Of a stretch of DNA of 64,000 nt, positions 1-64,000 are shown in pieces; position 1 is the stretch's first letter; each line of letters opens with the position of its first letter. Under the pieces are notes generated by a model. The model worked only from the letters and a program-made list of their open reading frames with translations. It was not told the origin of the DNA and did no database searches. The position numbers and the translations under genes are program-made. The stretch is from Artocarpus heterophyllus (lineage: Eukaryota > Streptophyta > Magnoliopsida > Rosales > Moraceae): the NCBI GenBank assembly GCA_025403435.1, contig CM046353.1:26510259-26574258 (forward strand). The letters are read 5' to 3'.

Positions 1-1
1 A

Positions 2-517
2 GGTGATCTTTCAGTTCGGGAGTATGAGGCAAAGTTTAACGAGTTGGCTAGATTTTCTCCATCAGCTGTGGCATCGGAGTGCGAGAAATACATCAAGTTT
101 CAGGAGGGACTCAAGGCTCCTATTCGGCGGCAGTTGGTTGCTCTACGGCTTAGGAGTTTCGGAGAGCTTGTGTCGTCGGCAATCTACGTGGAGAATGATT
201 ACGTGCAGTATTGTGAGGACCGAGCCAAGGCTTCAGGAGGACCGCAGAGGAGTGGCAGGAAGAGCACCAGTAGTCGTCCAGCTCCGGGGAAAGGCAAGCA
301 AGGCGGTGCGACCAGTGGCAGTAGCAGTTCGTCTGGTAGCGGGCGTAGCAATCCCTACAGCTTTCATTGTCATTTCTGTCAGCAGCTCGGACACATCAAG
401 AGGAATTGCCCGATCAGGAGTGCTCGTCTTGGATCTCAGACCGGGGAGGATGCCAGTCGTTCATCTCAGCCTCAGCCTCAGACCCTACCTCCGCCTCCGC
501 AGTACCCGCAGTTGTAG
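2..517 (+). pseudogene. gag: A1 gag, C-terminal part with zinc knuckle (ends at an in-frame stop)
   Basis: This reading frame is open from the window edge and encodes the end of the retrotransposon capsid domain (KFQEGLKAPIRRQL, then a linker rich in S, G and K) and a nucleocapsid zinc knuckle of the form C-X2-C-X4-H-X4-C (CHFCQQLGHIKRNC). A Q/P-rich tail follows. The TAG at 515-517 lies in the same frame as the downstream pol reading frame. The codons around it (CAG TTG TAG TAT CTG CAG) suggest a CAG-to-TAG change, so gag and pol were probably one polyprotein. The N-terminal half lies outside the window. Confidence 0.8.
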
Positions 518-2494
518 TATCTGCAGTTTTCTCCTCAGCAATTCTCATATCCGGCACGGGGGCAGCAACCGCAGTATTTTCAGCGCAGTGTTCCTCAGTA
601 TAGAGCTCCGAGTACAGGTAGTGTGCAATCGTCTCCATCTCAGCAGCATCGGCCGAGTAATCCCAGACCCAGTAATGTCGGTAGAGGAAAAGGAAAGGCG
701 CCAGTGCAGGTTCATGCAATGGCATCTGGAGGGTCAGATTCTCAGACTGGTAACGCGGTTGTCGATGGTATGATTTTGGTTTCCAGATCTTTAGCTCACG
801 TTTTATTTGATACCGGTGCCTCTCATTCTCTCATTTCGAGTTCTTTTGTACATGCCTTGGGATTAGAGGTAGAAGAGTTTAATGAACCCCTAGTTATAAC
901 TTCTCCCTTGGGGCGGGTGTGTGTAAATTGTATATGTAAATCCTGTAAAATAAAGATTGGGGATGAGATTTTGAAAAGTGATTTGATTATACTCCCCATG
1001 AGTTCCTATGATGTGATTTTAGGGATGGACTGGTTGTCCAGGTATAGTGCAGTCGTGGACTGCCAACTTAGAAAGGTGACCCTAGTGTCTGATAGGGGGA
1101 CGGTAATCACTTACCAGGGTGGTGGTGATTGGCTAATGAGTGAGCGCCTTATAAAGTCGTGTTTAGGAGGGCGAAGGAATCTAGATTGTTTTGCTTTTCT
1201 TGCCAATCTAGATTGCGAGCCCTATGTTCCGAGTAGTAGTGTAGTGATTCCGGTGGTTGATGAGTTCGAGGATGTCTTCCCCGATGAGTTATCAGGGTTA
1301 CCACCTCATCGGGAGATTGAGTTTGGTATCGGGTTGTTTCCAGGGACATCACCAATTTCTATGGCACCTTATCGGATGGCGCCGGCAGAGATGAAGGAAT
1401 TGAGGAAGCAACTTCAGGAGCTTGCTGATAAAGGATATATTCAAAATGGCACATCTCCGTGGGGAGCACCAGTTTTGTTCGCTAAGAAGCACGATGGGAC
1501 TCTCAGGTTATGTGTGGATTATCGGCAGCTGAATCGTGTTACGGTGAAGAACAAGTATCCTTTGCCTAGGATTGATGAGCTATTTGATCAGTTGGGAGGT
1601 TCGCGATACTTCTCGAAGATTAATTTGCGTTCAGGTTATCATCAGCTCAGGATCAAGGAAGAGGATATTCCCAAGACAGCTTTTAGGACTCGGTATGGGC
1701 ACTTCGAGTTTCTGGTCATGTCTTTTGGGTTGACAAATGCTCCAGCAGCTTTTATGGATCTGATGAACAGGGTATTTAGGCCGTATCTGGATCAGTTTGT
1801 GATCGTGTTCATCGATGACATTCTTGTGTATTCTAAGACTTGGGAGGAGCATGAGCAGCATCTTCGGATCGTGCTTCAGACTCTACGGGAGCACCAGTTG
1901 TATGCTAAGAGGGAAAAATGTGAGTTCTGGTTGACTGAGGTCAAATTTCTAGGTCATGTCATCTCGGAGCATGGTATTTCAGTGGGTCCGTCCAAGATTG
2001 AAGCTATATTGGAATGGGAACGACCAAGGAATGTAGCGGAGATTCGCAGCTTCTTAGGTCTTGCTGGATATTACAGGAAATTTGTAAAGGACTTTTCGAA
2101 GATTGCAGCTCCGTTGACGAGATTGATCAAGAAAAATGTCAGGTTTGAGTGGGATGAAGACTGTGAGTCTACTTTTCAGGAATTGAAGAACCGGTTGACT
2201 TCAGCTCCAGTGTTGATTATTCCTAGCAGTGATGAGCCGTATGAGGTTTATGCGGATGCTTCAGGCCGTGGACTTGGATGCGTGTTGATGCAGCATGGAC
2301 GTGTAGTTGCGTACGGATCGAGACAGCTACGACCTCACGAGTGGAATTATCCTACTCATGATTTAGAGCTTGCAGCGGTGATCTACGCGCTGAAGATTTG
2401 GAGGTGTTATTTGTATGGAGCATCGTTTCAGGTCTTCTCAGATCACAAGAGTTTGAGGTATTTGTTCACTCAGAGGGATCTCAATTTGAGGTAG
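518..2494 (+). pseudogene. pol: A1 pol: protease, reverse transcriptase and RNase H
   Basis: This continues the gag frame. The retropepsin active site is [10 protein letters not shown], with its Asp codon at 809. Reverse transcriptase has [30 protein letters not shown] and the FIDD catalytic box at 1808-1819. RNase H begins at [11 protein letters not shown] near 2245 and includes [10 protein letters not shown]. Two defects are visible. The first RT catalytic Asp is Asn ([10 protein letters not shown], codon AAT at 1622-1624), whereas the A2 copy has [10 protein letters not shown]. The frame is then stopped by TAG at 2492-2494, where A2 has CAG. Apart from these and the stop at 515, the polyprotein frame is open, so this copy is recent but inactive. 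Confidence 0.9.
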
Positions 2495-4150
2495 CGCAGA
2501 TGGGTAGAGTACATGGAGGATTATGATTTCGCGTTGCAGTATCATCCTGGGAAAGCTAATGTGGTCGCGGATGCGCTTAGCAGGAAGTCTTCAGGGATTC
2601 TCGCTTGTTTGATTTTTGAGGACTGGAGCAGGGATGCGACAGTGAGTGAGTATCGGCTACTGTATCATGAAGATGGTGATCGAGTTTCGTTATATCATGT
2701 GGAAGCGACTCCAGCTCTTGTTCGGACGGTGAAGCAAAGCCAGTGGCAGGATCGACATTTGCAGGGGATTTGGTCGTGGATTCAGAACGGGGAGCAGTTT
2801 GAAGAATGGAGCGTGCATGCAGATGGATCATTGTACTTCCGGGAGCGTCTTGCAGTTCCAGTTATCACCGAGGTGACGAAAGCCGTTCTAGACGAAGCTC
2901 ATAGGTCTCAGTTCGCTATTCATCCAGGGAGCACCAAGATGTATCGTGATTTGAAGAGGCAGTATTGGTGGATAAGCATGAAGAAAGATGTTCGTGAGTA
3001 CGTGGCCAAGTGTTCGACGTGTCTCCAGGTGAAAGCTGAGCATCAGAAGCCTGCAGGTCAGCTTCAGCCGCTTCCTATTCTAGGGTGGAAATGGGAGCAT
3101 GTGACGATGGATTTCCTCACAGGTTTGCCGAGGACGGAGCAGCGGCATGATGCAGTTTGGGTTGTGGTCGACAGGTTGACAAAATCGGCGCATTTCATTC
3201 CGTTTAGGTCGACGTGTTCCAGGAAGATTCTCGGGGAGTTGTATATGCTGAACATTGTGAGGTTGCATGGAGTTCCTTTGTCCATCACCTCTGATCGAGA
3301 CACCAGGTTTAATGCTAAGTACTGGAGGAGTTTTCAGGAGGCTTTGGGTACGGATTTGAACTTCAGTACGACGTTTCATCCTCAGACTGATGGACAGTCT
3401 GAGCGGGTTATTCAGGTTCTTGAGGATATGTTGCGTGCTTGTGCGTTGGACTTCGGCAGGAATTGGAAGCAATGTTTGCATTTGGCGGAGTTCGCGTACA
3501 ACAACAGTTATCAGGCGAGTATCGGTATGGCACCATTTGAGGCATTGTATGGGCGACCGTGTCGGTCACCTGTGTGTTGGGCCGAGCCGGAAGATAGAGT
3601 TATTCTTGGGCCGGATGAGATTCGTGACAGCAACGAGAAAGTCGCGGTGATTCGAGGTCGGTTGAGAGCAGCTCAGAGTCGTCAGAAGAGTTACGCGGAT
3701 AGGAGACGTAGACCTTTAGAGTTCGCGGTTGGAGATTTTGTTCTCTTGAGGGTGTCGCCTCGTAAGGGGACTATGCGGTTCGGAGTGAGTGGAAAGCTCG
3801 CACCGAGGTATATTGGGCCGTTCGAGATCACTCAGCGTGCTGGTGTGGTCGCTTATCAGCTTAATCTTCCGCCTGAACTTTCTCATGTGCACGATGTGTT
3901 TCATGTGTCGATGCTTAGGAAATGTCCACCTGAGCAGGATAAGATAGTTTCGTTTCACGATGTGCAGGTTCAGGAGGATACGACATACGAAGAAGTGCCG
4001 ATTCAGGTTATCGACCGGAAAGTGATTAGCTTGCATCGTCGTGAGATACCATTGGTGAAAGTCATGTGGCAGCATCACGGGGTTGATGAAGCCACTTGGG
4101 AATTAGAGTCAAGTATGCGAAAATTGTATCCGCATTTGTTTTGTGTTTGA
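2495..4150 (+). pseudogene. pol: A1 pol: RNase H connection, integrase and chromodomain-like tail
   Basis: The frame reopens after the TAG at 2492 and stays open to TGA at 4148-4150. It carries [16 protein letters not shown] (end of RNase H), the integrase zinc-binding region [17 protein letters not shown]...KCSTCLQVK, and the DDE core. The core residues appear as MDFLTGLP and [15 protein letters not shown], then ITSDRDTRF, then [14 protein letters not shown]. The C-terminal part has GPFEI, the HDVFHVSMLRK motif, and a chromodomain-like segment with VKVMWQHHGVDEATWE. Chromodomain-like tails are thought to direct integration to particular chromatin in this lineage; that role is from family knowledge. 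No frameshift is seen. Confidence 0.9.
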
Positions 4151-4180
4151 GATGAGTTGTAAATTTCGAGGACGAAATTT

Positions 4181-4198
4181 CTTTTAGGGGTGGAGAGC
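4181..4198 (+). promoter_or_regulatory. A1 polypurine tract
   Basis: A purine-rich run (AGGGGTGGAGAG) lies directly before the TGTAACG start of the 3' LTR. It is the expected primer site for plus-strand DNA synthesis. A2 has the matching AGGGGTGG at 21835-21842. Confidence 0.7.
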
Positions 4199-5785
4199 TG
4201 TAACGTCCAGAAATTTATTTAATGTTAATGTAATGTAAATGATGAATTAGTGTGCCATAATTAAATTTTTAACTTTAATTAGATTATTTGGTTGGATTTT
4301 GAGTTTTTGGTTGTTTTGTTAAATTGATGCATTCAAATGATTTCTTATTGATTTAAAATGATGTTTTGAGTTTTAAAACACAACAATTTGTAAAATGTTA
4401 AAAATACTCCGTTTTGCAAAACCGTGGGCGGCACATGGTTTTCGCACAATAAAACCGCCCACCGATTTTCTCTATTTATTTCCCTCTTCTCTCTGTCTCT
4501 CCTCACTCTCACGTTTCACTCTCTCTCTCTTCTCTCATCTCTCTCGGCAACCTCACTCTCTCTCTCTACATCTCTCTCAAATTTTAAAACAAATTCGAAT
4601 CCAAGCTTCGGGATAGCAAGGAGGAAGCTCGGGGACGTGATTCGGCAACCGAGAACGCGGATTGAAGCTTCGATTCGAGGTTAGATTCGAAATTTTCTAA
4701 ACTTTTTACAAAATTTTCAATTTTGTGTGTTTTTGAAATCTAAGTTTGTTTTAGCTTAGAAAACCGTGGATTTGTGTTAAATGAACTTAGAACAACTAGA
4801 ATCTAAGCCTAGATTGAAGAAAAACGGATTGAATTCAAGATTTTTCATTTTTCCCCTCATTTTCTCATTTTCGGATTTTTGAGGATTTTGAGTTTAAATG
4901 TTGTTTAAATGATTCCAAACATGTTCTAGAATGTTTTTCTATCAACTATAGTTGTTTTTCATGCCTGGGATTTGAGAAAAACAGGTTAGAAACAAGATTT
5001 GGATTTTGGGGATCGAGAAACCCGTGGCTGGGATTTCTGGGTTTTCCCAGTTCGGCAGGCCGAAGTTCATGTTTGGCAGGCCGGAGTGATGATCGGCAGG
5101 CCGGTGTTCTTCCGACCGGCAGGCCGAATCTGGGGAAATGTTCGGCAGGCCGAACCTTGTTTCCGGTAGGCCGAACTGTGCAGTTCGGCAGGCCAAAGCA
5201 GGACGTCCGGCAGGCCGACCGAGGCATGGAAAATTTTGTGATTTTCACCCGTTTTCACTGTTTTGAACCCAGATTTAAATCCCAACCTTATAGGATGATT
5301 TTAAAGGTACAAATGGCACACTAGGACATCATGAAATGATTTAGTAACATAGAATGTTTCGAACTAGATATTAATCGACTTAGTTTGTATCTAGGATCGT
5401 TCGTGGTTCCGTGGAGCTAACGTATAGCGGACCGGGATTGCGGTGTGGGGTACCGGCACGAGTATTGAGGTAGGACTTCTATCCTATTTCTTTGGTAGCC
5501 TGGTTTTGAAATGATTTGGCTTTGAAAAGGATTTCTATCAAAATGTTTTCAACGGTTGTTTGAAAATGGTTTTATCGGTTATATTTTAATATACCGTGAT
5601 CTGAAATGAATTTCATAATAAATGTAATTGACAACACTCGGTAATAGGGTTTTGAATGATAATGATAATAAACACATGGGCATGATGCCATATCAGAGAT
5701 CGGGTCGTGTAGCGATCGACCTTGGGGGCAGGTCCCGAAACCCAGCTGGGCCACTACGGTGGTGATATCATGGTTTGCCTAGGTA
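4199..5785 (+). repeat. A1 3' LTR, truncated
   Basis: It starts TGTAACGTCC and is clearly homologous to the A2 LTRs. A TATTTATT sequence near 4473 and a CT-rich tract at about 4480-4575 may mark the promoter and transcript start. An array of TTCGGCAGGCCGAA units lies at 5051-5218. After TGGTTTGCCTAGG near 5771 the match to A2 stops; roughly the last 560 bp of the LTR are missing and copia LTR sequence begins by 5808. No other gene is seen here. Confidence 0.85.
5051..5218 (+). repeat. Dyad array in A1 LTR (8 units)
   Basis: Eight copies of TTCGGCAGGCCGAA or near variants start at about 5051, 5072, 5092, 5116, 5141, 5162, 5183 and 5206, so the period is 20-25 bp. The arms TCGGC and GCCGA are inverted repeats around an AG centre. 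Spacers vary in sequence; one is TTCATGTT (from 5066), which recurs in B and C3. Confidence 0.9.
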
Positions 5786-5807
5786 AGAGTAAATTGGTGT
5801 TTTGATT

Positions 5808-6509
5808 GTTTTGATCAGATAACTTCTCTATTGGGTTATTTGAATTAAAACTGATACTTTATCCTTTAGAATCTCGGGTCGAAAACAAAAGATTCACGAA
5901 GTTATTTATTCGGCAGTTCGGCCTGTTGATCCACATGTTTGTCCTACCGATGGAGCTGTTCGGCCTACTGATCATCCTGATCGGCCTGCCGATGAGCGAA
6001 GGATAAGGTCACGCGTTTGTATATAGATCTTATCAGATATTGATCCGAATTTGATTTTGTTTCAAATTTTGAGACCTAATCTAATAAGAGCTGACCCTAG
6101 ACCCAACCTCTATAAATAGGGAGTAAGTCACATAAGTTATTTAGATCAATTAAGAGATTAAGAGTGATACTCTGCTGTTGAGAATATGAAAACTCCCTAA
6201 GAGCTTTTGTTCACAAATCACAAACACTAGCTTTGGGTTTTCTTAATTGGTTGGAAGGAGAGTCACTTGGTGGAAGAGCTGTACTGTGAGCCCACACTCA
6301 CTCCGATCGTGGATAGAGAATAGTAAAGAAGACCAGTTTGTTGAGGCTCTTCTAGAACGTTACTTCTCTTGATTGATTGCAGGAGCTTTTCGGCACACAA
6401 AGGTTAGTAAGATTTAGTTAATTTATGCATATAGCATGTCAAACTTGTGTTTTGAAAAATACTCTGATGTAAAATTTTAAAAATTCCGCTGCGTACTATT
6501 TTTTCAACA
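5808..6509 (+). repeat. C1 5' LTR, 3' portion only
   Basis: Homology to the C3 LTR begins at GTTTTGATCAG and runs to TTTTCAACA at 6509, directly before the primer-binding site. It holds a short dyad array (5917-5993) and a TATA box (TATAAATAGG, 6111-6120). About the first 1.3 kb of the LTR is absent. Confidence 0.85.
5917..5993 (+). repeat. Dyad array in C1 LTR (about 3 units, opposite orientation)
   Basis: The units read TTCGGCCTGTTGA, TTCGGCCTACTGA and TCGGCCTGCCGA, which is the CT-centred orientation. Two of the three carry substitutions. The TATA box lies about 118 bp downstream. Confidence 0.8.
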
Positions 6510-6511
6510 AT

Positions 6512-6523
6512 TGGTATCAGAGC
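6512..6523 (+). promoter_or_regulatory. C1 primer-binding site (tRNA-iMet type)
   Basis: TGGTATCAGAGC starts two bases after the LTR end. It matches the primer-binding sequence widely used by plant LTR retrotransposons, complementary to the 3' end of initiator methionine tRNA. Confidence 0.9.
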
Positions 6524-8306
6524 TATGGTTTTTACATATATATACGAGTTTGTGATTGTGTTATATGTATATATTTTGTGATCTTAATCTCTCCTATGCT
6601 TGAATTTAATTTTATAGAGAGTTGGCACTCTAGGTTTCTATATATTATATATGTTGTCATGGATTATGTGGTGAATGTTCATTAATTAATTATAGTTGGT
6701 TAAATTATTATTTAATTATTAATTAATTAATTAATTAATGCCGGTTATGGTTCCTTAGAGGTTAGAATGCGTATCTAGGTTTTTCATGTAATTAGATGGT
6801 GGACTGTCATCTTTGTCTAGGAATTATTATTTATTTTTAAATTTGTAAGAATTTTGTAATTAAATAATTATTCGAAGAAGACAGATCGAGAAGACGGATT
6901 TAGAAGTCAGATCTAGAAGAATGATGATGGCGCTCTCAGGTATTTTTTGAGTCTTTAATTTTATGTTTTTGAATTGTTGAAAATAAAATTGATGAATTGC
7001 ATTAAAAATTGCATTTTCTAGAATGGGAGATTTGTGCTCGGTCGGCATGCCGAACCCCACAGTTCGGCAGGCCGATGGTCACAGGTCGGTGGGCCAGACT
7101 TGAGGTTCGGCAAGCCATCAGTGGGGCAGAAATCAGGAGGCTCTAGCGATAGGCCTAACAGGAAACTTCTAGTTCGACAGGCCAAACTTCCAGCTTGGTA
7201 GGCCAAACTGTCATGAGTCGATAGGCCGATCTTTCTGATCGACAGGCCGATGGAGCATGACCGGTAGGCCGATCACCTAGATCGGCCTGCTGATCGAGAG
7301 CTTAAAAATTTCCTGAAAAAGTGCAGTTTTTTCGGTGCAGTTTTAATTTTGTTTTTGGGACAATTCTGAGAAACATTAAATTTGGAGATGACCAGAAATA
7401 TGAAGTATTCGATTCATACTAGATTGAAGACTTGAAGATGGGCATTATATGAAGAAGGATACAGCTTGAGGATTCAAAGATGAATAATCGATAATATAAG
7501 TCTCGATTATTCTCTTGTAATCTTTGTTTTCTATTCTCTACAGTGGAGCCATAATATTACGGTTATTTATTATTTTGCTTATAGAATTGCTTGATAGTTT
7601 GCTTGTCTATATTATAATATGATTTGCCATATATATTGATAACATGTCATATAGAATAGGGAGTGCCACTCATATTAAAATTGTTCATGTATATTCTTGA
7701 AATAAAACCTTGATTTCAAAAGATTGAGTGGGAGAAGGTTTTCGAAGAGAGAACCTAAGACATCTATCGTTGGTCCACAGGCAGAACATGATGGTCCTGA
7801 CCTCTAGGTAGGGATTTCTATCATGTACCAGGTTGGATCTCTGAGAGGATAAGGTATTTTAGCATGATTCATGGTTGCACACCCCTAGGTGGTGATTATA
7901 AATCATGGATAAAATATTGAAACGATGGTTATACACTGACATTTAAATCATGGATAAAATATTGAAACGATGGTTATACACTCACGTTAATTTTATTATT
8001 AACCTCCCCTAGGAGCTCTGTTAATAAAATTAATGGCCAAAGAAATGATTATTAATATATGCTGGATTATACGGGTCCTAGATGGCATATATTAATCAGG
8101 AGGGGATCGTGTTCCTGATTGAATTTGGCATGACTCCCCTAGGAGCTTGTTGAATTCAGAGTTGGGAATTATCATTGTAAGGTTGTGATATTTTCAAGGT
8201 TTTGACACATAAACACATTAGTATTTTTACATGATTGTGTTATCTAACTAATTTATTATTATATGTTTGCTTATGTTTGGTATATGATTCTTTATTGCAG
8301 ATTAAA
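6524..8306 (+). other. C1 untranslated leader
   Basis: About 1.8 kb lies between the primer-binding site and gag. It is AT-rich except for a GC-rich dyad array at 7042-7295. A putative 5' splice site (CAG|GTATTT, about 6938) and a pyrimidine-rich TTCTTTATTGCAG just before gag (about 8288-8300) match the corresponding C3 positions. Two near-identical segments at about 7898-7930 and 7948-7980 (AAATCATGGATAAAATATTG) look like a small local duplication that C3 does not have. No gene is seen. Confidence 0.65.
7042..7295 (+). repeat. Dyad array in C1 leader
   Basis: About nine degenerate units of TCGGCAGGCCGA lie between TCGGCATGCCGA at 7042 and an inverted last unit, TCGGCCTGCTGA, near 7282. Many differ by C-to-T or G-to-A changes, as expected for methylated CpG decay. 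Confidence 0.8.
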
Positions 8307-11300
8307 AAGCCTAAAAATGCTTTATCATTGATACTTGACAAAAACCTATTAACTGGAGAGAATATAATGATTAGAAACGGAACCTAGATGTCGTCCTATC
8401 CTTTGAGAAACTGAAATATGTACTGACAACCCCTTTTCATCCCAAGCCTACGGGAGACTCAACTGATGAGCAATTCTAAGCATATGATCACTGGAAAGAT
8501 GCTAATGATCAGGCTCGCTGCTATGTGATGGTTAGCGTGAATAACACGTTGCAGGCTCAACATCAGGATTATGAGACTGTGAAGTAGATCTTGGATAATC
8601 TTGAGGATATGTTTGGAGGCTAGGCCATAACAAAGCAGCATGGGGCACTTCAAAAACTCTTAAACTGTAAGCAGAGACCGGGGACATTTATAAAGGAGCA
8701 CATGATGCTGGTCATGGGTTACCTTGCTGAGGCACAAACCAATAGAGCCGACATTGAGCTGAAACTCAGATGACTATGGTCTTTGAGACTCTGTCAAAGG
8801 AATTTATTATGTTTAGAGCTACATTTTATTTAACCAAGAGATGGGATATGACCTTAACAGAATTAATGAAACAGTTACAAGAGTTCAAACTGCTGATCAG
8901 GGAGTCTCCTGCGGGTGGAGAGGCCAACATAGTAGCTGCTTATGGTTCCAAACTCAGCTCTAGGAATGGAAAGAAGCAACAGGCCAAGAATGGAAAGTCT
9001 TTTATTCCAGCTACCACCAAGAGCAAAAAGAAGAAAAAAAAAGAACTCAAAGAAGCTTAAGTGCTTCTTCTATGAGAAGGTCGGGCATATCAAGAAGCAT
9101 TGCAAGGACTTCCTTTCCAAAGGAGGTAGGTGTGATCTTCAATATTTAGAAACTTGTTTGGTTGAGGAATCCAATGACATTTGGGTCGTCGATTCCGGTG
9201 CAACTAATCATGTTTGTGTTTCTCTGCAGGGGTTCAAAGAAACAAGAAGTCTGCTGCATAAGGACATCACGCTTCGGATGGGCGATGGATCCTTGGTCTC
9301 AGAGGAAGCAGTGGGAGACGTCCATCTTTGTTTTGATAATTATAGGAATTTATTTTTACAAGATTGTTTTTATGTTCCCAAATTTAAAAGGAATTTAATT
9401 TCTGTAGCTTGTTTATGTAAAGACGCCTATTTGGTTTCTTTTAATGATAAAATGGTGATTTGTAAAAAAAAATCTTTTATTTGTTCTAGATGGATGCAAA
9501 ATAATCTATATTTTATCAAACCTAAGATGGATTTATTGCTTAATGCTGAGATGAATGATAATAACTCTAAAAGACTTAAAACTTCTCACTCTAATAAGAC
9601 TTATCTTTGGCATTTGCGCCTTGGTCACATTAACCTGAGTAGGATTCAAAGGTTGGTAAGGGATGGACCTTTAAGTCACTTAAAGGTAGAATCTATACCT
9701 CAATGCGCATCTTGTTTGGAGGGTAAAATAACCGAAAGACCATTCGGGTCTAAGGGCAATAGGGCTGAAGGGGTTCTAGAACTTGTGCATAGTGATGTTT
9801 GCGGATCGATGAACATCCTGGCACGAGGAGGGTATGAGTACTTTGTCACTTTTATTGACGATTACTCAAGATATGGGTATGTGTACCTGATGCACCACAA
9901 AAGCAAAACTTGTGACAGGTTCAGGGAGCTTCAGGCTGAAGTGGAAAAGCAATTGGGTAGACCCATAAAGGCACTTCGATCCGATCGAGGTGGGGAATAC
10001 CTTTCTGATAAGTTCTTGGAACACTTATTAGAGAATAGGATTTTATCCCATTTGATTGCACCGGGCACTCCGCAGTAGAATGGCATAGCGAAGAGAAGAA
10101 ATAGGACTTTGATGGACATGATTAGGTCCATGATGAGTTATTCATCATTGCCTTTATCCTTTTTGGGATATGCACTGCAAACCACATGTTATCTTTTGAA
10201 CAATGTGCCTTCAAAATCGGTCCCTAAAACTCGTCACGAGTTGTGGACGGGTAAGAAGATGTCCTTAAATCATATTTGCATATGGGAATGTCTGGCTCAT
10301 GTTCTGTTTAAGGATTTGAATAAGTTGGAAGCACGTTTGGAAGTTTGTATGTTTGTTGGATGTCCAAAATGGACTAAAGGGGGTTATTTCTATAACCCAA
10401 AGGAAAATAAAGTCGTGGTTTCAACTAATGAAACTTTCCTTGAAGAGAGTTACATGGATGACTTTAAACCTCGAAGCAAATTGGTGCTTGAGGAGTTAAG
10501 GAGTGATCCGATCACTCTGAAGGTTCTAAATGAAACCCGTCCGATCAGTGTAGAAAAACCAAACAAACCTGAACAACAACCTAAGGGGCTCGGCATAGTG
10601 GGAGGATCAGGTGTCAACCTGAGAGGTATATGTTTAATGAGGAGGTCTTTTTGGCTGAAGCAGATGAACATGACTAGGATCCTTATACTTACGCAGAAGC
10701 TATGGAGGATGTTGATTGAAAACTCTAGACAAAGGCCCTGAACATTGAGATGAAGTCTATGGAGACTAATTAGGTCTAGGAGCTTGTGGATCTTCCCAAA
10801 GGGGTAAAACCCATAGGGTGTAAGTGGATCTACAAGAGGAAAAGAGGAGTAGATGGAAAGGTCGAAACCTTTAAGGCTAGACTGGTAGCTAAGGGTTATA
10901 CGCAAAAGGAAGGAATCGATTATGAGGAAACCTTTTTGCCTGTAGCCATCCTTAAGTCCATCCGGATTCCCTTGTCCATAGCTACCGCTCTCGACTGTGA
11001 GATTTGGTAGATGGATGTCAAGACAACTTTTTTGAATGGCCATCTTGATGAGTCCATTTATATGGCATAACCAGATGGGTTCAAGGTCACGGGTCAAGAG
11101 GGTAAGGTTTGTAAGCTGTTAAAGTCAATTTATGGACTTAAGTAGGCTTTTCGTTCTTGGAACATACGATTTGATCAGGTTATCAAGACTTATGGGTTCT
11201 CACAAAATGTGGATGAGCCATGTGTTTACAAACACATTAAGGATGAGAAGGTGGTTTTTCTGCTGCTCTATGTAGATGATATTCTGCTAATTGGCAATGA

Positions 11301-12126
11301 CATTGGGGCATTGTCATTGGTCAAATTATGGTTGACCAAGCAGTTTGACATGAAGGACTTGGGTGAGGCTAATTTTGTTCTTGGTATCTAGATCTTTCGG
11401 GATAAGAAGAACAAGAATATAGCTTTATCCCAGGCTGGATACATAGATAAAATTCTCCAGAGGTTTGTAATGGAGGATTCCAAGAAAGGTGGGCAACCAT
11501 CTAGGTCTGGAATTATTCTTTCTAAGAAAGACTCCCCAAAGTCTGAGGAAGAAAGAGAATACATTATGAAGGTGCTTTATGCTTCGACAGTGGGTAGTCT
11601 CATGTATGCCATGCTTTGCACACAATCGGATATTAGTTATGCGGTTGGAATTGTAAGTCGATTTCAGGCAGATCCAGGACCGAACCATTGGGTCACAGTA
11701 AAGCATATTTTCAAGTGCCTGAGAAGGACTCGTGGGTATATGCTTGTGTATTCGTGTGAGGACTTGACTCCTCTAGGATATACTGACTTGGATTTTCAAT
11801 CCTACCTAGATTCTAGGAAATCGACTTTGGGTTTTGTGTTTACTCTGGGCGGCGGTGCCATCAGTTGGAGAAGTGTGAAGCAAGATTACACTTTGGTTTC
11901 AATGATGGAGGCTGAGTATGTAGCAGTTACTGATGTTTCGAAAGAAACAGTATGGCTCCGCAAGTTCCTTGGGGATTTGAGGTAGTTCCTGGTATGGATA
12001 AAGCGGTATCACTGTACTGTGACAACAGTGCGGCGGTAGCTAATGCTAAGGAACCAAGATTTCACAAGAAGAGTAAGCATATTGATCAGAAGTATCATGT
12101 GATAAAGGACTTCATTGAGGGCGAGC
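8307..12126 (+). pseudogene. gag-pol: C1 gag-pol pseudogene (copia)
   Basis: Collinear with the intact C3 polyprotein. The gag ATG is lost: the C3 context AAAATGTCT is AAAGCCT here. Gag has stops at about 8479, 8587 and 8623. The longest open stretches are 8942-10078 (zinc knuckle region with its second Cys changed to Tyr, [14 protein letters not shown]; protease DSGATNHVC; integrase core to about APGTPQ), 10109-10741, 10786-11010 (RT start) and 11209-11391 (RT YVDD box). RNase H follows at 11470-12120. The frame breaks at DFIEG, where the coding sequence passes directly into the 3' LTR, so the last 40 or so residues and the polypurine tract are deleted. It cannot make a working polyprotein. 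Confidence 0.85.
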
Positions 12127-13543
12127 TATTAGACATGTATGCCCTAAGGAGTAAAAATGTAATATGTTTTTAGAGACATTTTTATCAATAAAAAAATTAT
12201 TTATTATTAATATACCAAATCTTGTCCTCTTTACGTTCATATTTGTTGAATATATGTTAAGCAAACAATAGTCTGAGACTGTTGGTCTAAACCTTAAGAA
12301 TTTGGCATGTGATGGACGGATTATGCGGAAGACATGATTCTGAAGGTGATGGTCTAAATCATACGACCTGCAATCGAGGGAATAAAGTTGGGTGCTTTAT
12401 TCATGCAAAGATTATTATGTTTGCTATATTCCTTTTGGGAGATAATTTGTCTTGACCATCATAGTTGCACTCCGTGAATTGAATTATTGGCACGTTGTTA
12501 TAGGTGACGATGTGTTGGATCAGGACATAAAGTGAATTGATTTGGATTAATAATTTTGTCTCAGCAAATCGATTCACTTTAGACAATCATTTGTATTACA
12601 CCTTAATCCTAAGATGAATAGTGGGCCTATTGTCTCGACTTGTGTCTTTTGATGTACCAAAGGGTGACACCCACATCTTAATTGTGGTATGCATGCTGGT
12701 ACATTGGAGGCATGACTCTTGATGGCGTAGACTTGTTATTCATAGATATGGAATCCATAGCTCCTCTTTAAGAGTAATGATATCCTCTTACATGCGTTAT
12801 CCTGTAATTGGAAAACTAGAGCGCTCAACCATTTGGATACATAGGTGTAACCGAATGGTATATTGTCTTTGGATGGTAAGTTTTCTGATGGTGAGATAAT
12901 GGAATGTAAGATAAAAGTAATCGGGAAGGTAAGACAGAACTTGTCCTTAAGTCGATTATGGATTATCATATGGGGATACGATACACTATGATATGTCATG
13001 GAGACTTAGCTATACGGGCTTCACAATTCTATGTAGTTCGAGAGTGCAGCTCCAAGCTTTTAGTAGAGTAGTGTTGGAGTTGATGATTATGAAATGAATA
13101 TATGGGATATTGGGTTTCATAATTATCGGGAGCTTGAACTATATAGGTCCATTTGGTCCCCTTTGCTAGCTTACAACATCCTATAACGACACGGCGTGTT
13201 TTTCCAATAATTGGTGACTTATGTCAGATTTATCAGATTGGTTAAAATTTGGAGAATAAGATAATTCATGTCTGTTTATCGGTTGAATTAATTTTGTGAT
13301 AAAATTGATTCAAGATAAACTTGTTGAATTATAAGGATCGGATAATTCTTGTCAGTTTATCCATTGATTTAATTTTAGATAAATTAGATCAGGATAAACT
13401 TGTAGAATTATTGGGAATTGATTTATTTTCTTAGAGATTATCTAGATAAAGTTGTTTTGATCAGATAACTTCTTTATTGGGTTATTTGAATTAAAACTGA
13501 GACTTTATCCTTTAGAATCTCGGGTTGAAAACAAAAGATTCAC
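12127..13543 (+). repeat. C1 3' LTR, 5' portion only
   Basis: It starts TATTAGACATG, where C3 has TGTTAGACATG, so the terminal TG has decayed to TA. It is homologous to about the first 1.4 kb of the C3 LTR and stops at GATTCAC (13543), just before the position of the dyad array in intact LTRs. Element D sequence follows. Confidence 0.8.
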
Positions 13544-14838
13544 AAAACAAAAGTACTTCCTCTTGTGCCTTATAGTGATGAGGAATTCGATGTTATCGTT
13601 GATCAATAGATCCTAAATGAAGTGGTTCACATTTATCTACCCCAGAGGCACCTTATTGCTAATGACAAGAAGCATCCAAGGTATTGTTAACTACACCAAT
13701 ATGTTAGTCATCTGATGACAAAGTGTCAAGTACTCTGGAAGATTTTTCATGCCAAGATATGTGATAGTACTCATGAGTTACCAGCCAAAGCATAAGCTAT
13801 CGATACCAACTCGTTGTTATGACATAGAGGAAAGGAAGCTTACATCGTGATCTCTTGCTCTGGGAGAAGGAAGAAAGTGGAAAAAGATTCAGATAAGGAG
13901 ATGTGTCTATGGAATACTAATCCAAAGCCTTTTGAGGGGCTATGGAAGACCTCCTGTGACAATGATTGAGCCTTTTGGTTCACCTACAGCATGCCCGATT
14001 GGTATAGGAAGCCACCTCCTCAACCCATGGGGTGGGGAGATGAGCTGAACGATGATATGACTCCCGTGGGGACACCAATGGGGCCTAATTCCACCTATGA
14101 GCAAGAAAAGACTTTTGGAGCAAGGTCGCCCCAACCAGAGTAGATGCAAATGCTCCTAGGATCTAACAATAGAAGGCAAAAATAGAGATCCGTGCTCGCA
14201 AGGGAAGGAGGACAAGAGCTAGGTTCCAAAGGAATCACCTATACAACTGAATAGGAAGCTATGATGCTGCTTACTATGCCCGAAAATGTCATGATAGAGC
14301 CTTTGGAAGCTCCACTATGGGAGGCATCCAATGGGAATAGTGTAGCTCCAAAGAAGGTTCCAATAAGGGAAATGATTGCTATGATAGACCCTCGGAAGCT
14401 CCGTGATTGCATCCAACGTGGGCTTCCTTTCGAGCAAACTCTCGAGGCAGGTTCTGCTGATGAAATGACACTTAAGGTAGGGGTCCATGATGTGCTTATT
14501 CCCACGGACAATGATACTCTAGGGGAAGGTCAATTTGATGATTTCTATTAGACGCAGACTATTGTTTATCAATGCCTGGCATGGGATATTCCTATACTAT
14601 GACCTCTAAGTCGTTGCTCCTGAAAAAAATGCCTATGGTCATAGGTAGGGATAATGGTCACTTTGGTACACCGCGTGGAGGTACACCATGGAAGAGAAGT
14701 TTAGGAGATGCTTGCATTATGGAAGAGCCTCTAGAGGATGAGGATTTATACTGAGGTCTAAAAGAGCAATGGGAGGAACGGCTATCAAGAGGTTGGGGAA
14801 CAAAACCCTTTGCTTTGAGGAAAAGGTTCATTCGGGGA

Positions 14839-15008
14839 GGTCCTACAGCTTTGAGGAGCATGGTACCAATTTTAGAATGTTTTGAAAGCTAGGAGGAGGG
14901 TCTTCTGGGTCTTTCAATACAAGTGCTTGGTTCCAAGATTCTCAAGTATGTTCAAATGGAGACTCAGGAAGCCTTGGTGGACCCATGAATATGTTTGAAG
15001 CGATTACG
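14839..15008 (+). repeat. Tandem duplication unit X1, first part
   Basis: This is homologous to 24712-24881. The rest of X1 lies beyond the A2 insertion at 24001-24711, so X1 totals about 881 bp. Unit X2 is 24712 to about 25592. Confidence 0.8.
15004..15008 (+). repeat. A2 target-site duplication, left copy (TTACG)
   Basis: It pairs with TTATG at 23996-24000, one C/T difference. The X2 copy of the same site, without an insertion, reads TTACA at 24877-24881. Confidence 0.75.
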
Positions 15009-17135
15009 TGTAACGCCCCGAAATTTGTTTAATGTTAATATAATATAAATGATGAATTAGTGTGCCGTAATTAATGTTTCAACATTAATTTGATTATTAG
15101 GTTGGATTTTGAATTTTTTGATTATTTTGTTAATTTGATGAATTCAAATGATTTCTTATTGTTTAAAATGATGTTTTGAGTTTTAAAACATAATGATTTG
15201 TAAAATGTTAAAAATATTCCGTTTTACAAAACCGTGGGCGACACATGGTTTTCGCACAGTAAAACCGCCCACCGATTTTCTCTATTTATTCTCTCGCTTC
15301 CTCCTCTCTCCTCACACTCTCAGGTCTCTCTCTCTCTCCCTCTCTCTTCTTTGCCGAGACACTCTTCTCTCTCTCTATCTCTTTCAAAATTTTTGAAACC
15401 AAATTCGAATCCAAGCTTTGGGTTAGCAAGGAGGAAGCTCGGGGACGTGATTTGGCAATCGAGAACGTAGATTGAAGCTTCGATTCGAGGTTAGTTTTTA
15501 AATTTCTAAACTTTTTCCCAAAATTTTCAATTTTGTGCATTTTTGAAATCTAGGTTTGTTTAAGCTTAGAAAACCTTGGAATTGAGTTAAATGAACTTAG
15601 AACAACTAGAATCTAAGCTTAGATTTAAGAAAAACGGATTGGATTCAAGATTTTTCATTTTTCTCCCTATTTTCTTATTTTTGGATTTTTGAGATTTTTG
15701 AGTTTAAATCTTGTTTAAACGAGTCCAAATGTGTTTTAATATGTTTTTCTATCAACTATGATTGTTTTCTATGCCTGGGATTTGAGAAAATAGGTTAGAA
15801 TCAAGATTTGAATTTTGGGGATCGAGAAACCCATGGCTGGATTTCTGGGTTTTCCCAGTTCGACAGGCCGGGATAAGGATTGGCAGGCCGGTGTTCTTCC
15901 GTCTGGCAGGCCGAACCTGGGGAAATGACCGGCCGACCGGACCTGGCTTCCGGCAGGCCGAACTGTACAGTTCGGCCGGCCGAAGCAAGGAGTTTGGCAG
16001 GCCGGCTGAGGCATGGAAAATTTTGTGATTTTTTGCCTGTTTTCATTGTTTTGAACCCTGATTTAAATTCCAACCTTATAGGATGATTTTAAAGGTACAA
16101 ATGGCACACTAGGACATAATGAAATGGTTTAGTAACATAGAATGTCTCGAACTAGATATTGATCGACTTAGTTTGTATCTAGGATCGTTCGTGGTTCCGC
16201 GGAGCTAACGTATAGCGGTCCGGGATTACGGTGTGGGGTACCGGCACGAGTATTGAGGTAGGACTTTTACCTTATTCCTTGATAGCCTAGTTTCAAATGA
16301 TTTGGCTTTGAAAAGGGATTTCTATTAAAATGTTTTCAACGGTTGTTTGAAAATGAATTTATCGGTTATATTTTAATATACCGTGAATTGAAATGAACTT
16401 CATAATGAATGTAAATGATAACACTCGGTAATTGGGTTTTGAATGATGATGATATTAAACACATAGGCATGATGCCATATCAGAGATCGGGTCGTGTAGC
16501 GATCGACCTTGGGGGCAGGTCCCGAAACCTAGTTGGGCCACTACGGTGGTGATTCTATTATGGTTTGCCTAGGAAAGGAAAATGATATTATTGGTTATAC
16601 GGGTAAACTGTTTTGGATAAGAATGGTTTTACTCAAATTTATGTATTTATTTATTCAAGGTTTCTTTTAAATAACTCCTGAATAATGACCTGTTTCTTTA
16701 AATTAGATTATTTTATAAAACATAGTCCTATTGAGCCTTTCGCTCACGTTTTATTTGTTTTAAATTTCCCCCTCTAGGTGGTTTTCCATTTAGGTTTGGA
16801 GAAGATTCAACGGACAGGATCCAGGAGCAGTAGAGGATTAGTAAATTCATTTGTAATATTTAAATCAAGGCATGTAAGATCTTAATTTTATTTGTACTTG
16901 GACTGTGATTGTATTTATGATATTGTCAGTACCATGTGTATGCACAAGTTGTGGGTTTGTGGAACCCATACTCGCTATGTTATTCTTTTATATCAATTAT
17001 TTATGCAATGGTTTTCTTTAAATTTTCACATTTTATATTTTATTTAAACCCCTAAACCCTTGATTTTTAATTAAACTCTCTTTTAATTAATTTAAATAAT
17101 CTGCCACATCACCTCCTGTACTCCGGGGCGTGATA
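15009..17135 (+). repeat. A2 5' LTR (2127 bp)
   Basis: It starts TGTAACGCCCC and ends GGGGCGTGATA, where the 3' LTR ends GGGGCGTGACA, so the ends form inverted repeats (TGTAACGCCCC / GGGGCGTGACA). A CT-rich tract lies at 15295-15385, a dyad array at 15859-16005, and a short hairpin (CCACTACGGTGG) near 16540. It is 20 bp shorter than the 3' LTR because one dyad unit is missing. Confidence 0.92.
15859..16005 (+). repeat. Dyad array in A2 5' LTR
   Basis: About six or seven variants of TTCGGCAGGCCGAA, including TTCGACAGGCCGG, CTGGCAGGCCGAA, CCGGCAGGCCGAA and TTCGGCCGGCCGAA. One 20-bp unit present in the 3' LTR (22703-22722) is absent here. Confidence 0.85.
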
Positions 17136-17138
17136 GAA

Positions 17139-17150
17139 TGGTATCAGAGC
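17139..17150 (+). promoter_or_regulatory. A2 primer-binding site (tRNA-iMet type)
   Basis: TGGTATCAGAGC begins three bases after the 5' LTR end. A short leader of about 90 bp separates it from the gag ATG at 17241. Confidence 0.9.
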
Positions 17151-17240
17151 TCAAGGTGATGAACCTTGGAAATTGTGCACACATAGCTTTGACAATGAAA
17201 TACCTCTGACAGTCCAAATTTTGTTTTTAGAAGTGAGAGA

Positions 17241-18232
17241 ATGGCACCTAGACGTCGTTCGACAACTGACGCCGAGTTTAAAAATGATGAGAGCATGATG
17301 AGGTCTATGTTTGCGGCTTTCTGGTAGATGGCAGCCAGGGCTAGACCGAAAGATTCTAATGTTGGTAATCGGCATGCGTACTTTAAGAAATTTCGGTGGG
17401 AATCAGTTCTGACTTTTGATGGTAATGGGGATCCACAGTTAGCAGAGTATTGGCTGGATTCGATCTTGAAGCATTTGTATACTCTTGGTGTGCCTGAGGA
17501 GTATCGTGTGGAGTTTGCTGCATACAAGCTCGAGGGTGGCGCTAACACTTGGTGGAAATAGGCTAAGCATTTGGAGCGCGGTGGCGAAATCAGTTGGGAC
17601 AAGTTTGAGGAGCTGTTCTATGATCGGTATTTTCCACAAGGGTATAGATTGCAGCAGGGTGATCTGTCAGTTCAGGAGTATGAGGCAAAGTTTAATGAGT
17701 TGGCTAGGTTTGCTCCATCAGCGGTGGCATCGGAGCGTGAAAAGTGTATTAAGTTTCAGGAAGGGCTCAAGGCTCCTATTCGGTGGCAGTTGGTTGCTCT
17801 ACGACTTAGGAGTTTCAGAGAGCTTGTGTAGTCGGCGATCTCCATGGAGAATGATTATGTGCAGTATTGTGAGGACCGAGCCAAGGCTTTAGGAGGACCG
17901 TAGAGGAGTGGCAGGAAGAGCACCAGTAGTCGTCCAGCTCCGGGGAAGGGCAAACAAGGTGGCGCCACCAGTGGTAGTAGCAATTCATCTGGCATCAGGC
18001 GCAGCAATCCCTACAGCTTCCATTGTCATTTCTATCAGCATCCCGGACACATCAAGAGGAATTGCCCGATCAGGAGTGCTCATCTTGGATCTCAGACCGG
18101 GGAGGATGCCAGTCGTCAGTCTCAGCCTCAGACCCTACCTCCGCCTCTACAGTACCCGCAGTTACAGTATCCCCAGTTCTCTCCTCAGTAGTTCTCATAT
18201 CCGACACGTGGGCAGCAGCCGCAGTAATTCCA
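17241..18232 (+). pseudogene. gag: A2 gag pseudogene
   Basis: The ATG at 17241 opens MAPRRRSTTDAEF, matching the gag start of A3. The capsid domain (WLDSILKHL...EFAAYKLEGGANTWWK, FEELFYDRYFP, VQEYEAKFNELARFAPS) is recognisable. In-frame stops are at 17325, 17559, 17829, 17901, 18189 and 18225. Several replace a Gln codon (CAG to TAG), as comparison with A1 and A3 shows. The zinc knuckle has lost its second Cys (CHFYQHPGHIKRNC). A one-base deletion near 18233 then shifts the frame relative to pol. Confidence 0.85.
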
Positions 18233-21200
18233 GCCAGTGTCCCTCAGTATCGAGCAACGAGTGCATGTAGTGTGCAGTCGTCTCCATCCCAGCAGCATCG
18301 GTAGAGTAATTCAGGACCCAACAATGTCGGTAGAGGGAAAGAAAAGGCGCTAGTGCAGGTTCATGCGATGGCATATGGGGGATCAAATTCTCATGTTGGT
18401 AACGCGGTTGTCGATGGTATGATCTTGGTTTCTAGATCCTTAGCTCGTGTTTTATTTGATACCGGTGCCTCTCATTCTCTCATTTCGAGTTCTTTTGTAC
18501 AAGCCTTGGGATTAGAGATAGAAGAGTTTAATGAACCCCTAGTCATAACTTCTCCCTTGGGGCGGGTGTGTGTAAATTGTATGTGTAAATCTTGTAAAAT
18601 AAAGATTGGGGATGAGATTTTCAAAAGTGATTTGATTATACTCCCCATGAGCTCCTATGATGTAATTCTAGGGATGGACTGGTTGTCCAGGTATAATGCA
18701 GTCGTGGACTACCAACTTAGAAAAGTGACCCTAGTGTCTGATAGGGGGATGGTGATCACTTACCAGGGTGGTGGTGATTGGTTAATGAGTGAGCGTCTCA
18801 TGAAGTCGTGTCTAGGAGGGTGAAGGAATCTAGGTTGTTGTGCTTTTCTTGCCAATCTAGATTGCGAGCCCTATGCTTCGAGTGGCAATGTGACGATTCC
18901 GGTGGTTGATGAGTTTGAGGATGTCTTCCCTGACGAGTTGCCATGATTACCACCACATCGGGAGATTGAGTTTGGTATTGAGTTGTTTCCAGGGACATCA
19001 CCAATTTCTATGGCACCTTATCGGATGGCGCCGGTAGAAATGAAAGAATTGAGGAAGCAACTTCAGGAGCTTGCTGATAATGGGTATATTCGGAATAGCA
19101 CATCTCTGTGGGGAGCACCAGTTTTGTTTGCTAAGAAGCATGATGGGACTCTCAGGTTGTGTGTGGATTATCGACAGCTAAATCGTGTTACGGTGAAGAA
19201 CAAGTATCCCTTGCCTAGGATTGATGAGTTGTTTGATCAGTTGGGAGGTTCGCGGTACTTCTCAAAGATTGATTTGCGGTCAGGTTATCATCAGCTCAGG
19301 ATTAAGGAGGAGGATATTCCCAAGACAGCTTTTAGGACTCGGTATGGGCACTTTGAGTTTCTGGTTATGTCGTTTGGGTTGATGAATGCTCTGGCAGCTT
19401 TCATGGATTTGATGAACAGGGTATTTAGGCTGTATTTGGATCAGTTCGTGATCGTGTTCATCGATGATATTCTTGTGTATTCTAATACTTGGGAGGAGCA
19501 TGAGCAGTATCTTCAGATCGTGCTTCAGACTCTGCGGGAGCATCAGTTGCATGCTAAGGGGGAAAAGTGCAAGTTTTGGTTGACTGAGGTCAAGTTTCTG
19601 GGTCATGTTATCTCAGAGCATGGTATTTCTATGGATTCGTCCAATATTGAAGCTATATTAGAGTGGGAACGACCAAGGAATGTAGCGGAGATTCACAGCT
19701 TCTTAGGTCTTGTAGGTTATTACAGGAAATTTGTAAAGGATTTTTTGAATATTGCAGCTCCGTTGACGAGATTGATCAAGAAAAATGTCAGGTTTGAGTG
19801 GAATGAAGATTGTGAGCTTGCTTTTCAGGAATTGAAGAACCGGTTGACTTCAGCTCTAGTATTAGTTATTCCTAGCAATGACGAGCCGTATGAGGTTTAT
19901 GCGGATGCTTCAGGGTGCGGACTTGGGCGCGTGTTGATGCAGCATGGACGTGTGGTTGCATTCGGATCGAGACAACTATGACCTCACGAGCGAAATTATC
20001 CTACTCATGATTTAGAGCTCGCGGTGGTGATTCACACGCTGAAGATTTGGAGGTGTTACTTGTATGGAGCGTCGTTTCAGGTCTTCTCCGATCACAAGAG
20101 TTTGAGGTATTTGTTCACTCAGAGGGATCTTAACTTAAGGCAGCGTAGGTGGATCGAGTATATGGAGGATTATGATTTTGCGTTGCAGTATCATCCCAGG
20201 AAAGCTAATGTAGTCGCGGATGCACTTAGTAGGAAGTCTTCAGGAATTCTCGCTTGTTTAGCTTTTGAGGACTGGAGCAGGGATGCGACAGTGAGCAAGT
20301 TTAGACTACGGTATCATGAAGACTGTGATCGAGTTTCGGTGTATCATGTGGAAGTGACTCCAGCTCTTGTCCGGATGGTGACGCAAAGTCAGTGGCAGGA
20401 TCGGCATTTGCAGGGGATTTGGTCGCGGATTCAGAACGGGGAGCAGTTCGAGGAATGGAGCGTGCATGCAGAGGGATCGTTGTACTTTTGGGAGCGTCTT
20501 GCAGTTCCAGCTATCGTCGAGGTGACGAAAGCCGTTTTGGACGAAGCTCATAGGTCTCAGTTTGCTATTCATCCGGGGAGCACAAAGATGTATCGCGATT
20601 TGAAGAGGCAGTATTGGTGGAGAGGCATGAAGAAAGATGTTCGAGAGTACGTGGCCAAGTGTTCAACGTGTCTTCAGGTGAAAGCCGAGCATCAGAAGCC
20701 TGCAGGTCAGATTCAACCGCTTCCTATTCTAGGGTGGAAATGGGAGCATGTGACGATGGATTTCCTCATAGGTTTGCCGAGGATGGAGCAGAGGCATGAT
20801 GCAGTTTGGGTCGTGGTCGACAGGTTGACGAAATCGGCCCATTTCATTCCATTTCGGTCGACATGTTCGAGGAGGATTCTCGGGGAGTTGTATCTGCAGA
20901 ATATTGTGAGGTTGCATGGGGTTCCTTTGTCCATCACCTCTGATCGAGACACCAGGTTTAATGCTAAGTACTGGAGGAGTTTTCAGGAGGCTTTAGGTAC
21001 GGATTTAAACTTTAGTACGGCGTTTCATCCTCAGACTGATGGGCAGTCTGAGCGGGTTATTTAGATCCTTGAGGATATGCTGCGTGCCTGTGCGTTGGAC
21101 TTCGGCGGGAATTGGAAGCAATGTTTGCATTTGGTGGAGTTCGCGTACAACAATAGTTATCAAGCGAGTATTGGCATGGCACCGTTTGAGGTGTTGTATG

Positions 21201-21799
21201 GGCGACCGTGTCGGTCACCTGTGTGTTGGGCCGAGCCAAAAGATAGGGTTATTCTTTGGCTGGATGAGATCCGTGATAGCAACGAGAAAGTCGCGGTGAT
21301 TCGAGATCGGTTGAGGGCAGCTCAGAGCCGACAGAAGAGTTACGCAGATAGGAGACATAGGCCCCTAGAGTTCACGGTTGGAGATTTCGTTCTCTTGAGG
21401 GTATCGCCTCGTAAGGGAACTATGCGGTTTGGAGTGAGTGGGAAGCTCGCGTCGAGGTATATTGGGCCGTTCGAGATCACTCAGCGTGTTGGTACGGTCG
21501 CTTATCGGCTTGATCTTCCACCCGAACTTTCTCATGTTCATGATGTGTTTCATGTGTCGATGCTTAGGAAGTGTCCACCTAAGCAGGGTAAGATAGTTTC
21601 ATTTCATGATGTGCAGGTTCAGGAGGATACGGCGTACGAAGAAGTGCCGATTCAGATCATCAATCGAAAAGTGATTAGTTTGCGTTGTCGTGAGATACCA
21701 TTGGTAAAAGTCGTGTGGCAGCATCACGGGTTTGATGAAGCCACTTGGGAACTAGAGTCGAGTATGCGGGAATTGTATCCGCATTTGTTTTGTTTCTGA
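18233..21799 (+). pseudogene. pol: A2 pol pseudogene: PR-RT-RNase H-integrase-chromodomain-like
   Basis: It follows A1 pol throughout. Protease [10 protein letters not shown] is at about 18460. Reverse transcriptase keeps the first catalytic Asp ([10 protein letters not shown]) and FIDDILVYS. RNase H (VYADASG...[10 protein letters not shown]), the integrase zinc region, the ITSDRDTRF core and HDVFHVSMLRK are all present. Stops lie at 18302, 18821 (TGA where A1 has CGA), 18944, 19979 (TGA where A1 has CGA) and 21062 (TAG where A1 has CAG). Open stretches are 18353-18823, 18983-19981, 20024-21064 and 21077-21799. No full-length pol can be made. Confidence 0.9.
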
Positions 21800-21848
21800 A
21801 ATGAGATGTAAATTTCGAGAGCGAAATTTCTTTTAGGGGTGGATTACG

Positions 21849-23995
21849 TGTAACGCCCCAAAATTTGTTTAATGTTAATATAATATAAATGATGAATTAG
21901 TGTGCCGTAATTAATGTTTCAACATTAATTTGATTGTTGGGTTGGATTTTGAATATTTTGATTGTTTTATTAATTTGATGAATTCAAATGATTTCTTATT
22001 GTTTAAAATGATGTTTTGAGTTTTAAAACATAACGATTTGGAAAATGTTAAAAATATTCCGTTTTACAAAACCGTGGGCGGCACATGGTTTTCGTACAGT
22101 AAAACCGCCCACCGATTTTCTCTATTTATTCTCTCTCTTCCTCCTCTCTCCTCACACTCTCACGTCTCTCTCTCTCTCCCTCTCTCTTCTTTGCCGAGAC
22201 ACTCTTCTCTCTCTCTATCTCTCTCAAAATTTTTGAAACCAAATTTGAATCCAAGCTTTGGGTTAGCAAGGAGGAAGCTCGGGGACGTGATTTGGGAACC
22301 GAGAACGCGCATTGAAGCTTCGATTCGAGGTTAGTTTTTAAATTTCTAAACTTTTTCCCAAAATTTTCAATTTTGTGCATTTTTGAAATCTAGGTTTGTT
22401 TAAGCTTAGGAAACCTTGGAATTGAGTTAAATGAACTTAGAACAACTAGAATCTAAGCTTAGATTTAAGAAAAACGGATTGGATTCAAGATTTTTCATTT
22501 TTCTCCCTATTTTCTTATTTTTGGATTTTTGAAATTTTTGAGTTTAAATCTTGTTTAAATGAGTCCAAATGTGTTTTAATATGTTTTTCTATCAACTATG
22601 ATTGTTTCTATGCCCGGGATTTGAGAAAAACAGGTTAGAATCAAGATTTGAATTTTGGGGATCGAGAAACCCGTGGCTGGATTTCTAGGTTTTCCCAATT
22701 CGGCAGCCGAACTGCGTGTTCGGCAGGTCGGGATAGGGATCAGCAGGCCAGTGTTCTTCCGTCTGGCAGGCCGAACCTGGGGAAATGACCGGCCGACCGG
22801 ACCTGGCTTCCGGCAGGCCAAACTGTACAGTTCGGCTGGCCGAAGTAGGGAGTCTGGCAGGTCGGCCGAGGCATGGAAAATTTTGTGATTTTTCACCCGT
22901 TTTCACTGTTTTGAACCCTGATTTAAATTCCAACCTTATAGGATGATTTTAAAGGTACAAATGGCACACTAGGACATTATGAAATGGTTTAGTAACATAG
23001 AATGTCTTGAACTAGATATTGATCGACTTAGTTTATATCTAGGATCGTTCATGGTTTCGCGAAGCTAACGTATAGCGGACCGAGATTACGGTGTGGGGCA
23101 CCGGCATGAGTATTGAGGTAGGACTTTTACCCTATTCCTTGATAGCCTAGTTTCAAATGATTTGGCTTTGAAAAAGGATTTCTATTAAAATGTTTTCAAC
23201 GGTTGTTTGAAAATGAATTTATCGGTTATATTTTAATATACCGTGAATTGAAATGAACTTCATAATGAATGTAAATGACAACACTCGGTAATTGGGTTTT
23301 GAATGATGATGATATTAAACACATAGACTTGATGCCATATCAGAGATCGGGTCATGTAGCGATCGACCTTGGGGGCAGGTCCCGAAACTCAACTGGGCCA
23401 CTACGGTGTTGATTCTATTATGGTTTGCCTAGGAAAGGAAAATGATATTATTGGTTATACGGGTAAACTGTTCTGGGTAAGAATGGTTTTACTCAAATTT
23501 ATTTATTTATTTATTCAAGGTTTCTTTTAAATAACTTTTGAATAATGACCTGTTTCTTTAAATTAAATTATTTTATAAAACATAGTCCTACTGAGCCTTT
23601 CGCTCACGTTTTATTTGTTTTAAATTTCCCCCTCTAGGTGGTTTTTCATTTAGGTTTCGAGAAGATTCAACAGACATGACCCAGGAGCAGTAGAGGATTA
23701 GTAAATTCATTTGTAATATTTAAATCAAGGCGTGTAAGATCTTAATTTTATTTGTACTTGGACTGTGATTGTATTTATGATATTGTCAGTACCATGTGTG
23801 TGCACAAATTGTGGGTTTGTGGAACCCATACTCGCTATGTTATTCTTTTATATCAATTATTCATGCAATGGTTTTCTTTAAATTTTCACATTTTATATTT
23901 TATTTAAACCCCTAAACCCTTGATTTTTAATTAAACTCTCTTTTAATTAATTTCAATAATTTTTCACGTCACCTCCCGTACTCCGGGGCGTGACA
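21849..23995 (+). repeat. A2 3' LTR (2147 bp)
   Basis: TGTAACGCCCC to GGGGCGTGACA. It is preceded by the polypurine run AGGGGTGG and then ATTACG. It holds the dyad array at 22699-22868 and the same CT-rich tract and hairpin as the 5' LTR. Confidence 0.92.
22699..22868 (+). repeat. Dyad array in A2 3' LTR
   Basis: About seven units, including TTCGGCAGCCGAA, TTCGGCAGGTCGG, CTGGCAGGCCGAA, CCGGCAGGCCAAA and TTCGGCTGGCCGAA. One more unit than in the 5' LTR accounts exactly for the 20-bp LTR length difference. Confidence 0.85.
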
Positions 23996-24000
23996 TTATG
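23996..24000 (+). repeat. A2 target-site duplication, right copy (TTATG)
   Basis: It pairs with TTACG at 15004-15008. Confidence 0.75.
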
Positions 24001-27000
24001 TGGAATAGGAGGTCTTTTAATGAGGGAACAGGAGAGTCCCCTCTCTCAAGGAACAATCCGACTCCTGTAATACTGTGCAAGTGGTAATGTTATGCTCTCG
24101 AGAGGCATAGGTGATGGATAAAGAAGTGGTTGAACAAAAGTCCTCTATTGTGCGCACCTTCCATTGGAGCCCCAATTTTAAGTCCTTGTTTGACCAACTT
24201 GCCTACAAATCCCAAGCTCAGTTGGTGGCCATAGAAGCCCTCATAAAGATCTAAGCAGACCAAGGACCACAATTTTATGCCAATGAGGTTCATGAGGGAT
24301 AGGCATTTTTGGAAAGCACCAACTCTATGATGTTCAACGATGAGGACATGGAAATGGCTTACCCTGATCATAAATGCCCTTTGTATCTTGAGGTTTAGAT
24401 TAATGACATGCACATCCGATGGGCCCTTATGGACAAGGATTCCTTGGTCATTGTCGTGCCATTATCCGTCCTCATTATCGTAGGAATCCCCCATGAAAGG
24501 ATCACTAAGATGGAGATAGAGATAATGGGCTCCAAGTACACCATCAAGAATTCCATCAAGAGCTTCATGCTCGACCTCAAGGATCAACCCATAAGATCCC
24601 AAACTATGCTATGCATCATGGATGTCAGTGTAAGCTATCATGTCTTACTTGGAAGGTCGTGGCTCAACAAGAATAAGCATGTGTGTTCTACATATCACCA
24701 ATGTGTAAAAGGGTCCTACAGCTTTGAGGAACGCGATACCAATTTCAGAATATTTTGAAAGCTAGGAGGAGGGTCTTCTAGCTCTTTCGGTACAAGTGCT
24801 TGGTTCCAAGATTCTCAAAGATGTTCAAATGGAGAATTAAGAAGCCTTGGTGGACCTACAGATATGTCTAAAGCAATTACATGGAACAGGAAGTCTTTTA
24901 GCGAGGGCGACTGGAGAGTCCCCTCTCTCGAGGAACAATTTGACTCTTGTAATACCGTGACAATGGTAATGTTATGCTCTCGAGAGGCATAGGTCATGGA
25001 CAAAGAAGAAGTTGAATGAAAGTCCTCTGTTGTGCACGCCCTCCATTAGAGCCCTAAGTTCAAGTCCTTGTTTGACCAACTTGCTTGTGGATCCCAAGTG
25101 CGATTGGCGGCCATAGAAGCCGTCATAAAGATCTAAGCAGACCAAGGACCACAATGTTATGCCAATGAGGTTCATGAGGGATAGGCATTTTTGGAAAGCA
25201 CCAACTCCGTGACATTCACTGACGAGGACATGGAAGTGGCTTACCCTGATCACAAATGCCCTTTGTATCTTGAGGCTTAGATTGATGACATGCACATCCA
25301 ATGGGCCTTTGTGGACACCGATTCCTTGGTCATTGTCGTGCCATTATTCATCCTTATTGTCACATGAATCCCCCATGAAAGGATCACTAAGATGGAGATA
25401 GAGATAGTGGGCTCCAAGAACACCATCGAGACTTCCATCGAGAGCTTCATGCTCAACTGTAAGGATGGACACATAAGATCCCAAACTATGCTCTACATTG
25501 TGGATGTCGGCGTAAGCTATCATGTCTTACTTGGGAGGTCGTGGCTCAACAAGAATAAGCTTGTGAATTCTATATATCACCAATGTGTAAATGGAAGGTT
25601 GGGCAAAAAGGTCATCCATATTCCAGTAAACCAAGTTTCATTTGATCAAACCAAGACACTATGCTGATGCCAAGCTCTATGACGACCTTGCTGAAAGAGG
25701 AGAAGCCAATATCGCTAAGGTTATTGGGACACCATTGCCACCGTGGAATAAGATAAAGGATCTTGATGATGAAGAGCTCCACAATGCTCTCATAGACAAA
25801 TGAAGGAAAGAAAAGGAGACAAACACTTGCTATGTCAAGGTCACCCTACCCCAAAGGAGGGTGTCATACTAGTTATGATGGTGTAGAGGGCCTGATCACT
25901 AGACGTGGGATGCCCTGAGTCCAGAGCAAAAGGTGGAACATGTCTCCACGCAGAGGAAGCATCACTAATCAACCGTGAAGAAAAAGAACCATCAACTGCA
26001 TCAGCACACATACAAGATGGGTCCGATGTGGTCATTGAGCCTCTTGAAAAATTTGACTTGACTAATGATCCATACGTCAAGAAGCACATGTCAATAAGCA
26101 CATAATTGTTACCTAAGGAATGCAACCACATGATACGCCTCTTGAAAGAGAATTCTGACTTGTACAATTGGAGCTACGAGGATATGCTTGGACTTGATCT
26201 CGACATGGTTTGCCATGCTTTAAATGTGGCACCTAACACAAAACCCATGAATCAACAGAGGCATAACTTCCATCTAGAAGTAGAAGCTCAAATCAAGGCC
26301 AAGGTGGAAAATCTAATTGAGGCCAGATTCATCAAGCCAACCAAACACTCCCCTTGGTTGGCAAACATAGTTCCTATAAAGAAGAAGAATAGGCAAGTTT
26401 GGATTTGTATAAACTTTTAAGATCTCAATTAGGCATGTCCAACGGATACGTTCCTTTTTCTAAACATAGATGTCCACATTGACTCTACAACAAGGCATGG
26501 CATGCTTTCGCACATGGATTGCTACAACAGATATAACGAAATCAAGATTTCTACAAAGGACATAGAGAAGACGGCCTTTCGATCTCCTTTCAAGAACTTT
26601 TACTTCACTATCATGCCATTTGGGCTTAAGAATGCTGGTGCAGCATATCAACGGGCTATGATGGTTTTGTTCCATGACATGATGGGAAAGAGGTGGAGGA
26701 AAGTATGACCTCAAGATGAACCTAAAGAAGTGTGCTTTTGGAGTCTTCGGAGGAAAGTTTCTTAGGTTCATGGTGCATGAAAGGAGAATTAATGTAGATC
26801 CATCAAAAACACAAAAGATAGCAACAACGACCCCACCAACAATCGTGAAAGGGATTAAGAGCTTCCTTAGGAAGCTGTCATACATTTGTCTCTTCATACT
26901 AGGATTGGCCACATGTGTGTCCATTTTCAAGTCACTACTGGTAAATAATACACCTTTGCGAGGATCCAACACATGATCATGAACCTGCCCGCAATGGTTG

Positions 27001-27209
27001 TGTCGGAGTTGGGCAAGCTGCTATGTGTGTACTTTTCCTCGACTCCTATGGCAGTAAGGGCCCTCTTGGCATAGGAGAGGAATGGAAGTATTGAATCTCC
27101 CATTTACTATGTTAGTGGACAACTTAATAAGGTCAAACTTAAGTATCCCAAGGTGGAGGAATTGTCTTGCTTTAGTCTATGCCGTGTAATGGATGAGGCA
27201 TTGCTTCAG
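24001..27209 (+). pseudogene. D, part 2: duplicated protease region, RT and RNase H of Tat/Ogre-like gypsy
   Basis: This resumes D after A2. A retropepsin-like region with a C-terminal YHVLLGRSWLNKNK motif appears twice (24408-24758 and 25392-25667) because of the 881-bp tandem duplication. Downstream, 26106-26420 carries the N-terminal RT region (LYNWSYEDMLGLDLDMVCHALN, EARFIKPTKHSPWLANIVPIKKK). 26502-26708 carries RT with TAFRSPFKNFYFTIMPFGLKNAGAAYQR, but the catalytic YxDD region is missing before 26716-26976. RNase H is recognisable at about 27000-27207 (IYYVSGQLNK, VYAV). Many stops and frameshifts. The sequence breaks at 27209, where element E starts on the other strand. Confidence 0.8.
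24712..25592 (+). repeat. Tandem duplication unit X2
   Basis: It is homologous to X1 (14839-15008 plus 24001-24711), both about 881 bp. It includes a protease-like segment and an uninterrupted copy of the A2 insertion site (GCAATTACATGG, about 24873-24884). The copies differ at many positions, so the duplication is not recent. Confidence 0.85.
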
Positions 27210-28400
27210 TTAGCAAAAGAATTTTTTTAGGACCTCAGCGTTCCAAAGATGACCGAGCAGGTTGCCCTTCATGTCTGATAGCCTGTAGGTGCCTAGTTAA
27301 ACAATTTCGATCACTTTATATGGCCCATCCCACTTTGGACCAAAGAAACCTAGCCCGGGCTATTGAACGGTGACCTTCTTTAGCACCAAATCTCTAACTT
27401 TGAAGCTCCTTGGTAGGACCCGTTTGTTGTAGTACCAAGCAACGACTTGGTTCCAAGCTGTGTTACGAATCATTACACAGTTCCTCTTCTCCTTGAGCAA
27501 GTCAAGTTCGGACATCATGGCCTCAACATTTCAAACTTCTTTGCATCGTTTGACCCTAAAGCTTGGTAGTCTTACTTCTACCAGGATGATAGCCTCAGCC
27601 CTATATACAAGAGAGAATGGAGTCTCCTTGGTAGCAGTTCAGGCTGTTGTTCGGTAGGCCCAAAGTACCTTTGGGAGCTCATAAATACATGTCCCTTTGA
27701 GGCCCTCAAGCTTTTTCTTCAGGTTGTCCTTAATTGTTTTATTGATAGCTTCAACTTGCCTGTTGCTTTGAGGGTAGTCAGAGAAGAGAAGATCTTCTTA
27801 TTGCCAAGCTGCTTGCATAAGCAAAGGAGACTCGAGGATGCGAACTACTTTGCGTTGTTAGTCATAATGGTATGCGGGATCCCGAACTGGCAAATGATGT
27901 TTTTCCATACAAAGTTGGTGCACTTGGCTTCGGTCATGTTGGTGCATGGTTCTACCTCGACCTATTGGGTGAGGTAGTCGATGGCCACAATGTAGTACTT
28001 AAATTGAGATCAGGCTTGGGGAAGGGGCCCGATAAGATCAATGTCCTACTTAGCAAAAGGTCATGCTGATGTTACCGAGGTGAGTGGCTCGGCGTGGTGC
28101 TCGAGCACCCTCGTGAATTGTTGACATTTTAGACTTTTTTGGACGAAGTCCTTATAGTCCTTCTCCATGGTCGGCCAGTAATAGCCCTACCGAAGGCATG
28201 TTTTGGCAAGGATCGTCCCCTAGAGTGATTAGCATATAGGCCTTTATGGATCTCTTTCATCAATTTATTGAGCTTCTTTGGGCCATATGCACTTCAGACA
28301 CTGTGTAGTGTAGCCTCATCGATATAGCTTCCCATCGATCATTGAATACCAGGCCAAGCTATTGCAAATCTGGCATGCCTCTTCTTGGTCGCCAGGCAAT
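27210..28400 (-). pseudogene. pol: E integrase pseudogene
   Basis: Minus-strand translation in pieces gives GYYWPTMEKDYKDFVQKSLKCQQF (zinc-binding region with one Cys changed to Ser), DLIGPLPQA and IVAIDYLTQ (core), TNNAK (core Asp changed to Asn), then RSFKVRDLVLKKV, FFGPKWDGPYKV and TYRLSDMKGN. The C-terminal stretch ends NAEVLKKFFC with TAA at 27212-27210. These are integrase C-terminal features of non-chromodomain gypsy elements. Several stops and frameshifts break the frame. Confidence 0.75.
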
Positions 28401-28499
28401 TCGGCTGTGGTCAGGTATCGGATGATTGGGTCCATCCAGGTGGTCTACTGCTCTTTGGCTACAAATGCCATTTCTTAATTAATACTTGGCTTGATTAAT

Positions 28500-29160
28500 C
28501 TTTCAATGGGGACTGATGTTAACTCACTATCGCCCAGACCTAAGGCAAGCCAAGCAAGTGCATCAGCCTTAGAGTTTTCTGATCAGGGGATCTACCTATG
28601 AGTAAGATTTAAACTGCCCAAGCAATGCCCTGACTTCTTGTGTATACACGGTCATGGATTTTGTCCAAGCTTGAAACACCTTAGTGACCTACTGGATGAC
28701 GAGCTTGTAATCACTATGAATGACTAGGCGGTCTACTCTGAGGTCCCTAGCAATTCTAAGTCTGGCCAGCAGCGCTTCATACTCTACTTCATTGTTAGAG
28801 GACTTGAAATCAAATCAATGTACGTAGGTTGTCTTATATCCATCTAGGCTTGTTAAAACCAGCTCGGCACCCAAACCTCCCACACGGGAAAATCCATCTA
28901 CAAAGAGCATACATTCTAGTTCTAGCATGATGTGATCACTGCCACTGCAATTGGGGAGTTTGGGACTTCCACAAGTGCCTTCTCTGCTAGTGGTGTGCCT
29001 TGCTCGGTATCGGTGATCTCGGCAATGAAATCTGTGAAGACCTGGGCCTTGATGGTCATCCTCGGTACAAAATGAATGTCTACTGGTCGAGCTCGACCGA
29101 CCATTTGGCCATCCGTCCTGATATCTCTGGACTCTAAAGAACTTGCCGAAGAGGAAACTT
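28500..29160 (-). pseudogene. E archaeal-type RNase H (aRNH) pseudogene
   Basis: Minus-strand pieces include MTIKAQVFTDFIAEIT (28922-29104), LFVDGFSRVGGLGAELVLTS, SSNNEVEYEALLARLRIARDL and VIHSDYKLVIQ. The NNEVEYEALLA segment with a nearby SD is the usual signature of the additional RNase H found in Tat-group gypsy elements. Stops interrupt it. Its presence next to the ordinary pol domains is the main reason for assigning E to that group. Confidence 0.7.
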
Positions 29161-30420
29161 TGTCGGGACTCGTATTGTGTGGCCTTGAAAATAAGGTTGT
29201 AGTTTTCGAGCAGAAGTGACTAGGGCGAATGCCAACTTTTCAAGTGGGGGGTTCCTCTCCTCGGCTCCCTAGAATGCATGGCTTATGTAATAGACTGGCT
29301 TTTGAACTCTGTCTTCTTATCGAACGAGGACCGAGCTAATAGCCTTCTCGGACACGAAAAGGTAGGCGTACAATACTTCCCTCGGTAAAGGTTTGGATAG
29401 AAGCGGGGCATGGCTAAGTATCTCTTTAAATTTTTGAAGGCTTCTTTACACTCCCTACTCTACTCAAATCTCCCCTTAAGTGCTTGAAAAAATGAATGGC
29501 AATTGCCAGTAGACCGGGAGACAAATCTGGAGAGAGCCGCTACCATGCCAATAAGTTTTTGTACCTCTTCCATCGTCCAAGGTGAATGCATGTCTATAAC
29601 AGCTTGAGCCTTGGTCGGGCTGACCTCGATTCCTCTTTGATTGACTAGAAATCTAAGAAACTTGCCCAAACTAACCCTAAACGTGCATTTCATCGGGTTG
29701 AGTTTCATCCCATATTCCTGGAGAATGTCAAAGCTTTCTCGAAGATCGGCCATGTGATCCACTGCACGAATAGATTTAACTAACATATCGTCCATATAGA
29801 CTTCCATGGTTTTGTCAATCAACCGAGCAAACATCTTGTTGAATAGGCGTTCGTAGGTAGCCCTAGCATTCTTAAGTCCAAAAGACATTACTACGTAGCA
29901 GTAGAGCCCTTGGTCAATAATAAAGGCTGTTATTTGATCTTCCTCGGCCATTCGTATCTAGTTATAGCTGAAATAGGCATCCATGAAGTTGAGCAGCTCA
30001 TACTCGATAGTTGCATCAATGAACTGGTCTATTCAGGGCAATGGAAAGCAATCCTTCGGGTAGGCCTTATTTAGGTCGGTGTAGTCTATACAAACCTGCC
30101 ATTTTCTATTCGCCTTTTTGACTAGGACCACATTTGCTAACCACTCTAGATACTTTACTTCTCAGATAAATCCCGCCTTTGACAACTTCTCGACCTCTTC
30201 ATTAATGGCAACATACTTTTTTGGGTTAAATGCCCTTATTTTCTGAATAACCGACTTGTACTTTGGTTGGATGTCAAGACGATGACAGATTATGCTCAGA
30301 TCAATGCCGGGCATGTCCTCTTGAGACCATACAAACACATCTTGATACTCTGTAAGGAGCTTCTCAAGGTCGGCCTGGATCTTAGGCTTCACCTAAGAGC
30401 CGAGTTGGACCATGCAGTCA
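29160..30420 (-). pseudogene. pol: E reverse transcriptase and RNase H pseudogene
   Basis: The largest open piece (29951-29460, 163 aa) has MSFGLKNARATYERLFNKMF, the intact YMDD catalytic box (VYMDDMLVKS), and the connection region NPMKCTFRVSLGKFLRFLV. The upstream piece 30392-30162 has LTEYQDVFVWSQEDMPGIDLSIICH and EEVEKLSKAGFI, typical of the RT N-terminus. RNase H is in fragments at about 29160-29440. Short gaps and stops separate the pieces. Confidence 0.8.
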
Positions 30421-30879
30421 GGATGTGCTAGATCTAGACTGAACAGCACCAGATCCTCAACAGGGGTGGCCCTCACCTCCTCCTCGGGCATATGTGGGTC
30501 AAGGTCAAAAAGCAGGCATATGTGGGTCAAGGTCAAAAAGCATCTTAGGCATCGACTCAGCTAGGAATTGTATTTCATCAACCTTGTAAATGGCCAAGAC
30601 ATTTAATTGTCTAGCCGATGTAGTCTTGACAACGTTAGCATAACAAGCTCAGGAATCTTTTTATAATGACTGGATTACTCCGACCCGGTTGTCCGTTGGG
30701 AACTTCATGGCCAGGTGGTAGGTGGAGACCATAGTCTTTAGTGCATTTAACATCAGACAGCCGATAATAATATTATATTGGGAGGGTTTGTCAATGACCA
30801 GAAGGTCGACGACGCATGTCACCCGAGCAGCGTCCTCACCGAAGGTGACTGGCAGGCCAACCTTCCCAACTGCTCGGAC

Positions 30880-31130
30880 GCATTCACCTATGAAGCTGTA
30901 AAGTGGCGTCTAAATCGAGATAAGGGTAGCATTGTTGATCTTCAGCTTATTGTATGCTTGCTTGAATAGGATGTCAACTAAGCTACCATTGTCGATCAAC
31001 ACACTCCATACTATGTTATTGGCGATGTGCAACTTGCATACAAGAGCATCATTGTGCGGATGGATTAATTTGCCTACATCATATTTTGTAAAGGTGATTG
31101 GCATGTCTTACTAGCGGGAAATTTTATTGA
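30880..31130 (-). pseudogene. E protease pseudogene
   Basis: The open piece 31104-30910 reads KLHIANNIVWSVLIDNGSLVDILF. The DNGS box fits the aspartic protease active site of Tat-like elements (V-x-V/I-D-x-G-S). The interval 30420-30880 is the linker between protease and RT and shows only broken frames. Confidence 0.7.
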
Positions 31131-31149
31131 CATGCTCAGACATGTTAAT

Positions 31150-32990
31150 GAGCTCACCTCTTTCGAACAGTCAAGCCTCTCGGACATAAGCCTGCTGCCC
31201 ACTCGATGTGTCCCCAGTAACAGGCCCTCCAAAAATCATGTGAACAATGTTTGGGGGTTTTGGGGTGTTCCCACCATCGTTTCATGAGTGATTTGCCGCA
31301 TCTCGATTCGGTTGGTTGTCTCTCCCAAGTACAGCGCTTGGAGCTAAAACTCGCTCTACAAACTCCTGCAGATGTTTGTCTCGAACTAGTCTCTCGATCT
31401 GGTCGTTGAGCTGAATACAATCATAGGTGTTATGTCCCACGTCCTTATGAAAATTATAGTACTTGCTTTGGTCCCTCTTTGCTTTGCTACCCTTGAGCTT
31501 AGGCGAGTCGACTAGTAGCTTTTTCCCACTCACCTAGGCAAGTTCCTCCTCTATGCTCACTACCAAGGGCGTGTAGCTTTGGAATTTTTCAGTCGGCACT
31601 TTCGGCTTCTCGGTCTTCTTGTCCTTCTTCTACTTCTTATTTTGCATCACTGGATTGTTTGGGTGCTTTCTTCTACTTCTTCTGCTTCTTCGTGCTGCTA
31701 CTACTAGCTTCTTCTCTATGGCTCTTCATATATTTAGCCGCGTCGGCATACCTTTGCACGTAGCCGAGCATTTGAGTAAATGTGCTCGGTTGCTCAAATG
31801 GCAATGACCAGGTTAGCTTCTCGTCTCGAAGACCCCCCATTAAGGCATGTTTTAGGGTCTCATCTTTGACATGCTTAACTTCAAGCGTAGCTCAGGTAAA
31901 CCGGTCTATATAATCTCAGACATTGCCATCTCCTTGCTTAACGGCGTATAAATAGGTAATCTTCCTTCTCTTTATTTTTATTGTGGAGAAGGCTGCCCAT
32001 AAAGTGTTAAAGAGCTACCAAAAAGAAGTAATCGAAGCTGGTTCAAGTTGTCAGAACCATTGCCTAGCTGGTCCGGTCAGGGTTAAAGAGAAGGCCTTGC
32101 ACATGGCTGCGTCGCTGGTGTTCTGCAGGAGCATGTGTCCTTGGTATAATTCGACATGCTTGTCAATGTTTGTGGTCCCATCGTAGGACTTGATTTGTGG
32201 GACTTTAAATTTAGGCGGCATCGGGGCTCGCATGATGGCATTGGTGAACGACGGATCTAAGGTGCCGACATCATCCAAACCGAAACGGTTGTTGCAGATT
32301 TCATTTGCAATTCTTGAAACTAGCGACTATTGGTATCTTCGGGTAGTTCAACCCTATAGGATGCTCCGCCCTTAACCCTGTCACTTGCTCTAGGTTGACG
32401 ATCCTGCTTTGGCTCCCCCTTTTGTTTGAGCTGATCAAAAACAGATGCTTGGGAGCCTTGTGGTGATGGAGCCTGTGCTTCTTGAGGGCCAAGGCGTCCC
32501 TCTCAGACGAGCCTATTGTTTGCCAAGACGCCATGTGTAGATCTTCTAGAGCACTCAGAGTCGGCTTCACTGGGGTCAGCGGCTTCCTGTCCTACCCTAC
32601 CCCCAGCCTGGTCAGCTGGGCCTGGAGGTAGGAGGCCAAAAGCTACTTGGCAGTGAGCTTGTTGTGCGAGCTGCTGAGTAAGTATCTGAGCAACATTGGT
32701 CAGTTCCAGGATAAGGTCTTGGACAATCAGATCTTGCATCTGTTCGGCCCTTGTCGTGCTTCCCTGACCCCGAAAATAAGATCTCATGGCTTGGGGACGG
32801 CATCTGGGTCTCGTTGGATTATGGTTTCAGTTTCGAGCTTCTCTCGACCCCTCCTATTGGGCACCCTTGTCCCGGGCGTTGCCTCGAGTTACCATCTCAG
32901 TTCATTGGCTTGCTATGGCTAGTAATTTTGAGTGAAGGCATAGGCGCCCTCCTTCTAGCTCCAAAATCTTGATGCTTACAGGAGTTTGGC
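31150..32990 (-). pseudogene. gag: E gag pseudogene
   Basis: Minus strand. The piece 32278-32051 has PPKFKVPQIKSYDGTTNIDK and AFSLTLTGPARQWF, the conserved core of the plant retrotransposon gag (capsid) domain. The piece 31533-31282 has a nucleocapsid-like motif YYNFHKDVGHNTYDC, in which the first Cys is Tyr, followed by IQLNDQIERLVR. Upstream pieces (32787-32503) are low-similarity linker. Frames are broken by stops and frameshifts, and I cannot fix the start codon. Confidence 0.75.
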
Positions 32991-33066
32991 GGCAGATTAA
33001 CACCACATGCGGCTACGCATGGTGGAATGCTCTTCCCTATTCAGCTCTGCCTGATTGGGTGGACCT

Positions 33067-33600
33067 GTAACAAGGGGAGGAACACTTCGGAGGCAAGAAA
33101 AAGGTGAATCAATAGACAAGGGCTCTTTGATGCTCAAGGCAGGGGTTGCTCGATAGAGAACGGGAACTTATTAGGTGGGAAGGAGCATGCATGCTAGATG
33201 CAATAAATGCACCCTATTTATAGGTTGCTACTTAGACTGGGTGTTAGGTGGGTTTTTCCAACGAATCGAGTCTCACATCAAGGCGTGTCAAATGGTAGAG
33301 GACAAGTGTCGTACCCTCAGTCGGTGGATTGTTTTCCATCTAATGGTTAGTTGTTGCCATCTGTTGGCCAGTGATGGCGAGTAGCAGTCCACTTACAAGT
33401 GAAAAGAATCTAACCTGAGCTGGTGTTTGACCGAGGAGGTGACTAGCTATGGTGCGGCCCGAGGGACCCTAAAAAGCACCTCGGACAAACGATCCAAGCC
33501 CTTCGAGATCAGTTGTTAGTTCCCCATAGCTTTGCCGAGCTTCTTAGCCGACCACCATGAGTAACGCTCCTCGGCGGTGGCATCGAGCTCGCCCTCAACA
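33067..33600 (-). repeat. E 5' LTR
   Basis: On the minus strand it starts TGTTGAGGGCG at 33600 and probably ends CTTGTTACA near 33067. A TATA box (TATAAATAGGG) lies at 33213-33223. Length is about 534 bp. The primer-binding site just after it is not clear to me, so the inner boundary is tentative. Confidence 0.55.
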
Positions 33601-33888
33601 ACCTGGTTTTGAAGGTAGCAGACCATGTAAAGCGAAAAATATCTACACCAACTAAGTTTTCACCTAATTAGGAGGGGCCTTATGTTGTGAAAGAAGCTTA
33701 TGACAATAGGCATTATGAATTAATTGTTTTTTCGAGGGAATCAAACATTGACGTCATCAACAAGAGGTGGCTCAAGCGCTACTATTGCTAAGGAGCTCAC
33801 CGCCAATTTCTTTTGATAGAAGGGTCACCCAAGGGAGTACGCTCCTATCGCTGACACCAGATTAGAGGGAGGCATTATGCCAAGTCCT
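33601..33888 (+). pseudogene. pol: D, part 3: integrase C-terminus
   Basis: The plus-strand frame from about 33606 reads VLKVADHVK, KFSPN*EGPYVVKEAYDN and NKRWLKRYYC with a stop at about 33790. WEGPYVV and LKRYY are typical of the integrase end in Tat-like gypsy elements. It therefore continues D on the far side of E. The D integrase core is missing, so a deletion accompanied or followed the E insertion. Sequence from 33790 to 33888 is 3' untranslated and then meets C2. Confidence 0.7.
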
Positions 33889-34404
33889 GATCAAAAAATA
33901 GTACACAGCGGAATTTTAAAAATTTTATATCAGAGTATTTTCCAAAACACAAGTTTGACAAGCTATATGCATAAATTAACCAGGTCTTACTAACTTTGTG
34001 TGCCGAAGAACCCTTGCAAAACATAAAGAGAAGTAGCATTCCAGAAAAGCCTCAACCAATTGGTCTTCTTTGCTATTCTCTATCCACGACCGGAGTGAGT
34101 GTGGGCTCACACGTATAGCTCTTCCACTAGGTGACCTTCCTTCCACCCAATCGAGAGAACCTAAAGCTAGAGTTCGTGATTTGTGAATAAAAGCTTTTAG
34201 GGAGTTTTTAGATTCTCAACAGCAGAGTATCACTCTTAATCTCTCAATTGATCTGAGTAACTCTTAAGACTTACTCCCTATTTATAGAGGTTGGGTCTAG
34301 GGTCAGTCCTTATCAGATTAGGTCTCAAAAACTCGAAACAGAATCAAGTTCAGATCAATATCTGATAAGATCCATGTAGAAACGCGTTATCTTATCCTTT
34401 GCTC

Positions 34405-34461
34405 ATCGGCAGGCCGAACTTCCTGATCGGCAGGCCAAACACATGGATCGGCAGGCCGAAC
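34405..34461 (-). repeat. Dyad array in C2 LTR (3 units)
   Basis: Read on the plus strand the units are TCGGCAGGCCGAA, TCGGCAGGCCAAA and TCGGCAGGCCGAA, about 22 bp apart. The TATA box is about 120 bp downstream on the minus strand, the same layout as in C1 and C3. Confidence 0.85.
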
Positions 34462-34552
34462 TGTCGATTAAAATCTTAGCGAATCGTTTATTTTCCACCC
34501 GAGATTCTATAGGATAAAGTCTCAGTTTTAATTCAAATAACCCAATATAGAA

Positions 34553-34557
34553 GTTAT
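34553..34557 (+). repeat. C3 target-site duplication, left copy (GTTAT)
   Basis: A perfect match to GTTAT at 44272-44276. Confidence 0.95.
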
Positions 34558-35994
34558 TGTTAGACATGTATGCTCTAAGGAGTAAAAATGTAATACGTTT
34601 TTGGAGACATTTTTATCAATAAAGAATTTATTCATTTATATATACCAAATATTGTCCTCTTTACGTTCATATTTGTTGAATGTATGATAAGCAAACAGTA
34701 GTCTGAGACTGTCAGTCTAAACCTTAAGAGTTGGGCATATGATGGGATGATTATGCGGTAGACACGACTCTTAAGGTGATGGTCTAAAATATATGATCCG
34801 CAATCGAGGGAATAAAGTTGGGCGCTTTATTCATGTAAAGATTGTTATGTTGTCTATATCCCTTTTGGGAGATGGTTTGTCTTAGCCATCGGAGTTGGAC
34901 TCCGTGAATAGAAACATTGGCGCGTTGTCATAGGTGACGATGTGTTGGATCGGGACATAAAGTGAATTGATTTGGATTAATAATTCTGTCTTGTCAAATT
35001 GATTCACTTTAGACAGTCGTTTGTATTGTATCTTAATCCTGAGATGAATAATGGGCCCGTTGTCTCGACTTGTGTCTTTTGATGTACCAATGGGTGACTC
35101 CCACATCTCTATAGTGGCATGCATGCCGGTACGTTGGAGGCATGACTCTTGATAGCGTAGACTTGTTATTCATAGATATGGAATCCATAGCTCCTCTTTA
35201 GGAGTAATGATATCCTCTTATATGCGTTGTCCTGTAATTGGAAAACTGGAGCGCTCAACCATTTGGATACATAGGTGTAACCGAATGGTATACTATCTTT
35301 GGATGGTAAGTTTTCTAATGGTGAGACAATGGAACGTAAGATAAAAATAATCGGGAAGGTAAGACAGAACTTGTCCTTAAGCCGATTATGGATGATCATA
35401 TGGGGATGCGATACACTATGATATGTCATGGAGACTTAGCTACACGAGCTTCGTAATTCTATAAAGTTCGAGAGTGCAGCTCCAAGCTTTTAGTGGAGTA
35501 GCGTTGGAGTTGATAATTGTGAAATGTATATCTGGGATATTGGGTTTCATAGTTATCATGAGCTTGAACTTTATAGGTCCATTTTGGTCCCCTTTGCTAG
35601 CTCACAAAATCCTGTAACGACACGGCGTGCTTTTCCAATAATTGGTGACTTATGTCGGATTTATCAGATTGGTTTAAAATTTATAAGAATCAAATAATTC
35701 ATGTCTGTTTATCGGTTGAATTAATTTTGTAAGAAATTAGTTCAAGATGAACTTGTTGAATTATGGCGTTCGGATAATTCTTGTCTGTTTATCGGTTGTT
35801 TTAATTTTGGACAATTAGAACAAGATAAACTTGTAGAATTATTTTGAATTGATTTATTTTCTTAGAGATTATCTTGATAGAGTTTGTTTTGATCAGATAT
35901 CTTTTCTATTGGGCTATTTGAATCAAAACTGAGACTTTATCCTTTAGAATCTCGGGTGGAAAATAAAAGATTCGCGGAGATTTTTTCTCGGCAG

Positions 35995-36094
35995 TTCGGC
36001 CTGCCGATCAGAAAGTTCGGCCTGCCGAACTGGCCAGTTCGGCCTGCCGAACTGGCCAGTTCGGCCTGCCTATCTCACAGTTCGGCATGCCGAC
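35995..36094 (+). repeat. Dyad array in C3 5' LTR (5 units, three in a perfect 22-bp phase)
   Basis: Units start at 35995, 36016, 36038, 36060 and 36081, mostly TTCGGCCTGCCGA. The stretch 36016-36059 is two identical 22-bp repeats (TTCGGCCTGCCGAACTGGCC plus AG). The 3' LTR has only one of them. Confidence 0.95.
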
Positions 36095-36212
36095 CGCGAC
36101 AGCTAAGATTACGCGTTTTTCACGCGTATCTTATCAGATATTGATCCGAACTTGATTCTGTTTCGATTTTTGAGACCTAATCTGATATGGACTGACCCCA
36201 AGGACCAATAGG

Positions 36213-36222
36213 TATAAAAAGG
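36213..36222 (+). promoter_or_regulatory. C3 TATA box
   Basis: TATAAAAAGG sits in the same place as TATAAATAGG in C1 and C2. The transcription start is expected about 30 bp downstream, giving U3 upstream and R/U5 of roughly 370 bp. Confidence 0.75.
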
Positions 36223-36615
36223 GAGTGAGTCTAATGATTTACTCAGATCAATTTGAGAGATTAAGAGTGATACTCTTCTAGTGAGCATCTGAAAACTCCC
36301 TGAGAGCTTTTGTTCACAAATCACGAACACTAGCTTTGGGTTCTCTCTATTGGTTGGAAGGAGAGTCACCGGTGGAAGAGCTGTACGTGTGAGCCCACAC
36401 TCACTCCGGTTGTGGATAGAGAATAGCAAAGAAGACCAGTTGGTTGAGGCTCTTCTGGAACGTTACTTCTCTACACAGGTCGCGGAGGTTCTTCGGCACA
36501 CTGAGGTTAGTAAGATCTGTTTAATTTATACATATAACATGTCATACTTGTATTTTGGAAAATACTCTGATGAAAATTTTTTAAAAATTCCGCTGCGCAC
36601 TTTGTTTCCAACAAT

Positions 36616-36627
36616 TGGTATCAGAGC
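36616..36627 (+). promoter_or_regulatory. C3 primer-binding site (tRNA-iMet type)
   Basis: TGGTATCAGAGC starts two bases after the LTR end. Confidence 0.95.
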
Positions 36628-38268
36628 CGAGGTTTTTACATAAATTTGCAAGTTTGTGATCATGTTATATGCATAAATTTTGTGATCTTAATCTCTCCTA
36701 TGCTTGAATTGAATTTTATAGAGAGATGGCACTCTAGGTTTCTATATAATATATATGTTGTCATGGATTATGTGGTGAATGTTTATTAATTAATTATGGT
36801 TGATTAAATTGTTGTTTAATTATTTATTAATTAATTAATACCGGTTATGGTTCCTTAGAGGTTAGAATGTGTATCTAGGTTTTTCATGTAATTAGATGGC
36901 GGACTATCATCTCCGTCTAGGAATTATTATTTAATTTGTAAGAATTTTGTAATTAAATAATTATTCGGAGAAGACGGAACGAGAAGTCGGATCTTGAAGA
37001 TAGATGATGGCGCCTCCAGGTATTTCCTGAGTCTCTAATTTTATGTTTTTGAATTGTTGAAAATAAAATTGATGAATTGCATTAAAATTGTATTTTCTGG
37101 ATTGAGGGTTTTCTGCTCGGTCGGCATGCCGGACCTCACAGTTCGGCAGGCCGAAGGTCACAGATCGGCAGGCCGGACGTACGGTCCGGCAGGCCGACAG
37201 TGGGGCAGAAATTTTGGTGCTCTGCCGGCAGGCCGAACCTTCATGTTCGGCAGGCCGAACCACCATGATCGGCAGACCGATCACCTAGATCGGCCTGCCG
37301 ACAGAGAGCATCCAGGTGTCCAGAAAAGGTGCAATTTTTGGTGCAGTTTTAATTTTATTTTTGGGACGATTCTGAGAAACATTAAATTTGGATACGACCG
37401 GAAATATGAAGTGTTCGATTCATACGGGATTGAGGACTTGAAGATGGATATTACATGAAGAAGGATACAGCTTGAGGATTCAAGGATGAAGAATCGATAA
37501 ATGTCTCGATTATTCTCTTGTAATCTTAGTTTTTCTATTCTCTAGGGTGGAACCATAATATTACGGTTATTATTATTATGCTTGTAGCTTTGCTTGATTG
37601 CTTTGCTTGTCTGCATTATAATATGATTTACCATGTATATTGATAACATGTCATATAGAATAGGGAGTGCCGCTCATATTAAAATTGTTCATGCATAATT
37701 TTAAAATAAAACCTTGACTTCAAAAGATTGAGTGGGAGAAGGTTTTCGAAGAGAGAACCTAAGGCCTCCATCGTTGGTCCATAGGAAGAACATGATGGTC
37801 CCAACCCCTAGGAAGGGATTTCTATCATGTACCAGATTGGATCTCTAAAAGGATAAGGTATTTTAGTATGATTTATGGTTGCACACCCCTAGGTGGTGAT
37901 TATAAATCATGGATAAAATATTGAAACGGTGGTTATACACTCACGTTAATTTTATTATTAACCTCCCCTAGGAGCTCTGTTAATAAAATTAATGGCCAAA
38001 GAAACGATTATTAGTATATGCTGGATCATACGGGTCCTGGATGGCATATATTAATCAGGAGGGGATCCGTGTTCCTGATTGAATTTGGCATGACTCCCCT
38101 AGGAGCTTGTTGAATTCTGAGTTGGGAATTATCGTTGTAAGGTTGTGATATTTTCAAGGTTTTGACACATAAACACATTTGTATGATTTTACATGATTGT
38201 GTTATCTTACTAAATTATTAAATATGTTTGCTTATGTTTGGTATATGATTCTTTATTGTAGATTGAAA
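36628..38268 (+). other. C3 untranslated leader with candidate intron
   Basis: About 1.64 kb lies between the primer-binding site and the gag ATG. A donor-like CAG|GTATTT has its GT at 37020. A pyrimidine-rich acceptor TTCTTTATTGTAG ends at 38261, eight bases before the gag ATG, and a branch-like TTACTAAAT is near 38208. C1 keeps the same signals. If used, splicing would remove 37020-38261, including the dyad array and many upstream ATGs. No coding gene is seen. Confidence 0.6.
37121..37301 (+). repeat. Dyad array in C3 leader (8 units)
   Basis: Most units are in the AG orientation (TTCGGCAGGCCGAA); the last, at about 37290, is in the CT orientation. Period is 20-25 bp with one longer gap near 37200. 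The 34 nt at 37226-37259 are identical to 52420-52453 in the B LTR. Confidence 0.93.
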
Positions 38269-41200
38269 ATGTCTAAAAACGCTTTATCATCGATACTTGA
38301 CAAAAACCAATTAACCGGTGAGAACTATAATGATTGGAAACGGAACCTGGACATCGTCCTATCCTTTGAGAAACTGAAGTATGTACTGACAACTCCTTGT
38401 CCTCCCGAGCCTACGGGAGACTCAAGTAATGAGCAATTCCAAGCGTACGAACGCTGGAAAGATGCTAATGATCAGGCCCGCTGCTATGTTATGGCTAGCA
38501 TGAATAACGTGCTGCAGGCTCAACATCAGGATTATGAGACTGCGAAGCAGATCTTGGATAATCTTGAGGATATGTTTGGAGGCCAGGCCATAACAAAGCG
38601 GCAAGGGGCGCTTCGGAAACTCTTAAACTGTAGACAGAGACCGGGGACATCTGTAAAGGAGCACATGATGTTGGTCATGGGTTACCTCGCTGAGGCTCAG
38701 ACCAATGGAGCCGACATCGATGCTGAAACTCAGATGACTATGGTCTTTGAGACTCTGTCTAAGGATTTTATTCCGTTTAGAGCTACTTTTAATCTGAGCA
38801 ATAGACGGGATATGACCTTGACAGAACTGATGAAACAGTTACAGGAGTTTGAACTGCTGATCAGGGAGTCTCCTGCTGGTGGAGAGGCCAATATGGTAGC
38901 TGCTTCTGGTTCCAATCCTAACTCTGGGAATGGAAAGAAGCAACGGGCCAAGAGTGGTAAGTCTTCTATTCCTATTGCTACCAAGAGCAAGAAGAAGAAG
39001 AAGAAGAACCCAAAGAAGCTTAAGTGCTTCTTCTGTGGTAAGGTCGGGCATATAAAGAAGCATTGCAAGGACTTCCTTTCCAAGGGAGGTAGGTGTGATC
39101 TTCTATATTTAGAAACTTGTTTGGTTGAGGAATCCAGTGACATTTGGGTCATAGATTCCGGTGCAACTAATCATGTTTGTGTTTCTCTGCAGGGATTCAA
39201 AGAAACGAGAAGTCTACTTCGTGAAGACTTAACGCTTCGGATGGGCGATGGATCCTTGGTCTCAGCGGAAGCAGTGGGAGATGTCCATCTTTGTTTTGAT
39301 AATTATAGGAGTTTAATTTTGCGAGATTGTTTTTATGTTCCTAAATTTAAAAGGAATTTAATTTCTGTATCTTCTTTATTTAAAGACTCCTACGTGGTAT
39401 CTTTTAATGAAAAAGTGGTGATTCGTAAAAACAAATCTTTTATCTGTTCTGGATGGATGCAAAATAATCTATATTTTATCAAACCTAAGATGGACTTATT
39501 GCTTAATGCTGAGATAAATGATAATAACTCAAAAAGACTTAAAACTTCTCACTCTAATAAGACTTATCTTTGGCATTTGCGCCTTGGCCATATTAACCTG
39601 AATAGGATTCAAAGGTTGGTAAGGGATGGACCTTTAAGTCACTTAAAGGTGGAATCTATACCTCAATGTGAGTCTTGTTTGGAGGGTAAAATGACCAAAA
39701 GACCATACGGGTCTAAGGGCAATAGGGCCGAAGGGGTTCTAGAACTTGTGCATAGTGATGTTTGCGGACCGATGAATATCCGGGCACGAGGAGGGTATGA
39801 GTACTTCGTCACTTTTATTGACGATTACTCAAGATATGGGTATGTGTACCTAATGCACCACAAAAGCGAAACTTATGATAAGTTCAGGGAGTTTCGGGCT
39901 GAAGTGGAAAAGCAATTGGGTAGACCCATAAAGGCACTTCGATCTGATCGAGGTGGGGAATACCTTTCTGATGAGTTCTTGGGACACTTATTAGAGAATG
40001 GGATTTTATCCCATTTGACTGCGCCGGGCACTCCGCAGCAGAATGGCGTAGCGGAGAGAAGGAATAGGACTTTGTTGGACATGATTCGGTCCATGATGAG
40101 TTATTCATCATTGCCTTTATCCTTTTGGGGATATGCACTACAAACCGCATGTTATCTTTTGAACAATGTGCCTTCAAAATCGGTCCCTAAAACTCCTCAC
40201 GAGTTGTGGACAAGACGGAAGACATCCTTAAACCATATTCGCATATGGGGATGTCCAGCTCATGTCCTGTTTAAGGATCCGAATAAGTTGGAAGCACGTT
40301 CAGAAGTTTGCGTGTTTGTAGGATATCCAAAAGGGACTAAAGGGGGTTATTTTCATAACCCAAAGGAAAATAAAGTCGTGGTTTCAACTAATGCAACTTT
40401 CCTTGAGGAGAGTTACATGAACGACTTTAAACCTCAAAGCAAAGTGGTGCTTGAGGAATTGAGGGGTAATCCGTTTACTCCGGAGGTTCCGAACGAAACC
40501 ATTCCGATCGGTGTAGAAAAACCAAACAAACCTGAACAACAACCTCAGGGGCTTCGGCGTAGTGGGAGGATCGGGCGTCAACCTGAAAGGTATATGTTCA
40601 ATGGGGAGGTCTTTTTGGCTGAACCGGATGAACATGATAGGGATCCTTATACTTACGCAGAAGCTATGGAGGATGTTGATTCAAGACTCTGGACAGAGGC
40701 CATGAACATTGAGATGAAGTCTATGGAGACTAATCGGGTCTGGGAGCTTGTGGATCTTCCCGAAGGGGTAAAACCCAGAGGGTGTAAGTGGATCTACAAG
40801 AGGAAAAGAGGAGTGGATGGAAAGGTCGAAACCTTTAAGGCTAGACTGGTAGCTAAGGGTTATACGCAAAAGGAAGGAATCGATTATGAGGAAACCTTTT
40901 CGCCTGTAGCCATGCTTAAGTCCATCCGGATTCTCTTGTCCATAGCTGCCGCTCTCGACTACGAGATTTGGCAGATGGATGTCAAGACGGCTTTTCTAAA
41001 TGGCTATCTTGATGAGTCCATTTATATGGAACAACCAGACGGGTTCAAGGTCGCGGGTCAAGAGGGTAAGGTTTGTAAGTTGCTAAAGTCTATTTATGGA
41101 CTTAAGCAGGCTTCTCGTTCTTGGAACATAAGATTTGATCAAGTGATCAAGACTTATGGGTTCTCACAAAATGTGGATGAACCATGTGTTTACAAACACA

Positions 41201-42222
41201 TTAAGAATGGGAAGGTGGTTTTTCTACTACTCTATGTAGATGACATTCTGCTAATTGGCAATGACGTTGGGGCGTTGTCATCGGTCAAATTATGGTTGAC
41301 CAAGCAGTTTGACATGAAGGACTTGGGTGAGGCTAATTTTGTTCTCGGTATCCAGATCTTGCGGGATAGGAAGAACAAAATGATAGCTTTGTCACAGGCC
41401 GGCTACATAGATAAAATTCTCAGGAGGTTTGCAATGCAGGATTCCAAGAAAGGTGGGCAACCATCTAGGTCTGGAATTACTCTTTCTAAGAAAGACTCTC
41501 CAAAGTCTTATGAAGAAAGAGAATACATGAAGAAGGTGCCTTATGCTTCGGCAGTGGGTAGTCTCATGTATGCCATGCTTTGCACTCGACCGGATATTAG
41601 CTATGCGGTCGGGATTGTGAGTCGATTTCAGGCGGATCCAGGACCGAACCATTGGGTTGCGGTAAAGCATATTTTCAAGTACCTGAGAAGGACTCGAGGG
41701 TATATGCTTGTGTATTCGGGTGAGGATTTAACTCCTCTAGGATACACTGATTCGGATTTTCAATCCTGCCTGGATTCTAGGAAATCGACTTCAGGGTTTG
41801 TGTTTACTCTGGGTGGCGGTGCCATCAGTTGGAGAAGTGCGAAGCAAGATTGCACTTCGGATTCAACGATGGAGGCCGAGTATGTGGCGGCTAGTGATGC
41901 TTCGAAAGAAGCAGTGTGGCTCCGCAAGTTCCTTGGGGATCTTGAGGTAGTTCCTGGTATGGATAAAGCGGTATCACTGTACTGTGATAACAGTGCGGCG
42001 GTAGCTAATGCTAAGGAACCAAGATTTCACAAGAAGAGTAAGCATATTGATCGGAAGTATCATGTGATAAAGGACTTCGTTGAGAGCGGGCATGTCATGG
42101 TGTGCAAGATCGCGTCAGAGGACAATTTAGCTGATCCATTTACGAAGACACTTTCTGGGAGAGTCTTCGAAAGGCATGTGGAAGCTATGGGGATGCGAAA
42201 TTTGCAGTATTTACTCACTTAG
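38269..42222 (+). CDS. gag-pol: C3 gag-pol polyprotein, intact (1317 aa)
   Basis: One frame encodes the whole copia polyprotein. I start it at [12 protein letters not shown] (ATG 38269), not at the in-frame ATG at 38197, because the same start is used in C2 (49565) and sits just after the conserved acceptor-like site. Capsid domain lies in residues 1-220. Zinc knuckle [14 protein letters not shown] begins at residue 253. Protease is DSGATNHVC with Asp296. Integrase has an HHCC region at about 433-475 and catalytic Asp497, Asp560 and Glu596. Reverse transcriptase runs about 830-1090 with Asp904 ([11 protein letters not shown]) and YVDD at 989-992. RNase H runs about 1155-1290 with TDSD, MEAEY and CDNSAA. 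All catalytic residues I can check are present. Products would assemble cytoplasmic virus-like particles and copy the RNA into DNA. Confidence 0.97.
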
Positions 42223-42236
42223 TGCAAGTGGGAGAT
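42222..42236 (+). promoter_or_regulatory. C3 polypurine tract
   Basis: Purine-rich AGTGCAAGTGGGAGA lies directly before the TGTTAGAC start of the 3' LTR, and overlaps the end of the gag-pol stop codon. It primes plus-strand synthesis. Confidence 0.85.
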
Positions 42237-44271
42237 TGTTAGACATGTATGCTCTAAGGAGTAAAAATGTAATACGTTTTTGGAGACATTTTTATCAATA
42301 AAGAATTTATTCATTTATATATACCAAATATTGTCCTCTTTACGTTCATATTTGTTGAATGTATGATAAGCAAACAGTAGTCTGAGACTGTCAGTCTAAA
42401 CCTTAAGAGTTGGGCATATGATGGGATGATTATGCGGTAGACACGACTCTTAAGGTGATGGTCTAAAATATATGATCCGCAATCGAGGGAATAAAGTTGG
42501 GCGCTTTATTCATGTAAAGATTGTTATGTTGTCTATATCCCTTTTGGGAGATGGTTTGTCTTAGCCATCGGAGTTGGACTCCGTGAATAGAAACATTGGC
42601 GCGTTGTCATAGGTGACGATGTGTTGGATCGGGACATAAAGTGAATTGATTTGGATTAATAATTCTGTCTTGTCAAATTGATTCACTTTAGACAGTCGTT
42701 TGTATTGTATCTTAATCCTGAGATGAATAATGGGCCCGTTGTCTCGACTTGTGTCTTTTGATGTACCAATGGGTGACTCCCACATCTCTATAGTGGCATG
42801 CATGCCGGTACGTTGGAGGCATGACTCTTGATAGCGTAGACTTGTTATTCATAGATATGGAATCCATAGCTCCTCTTTAGGAGTAATGATATCCTCTTAT
42901 ATGCGTTGTCCTGTAATTGGAAAACTGGAGCGCTCAACCATTTGGATACATAGGTGTAACCGAATGGTATACTATCTTTGGATGGTAAGTTTTCTAATGG
43001 TGAGACAATGGAACGTAAGATAAAAATAATCGGGAAGGTAAGACAGAACTTGTCCTTAAGCCGATTATGGATGATCATATGGGGATGCGATACACTATGA
43101 TATGTCATGGAGACTTAGCTACACGAGCTTCGTAATTCTATAAAGTTCGAGAGTGCAGCTCCAAGCTTTTAGTGGAGTAGCGTTGGAGTTGATAATTGTG
43201 AAATGTATATCTGGGATATTGGGTTTCATAGTTATCATGAGCTTGAACTTTATAGGTCCATTTTGGTCCCCTTTGCTAGCTCACAAAATCCTGTAACGAC
43301 ACGGCGTGCTTTTCCAATAATTGGTGACTTATGTCGGATTTATCAGATTGGTTTAAAATTTATAAGAATCAAATAATTCATGTCTGTTTATCGGTTGAAT
43401 TAATTTTGTAAGAAATTAGTTCAAGATGAACTTGTTGAATTATGGCGTTCGGATAATTCTTGTCTGTTTATCGGTTGTTTTAATTTTGGACAATTAGAAC
43501 AAGATAAACTTGTAGAATTATTTTGAATTGATTTATTTTCTTAGAGATTATCTTGATAGAGTTTGTTTTGATCAGATATCTTTTCTATTGGGCTATTTGA
43601 ATCAAAACTGAGACTTTATCCTTTAGAATCTCGGGTGGAAAATAAAAGATTCGCGGAGATTTTTTCTCGGCAGTTCGGCCTGCCGATCAGAAAGTTCGGC
43701 CTGCCGAACTGGCCAGTTCGGCCTGCCTATCTCACAGTTCGGCATGCCGACCGCGACAGCTAAGATTACGCGTTTTTCACGCGTATCTTATCAGATATTG
43801 ATCCGAACTTGATTCTATTTCGATTTTTGAGACCTAATCTGATATGGACTGACCCCAAGGACCAATAGGTATAAAAAGGGAGTGAGTCTAATGATTTACT
43901 CAGATCAATTTGAGAGATTAAGAGTGATACTCTTCTAGTGAGCATCTGAAAACTCCCTGAGAGCTTTTGTTCACAAATCACGAACACTAGCTTTGGGTTC
44001 TCTCTATTGGTTGGAAGGAGAGTCACCGGTGGAAGAGCTGTACGTGTGAGCCCACACTCACTCCGGTTGTGGATAGAGAATAGCAAAGAAGACCAGTTGG
44101 TTGAGGCTCTTCTGGAACGTTACTTCTCTACACAGGTCGCGGAGGTTCTTCGGCACACTGAGGTTAGTAAGATCTGTTTAATTTATACATATAACATGTC
44201 ATACTTGTATTTTGGAAAATACTCTGATGAAAATTTTTAAAAAAATTCCGCTGCGCACTTTGTTTCCAACA
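42237..44271 (+). repeat. C3 3' LTR (2035 bp)
   Basis: Nearly identical to the 5' LTR. It is 21 bp shorter overall: one 22-bp dyad unit less and one extra base in an A/T run near 44240. TATA box at about 43871. Confidence 0.95.
43674..43751 (+). repeat. Dyad array in C3 3' LTR (4 units)
   Basis: Units start at 43674, 43695, 43717 and 43738. It lacks one of the two identical 22-bp repeats of the 5' LTR. Confidence 0.95.
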
Positions 44272-44276
44272 GTTAT
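44272..44276 (+). repeat. C3 target-site duplication, right copy (GTTAT)
   Basis: Identical to 34553-34557. Sequence on both sides joins up as one continuous reverse-oriented C LTR when C3 is ignored. Confidence 0.95.
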
Positions 44277-45606
44277 ATGATCAAAACAACTTTCTCTAGA
44301 CAATCTCTAAGAAAATAAATGAATTTCCAATAATTCTACAAGTTCATCTTGATCTAATTTATTCAAAATTAAATCAACCGATAAACATACAAGAATTATC
44401 CGATCCTAATAATTCAACAAGTTTATCTTGAATCAATTTTATCACAAAATTAATTCAACTGATAAACAGACATGAATTACTGATTCTTCCAAATTTTAAC
44501 CAATCTGATAAATCGACATAAGTTACCAATTATTGGAAAAGCATGCCGTATCGTTACAGGATGTTGTGAGCTAGCAAAGGGGACCAAATGGACCTATATA
44601 GTTCAAGCTCTCGATAATTATGAAACCTAATATCCCAGATATACATTTCATAATTATCAACTCCAACGCTACTCTACTAAAAGCTTGGAGCTGCACTCTC
44701 GAACTACATAGAATTACAAAGCCCGCATAGCTAAGCCTCCATGACATATCATAGTGTATTGTGTCCCCATATGATTATCCATAATCGGCTTAACGACAAG
44801 TTATGTCTTACATTTTTTATTATTTTTATCTTACATTCCATTACCTCACCATCGGAAAGCTTACCATCCAAAGATAGTATACCATTCGGTTACACCTATG
44901 TATCCAAGTGGTTGAGCACTCCAGTTTTCTAATTACAGGATAACGTATATAAGAGGATATCATTACTCCTAAAGAGGAGCTTGGATTCCATATCTACGAA
45001 CAACAGGTCTATGCTACCAAGAGTCATGCCTACAACGTACCGGCATGCATACCACTATTAAGATATGGGTGTCAGCCTTTGGTACACAAAAGACACAAGT
45101 CGAGACAATGGCCCACTATTCATCTTAGGATTAAGGTATAATACAAATGATTGTCTAAAGTGAATCGATTTGCCGAGACATAATTATTCATCCAAATTAA
45201 TTCACTTTATGTCCCGATCCAACACATCGTCACCTATGACAATGTGCCAATCTATTCACGGAGTCCACCTCCGATGGCCAAGACAAACCATCTCCCAAAA
45301 GGGATATAGGCAACATAACAATCTTTACATGAATAAAGCGCCCAACTTTATTCCTTTGATTGTGGATCTTACGATTTAGATTATCACCTTAAGAATCGTG
45401 TCTTCCGCATAATCTATCCATCATATGCCTTATTCTTAAGGTTTAGACCGATAGTCTTAGGTTATTGTTTGCTTAACATACATTCAACAAATATGAACAT
45501 AAAGAGGACAAGATTTGGTATATAAACAATGAATAAATTCTTTATTGATAAAAATGTCTCCAAAAACTTATTACATTTTTACTCCTTAGGGTATACATGT
45601 CTAACA
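44277..45606 (-). repeat. C2 3' LTR, proximal part (minus strand)
   Basis: The reverse complement of the first 1.3 kb of the C LTR. On the minus strand it starts TGTTAGACATG at 45606. Together with 33889-34557 it forms one LTR of about 2.0 kb. Confidence 0.9.
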
Positions 45607-48600
45607 ATCTCTCACTTGCACTAAGTGAGTAAATACGACAAATCTTGCATCCCCATAGCTTCCACATGCTTCTCGAAGACTCTCCCAGTAAGTGTCTTCA
45701 TAAATGGATCAGCTAAATTTTCCTTTGATGTGATCTTGCACACCGTGACATGCTCATCCTCAACAAAGTCCTTTATCACATGATACTTCCGATCAATATG
45801 CTCACTCTTCTTGTAAAATCTTGGTTCCTTAGCATTAGCTACCACCGTACTATTATCACAGTACAATGATACCGCCTTATCCATACCAGGAACTACTTCA
45901 AGATCCCCAAGGAACATGCAGAGCCACACTGCTTCTTTCGAAGCATCACTAGCTACCACATACTTGGCCTCCATCGTTGAATCCGAAGTGCAATCTTGCT
46001 TCACACTTCTCCAACTGATGGCACCGCCGCCTAGAGTAAACACAAAACCCGAAGTCGATTTCCTAGAATACAAAAAGGATTGAAAATTTGAGTCAGTATA
46101 TCCTAGAGGAGTCAGGTCCGCACCCGAATATACAAGCATATACCCTCAAGTCCTTTTTAGGTACTTGAAAATATGCTTTACTGTAACCCAATGGTTTGGT
46201 CCTAGATCCGCCTAAAATCGACTTACAATCCCGACCGCAGGACTAGTATCTGGTCGTGTGCAAAGTATGACATACATGAGACAACCCACTACCGAAGCAT
46301 AAGGCACCTTCTTCATGTATTCTTTTTCTTCATAAGACTTTGGAGAGTCTTTCTTAGAAAGAGTAATTCTAGACCTAGATGGTTGCCCACCTTTCTTGGG
46401 ATCCTGCATTGCAAATCTCCTGAGAATTTTATCTATGTAGCCGGCCTGGGATAAAGCTATCATTTTTTTCTTCCTATCCCGAAAGATTTGGATACCGAGA
46501 ACAAAATTAGCCTTACCTAAGTCCTTCATGTCAAACTGCTTGGTCAACCATAATTTCACCAGTGACAATGCCCCAATGTCATTACCAATTAGCAGAATGT
46601 CATCTACATAGAGTAGTAGAAAAACCACCTTCCCATTCTTAATGTGTTTGTAAACACATGGTTCATCCAAATTTTGTGAGAACCCATAAGTCTTGATCAC
46701 CTGATCAAATCTTATTTTCCAAGAACAAGAAGCCTGCTTAAGTCCATAAATTGACTTTAGCAACTTACAAACCTTACCTTATTGACCCGTGACCTTGAAC
46801 CCGTCTGGTTGTTTCATATAAATGGACTCATCAAGATAGCCATTTAGAAAAGCCGTCTGGACATCCATCTACCAAATCTCATAGTCGAGAGCGGTAGCTA
46901 TGGACAAGAGAATCCAGATGGATTTAAGCATGGCTACAGGCGAAAAGGTTTCCTCATATTCGATTCCTTCCTTTTGCGTGTAGCCCTTAGCTACCAGTTT
47001 AGCCTTAAAGGTTTTAACCTTTCCATCCACTCCTCTTTTCCTTTTGTAGATCCACTTACACCCTATGGGTTTTACCCCTTCAAGAAGATCCACAAGCTCC
47101 CAGACCTGATTAATCTTTATAGACTTCATCTCAATGTTCATGGCCTCTGTCTAGAGTTTTGAATCAACATCCTCCATAGCCTCTACATAAGTATAAGGAT
47201 CCCTGTCATGTTCATCTGGTTCAGCCAAGAAGACCTCCCCATTAAACATATACCTCTTAGGTTGATGCCAAATCCTCCCATTACATCGAAGCCCCTGAGG
47301 TAGTTGTTCAGGTTTGTTTGGTTTTTCTACACTGATCGAAAGGGTTTCATTCGGAACCTCTAGAGTTATCGAATCACTCCTTAACTCCTCAAGCACCATT
47401 TTGCTTTCAGGTTTAAAGTCGTCCATGTAACTCTCCTCAAGGAAAGTTGCATTATTTGAAACCATGAATTTATTTTCCTTTGGGTTATAAAAATAACCCC
47501 CTTTAGTCCTTTTTGGATATCTTACAAACACGCAAACTTCCGAACGTGCTTCCAACTTATTCAGATCCTTAAATAGGAAATGAGCCGAACATCCCCATAT
47601 GTGAATATGGTTTAAGGATGTCTTCCTACTCGTCCATAACTCGTGAGGAGTTTTAGGGACCGATTTTGAAGGCATATTGTTCAAAAGATAACATGAGGTT
47701 TGTAGTGCATATCCCCAAAAGGATAAAGGCAATGATGAATAACTCATCATGGACCTGATCATGTCCAACAAAGTACTATTTCTCCTCTCAGCTATGCCAT
47801 TCTACTGCTGAGTGCCCGGTGCAGTCAAATGGGATAAAATCCTACTCTTTAATAAGTGCCCCAAGAACTCATTAGAAAGGTATTCCCTACCTCTATCAGA
47901 TCAAAGTGCCTTTATAGGTCTACCCAATTGCTTTTCCACTTCAGCCCGAAACTAACTTGTCAAAAGTTTCACTTTTGTGGTACATCAGGTACACATACCC
48001 ATATCTTGAGTAATCGTCAATAAAAGTGACAAAGTATTCATATCCTCCTTGTGGCCGGATGTTCATTGGTCCGCAACATCACTATACACAAGTTCTAGAA
48101 CCCCTTCGGCCCTATTGCCCTTAGACCCGAATGGTCTTTTAGTCATTTTACCCTCTAAACAAGATTCACATTGAGGTATAGATTTCACCTTGAAGTGACG
48201 TAAAGGTCCATCCCTTACCAACCTTTGAATCCTATTCAGGTTAATATGACCAAGGCATAAATGCCAAAGATAAGTCTTATTAGAGTGAGAAGTTTTAAGT
48301 ATTTTAGAGTTATTATCATTCATCTCAACATTAAGCAATAAGTCCATTTTAGGTTTGATAAAATATAGATTATTTTGCATCCATCTAGAACAGATAAAAG
48401 ATTTATTTTTACGAATCACCACTTTATCATTAAAGAAACCAAATAGGAGTCTTTAAATAAACAAACTACATAAATTAAATTCCTTTTAAATTTAGGAACA
48501 TAAAAACAATCTTGCAAAAATAAATTCCTATAATTATCAAAATAAAGATGGACGTCTCCCACTGCTTCCACTGAGACCAAGGATCCGTCGCCCATCCGAA

Positions 48601-49565
48601 GCGTGAAGTCCTCATGTAGCAAACTTCTCGTTTCTTTGAACCCCTATAGAGAAACACAAACATGATTAATTGCATCGAAATCTATGACCTAAATGTCACT
48701 GGATTTCTCAACCAAACAAGTTTCTAAATACAGAAGATCAAACCTACCTCCTTTGGAAAGGAAGTCCTTGCAATGCTTCTTGATATGCCCGACCTTTCCA
48801 CAGAAGAAGCACTTGTGCTTGTTTGGGTTCTTCTTCTTCTTATTGCTCTAGGTGGTAGCAGGAATAGAAGACTTCCCCCATTTTTGGCCCGTTGCTTCTT
48901 TCCATTCTTAGAGTTAGGATTGAAACTAGAAGCAGTTACCATGTTGGCCTCACCACCCGCAGGAGACTCTCTGATCAGCAGTTCGAACTCCTGTAAATGT
49001 TTTATTAATTCTATCAAGGTCATATCCTGTCTATTGCTTAAATTAAAAGTAGCTATAAATGGAATAAATTCCTTTGACAGAGTCTCAAAGACCATAGTCA
49101 TCTAAGTTTCAACATCGATGTCGGCTCCGTTGGTTTAAGCCTCAGCGACGTAACCCAAGACCAACATCATGTGCTCCTTTACAGATGTCCCCGGCCTCTG
49201 TCTACAGTTCAAGAGTTTTTGAAGCGCCCCTTGCTGCTTTGTTATTGCTTGGCCTCCAAAATATCCTCAAGATTATCCAAGATCTGTTTTGTAGTCTCAT
49301 AATCCTGATGTTGAGCTTGCAGCACGTTGTTCATGCTAGCCATAACATAACAGCGGGCCTGATCATTAGCATCTTTCCAGTGGTCATACGCTTGGAATTG
49401 CTCATTAGATGAGTCTCCTGTAGGCTCAAAAGGACAAGGGGTTGTCAGTATATATTTCAGTTTCTCAAAGGACAGGACAATATCTAGGTTTCGTTTCCAA
49501 TCATTATAGTTCTCACCAGTTAGTAGGTTTTTGTCAAGTATCGATGATAAAGTATTTTTAGACAT
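45607..49565 (-). pseudogene. gag-pol: C2 gag-pol pseudogene (copia, minus strand)
   Basis: Collinear with C3 on the opposite strand. Gag opens MSKNTLSSILDK at 49565 and is open to 49242. Further pieces are 49101-48724 (gag to the zinc knuckle, frame broken), 48622-48416 and 48422-48063 (protease to integrase zinc region), 47771-47151 (integrase C-terminal part), 47141-46869 (RT start), 46763-46212 (RT with YVDD intact) and 46139-45621 (RNase H to the C-terminal end). Stops and frameshifts separate them. A polypurine-like run (GTGCAAGTGAGAGAT on the minus strand) precedes the 3' LTR at 45607. Not functional. Confidence 0.88.
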
Positions 49566-51254
49566 TTTAATCTATAATAAAGAATCATATACCAAATATA
49601 AGCAGACATATAATAATTTCGTAAGATAACACAATCATGTTAAAACATACAAATGTGTTTATGTGTCAAAACCTTGAAAATATCACAACCTTACAACGAT
49701 AATTCCCAACTCAGAATTTAACAAGCTCCTAAGGGAGTCATGCCAAATTCAATCAGGAACACGGATCTCCTCCTGATTAATATATGCCATCAAGGACCCG
49801 TATGATCCAGCATATATTAATAATCGTTTCTTTGGCCATTAATTTTATTAACAGAGCTCCTAGGGGAGGTTAATAATAAAATTAATGTGAGTGTATAACC
49901 ATCGTTTCAATATTTTATCCATGGTTTATAATCACCACCTAGGGGTGTACAACCATAAATCATGCTAAAATACCTTATCCTCTTAGAGATCCAATCTGGT
50001 ACATGATAGAAATCCCTTCCTAGGGGTCGGGACCACCATGTTCTGCCTATGGACGAACGATGGAGGCCTTAGGTTCTCTCTTCGAAAACTTTCTCCCACT
50101 CAATCTTTTGAAATCAAGGTTTTATTTTAAGAACATGCATGAACAATTTTAATATGAGCGGCACTTCCAATTCTATATGACATGTTATCAATATACATGG
50201 CAAATCATATTATAATGCAGACAAGCAAAGCAATCAAGCAAAGCTACAAGCAAAATAATAATAACCGCAATATTATGGTTCCACCCTAGAGAATAGAAAA
50301 CTAGGATTACGAGAGAATAATCGAGACATATATCGATTCTTCATCCTTGAATCCTCAAGTTGTATCCTTCTTCACGTAATTCCCATCTTCAAGTGTTCAA
50401 TCCCGTATGCATCAAATACTTCATATTTTTGGTCATATCCAAATTTAATGTTTCTCAGAACCATCTCAAAAATAAAATTAAAACTACACCGCAAAAATTA
50501 CACCTTTTTTGAAAAATATGCAGCTCTCGGTTGGCAGGTCGATCTGGGAGATAGACCTGCTGGTCATGCTCCATTGGCCTACCGATTAAAAAGATCGGCC
50601 TATCAACCCATGAAAGTTCCAGTTCGGCCTGTCGGCAGAGCCAGCCGATTTCTGCCCCACTGACGGTCTGCCAAACCACACGTTCGGCCTGCCGATCTGT
50701 GACCATCAGCCTACCGATCTGGAATGTTCGGCATGCCAACCGAACAGAAATCTCCATTCTAGAAAATACAATTTTAATGCAATTCATCAATTTTATTTTC
50801 AATAATTCAAAAACATAAAATTAGAGACTCAGCAAATACTTGGGTGCGCCATCATCAATCTTCTAGATCCGCTTTCTAGATCTGTCTTCTAGATCCGTCT
50901 TTTCTGAATAATTATTTAATTACAAAATTCTTACAAATTTAAAATTAAATAACAATTCTTAGACGGAGATGATAGTCCACCATCTAATTACATGAAAAAC
51001 CTAGATACATATTCTAACCTCTAAGGAACCATAACCAGTATAAATTAATTAATTAATAAATAATTAAATAACAATTTAATCAACCATAATTAATTAATGA
51101 ACATTCACCATATAATCCATGACAACATATAATTATATAGAAACATAGAGTGCCAACTCTCTATAAAATTAAATTTAAGCATAGGGGAGATTAACATTTC
51201 AAAATTTATGCATATAACATGATCACAAACTTGTGAATTTATGTAAAAAACATG
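49566..51254 (-). other. C2 untranslated leader (minus strand)
   Basis: It matches the C3 leader. It holds a dyad array at 50530-50740 and the candidate splice-site region near 50842 (GTATTT). No gene is seen. Confidence 0.75.
50530..50740 (-). repeat. Dyad array in C2 leader
   Basis: About seven degenerate units such as TTCGGCCTGTCGG, TTCGGCCTGCCGA and TTCGGCATGCCAA as read on the plus strand. Orientation relative to the element is the same as in the C1 and C3 leaders. Confidence 0.85.
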
Positions 51255-51266
51255 GCTCTAATACCA
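51255..51266 (-). promoter_or_regulatory. C2 primer-binding site, one mismatch
   Basis: The minus strand reads TGGTATTAGAGC, where C1 and C3 have TGGTATCAGAGC. It lies two bases inside the LTR end at 51269. Confidence 0.85.
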
Positions 51267-51268
51267 AT

Positions 51269-52144
51269 TGTTGGAAAACAGTTCAAGAGTTTTTGAAGCG
51301 CCCCTTGCCACTTTGTTATGGCTTGGCCTCCAAAATATCCTCAAGATTATCCAAGATCTGTTTTGTAGTCTCATAATCCTAATGTTGAGCCTGCAGCATG
51401 TTGTTCATGCTAGCCATAACATAGCAGCGGGCCTGATCATTAGCATCTTTCTAGTAGTCATACGCTTGGAATTGCTCATTAGATGAGTGTCCCGTAGGCT
51501 CGGGAGGACAAGGGGTTGTCAGTACATATTTCAGTTTTTCAAAAAACAGGACGATATCTAGGTTCCGTTTCCAATCATTATAATTCTCTATGGTTAATAG
51601 GTTTTTGTTAAGTATTGACGATAAAGCATTTTTAGACATTTTTAATCTGCAATAAAGAATCATATACCAAACATAAGCAAACATATAATAATAATTTAGT
51701 AAGATAACACAATCATGTAAAACATACAAATCAATTTACTTTATGTCCTGATCCAACACATCGTCACCTATGACAATGTGCCAATGTTTCTATTCATTGA
51801 GTCCACCTCTGATGGCCAAAACAAACCATCTCCCAATTGGGATATAGACAACATAACAATCTTTACATAAATAAAGTGCCCAACTTTATTCCCTCGATTA
51901 CGGATCTTACGATTTAGACCATCACCTTAAGAATCATGTCTTCTGAATAATCTGTCCATCATATACCCAATTCTTAAGGTTTAGACCGACAGTCTCAAAC
52001 TATTGTTTGCTTAACATACACTCAACAAATATTAATGTAAAGAGGACAAGATTTGGTATATAAACAACAAATAAATTCTTTATTGATAAAAATGCCTCCA
52101 AAAACTTATTACATTTTTACTCCTTAGGGCATGCATGTCTAATA
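51269..52144 (-). repeat. C2 5' end: rearranged LTR containing a gag fragment
   Basis: Read on the minus strand, the first 414 bp of the LTR (52144-51731, start TATTAGACATG) are joined to the end of a leader plus the first 330 bp of gag (51730-51280). That piece is joined in turn to the last 11 bp of an LTR (GTTTTCCAACA, 51279-51269). The middle 1.6 kb of the LTR, including array and TATA box, is absent. The first junction has a shared CAAAT, consistent with end-joining at short homology. Confidence 0.8.
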
Positions 52145-52208
52145 CCTCCAGTATTTGGCGCTGAATCTGGTGTCTCTATTAGATGTGATGGGCAAAGGAA
52201 CTCCACGC
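52145..52208 (-). pseudogene. A3 integrase fragment, distal to B
   Basis: The reverse complement of the A-family integrase region that encodes [20 protein letters not shown] (compare 3264-3328 in A1). It continues A3 beyond the B insertion and ends abruptly against C2 at 52144. TCATC-type substitutions and lost codons show it is dead. Confidence 0.75.
52204..52208 (+). repeat. B target-site duplication, left copy (CACGC)
   Basis: It pairs with CACAC at 57320-57324, one G/A difference at a CpG. Both sides join up as continuous A-family integrase sequence. Confidence 0.75.
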
Positions 52209-53695
52209 TGTAACACCTGCCAATTTCTATGTAACGGATTAGGTTAAATGAATATTGACATTAAATAATTTCTATATTAATATGTGTTATGATATTACTA
52301 ACTATTTTATGTTAAGTATTATGACAGGTGACGGCCACGTGGAATTGATGTGTTCAAGGAGTTCATGTCATTTATGTAGTGTGTTTAACAATTTATTTAA
52401 TGTTTTAAATATGGCAGTTCGGCAGGCCGAACCTTCATGTTCGGCAGGCCGAATTGTCCTCATGGAACGGCAGGCCGATGTAATTTCATTGGCAGGCCGG
52501 ACTCCATGCCTTCGGTAGGCCGAACTGTGCAGTCGGTAGGCCGAAGATGGCTGACGAACAATCAGCAATGATCTCTCCAAAATTTTGATTGAGATAATTA
52601 CGATGATTGGTTATGATTAGATGATGATTTGTGATTGATTGGCTTATTTTTGGATTGATTGCTCTAATTTTGGTAAAGAAACCTTTGACTTTTGATTGAT
52701 TGGAATTAATTGATGAAGTTTCCTCCTTTGAAAAGTAAAATACGGTAAGATTAGCAAATCGATTTGACTTTCCTATTTTCCCCTCCAATCTCCACGTGAA
52801 TCTCTCCCAAATTTTAATCAGAAATTTCTGAAAAATCATAGAGAAGACACCCCTTCCTTTTATGCCATTTTCAATTTTCACGTATACAAACCTCCTCTTT
52901 CTACCATGCTCTCTCTCTCTCTTTATCTCCTTTCTCCTCCACAAAATTTCTTCCTCTTTTCTCCTTTATTTTCTTGCAAATACTTAAAGAAAGATTGAAT
53001 TTTCGTTGGGATAAATTCAAGGAAGAATTGAAGAATCTTGTTTTGAGGTAAGAGACTCTTTCAGCAATCCTGAAATTTTAAATACTCTATATTGTGACTG
53101 CCATATCTTTCTCTTAAAATTTCATTTTGCGCTGAATTTTTAATATGTTATTCATGTATGTGTTATGTGCTAACGCTCAAAATTTCACCTCAATTGGACT
53201 TTTCTACACTGAGATATGAATTTTCTTCTCTATGCCACTCACTGCAAATTAATGCTGATCGGTGACGTTGTTTTGTCTTTATGTTCCGACCCCCATAACT
53301 TTGTCTAGGAATTTTATTTTGCTCTGAAATTTTATTATGATGTTCACATATGTGTTAGGTGATTTTCCTCCAAGTTTCACATTATTTGATTTTTCTACAT
53401 TGAGATATGAATTTTCTACTCTCTGCCATTTACAGTAAAATGTTGCTGTTTGGTTATGATGCCTGAAAATATGATTTTTGTACAAGGGGTAAATGTGCTT
53501 TGTTTACTACGAAATTTGGGAAATATGTTCACGTATATGTTAAGTTATGAACTGGAAATTTTGGTGATGATTTGATGAAAATTTTATGTGTTATTGAATT
53601 TTCATGGAGGTCAGTGATGTATTTTGTGTTGACAATTTTAGTCTAATGTTCTAATAGTGATGAAATGTTTTATGAAATTGATATTTTCAAGAAAA
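52209..53695 (+). repeat. B 5' LTR with two deletions
   Basis: Compared with the 3' LTR, about 566 bp is missing at 53606 (joined at a shared TTCAT). Everything after ATTTTCAAGAAA (about 53695) is also missing, including the LTR end. A CT-rich tract at about 52905-52945 may mark the transcript start. The array is at 52418-52545. Confidence 0.85.
52418..52545 (+). repeat. Dyad array in B 5' LTR (6 units)
   Basis: Units start near 52418, 52440, 52467, 52488, 52511 and 52532, mostly TTCGGCAGGCCGAA. The 34 nt at 52420-52453 are identical to 37226-37259 in the C3 leader. Positions 52513-52533 are identical to 5164-5184 in the A1 LTR. Confidence 0.93.
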
Positions 53696-54153
53696 AGAGT
53701 TATGCTGACAGAAGAAGAAGACCCTTAGAATTCGCTATAGGCGAATATGTGCTCTTGAAGGTTGCACCAATGAAAGGAGTCATGAGATTTGGTAAGAAAG
53801 GCAAGTTGAACCCAAGATTCATCGGTCCTTATGAAATTGTGAAGCGGATAGGTAGAGTAGCTTATCAGCTGAGGTTGCCCTCGAAAATGTCCACAATGCA
53901 TGACGTGTTCCATGTTTCGATGCTCAAGAAATATGTTCCAGACTCTACGCATGTGATTGAGCTACAAGTGATCGAGATACGAGAAGACTTAAGTTATGAA
54001 GAAAAACGAGTGGAGATACTTGATCGGAAAACCAAGACCTTGAGGAACAAAGAAATTCTATTGGTCAAGGTGCTTTGGCGAAATCACCAAGTAGAAGAAG
54101 CTACATGGGAACGCGAAGACGATATGAGAACTAAGTATCCGCAACTGTTCTGA
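53665..54153 (+). pseudogene. B chimeric frame: LTR-derived start fused to integrase C-terminus and chromodomain-like tail (162 aa)
   Basis: The first nine or so residues (MFYEIDIFK) come from the LTR. The rest is the integrase C-terminal region of B: KKSYADRRRRPLEF, GPYEIVKRIGRVAYQLRLP, HDVFHVSMLKKYVP, and a chromodomain-like end with LVKVLWRNHQVEEATWE and a final YPQLF. The fusion was created by the deletion that removed the rest of the element. The frame is open, but nothing shows that it is expressed. The tail differs clearly from A1/A2, so B is a separate family. Confidence 0.75.
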
Positions 54154-54174
54154 GTTTCGAGGACGAAACTCTTA

Positions 54175-54189
54175 GAAGGTGGGGAGAAT
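54175..54189 (+). promoter_or_regulatory. B polypurine tract
   Basis: GAAGGTGGGGAGAAT lies directly before TGTAACACCC of the 3' LTR. A TTCGAGGACGAAACTC sequence just upstream matches the corresponding A1 region. Confidence 0.8.
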
Positions 54190-57100
54190 TGTAACACCCA
54201 TCAATTTCTATGTAACGGATTAGGTTAAATGAATATTGACATTAAATAATTTCTATATTAATATGTGTTATGATATTACTAACTATTTTATGTTAAGTAT
54301 TATGACAGGTGACGGCCACGTGGAATTGATGTGTTCAAGGTGTTCATGTCATTTATGTAGCGTGTTTAACAATTTATTTAATGTTTTAAATATGGCAGTT
54401 CGGCAAGCCGAACCTTTAAGTTTGGCAGGCCAAATTGTCCTCATAGAACGGCAGGCCGATGTAATTTCATCGGCAGGCCAGACTCTATGCCTTCGGCAGG
54501 CCGAACTGTGCAGTCGGCAGGCCGAAGATGGCTGACGAACAATCAGCAGTGATCTCTCCAAAATTTTGATTGAGATAATTATGATGATTGGTTATGATTG
54601 GATGATGATTTGTGATTGATTGGCTTATTTTTGGATTGATTGCTCTAATTTTGGTAAAGAAACCTTTGACTTTTGATTGATTGGAATTAATTGATGAAGT
54701 TTCCTCTTTTGAAAAGTAAAATATGGTAAGATTAGCAAATTGATTTGACTTTCCTATTTTCCCCTCCAATCTCCACGTGAATCTCTCCCAAATTTTAATC
54801 AGAAATTTTTGAAAAATCATAGAGAAGACACCCCTTCCTTTTATGCCATTTTCATTTTTCACGTATACAAACCTCCTCTTTCTACCACTCTTTCTCTCTC
54901 TCTTTATCTCCTTTCTCCTCCACAAAATTTCTTCCTCTTCTCTCCTTTATTTTCTTGCAAATACTTAAAGAAAGATTGAATTTTCATTGGGAGAAATTCA
55001 AGGAAGAATTGAAGAATCTTGTTTTGAGGTAAGAGACTCTTTCAGCAATCCTGAAATTTTAAATACTTTGTATTGTGACTGCCATATCTTTCTCTAAAAA
55101 TTTTGTTTTGCTCTGAATTTTTAATATGTTATTTATGTATGTGTTATGTGTTAACGCTCAAAATTTCATCTCAATTGGACTTTTCTATGCTGAGATATGA
55201 ATTTTCTTCTCTATGCCACTCACTGCAAATTAATGCTGATCGGTAACATTGTTTTGTCTCTACGTTCCGACCCCCATAACTTTGTCTAGGAATTTTATTT
55301 TGCTCTGAAATTTTATTATGATGTTCACATATGTGTTAGGTGATTTTCCTCCAAGTTTCACATTATTTTTATTTTTCTACATTGAGATATGAATTTTCTA
55401 CTCTCTGCCATTCACAGTAAAATGTTGCTGTTTGGTTATGATGCTTGAAAATATGATTTTTGTTCAAGGGGTAAATGTGCTTTTTTTACTACAAAATTTG
55501 GGAAATATGTTCATGTATATGTTAAGTTATGAACTGGAAATGTTGGTGATGATTTGATGAAAATTTTATGTGTTGTTGAATTTTCATTAAGACTAGGTTT
55601 TGAAACTGCTCTATAAGTGAATTATTGAATTCTAGTTGTGTGATGTTTTTGTATGATTAAATGATTTTATTTGGCATTAGGATATTTTTGTGTTATTGTA
55701 ATATATGTTAATAAGATGTTAGTATAAATTTTTAAAATTAAAATATATGTATTTTTATTGTTAGAAAATATTTTCAAAAGATTACTCACTGCCTTTCAAA
55801 CCTAAGATAGTTTTATTACTGATTTTCAAATGTGTGTTTTGACCTCCTCCGATTTTTGTTGAAGCCAATTTTTGGATATGTTAGAAATCCGTATGTCTAC
55901 TATCTATGTTAATTTTTGTAGATTTTTCTATGGTGTCAAAATGTGTTAAACAGACCCAAGTTTAAAGTTGTTCACTGACTAGTTATTGCTGGCAGATTTT
56001 TGTGTGCATGATATATGACTTGTTTTTTATACTAAATGTAATTTTTATGACTAAAGAAAAATTACGTTAACATGTTTATTTGTTGACTTTATCCCTGCCA
56101 AGTGTGGTACTCGAATTATCTGTAAATGTTTAGTTATTAAGTCTTAAATTCATGGAGGTCAGTGATGTCTTTTGTGTTGACAGTTTTAGTCTAATGTTCT
56201 AATAGTGATGAAATGTTTTATGAAATTGATATTTTCAAGAAATGAAAAGGATATATGATGAAACATGTTATTGGAAGAGATTATGAAGTGTTGATGATTT
56301 CATGGTTTCTGGAAAATATATGTTAATTGCTATTTTTATTAATGTATGGCATGAACACAATATGAAGCGAGCACATCGAGACCGTGGCGTTGTCACCTAC
56401 AATATTAAGGTTAAGTAAGCTACACAAGTAAGTACATTCTCACCTGCAATATGATATGTTTTATAAGGTTTGAAATTATGTGCATAATGATAATTATTCT
56501 ATGATTGATTTTATGATGGTTTCATTTAAAGTTCTCTTATGAAATATTTTGATGTTCATAAAGTTATGCATGTATGATGATGACGTATTTCAAAGCATGA
56601 AAGTTTAAATATGTATATATATGTATCACATAAATAAGTGTTGCACACCAATATTATGATATGTTATGATGTCATGTTTGGTTTAGGATTAGATACCCTT
56701 TTCCTCTCATGACGGCGCGCCTACGATGATGATTATGGTGCAACACTTGGGCCCTTAAGATAAAATGGAATAATTTTTAAATTGGTCAATTTTATGAAAG
56801 ATATGTTCCTATGAAAATGTGCCTAGTGCACTATAATGATGATGTTCATAAAATGTTTTAAGTTGTGAGATAATAATGTACTTACTAAACTTTAGCTTAA
56901 TCAGTTTATATCATGTTGCAGATAAGGGTAAGATAGTCATGGATTAGGTGGAGGGCAAGGAAAGGAGTGTGAGCAAAGGATGATGAATTGCAAATGGAAG
57001 AATGCCAAAGAAGGAAGTTTCAGCGATATAAACGACGTTTTAAAATGTTGTGATGTTTCTTTTAAATTATGATTTTATTATTTGGAATCTTTAATTAATT

Positions 57101-57319
57101 AAAGAATGTTTTTGATCAAGTAAATTATTATTGTTATTATTATGGATTAAGTTATAGAATGTATTAAAAAAAATTATAATAATAATAATAAAAAAAAATG
57201 CATGCATGGATCCTGGGTTATGTTTTCAAACGATCTTTTTAATCAAATACTTTATCTTAAATAAAGGTTAAATGAATGAGTGTAACGACATCTGTAACGT
57301 CCGTAAAGGGGGCGTTACA
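54190..57319 (+). repeat. B 3' LTR (3130 bp)
   Basis: It starts TGTAACACCC and ends GGGGGCGTTACA. It holds the dyad array (54399-54526), a CT-rich tract near 54890-54925, and an AT-rich stretch with ATT and AAT runs at 57120-57200. No gene is seen in the 2.8 kb after the array. Confidence 0.88.
54399..54526 (+). repeat. Dyad array in B 3' LTR (6 units)
   Basis: The same six units as in the 5' LTR, with independent substitutions (for example CGGCAAGCCGAA in the first unit and TTTGGCAGGCCAAA in the second). Confidence 0.9.
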
Positions 57320-57324
57320 CACAC
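57320..57324 (+). repeat. B target-site duplication, right copy (CACAC)
   Basis: It pairs with CACGC at 52204-52208. Confidence 0.75.
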
Positions 57325-60300
57325 AACCTTACTATATTTTGCATGTATAGCTCCCCGAGAACTCTCCTCGAACATGTCGACTAGAAAGGGATAAAATGCA
57401 TTGATTTTGTTAACTTGTCGACTACGACCCAAGTTGCATCATGCCTTTATTATGTTCTTAGCAAACCAGTAAGAAAATCCATCATGATGTGTTCCCATTT
57501 CTACCCTGAATAGGAAGCGGCTGAAGCTGACCTGCTAACTCTGGTGCTCGGCCTTCACCTGGAGACAAGTTGCACACTTGGCCACATATTCTTGGACATC
57601 CTTTTTCATGCCTCTCCACCAGTATTGCCTCTTCAGATCACAATACATCTTTGTGCTTCTCGGATGAATGGTGAACTGAGACTTGTGGGCTTCATCCATT
57701 ACAGCCTTCATCACTTCTATGATTGCTGGAACTGCTAGACACTCCTTCAAGTATAGCGATCCATCGACACATATCCTTCATTCCTCAAATTGCTCTTCAT
57801 TCTAAATTCGTGTCTAGATTACCTGTAGATGCTGATTTCACCACTGATTCTGTTTCACCATCTATAAGAGTTAGGGTCGTCTCCATATGGTACACCGAAA
57901 CTCGATTATAGTCTTCATAATACTGCAGTCCGTACTCACTTACTATTGCATCCCTTTTTTAATCCTCAAGAGCCAGACAAGTGGTAATCTCTAAAGACTT
58001 TCGGCTAAGTGCATCCACGACCACGTTAGCATTCCTAGGATGATACTACAGTGCGAAATCATAATCTTCCATGTATTCCATCCACCTTCACTGCCTCAAG
58101 TTTAGATCCCTTTGGGTGAACAGATACTTCAAACTCTTATGGTCAGTGAAACGCCTAGTGCAAATAACATCTCTAGATCTTCAGCGTGTGAATCACCGTT
58201 ACGAGCTCTAAGTCATGAGTAGGGTAGCTACACTCGTGAGGTCATAGCTGTCCGATCCATATGCCACCACGCGTCCATGTTGCATCAACATGCATCCTAG
58301 TCTGCATCCTGAAGCATCTGTGTAAACTTTATACGGTTCTTCATTATTTGGAATAATCAACACCAAAGCTATAGTGAACCGATTCTTTAACTCTTGGAAG
58401 GTGAGCTCACATTCTTCATCCCACTCAAACCTGGCGTTCTTCCTGATCAATCTTGTTAGTGGCGCTGCTATCTTTGAGAAGTGCTTCACAAATTTCCTAT
58501 AGTATCTTGTGAGTCCCAAGAAACTATAGATTTCTGCCAGATTCCTTGGTCGTTCTTACTCTTCTATAGCTTCTACCTTGGATGGATCCACTGAGATACC
58601 TTGCTCGGAGATACCATGTCCCAAAAACTTAACTTCTGTTAACCAAAACTTGCACTTTTCTTTCTTGGCATACAACTGGTGCTCCCGTAGAGTCTGAAGT
58701 GCAATTTTGAGGTACTGCTCATGCTCCTCCCAAGTCTTAGAATAAACCAGAATATCTTCGATGACCACGATCATGAACTGATCCAGATAAGGCTTGAATA
58801 TTCTGTTCATTAGATCCATAAAAGCTACTAAGCATTCGTCAATCCAAATGGCCTCACCAGAAACTCAAAGTATCTATACCAGGTCTTGAAAGCTATTTTA
58901 GGGATGTGCTCTTCTTTAATCCTGAGCTGATGGTATCCTAATCGCAAATCTATCTTTGAGAAATACCGTGAACCTCCCAACTGATCAAACAATTCATCGA
59001 TCCTAGGCAAAAGATACTTGTTCTTCATAGTGACTTGATTTAGCTACTAATAATCTATGCATAGCCTGAGGGTTCTATCATGCTTCTTAGCGAAAAAAAC
59101 TGGTGCTCCATACAATGATGTGCTATTTTGGATATATCCCTTGTCATCAAGCTCCTGAAGTTGCTTTCTTAATTCTTTCATTTCTGTCGGCGCCATCCAA
59201 TAAGGTGCTACAGAAATCGATGCTGTTCCTGGAAGCAGCTCAATGCTGAACTCAATCTATTGATGTGGTGGTAATCCTGGTAACTCGTCGGGAAAGACAT
59301 CTTCAAATTTATCGACTACTGGTATTGCTGCATTTCTTCGCGAGGCACTAGGCTCTCCTTTGAGGTTCATGAGGAAGGCATAGCAAGCTAGATTCTTCCG
59401 TCCTTTGAGATAGGTCTTCATAAGATGCTCACTCATTATTCATCATTACCTCCCTAGTAAGTGATCGTCGTCCCCCCATCGGACACTATGGTCACTCTCT
59501 TAAGTTGGCAGTCTACAACCGCATTGTACTTGGATAACCAGCCTATCCCTAATATTACATCATATGAATTTATGGGGGTTACAATCAAATCACTCCTCAG
59601 AACCTCATCCCTAATCTTTATGTTACAATCTTTACATATACAGTTCACACACACCCACCCCAAGGGTGAAGCAATGACTAAGGGTTCACCAAATTCTTCT
59701 ATCTCTAATCCCAAGGTATGTACAAAAGAGCTTGAAATGAGAGAATGAGTGGCACCACTATCAAATAAGACATGGGCTAAAGTTTGAGAAACTAAGATCA
59801 TACCATCGACAACCGCGTTGCTAGTTTGGGCATCCGAACTCCCTGATGTCATGGTGTGAACCTAAACTGGAGCTTTCCTTTTTCCTCTACTAACATTACT
59901 AAGTCTTGGGTTAGTCGACTGATATTACTATGACGGAGGCGACTGCACGCTAGCTGTACTTGGCGCTCGATACTAAGGGGCATTGCATTGGAAGTTCTGT
60001 AGTTGGTATCGTTATGCTGGGTATGGCAGTTGCTAGGGAGAGAACTAATGGAACTGTAGCTAAGGGAATTATTGAGGCAGAGGTAGAGTCTGAGGCTGAG
60101 GTTGACGATTGGCACCTTCTTCAACCTGAAGTCCTAAAAGAGCACTCTTGATCGGGGCAGTTCCTCTTGATATGTCCTGGCTACTGGCAATAGAGGCAAT
60201 GAAAGCTGTAGGGATTGCTATAGCCGCTACTGGATGAATTGCTGCTACCACTATTCATGCTACCCTGTCTGTTCTTTCCTTGAGTTGGACGGTTGCTGGT

Positions 60301-60987
60301 GCTCCTCCTGACATCCTTACTCAATCCTCATAGTATTACGTGTAATCATTTTCCACAGATATTGTTGACGACACAAGCTCACTAAAATTCCTGAGTCGCA
60401 GGCAACCACCTATCGTCGAATAGAAGCCTTAAGCCCTTCTTGGAACTTAATAAACTTCTCACGCTTTGATGCCATTGTTGATGGAGCAAACTTGGCCAGC
60501 TCGTTAAACTTTGCCTCGTACTCCCGAAATGACATTTAGCCCTGCTGCAATCTATAGAATTCAACCGCCTTCTGCTCTCTATAACTTTGCAGGAAGTAAC
60601 GGTCATAGAATAGCTCCTCGAACCTATCCCAGCTAATGTTCCAGTTGTTCTCTAAACGTTTAGCTTGCTTCCACCAAGTATTAGCACCACCTTCAAATTT
60701 ATAGGCTACAAACTCCATGCGATACTCTGTTGGCACACTAAGGGTATCCAGGTGTTTCACAATCGAATCTAAGCAATATTCAGCCACTTACGGGTCCTTT
60801 TTTCCATTGAAGGTCAAAACAAACGCACGTCGAAATTCCTTAAAGTACGTATGCCAATGACTAGCCTCAGAATAATCTAATCTTGCCCTTGCTGCCATCT
60901 ATCAGAATGCAGCAAACATAGCCCTCATCATGCCCTCATCATTCCCAGGGTTAGCATCAGCTGTCGAACAGCATCTAGGTGCCATTC
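57320..60987 (-). pseudogene. gag-pol: A3: minus-strand A-family gypsy gag-pol fragment
   Basis: Minus strand from the gag ATG (60985, MAPRCCSTADA) to the integrase core. Capsid sequence is at 60850-60380, and fragments of gag tail and zinc knuckle run from about 60370 to 60124. Protease is 59852-59454 (LFDSGATHSL, YDVILGIGWL). RT is 59028-58828 ([10 protein letters not shown]) and 58819-58556, where the catalytic FIDD box reads VIED. RNase H is 58519-58208 and the integrase zinc region 57750-57535. It breaks at B (57320) and resumes at 52208-52145. It diverges more from A1 than A2 does and has many stops. No LTR of its own is present: the 5' side meets B' a few bases upstream of ATG. Confidence 0.88.
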
Positions 60988-63900
60988 TATAACATCCGCC
61001 ATTTTTCATGTAACGGTTAATGATTAATATATAGCGACGTTAAGTAATTTCTTTATGATATAATGTTACTGACCATTTATTTTGAATATGATGACAGGTG
61101 ATGGTCACGTGGAATTGATGTGCTCAGGATGTTCATGTTAAAAGTGATGATGTGCTTAAAGTATTCATTCTTTTTTTTTTTAGAGTTTCAACTTGCCCTA
61201 AATTTATAATCTTTGTAATGCTATAGAGTTATGTATGCTCTAAAGTTATATTCTTGATGATGACATGAATGTTGTTGCATATTTTCTTATTTTTATTATA
61301 TTAATGATGTCATAATAATTACATGTGTAGCATTTTTTTTAGTTATAATGGCATTAAGAAATTGGATAATATAAAGTGCCTAAAGAAAAAAATTATGAAA
61401 ATTAATATTTTTGGAGTTATGGGAGTAATATTATTGTTGCATATAAGTTATTATATATTATAATTATATTATATTATATTGTATATAACCTTTAATGTTT
61501 ACTTTATAACTTATTATATTATATTACATTATTATATTATTTTATATTATAATATATATAACCATAGTTAATATTATTGTTATATTATAATATATCATAT
61601 TATATTATATTATATATATATATATATATATATTAAGTTATTGTTTATGTAAGCAACGAAAAAAGAGAAAACGGCAGTTGCTGTGTAAAGAAAACAAAAG
61701 AAAGGCAATAGTTGTGAGAAAAGAAAAGAAAAAAAAAAGAAATCTTCTTAGATTAGGATTACACTCATTTAGAAAGGGGAAACATAATTAGACTAAGACT
61801 AGGGTTTCTTATCCCTATAAATATGTGGCTTCAAGCACACATATTATTCATGTCCCTTTTTCTTGCCTCCATCTTTCTCATATTCCTCCATGCTTTTGTG
61901 CTCTTTTTTCTTCCCTAAACCAAACCTCACATGCCATTAGTTTAGAATTTTGTTTTCTTCAAGATTTTATCTCTCAAAGAATTCATCACTCTTCTTTTCT
62001 TTCAAGCTAAAGTAGAAGGAATTTTTTTTAGAGATTTTGTATGCAAGCATTCGTCTTTGTTGATGAAAACATAAAAATTAAAGGTATGTTTTAAAGCTTT
62101 CATGGTTTTGAATTCTTATGATTGATGTCTATTATTTGATGTTTTGGTGTATTGTATTAGTCTTAGAATTATTACTATCATCACATAGATTCTTTTATTG
62201 TATGTATTTCATGTCAATTGGTGATTGAAAAGAGTTGATGATTTAGTTGTTTTGATTAACTTCTCATTAAACGCTAGATTGGAGATATCATATATTTTCA
62301 TATTTTGTTATATAGATCTTTATAGGTATATTTTATTATCAATTGGTATCATGTTAATTATGTGTTTACAATTTTAATTGAGGTTTTATTGGGTTATGAA
62401 TTAGTATTGAATTTTTTGATGCCTTAAGCCTACTTTTCATACAAACACCTGACAACCATTGTATTTCAGTAATTTTTATTCTGTATTGCTCTATTTATGT
62501 TTTTCTTATATTTTTCTCAAATACTAGACATCTTAAGTTTTCTTTTGGCATTTGAATTGTTTGAATCGGAGTTTTCTTTAAATAGTTATGATTTTTTGAA
62601 GTTTTAAAAGCTGTGTAGTTTTACACCAACCCAAAATTTAGACTAAATTTTGAGGACTTTTTCTTTATCTAAATTATTGTCAAAATATGTGTGTAATATA
62701 TCAAATTCTTTATTTTTTAGTCTAGTTTCTAATGCCACTAGATTTAACTGATTTGGAGTTAAGATAAATTTATTATGAATTTTTAAGTGAATAAAGGTCA
62801 TTATGCCTACTTTTGGGAATTATGCCCTAGGTTCATAAATTGTGATTTTGTGCTTATTGATGTTATTACATAATGAGGTGATGTTCAATGATAGCATGAG
62901 ATGTTTATAGGTTGTCATAAAAATGTTAGGGTCAAAGAAATTTTTATTTTAATTATTTGATTATGAAGAACATGTGTTGCTCGCTGCCCTATGTGTTTAA
63001 GGTTTATTTTGTCTTTGAATTCTAATGCATGTTTTGAATTATTGAAAATTTATTTGAAGCTAATTTTTGGATATGTTATATTTTAGGTGTCTATTACATG
63101 CAGGATCTTTGTGAAATTATTTTGTGAAAAAGATATTTTGTTTTATGAATGTTCGATAGGATTATTCACTGCCCAGCTATTGTTGGCAGATTTTATGCTA
63201 TGAAGTATGTGACTTGTTTTGGTTATCAAATGTAATTTTTATGACCAACAAAAAATCATGCTTTAATTATGTGTGCATTGTGAGTTATTGAATTATGAAT
63301 ACATAAGGGTCAGGCAGGTATTAGTATTGCAGTTTTTACATGAATATTTATAAGTTAGTAAATTATATGCGCATTTTTGTAATTCTTGATTTAGATGATA
63401 TCATAAGAATGAAATTTATTTTTATTTGTATATGGATGTATGACATGAACACACCAAGAAGTAAGCATATCGAGACCGCAGCGACATCATCTAAGATGAG
63501 GTTTAAGTAAGCAAGTCAAGTAAGTACATTCTCACCTGTAACATGACAAAAGTTTACAAAAAAGTTTTAAGATTATGCTTTATCATAATTTTTAAGTTTG
63601 TTTTTACATGTTGTTTTCTCATGAAAACTCTTGTTGCAACAAGAAAGTTTAACGGATGTTTCAATGATGAGGTATGTCAAAAGTATATCTATATATATGT
63701 ATCACTTAATTAAGTGTTGCACACCCTATGTTTATGTTTATGTTTATGATGTCCCAAAGGTTGGACTTGTCATGTTTGGATTGGGATTAGCTACCCCACT
63801 CCTCTCATGACAGCGGACCAACGATGTTTATGTTTATGGTGCAACACTTGGGCCCTCAAAGATAAAATAAATGAAGTTTTAAATATGGATAATGATAATG

Positions 63901-64000
63901 AAAGATATGTTCTATATGAAACTGTGCCAAGTGCACTATTATGTTAATGATGATTATGATTATGATATTTCATAAAGGTGTTCATAAAATGTTTTATATT
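60988..64000 (+). repeat. B': LTR related to B, no dyad array, runs off the window
   Basis: It starts TATAACATCC (B: TGTAACACCC). The first 150 bp align with B (ATGTAACGG, ATGACAGGTGATGGTCACGTGGAATTGATG). Around 63440-63860 it aligns again with B 56360-56760 (ATCGAGACCG, AAGTAAGTACATTCTCACCTG, CTCTCATGAC, GGTGCAACACTTGGGCCC). The middle is different. It has a TATA box (TATAAATA, about 61816) and AT repeats. No array of the shared dyad occurs where B has one. CATTC at 60983-60987 would be the target-site copy; the other end lies outside the window. The short frame at 61825-62010 is not supported as a gene. Confidence 0.75.
61440..61640 (+). repeat. AT-rich microsatellite-like stretch
   Basis: Runs of TATTATA and a (TA)n tract at about 61611-61632, within LTR B'. 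This is simple sequence with no gene. Confidence 0.8.

Follow-up and report, generated by a model that had tools for sequence, protein, structure and literature searches.

At least four families of LTR retrotransposons in the genome of Artocarpus heterophyllus use the same dyad code, tandem arrays of the 14-bp sequence TTCGGC-AG-GCCGAA. The carriers comprise two gypsy families (A and B), the copia family C and a Sirevirus, and the structure of the arrays in the Sirevirus and in gypsy B points, as far as sequence comparison goes, to the lateral passage of an array across the copia/gypsy border.

A dyad common to gypsy and copia elements

The window, a stretch of 64,000 nucleotides drawn from a 985 Mb plant assembly, contains the dyad in tandem at all twelve places where a first-pass annotation had reported arrays. 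Eleven of them are recovered by a strict scan that asks for at least three units, each matching the dyad at no fewer than 11 of its 14 positions, with gaps of at most 60; the twelfth, at 7041-7294, is degenerate and emerges as an array once the threshold is relaxed. Sites with at least 11 of 14 matches number 61, compared with a mean of 2.85 and a maximum of 7 in 20 dinucleotide shuffles, none of which contains a strict array. The dyad is thus commoner than chance, and shuffled sequence does not give similar arrays. Six of the 61 sites fall outside the strict arrays: five belong to the degenerate array of the leader, and the sixth stands by itself at 27650.

Units follow each other closely: among 172 unit-to-unit intervals from the window and 30 sampled loci, 139 measure 20-23 bp and 11 measure 26-27 bp. 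In 210 units, positions 4, 5, 10 and 11 are G, G, C and C at 93-99%, the selection of units at 11 or more of 14 matches itself favouring conserved CGG-CCG positions. Seven measured arrays have a GC content of 55-66%, against 31-38% in the surrounding part of the LTR or leader stretch, and 7.0-9.8 CpG per 100 bp, against 0.9-3.4; when CpG is expressed as observed/expected, the arrays of gypsy A and copia C show no excess over the remaining LTR sequence. Unit polarity, given by an AG or a CT centre, depends on the array: units have plus orientation in the copia leader, in gypsy A and in array 1 of gypsy B, and minus orientation in the LTR of the copia.

The whole genome contains 33,063 exact dyads, compared with 27 occurrences of the reversed pattern; for exact dyads with an AG or CT centre the figures are 29,070 and 1. 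All 45 sampled places (33 examined of the 36 listed up to 1.376 Mb, plus 12 further hand-picked ones) lie in, or at most 120 bp from, matches to the LTRs or leaders of gypsy A, gypsy B or copia C. The association with LTRs and leaders therefore stands, and a dispersed satellite independent of LTR position is not what is observed. The annotation had spoken of three unrelated families. Arrays do occur in both gypsy and copia LTRs; gypsy A and gypsy B, however, are by sequence related families, both of gypsy type, with integrase C-termini 56% identical over 154 amino acids.

Placement of the arrays in the carrier elements

All gypsy features described here are on the plus strand. The 3' LTR of gypsy A copy 1 (4199-5794, starting with TGTAACGTCC at 4199, truncated at its end and 88% identical to 15009-16583) carries eight units at 5051-5219, at intervals of 21, 20, 23, 26, 21, 22 and 22. 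Copy 2 has a 5' LTR at 15009-17135, followed by a primer-binding site (PBS) of the tRNA-iMet type (TGGTATCAGAGC) at 17139, and a 3' LTR at 21849-23995. Its arrays are at 15859-16006 (offset 850) and at 22699-22866, the latter with an additional 20-bp unit. In Pfam scans of the window ORFs, gypsy A matches RVT_1, RNase H, Integrase_H2C2 and SH3_Tf2-1 and gives no match to the Chromo domain. A conserved GGTTATATTTTAATA is found about 360 bp downstream of its array. In gypsy B, the 5' LTR probably spans 52209-53694 with an internal deletion, as judged from the match of 53601-53694 to 56149-56242, and the 3' LTR spans 54190-57319 (TGTAACACC...GGGGGCGTTACA); array 1 has six units in each (52418-52545 and 54399-54526). 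The integrase C-terminus at 53665-54153 contains SH3_Tf2-1 and a Chromo match slightly under the Pfam cut-off. A second array, array 2, is absent from this copy and present in copies elsewhere. Gypsy A and B are clearly of gypsy type and may belong to a chromovirus lineage such as Tekay. No convincing TATA box was found near the arrays of either family.

Copia C carries arrays in its LTR and in its leader, the latter lying downstream of the promoter. Its copy 2 (plus strand) is delimited by LTRs at 34558-36613 (TGTTAG...CAACA, with the PBS TGGTATCAGAGC at 36616) and 42237-44271, which enclose an open polyprotein frame at 38266-42222 with gag, integrase and RVT_2 domains. The LTR arrays, on the minus strand, hold five units at 35995-36094 and four at 43674-43751, the second array being 22 bp shorter than the first, and the leader array at 37120-37302 (plus) consists of 4 + 4 units flanking a 39-bp interval. 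Other copies add a minus-strand array at 5917-5993 in a partial LTR (5806-6509), a plus-strand array at 34405-34460 in an inverted LTR fragment (33893-34557), the degenerate leader array of copy 1 (7041-7294, plus, 11 units when 8 matches out of 14 suffice) and the leader array of copy 3 at 50530-50740 (minus strand, the strict part being 50623-50740). The TATA box of copy 2 (AGGTATAAAAAGGGA, 36213-36219, plus) lies 119 bp past the array, and that of the partial LTR, at 6111, 118 bp past it. Of 15 LTR copies of copia C (a count that leaves out the collapsed-array copies L054, L064 and L097), 14 show a distance of 116-119 bp, L068 having no TATA match; a distance of 86-120 bp would arise at a random LTR position with a chance of 3%.

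The fourth carrier, a Sirevirus outside the window, was seen in two copies (L086 and L089), with arrays in the LTR and in the linker. Each locus has four copies of the polypurine tract (PPT) AGGGGGAG in the linker, and AT/TG was read after the last of them in L086. The TATA box stands 100 and 101 bp past the LTR array and 10 bp past the linker array (two of two copies in each case), so that in both copias it falls 100-119 bp behind the LTR array. Copia C departs from the Sirevirus pattern: its PPT is AGTGGGAG, immediately ahead of the 3' LTR, and not a multicopy AGGGGGAG in a linker at least about 1 kb long, and it is practically without linker, since the stop codon ends at 42222 and the LTR starts at 42237. 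Its LTR/PBS junction, ...TTCCAACA|ATTGGTATCAGAGC at 36613/36614, does agree with the Sirevirus form CA/ATTGG/TATCAGAGC. Copia C thus lacks two Sirevirus hallmarks and looks Sirevirus-like at this junction alone. A Sirevirus-like junction was also seen in the 5' LTR of L102, a copia C relative.

Arrays of this kind are already published for Sireviruses and hence are not new. Bousios et al. (2010; PMC2829016), in a study of Ty1/copia elements, describe repeated motifs (RM boxes) as palindromes with a CGG-CCG core, in 8 to 32 copies per element. These sit ahead of the TATA box in the LTR and, where there is an ENV gene, upstream of it in the linker, and the authors regard them as specific to Sireviruses and missing from classic copias. 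The Sirevirus of this genome follows the same plan, in LTR upstream of TATA and in linker, and the CGG-CCG core and at least eight units per element recur among the carriers: 7-8 units per window LTR in gypsy A, 5-6 (array 1) plus 6-7 (array 2) per LTR in gypsy B, 4-5 in each complete LTR and a further 8-11 in each leader of copia C, and 11 and 14, plus 3, in the Sirevirus. In that study (PMC2829016), however, RM boxes mostly differ in motif from element to element, whereas in this single genome the Sirevirus, copia C and both gypsy families have the same motif with the same preferred centre. The arrays are therefore not restricted to Sireviruses, and their published Sirevirus-specific status is limited by the gypsy and copia C carriers.

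Possible exchange of arrays between superfamilies

Lateral capture, proposed in the first-pass annotation, fares differently from one pair of families to another. The array of the Sirevirus and array 2 of gypsy B have a common order, namely four units, an interval of about 50 bp and further units. Their alignment scores 71.7 against a null of 60.7 (z 7.2, 0/300), with z 0.2 on the opposite strand, in a series of 30 post hoc alignment tests with 2-4 copies per array class. Their long spacers score 8.7 against 3.1 on the same strand, at a p value of 0.0005 that is the floor of the test; the opposite strand reaches this floor too (5.7 against 2.4). The common long spacer includes an 11-base, non-palindromic tag that touches the same dyad in 732 places, compared with none for the reversed form. 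This pair thus has in common both a unit order and a non-palindromic spacer sequence beyond the motif, the two marks taken as signs of common descent, and it is from these that exchange across superfamilies is deduced. Evidence for lateral capture is weaker between gypsy A and array 1 of gypsy B. In copia C it amounts to no more than hints (z at most 3.3), and independent recruitment is as likely there.

It could be that every family evolved and amplified on its own sites for the same host factor, with no exchange at all. Short spacers are largely family-specific, and once the dyads are masked no match between families is better than E 0.06, as such a history would leave them. Moreover, a further copia family shows this arrangement with another dyad, which indicates that array origin is recurrent. 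Independent recruitment is nevertheless already disfavoured for the Sirevirus/gypsy B pair by the common unit order, long spacer and 11-base tag, and as an account of all the families we consider it unlikely.

A broader reading, which we entertain without quite giving it even chances, is that the array is a promoter cassette tradable between copia and gypsy, that the approximately 33,000 exact dyads form one shared regulatory layer of this genome, that the Sirevirus/gypsy B pair records one transfer, and that the families plug into the same host activator. If exchange is real, the regulatory sequences of transposons would evolve partly by transfer between superfamilies, element phylogenies and their switches would have separate histories, and the co-activity of several families in one genome would be easier to explain. 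A partial parallel exists in maize, where, as is reported from a motif search (PMC10760457, which cites Bousios et al. 2016), a palindrome is common to structured regions of copia and Helitron elements. There, too, two superfamilies of one genome are involved, with an LTR cis-region and hairpin potential; the maize pair is nonetheless copia and Helitron, whereas here copia and gypsy LTRs are concerned, with array order and spacers as evidence for the descent of one array.

Conservation, decay and proposed function of the dyads

Between gypsy B subfamilies (nine comparisons), cores are 80-90% identical, spacers 40-68% and flanks 59-72%, which argues for selection on the dyad. After insertion the situation is different. 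In three LTR pairs (for gypsy B, the first 1.39 kb only), 16 of 238 core positions have changed, compared with 126 of 5,307 others (p 3.4e-4). This faster decay is partly due to the CpGs of the cores, CpGs changing at the same rate in cores (7/64) and elsewhere (31/282). All 16 core changes are transitions; since CpGs decay equally elsewhere, where 99 of 126 changes are also transitions, this is weak evidence for methylation.

We think it probable, though by no means assured, that the arrays are upstream activating sequences which bind a host protein and are sometimes exchanged. A putative host DNA-binding protein would bind each dyad, [TAG][TC]CGGC-NN-GCCG[AG][ACT], as a dimer, adjacent sites being about two helical turns apart. 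The arrays would drive the TATA promoter of the element and, in the Sirevirus linker, perhaps an internal promoter as well. Selection would keep the cores during element replication; after insertion they would decay, with their CpGs keeping pace with the other CpGs of the LTR, and unit number would change by slippage. The Sirevirus/gypsy B transfer, whose route and direction are conjectural, would have been limited to the array, or be old enough for the flanks to have diverged. The reader of Sirevirus-type palindromes would then be directly testable, with one motif, at least four families and one expected protein. Tandem LTR cis-boxes are known as activator sites in Tnt1 and Tto1. They are tandem LTR repeats likewise, in few copies and family-specific, and are not known to be dyads common across superfamilies. 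The short motif arrays of VANDAL elements, read by the trans-acting VANC protein that these encode in their own VANC gene, are similar in principle, VANDALs being DNA transposons.

The same palindromes might instead act as RNA, either as hairpins diced to small RNAs that trigger silencing, a role that has been argued for maize Sireviruses, or as packaging or dimerisation signals. Array RNA forms much stronger folds than shuffled sequence does (z -8.3, -4.1 and -7.3), conserved arms outside the units close each half-array in the copia C leader, and maize Sirevirus palindromes draw small RNAs according to a published account (PMC10760457). Pairing itself, however, does not seem to be favoured: in 77 leader units, 28 half changes are wobble-compatible and 39 are A.C breaks; the pair 5-10 shows 2 G.T against 13 A.C in 210 units; and when 10 leaders are folded to a consensus, covariation contributes a term of just 0.31, a double change being kept in 3 of 58 pairs. 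In addition, the copia LTR arrays would lie mostly outside the main transcript, given their position upstream of the TATA box. Action as RNA is accordingly improbable, and unit variation supports a reading of the dyad as a DNA site, as the annotation had suggested from its shape.

A DNA-binding factor need not be an activator. A host repressor, or an anti-silencing factor encoded by the element and acting in trans, would presumably also need a dense, conserved binding array, and common use across families would suit a trans-acting factor; Pfam scans for encoded domains covered five ORFs of the window and one of the Sirevirus. A repressor site would be expected to be lost, however, and the cores are instead conserved across subfamilies; the position just ahead of TATA in the copias also suits activation better. 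Silencing or anti-silencing is, to our mind, decidedly improbable.

Slippage does leave its mark on the arrays. Unit number differs between the LTRs of one element, the only indels of at least 5 bp in the compared parts of the LTR pairs (20 and 22 bp) are both at or in arrays, and arrays have collapsed to fewer than three units in L054 and L064. That the arrays are a neutral minisatellite, spread by slippage and then captured by LTRs, is hardly credible all the same, because the equal rates of change expected under neutrality are not seen in gypsy B and the sampled places all coincide with LTR or leader matches.

A common dyad array in several families of LTR retrotransposons

The window contains nested LTR retrotransposons, among them the families gypsy A, gypsy B and copia C. 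The first-pass annotation had described twelve tandem arrays of the dyad TTCGGC-AG-GCCGAA in these elements, and all twelve are present: a strict scan recovers eleven, and the twelfth is degenerate. Dyad sites with at least 11 of 14 matches number 61 in the window, whereas 20 shuffles gave 2.85 on average and never more than 7, and the comparison with shuffled sequence that the annotation had proposed came out in favour of its claim (11 strict arrays in the window, 0 in the 20 shuffles). A lone dyad at position 27650 (12 of 14 matches) is part of no array.

For 210 units, taken in the window and at 30 sampled loci with a threshold of at least 11 matches in 14, the core consensus is (T/A/G)(T/C)CGGC-AG-GCCG(A/G)(A/C/T), with an AG centre in 173 of them. 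The outer bases are symmetric by avoidance, C being shunned at position 1 and G at position 14. In the window arrays (65 units), a G before the dyad (73%) and a C after it (58%) lengthen it to 16 bases. Units follow each other at 20-23 bp in 139 of 172 intervals and at 26-27 bp in 11, counted in the window and the 30 loci. Seven arrays hold 7.0-9.8 CpG per 100 bp, compared to 0.9-3.4 elsewhere in the same stretch; in the LTR arrays of gypsy A and copia C this reflects GC content, since the observed/expected ratio of CpG is not raised there.

In the whole assembly (985,004,640 bases in 334 contigs, the window being C27:26510259-26574258), which its retrotransposon proteins mark as that of a plant, the exact dyad occurs 33,063 times with any centre and 29,070 times with an AG or CT centre, versus 27 and 1 copies, respectively, of the backward pattern. 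On contig C1, 36 places were listed up to 1.376 Mb and 33 of them fetched. All 33 are inside, or at most 120 bp from, sequence matching one of the three families: ten belong with gypsy A LTRs, six with gypsy B LTRs, eight with copia C LTRs and nine with copia C leaders. The assignment is weak at 1111990 (78% over 432 bp) and at 974281 and 974370 (78-81% over 86-124 bp), and for two gypsy B places the matching query comes from the locus itself, their independent support being matches of 73-81% to the window. Twelve further places were assigned to gypsy A (2), gypsy B (5) and copia C (5). The sample is biased, as it comprises consecutive places of one contig and twelve places hand-chosen as difficult to assign; ten systematic stretches of 2.9 kb contained one array, within a gypsy A LTR. 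As far as sampled (33/33 and 12/12 places within the families), the arrays are thus not the dispersed satellite away from LTRs that the annotation had held out as an alternative.

Position of the arrays and a fourth carrier family

In 14 of the 15 copia C copies examined, the LTR array is followed at 116-119 bp by a TATA box, L068 being the one copy without such a match and L054, L064 and L097 being omitted from the count. The chance of such a match 86-120 bp downstream of a random LTR position is 3%. In copia C copy 1 the distance is 118 bp from the array end at 5993 (113 bp if measured from 5998). Both ends of this copy (5806-13543) fall within its LTR, with an overlap of 92 bp (5806-5897 and 13452-13543, 96.7%), as if it had been cut out of a tandem or a recombined copy. 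The copia C leader bears a second array, in the orientation opposite to that of the LTR array. In gypsy A, whose LTR measures about 2.13 kb, the array begins at an offset of 850-852 bp, with no good TATA box near it. The gypsy B LTR, of about 3.0 kb, has two oppositely oriented arrays, at offsets of 208 bp (array 1) and about 2.5 kb (array 2); array 2 is present in six loci and absent from the 3' LTR in the window. The 5' LTR of the window copy (52209-53694) carries a deletion of about 560 bp compared to its 3' LTR, and 53601-53694 matches 56149-56242.

As controls, 3 kb behind RT were scanned in six copia elements. The dyad was not found in this stretch at five loci (L082-L085 and L087), which amount to three families, as L083, L085 and L087 have sequence in common. 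The sixth, L086, bears dyad arrays and is a Sirevirus by the criteria in the published passages on this group, with four PPTs AGGGGGAG and AT/TG after the last one; a second copy, L089, agrees with it. The two copies have LTR arrays of 11 and 14 units, followed at 100 and 101 bp by a TATA box. In the linker of both (L086:294-375; L089, reverse strand, 22-100), three dyads are followed 10 bp later by a TATA box, which makes this stretch a candidate internal promoter. An internal promoter in the Sirevirus linker was favoured in 2010 in PMC2829016, whose authors were unable to identify one there. In L086 the linker dyads stand at the beginning of a 492-codon open stretch that would lie behind pol. 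They are upstream of the only domain recognised in it, PF20167 ('putative plant transposon protein'), which is not an envelope domain.

One control locus, L082, carries an array of another dyad, GGCGCC-TA-GGCGCC, with a period of 22 (L082:336-531); a TATA box follows its last clear unit at 150 bp and a degenerate unit at 100 bp, and this dyad has 2,665 exact copies in the genome and none backward. The layout has therefore been employed more than once, and the special fact is the single dyad common to four families.

The arrays resemble the repeated motifs (RM boxes) of PMC2829016, which treats Ty1/copia elements, and the Sirevirus arrays described here are RM boxes; the same text calls these boxes absent from classic copias. 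Copia C has a Sirevirus-like LTR/PBS junction, yet it is not classed as a Sirevirus because it has neither the PPT nor the linker of that group. The array is not universal in its lineage, since the LTR of L102, a relative from another plant (63% identity), has none. L102 and L103 are the two plant-like contigs that a scan of genome contigs gave in bacterial assemblies, labelled Streptomyces fumigatiscleroticus and Bradyrhizobium sp. MOS002, respectively; they encode plant-type copia polyproteins and are probably contamination. A pattern scan of viral contigs gave 47 loci, as raw pattern matches, and a protein search of viral contigs found no relative.

The arrays might act as RNA stems. Their RNA folds much better than shuffles (z of -8.3, -4.1 and -7.3), as arrays of palindromes must. 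A stem that mattered would show more changes to G.U than A.C breaks; this signature was not found in 77 leader units, where 28 changes to G.U stand against 39 A.C breaks, and the gain from covariation in a consensus fold of ten copia C leaders was only 0.31. Two pairs of conserved arms, TTTCTGCTC with GGGGCAGAAA and GCTCT with AGAGC, also lie beyond the dyads in the leaders (37105-37320 in the window, and others); they enclose each half of the array in a hairpin-like domain and are weakly informative because they are nearly invariant. The mechanism with the best support is a putative function of the arrays as activator arrays.

Probable sharing of one array between copia and gypsy elements

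With the dyads masked, LTRs and leaders of different families give no match below an E value of 0.06; with the dyads unmasked, the inter-family matches listed fall on the arrays. A general exchange of short spacers is mostly rejected, and these are mainly family-specific; a hint of it under a letter-shuffle null was set aside because this null ignores the preferred flanking bases. A larger spacer set gave 4 exact matches, one of them inside copia C, versus about 0.4 expected over 10 array-class pairs. Three near matches between short spacers of gypsy A and Sirevirus (p = 0.001) are possibly degenerate units.

The Sirevirus array and gypsy B array 2 have a common order: units about 22 bp apart, a long interval after the fourth (49 and 51 bp in the two Sirevirus copies, 50 bp in four gypsy B copies), then further units. 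They also have long-spacer sequence in common, ending in the tag GCAAAG(C/G)CTCT, imperfect in some copies, which abuts the next dyad. Tag plus dyad has 732 copies in the genome, with both the C and the G variants, and none backward. A permutation with four of the six Sirevirus long spacers and four gypsy B copies gave p = 0.0005, its floor, among 20 tests; the opposite strand also reached this floor, with a lower score. A permutation with all six Sirevirus spacers gave p = 0.002, likewise its floor. Both omit L071 and L092, two of the six gypsy B array-2 copies, whose intervals of 72-73 bp would agree with 22 + 50 after the loss of one unit. Whole-array alignment of this pair against shuffled spacers gave z = 7.9 (opposite strand 2.2). 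When two flanking bases were fixed, it gave z = 7.2, 0/300, and 0.2 on the opposite strand, the arrays compared being 2 from Sirevirus and 4 from gypsy B. Gypsy A with gypsy B array 1 came next (z = 3.7, opposite strand 0.9); the remaining 27 values range from -2.5 to 3.3, the highest being reached when the copia C leader is paired with gypsy A and with gypsy B. The simplest reading is that a single array may have been inherited by both a copia and a gypsy family, conceivably through template switching in mixed particles.

Among the open PMC papers in the matches listed, the only published sharing across superfamilies is a passage of PMC10760457, on maize, which places one palindrome in structured regions of both copia and Helitron elements. 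A text search for the exact dyad returned matches that are unrelated by their titles and the start of their abstracts, and the literature matches listed contained no factor binding it. What is new here is the presence of one motif in the LTRs of Sirevirus, another copia and two gypsies, together with a footprint of selection in gypsy B and evidence for one array crossing the superfamily border.

Conservation before insertion and decay after it

Five gypsy B LTR starts give ten pairs. In the nine between subfamilies, core identity is 80-90%, compared to 40-68% in spacers and 59-72% in flanks; in the tenth, within one element, it is 92%, 91% and 98%, respectively. The cores have therefore been held during replication and decay once inserted. 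In three pooled LTR pairs (gypsy B being limited to its first 1.39 kb, which omits the 560-bp deletion), 16 of 238 core positions differ, versus 126 of 5,307 others (Fisher p = 3.4e-4), with no core difference in the copia pair. All 16 core changes are transitions, as against 99 of 126 elsewhere. CpG sites change at equal rates in cores (7/64) and elsewhere (31/282), and non-CpG positions at 9/174 and 95/5,025; the faster decay of the cores is thus partly due to their many CpGs. Methylated DNA would decay in this way, though the pattern is no proof of methylation. The compared parts contain only two indels of at least 5 bp, of 20 and 22 bp, both at or in arrays, and these are the gain or loss of a unit.
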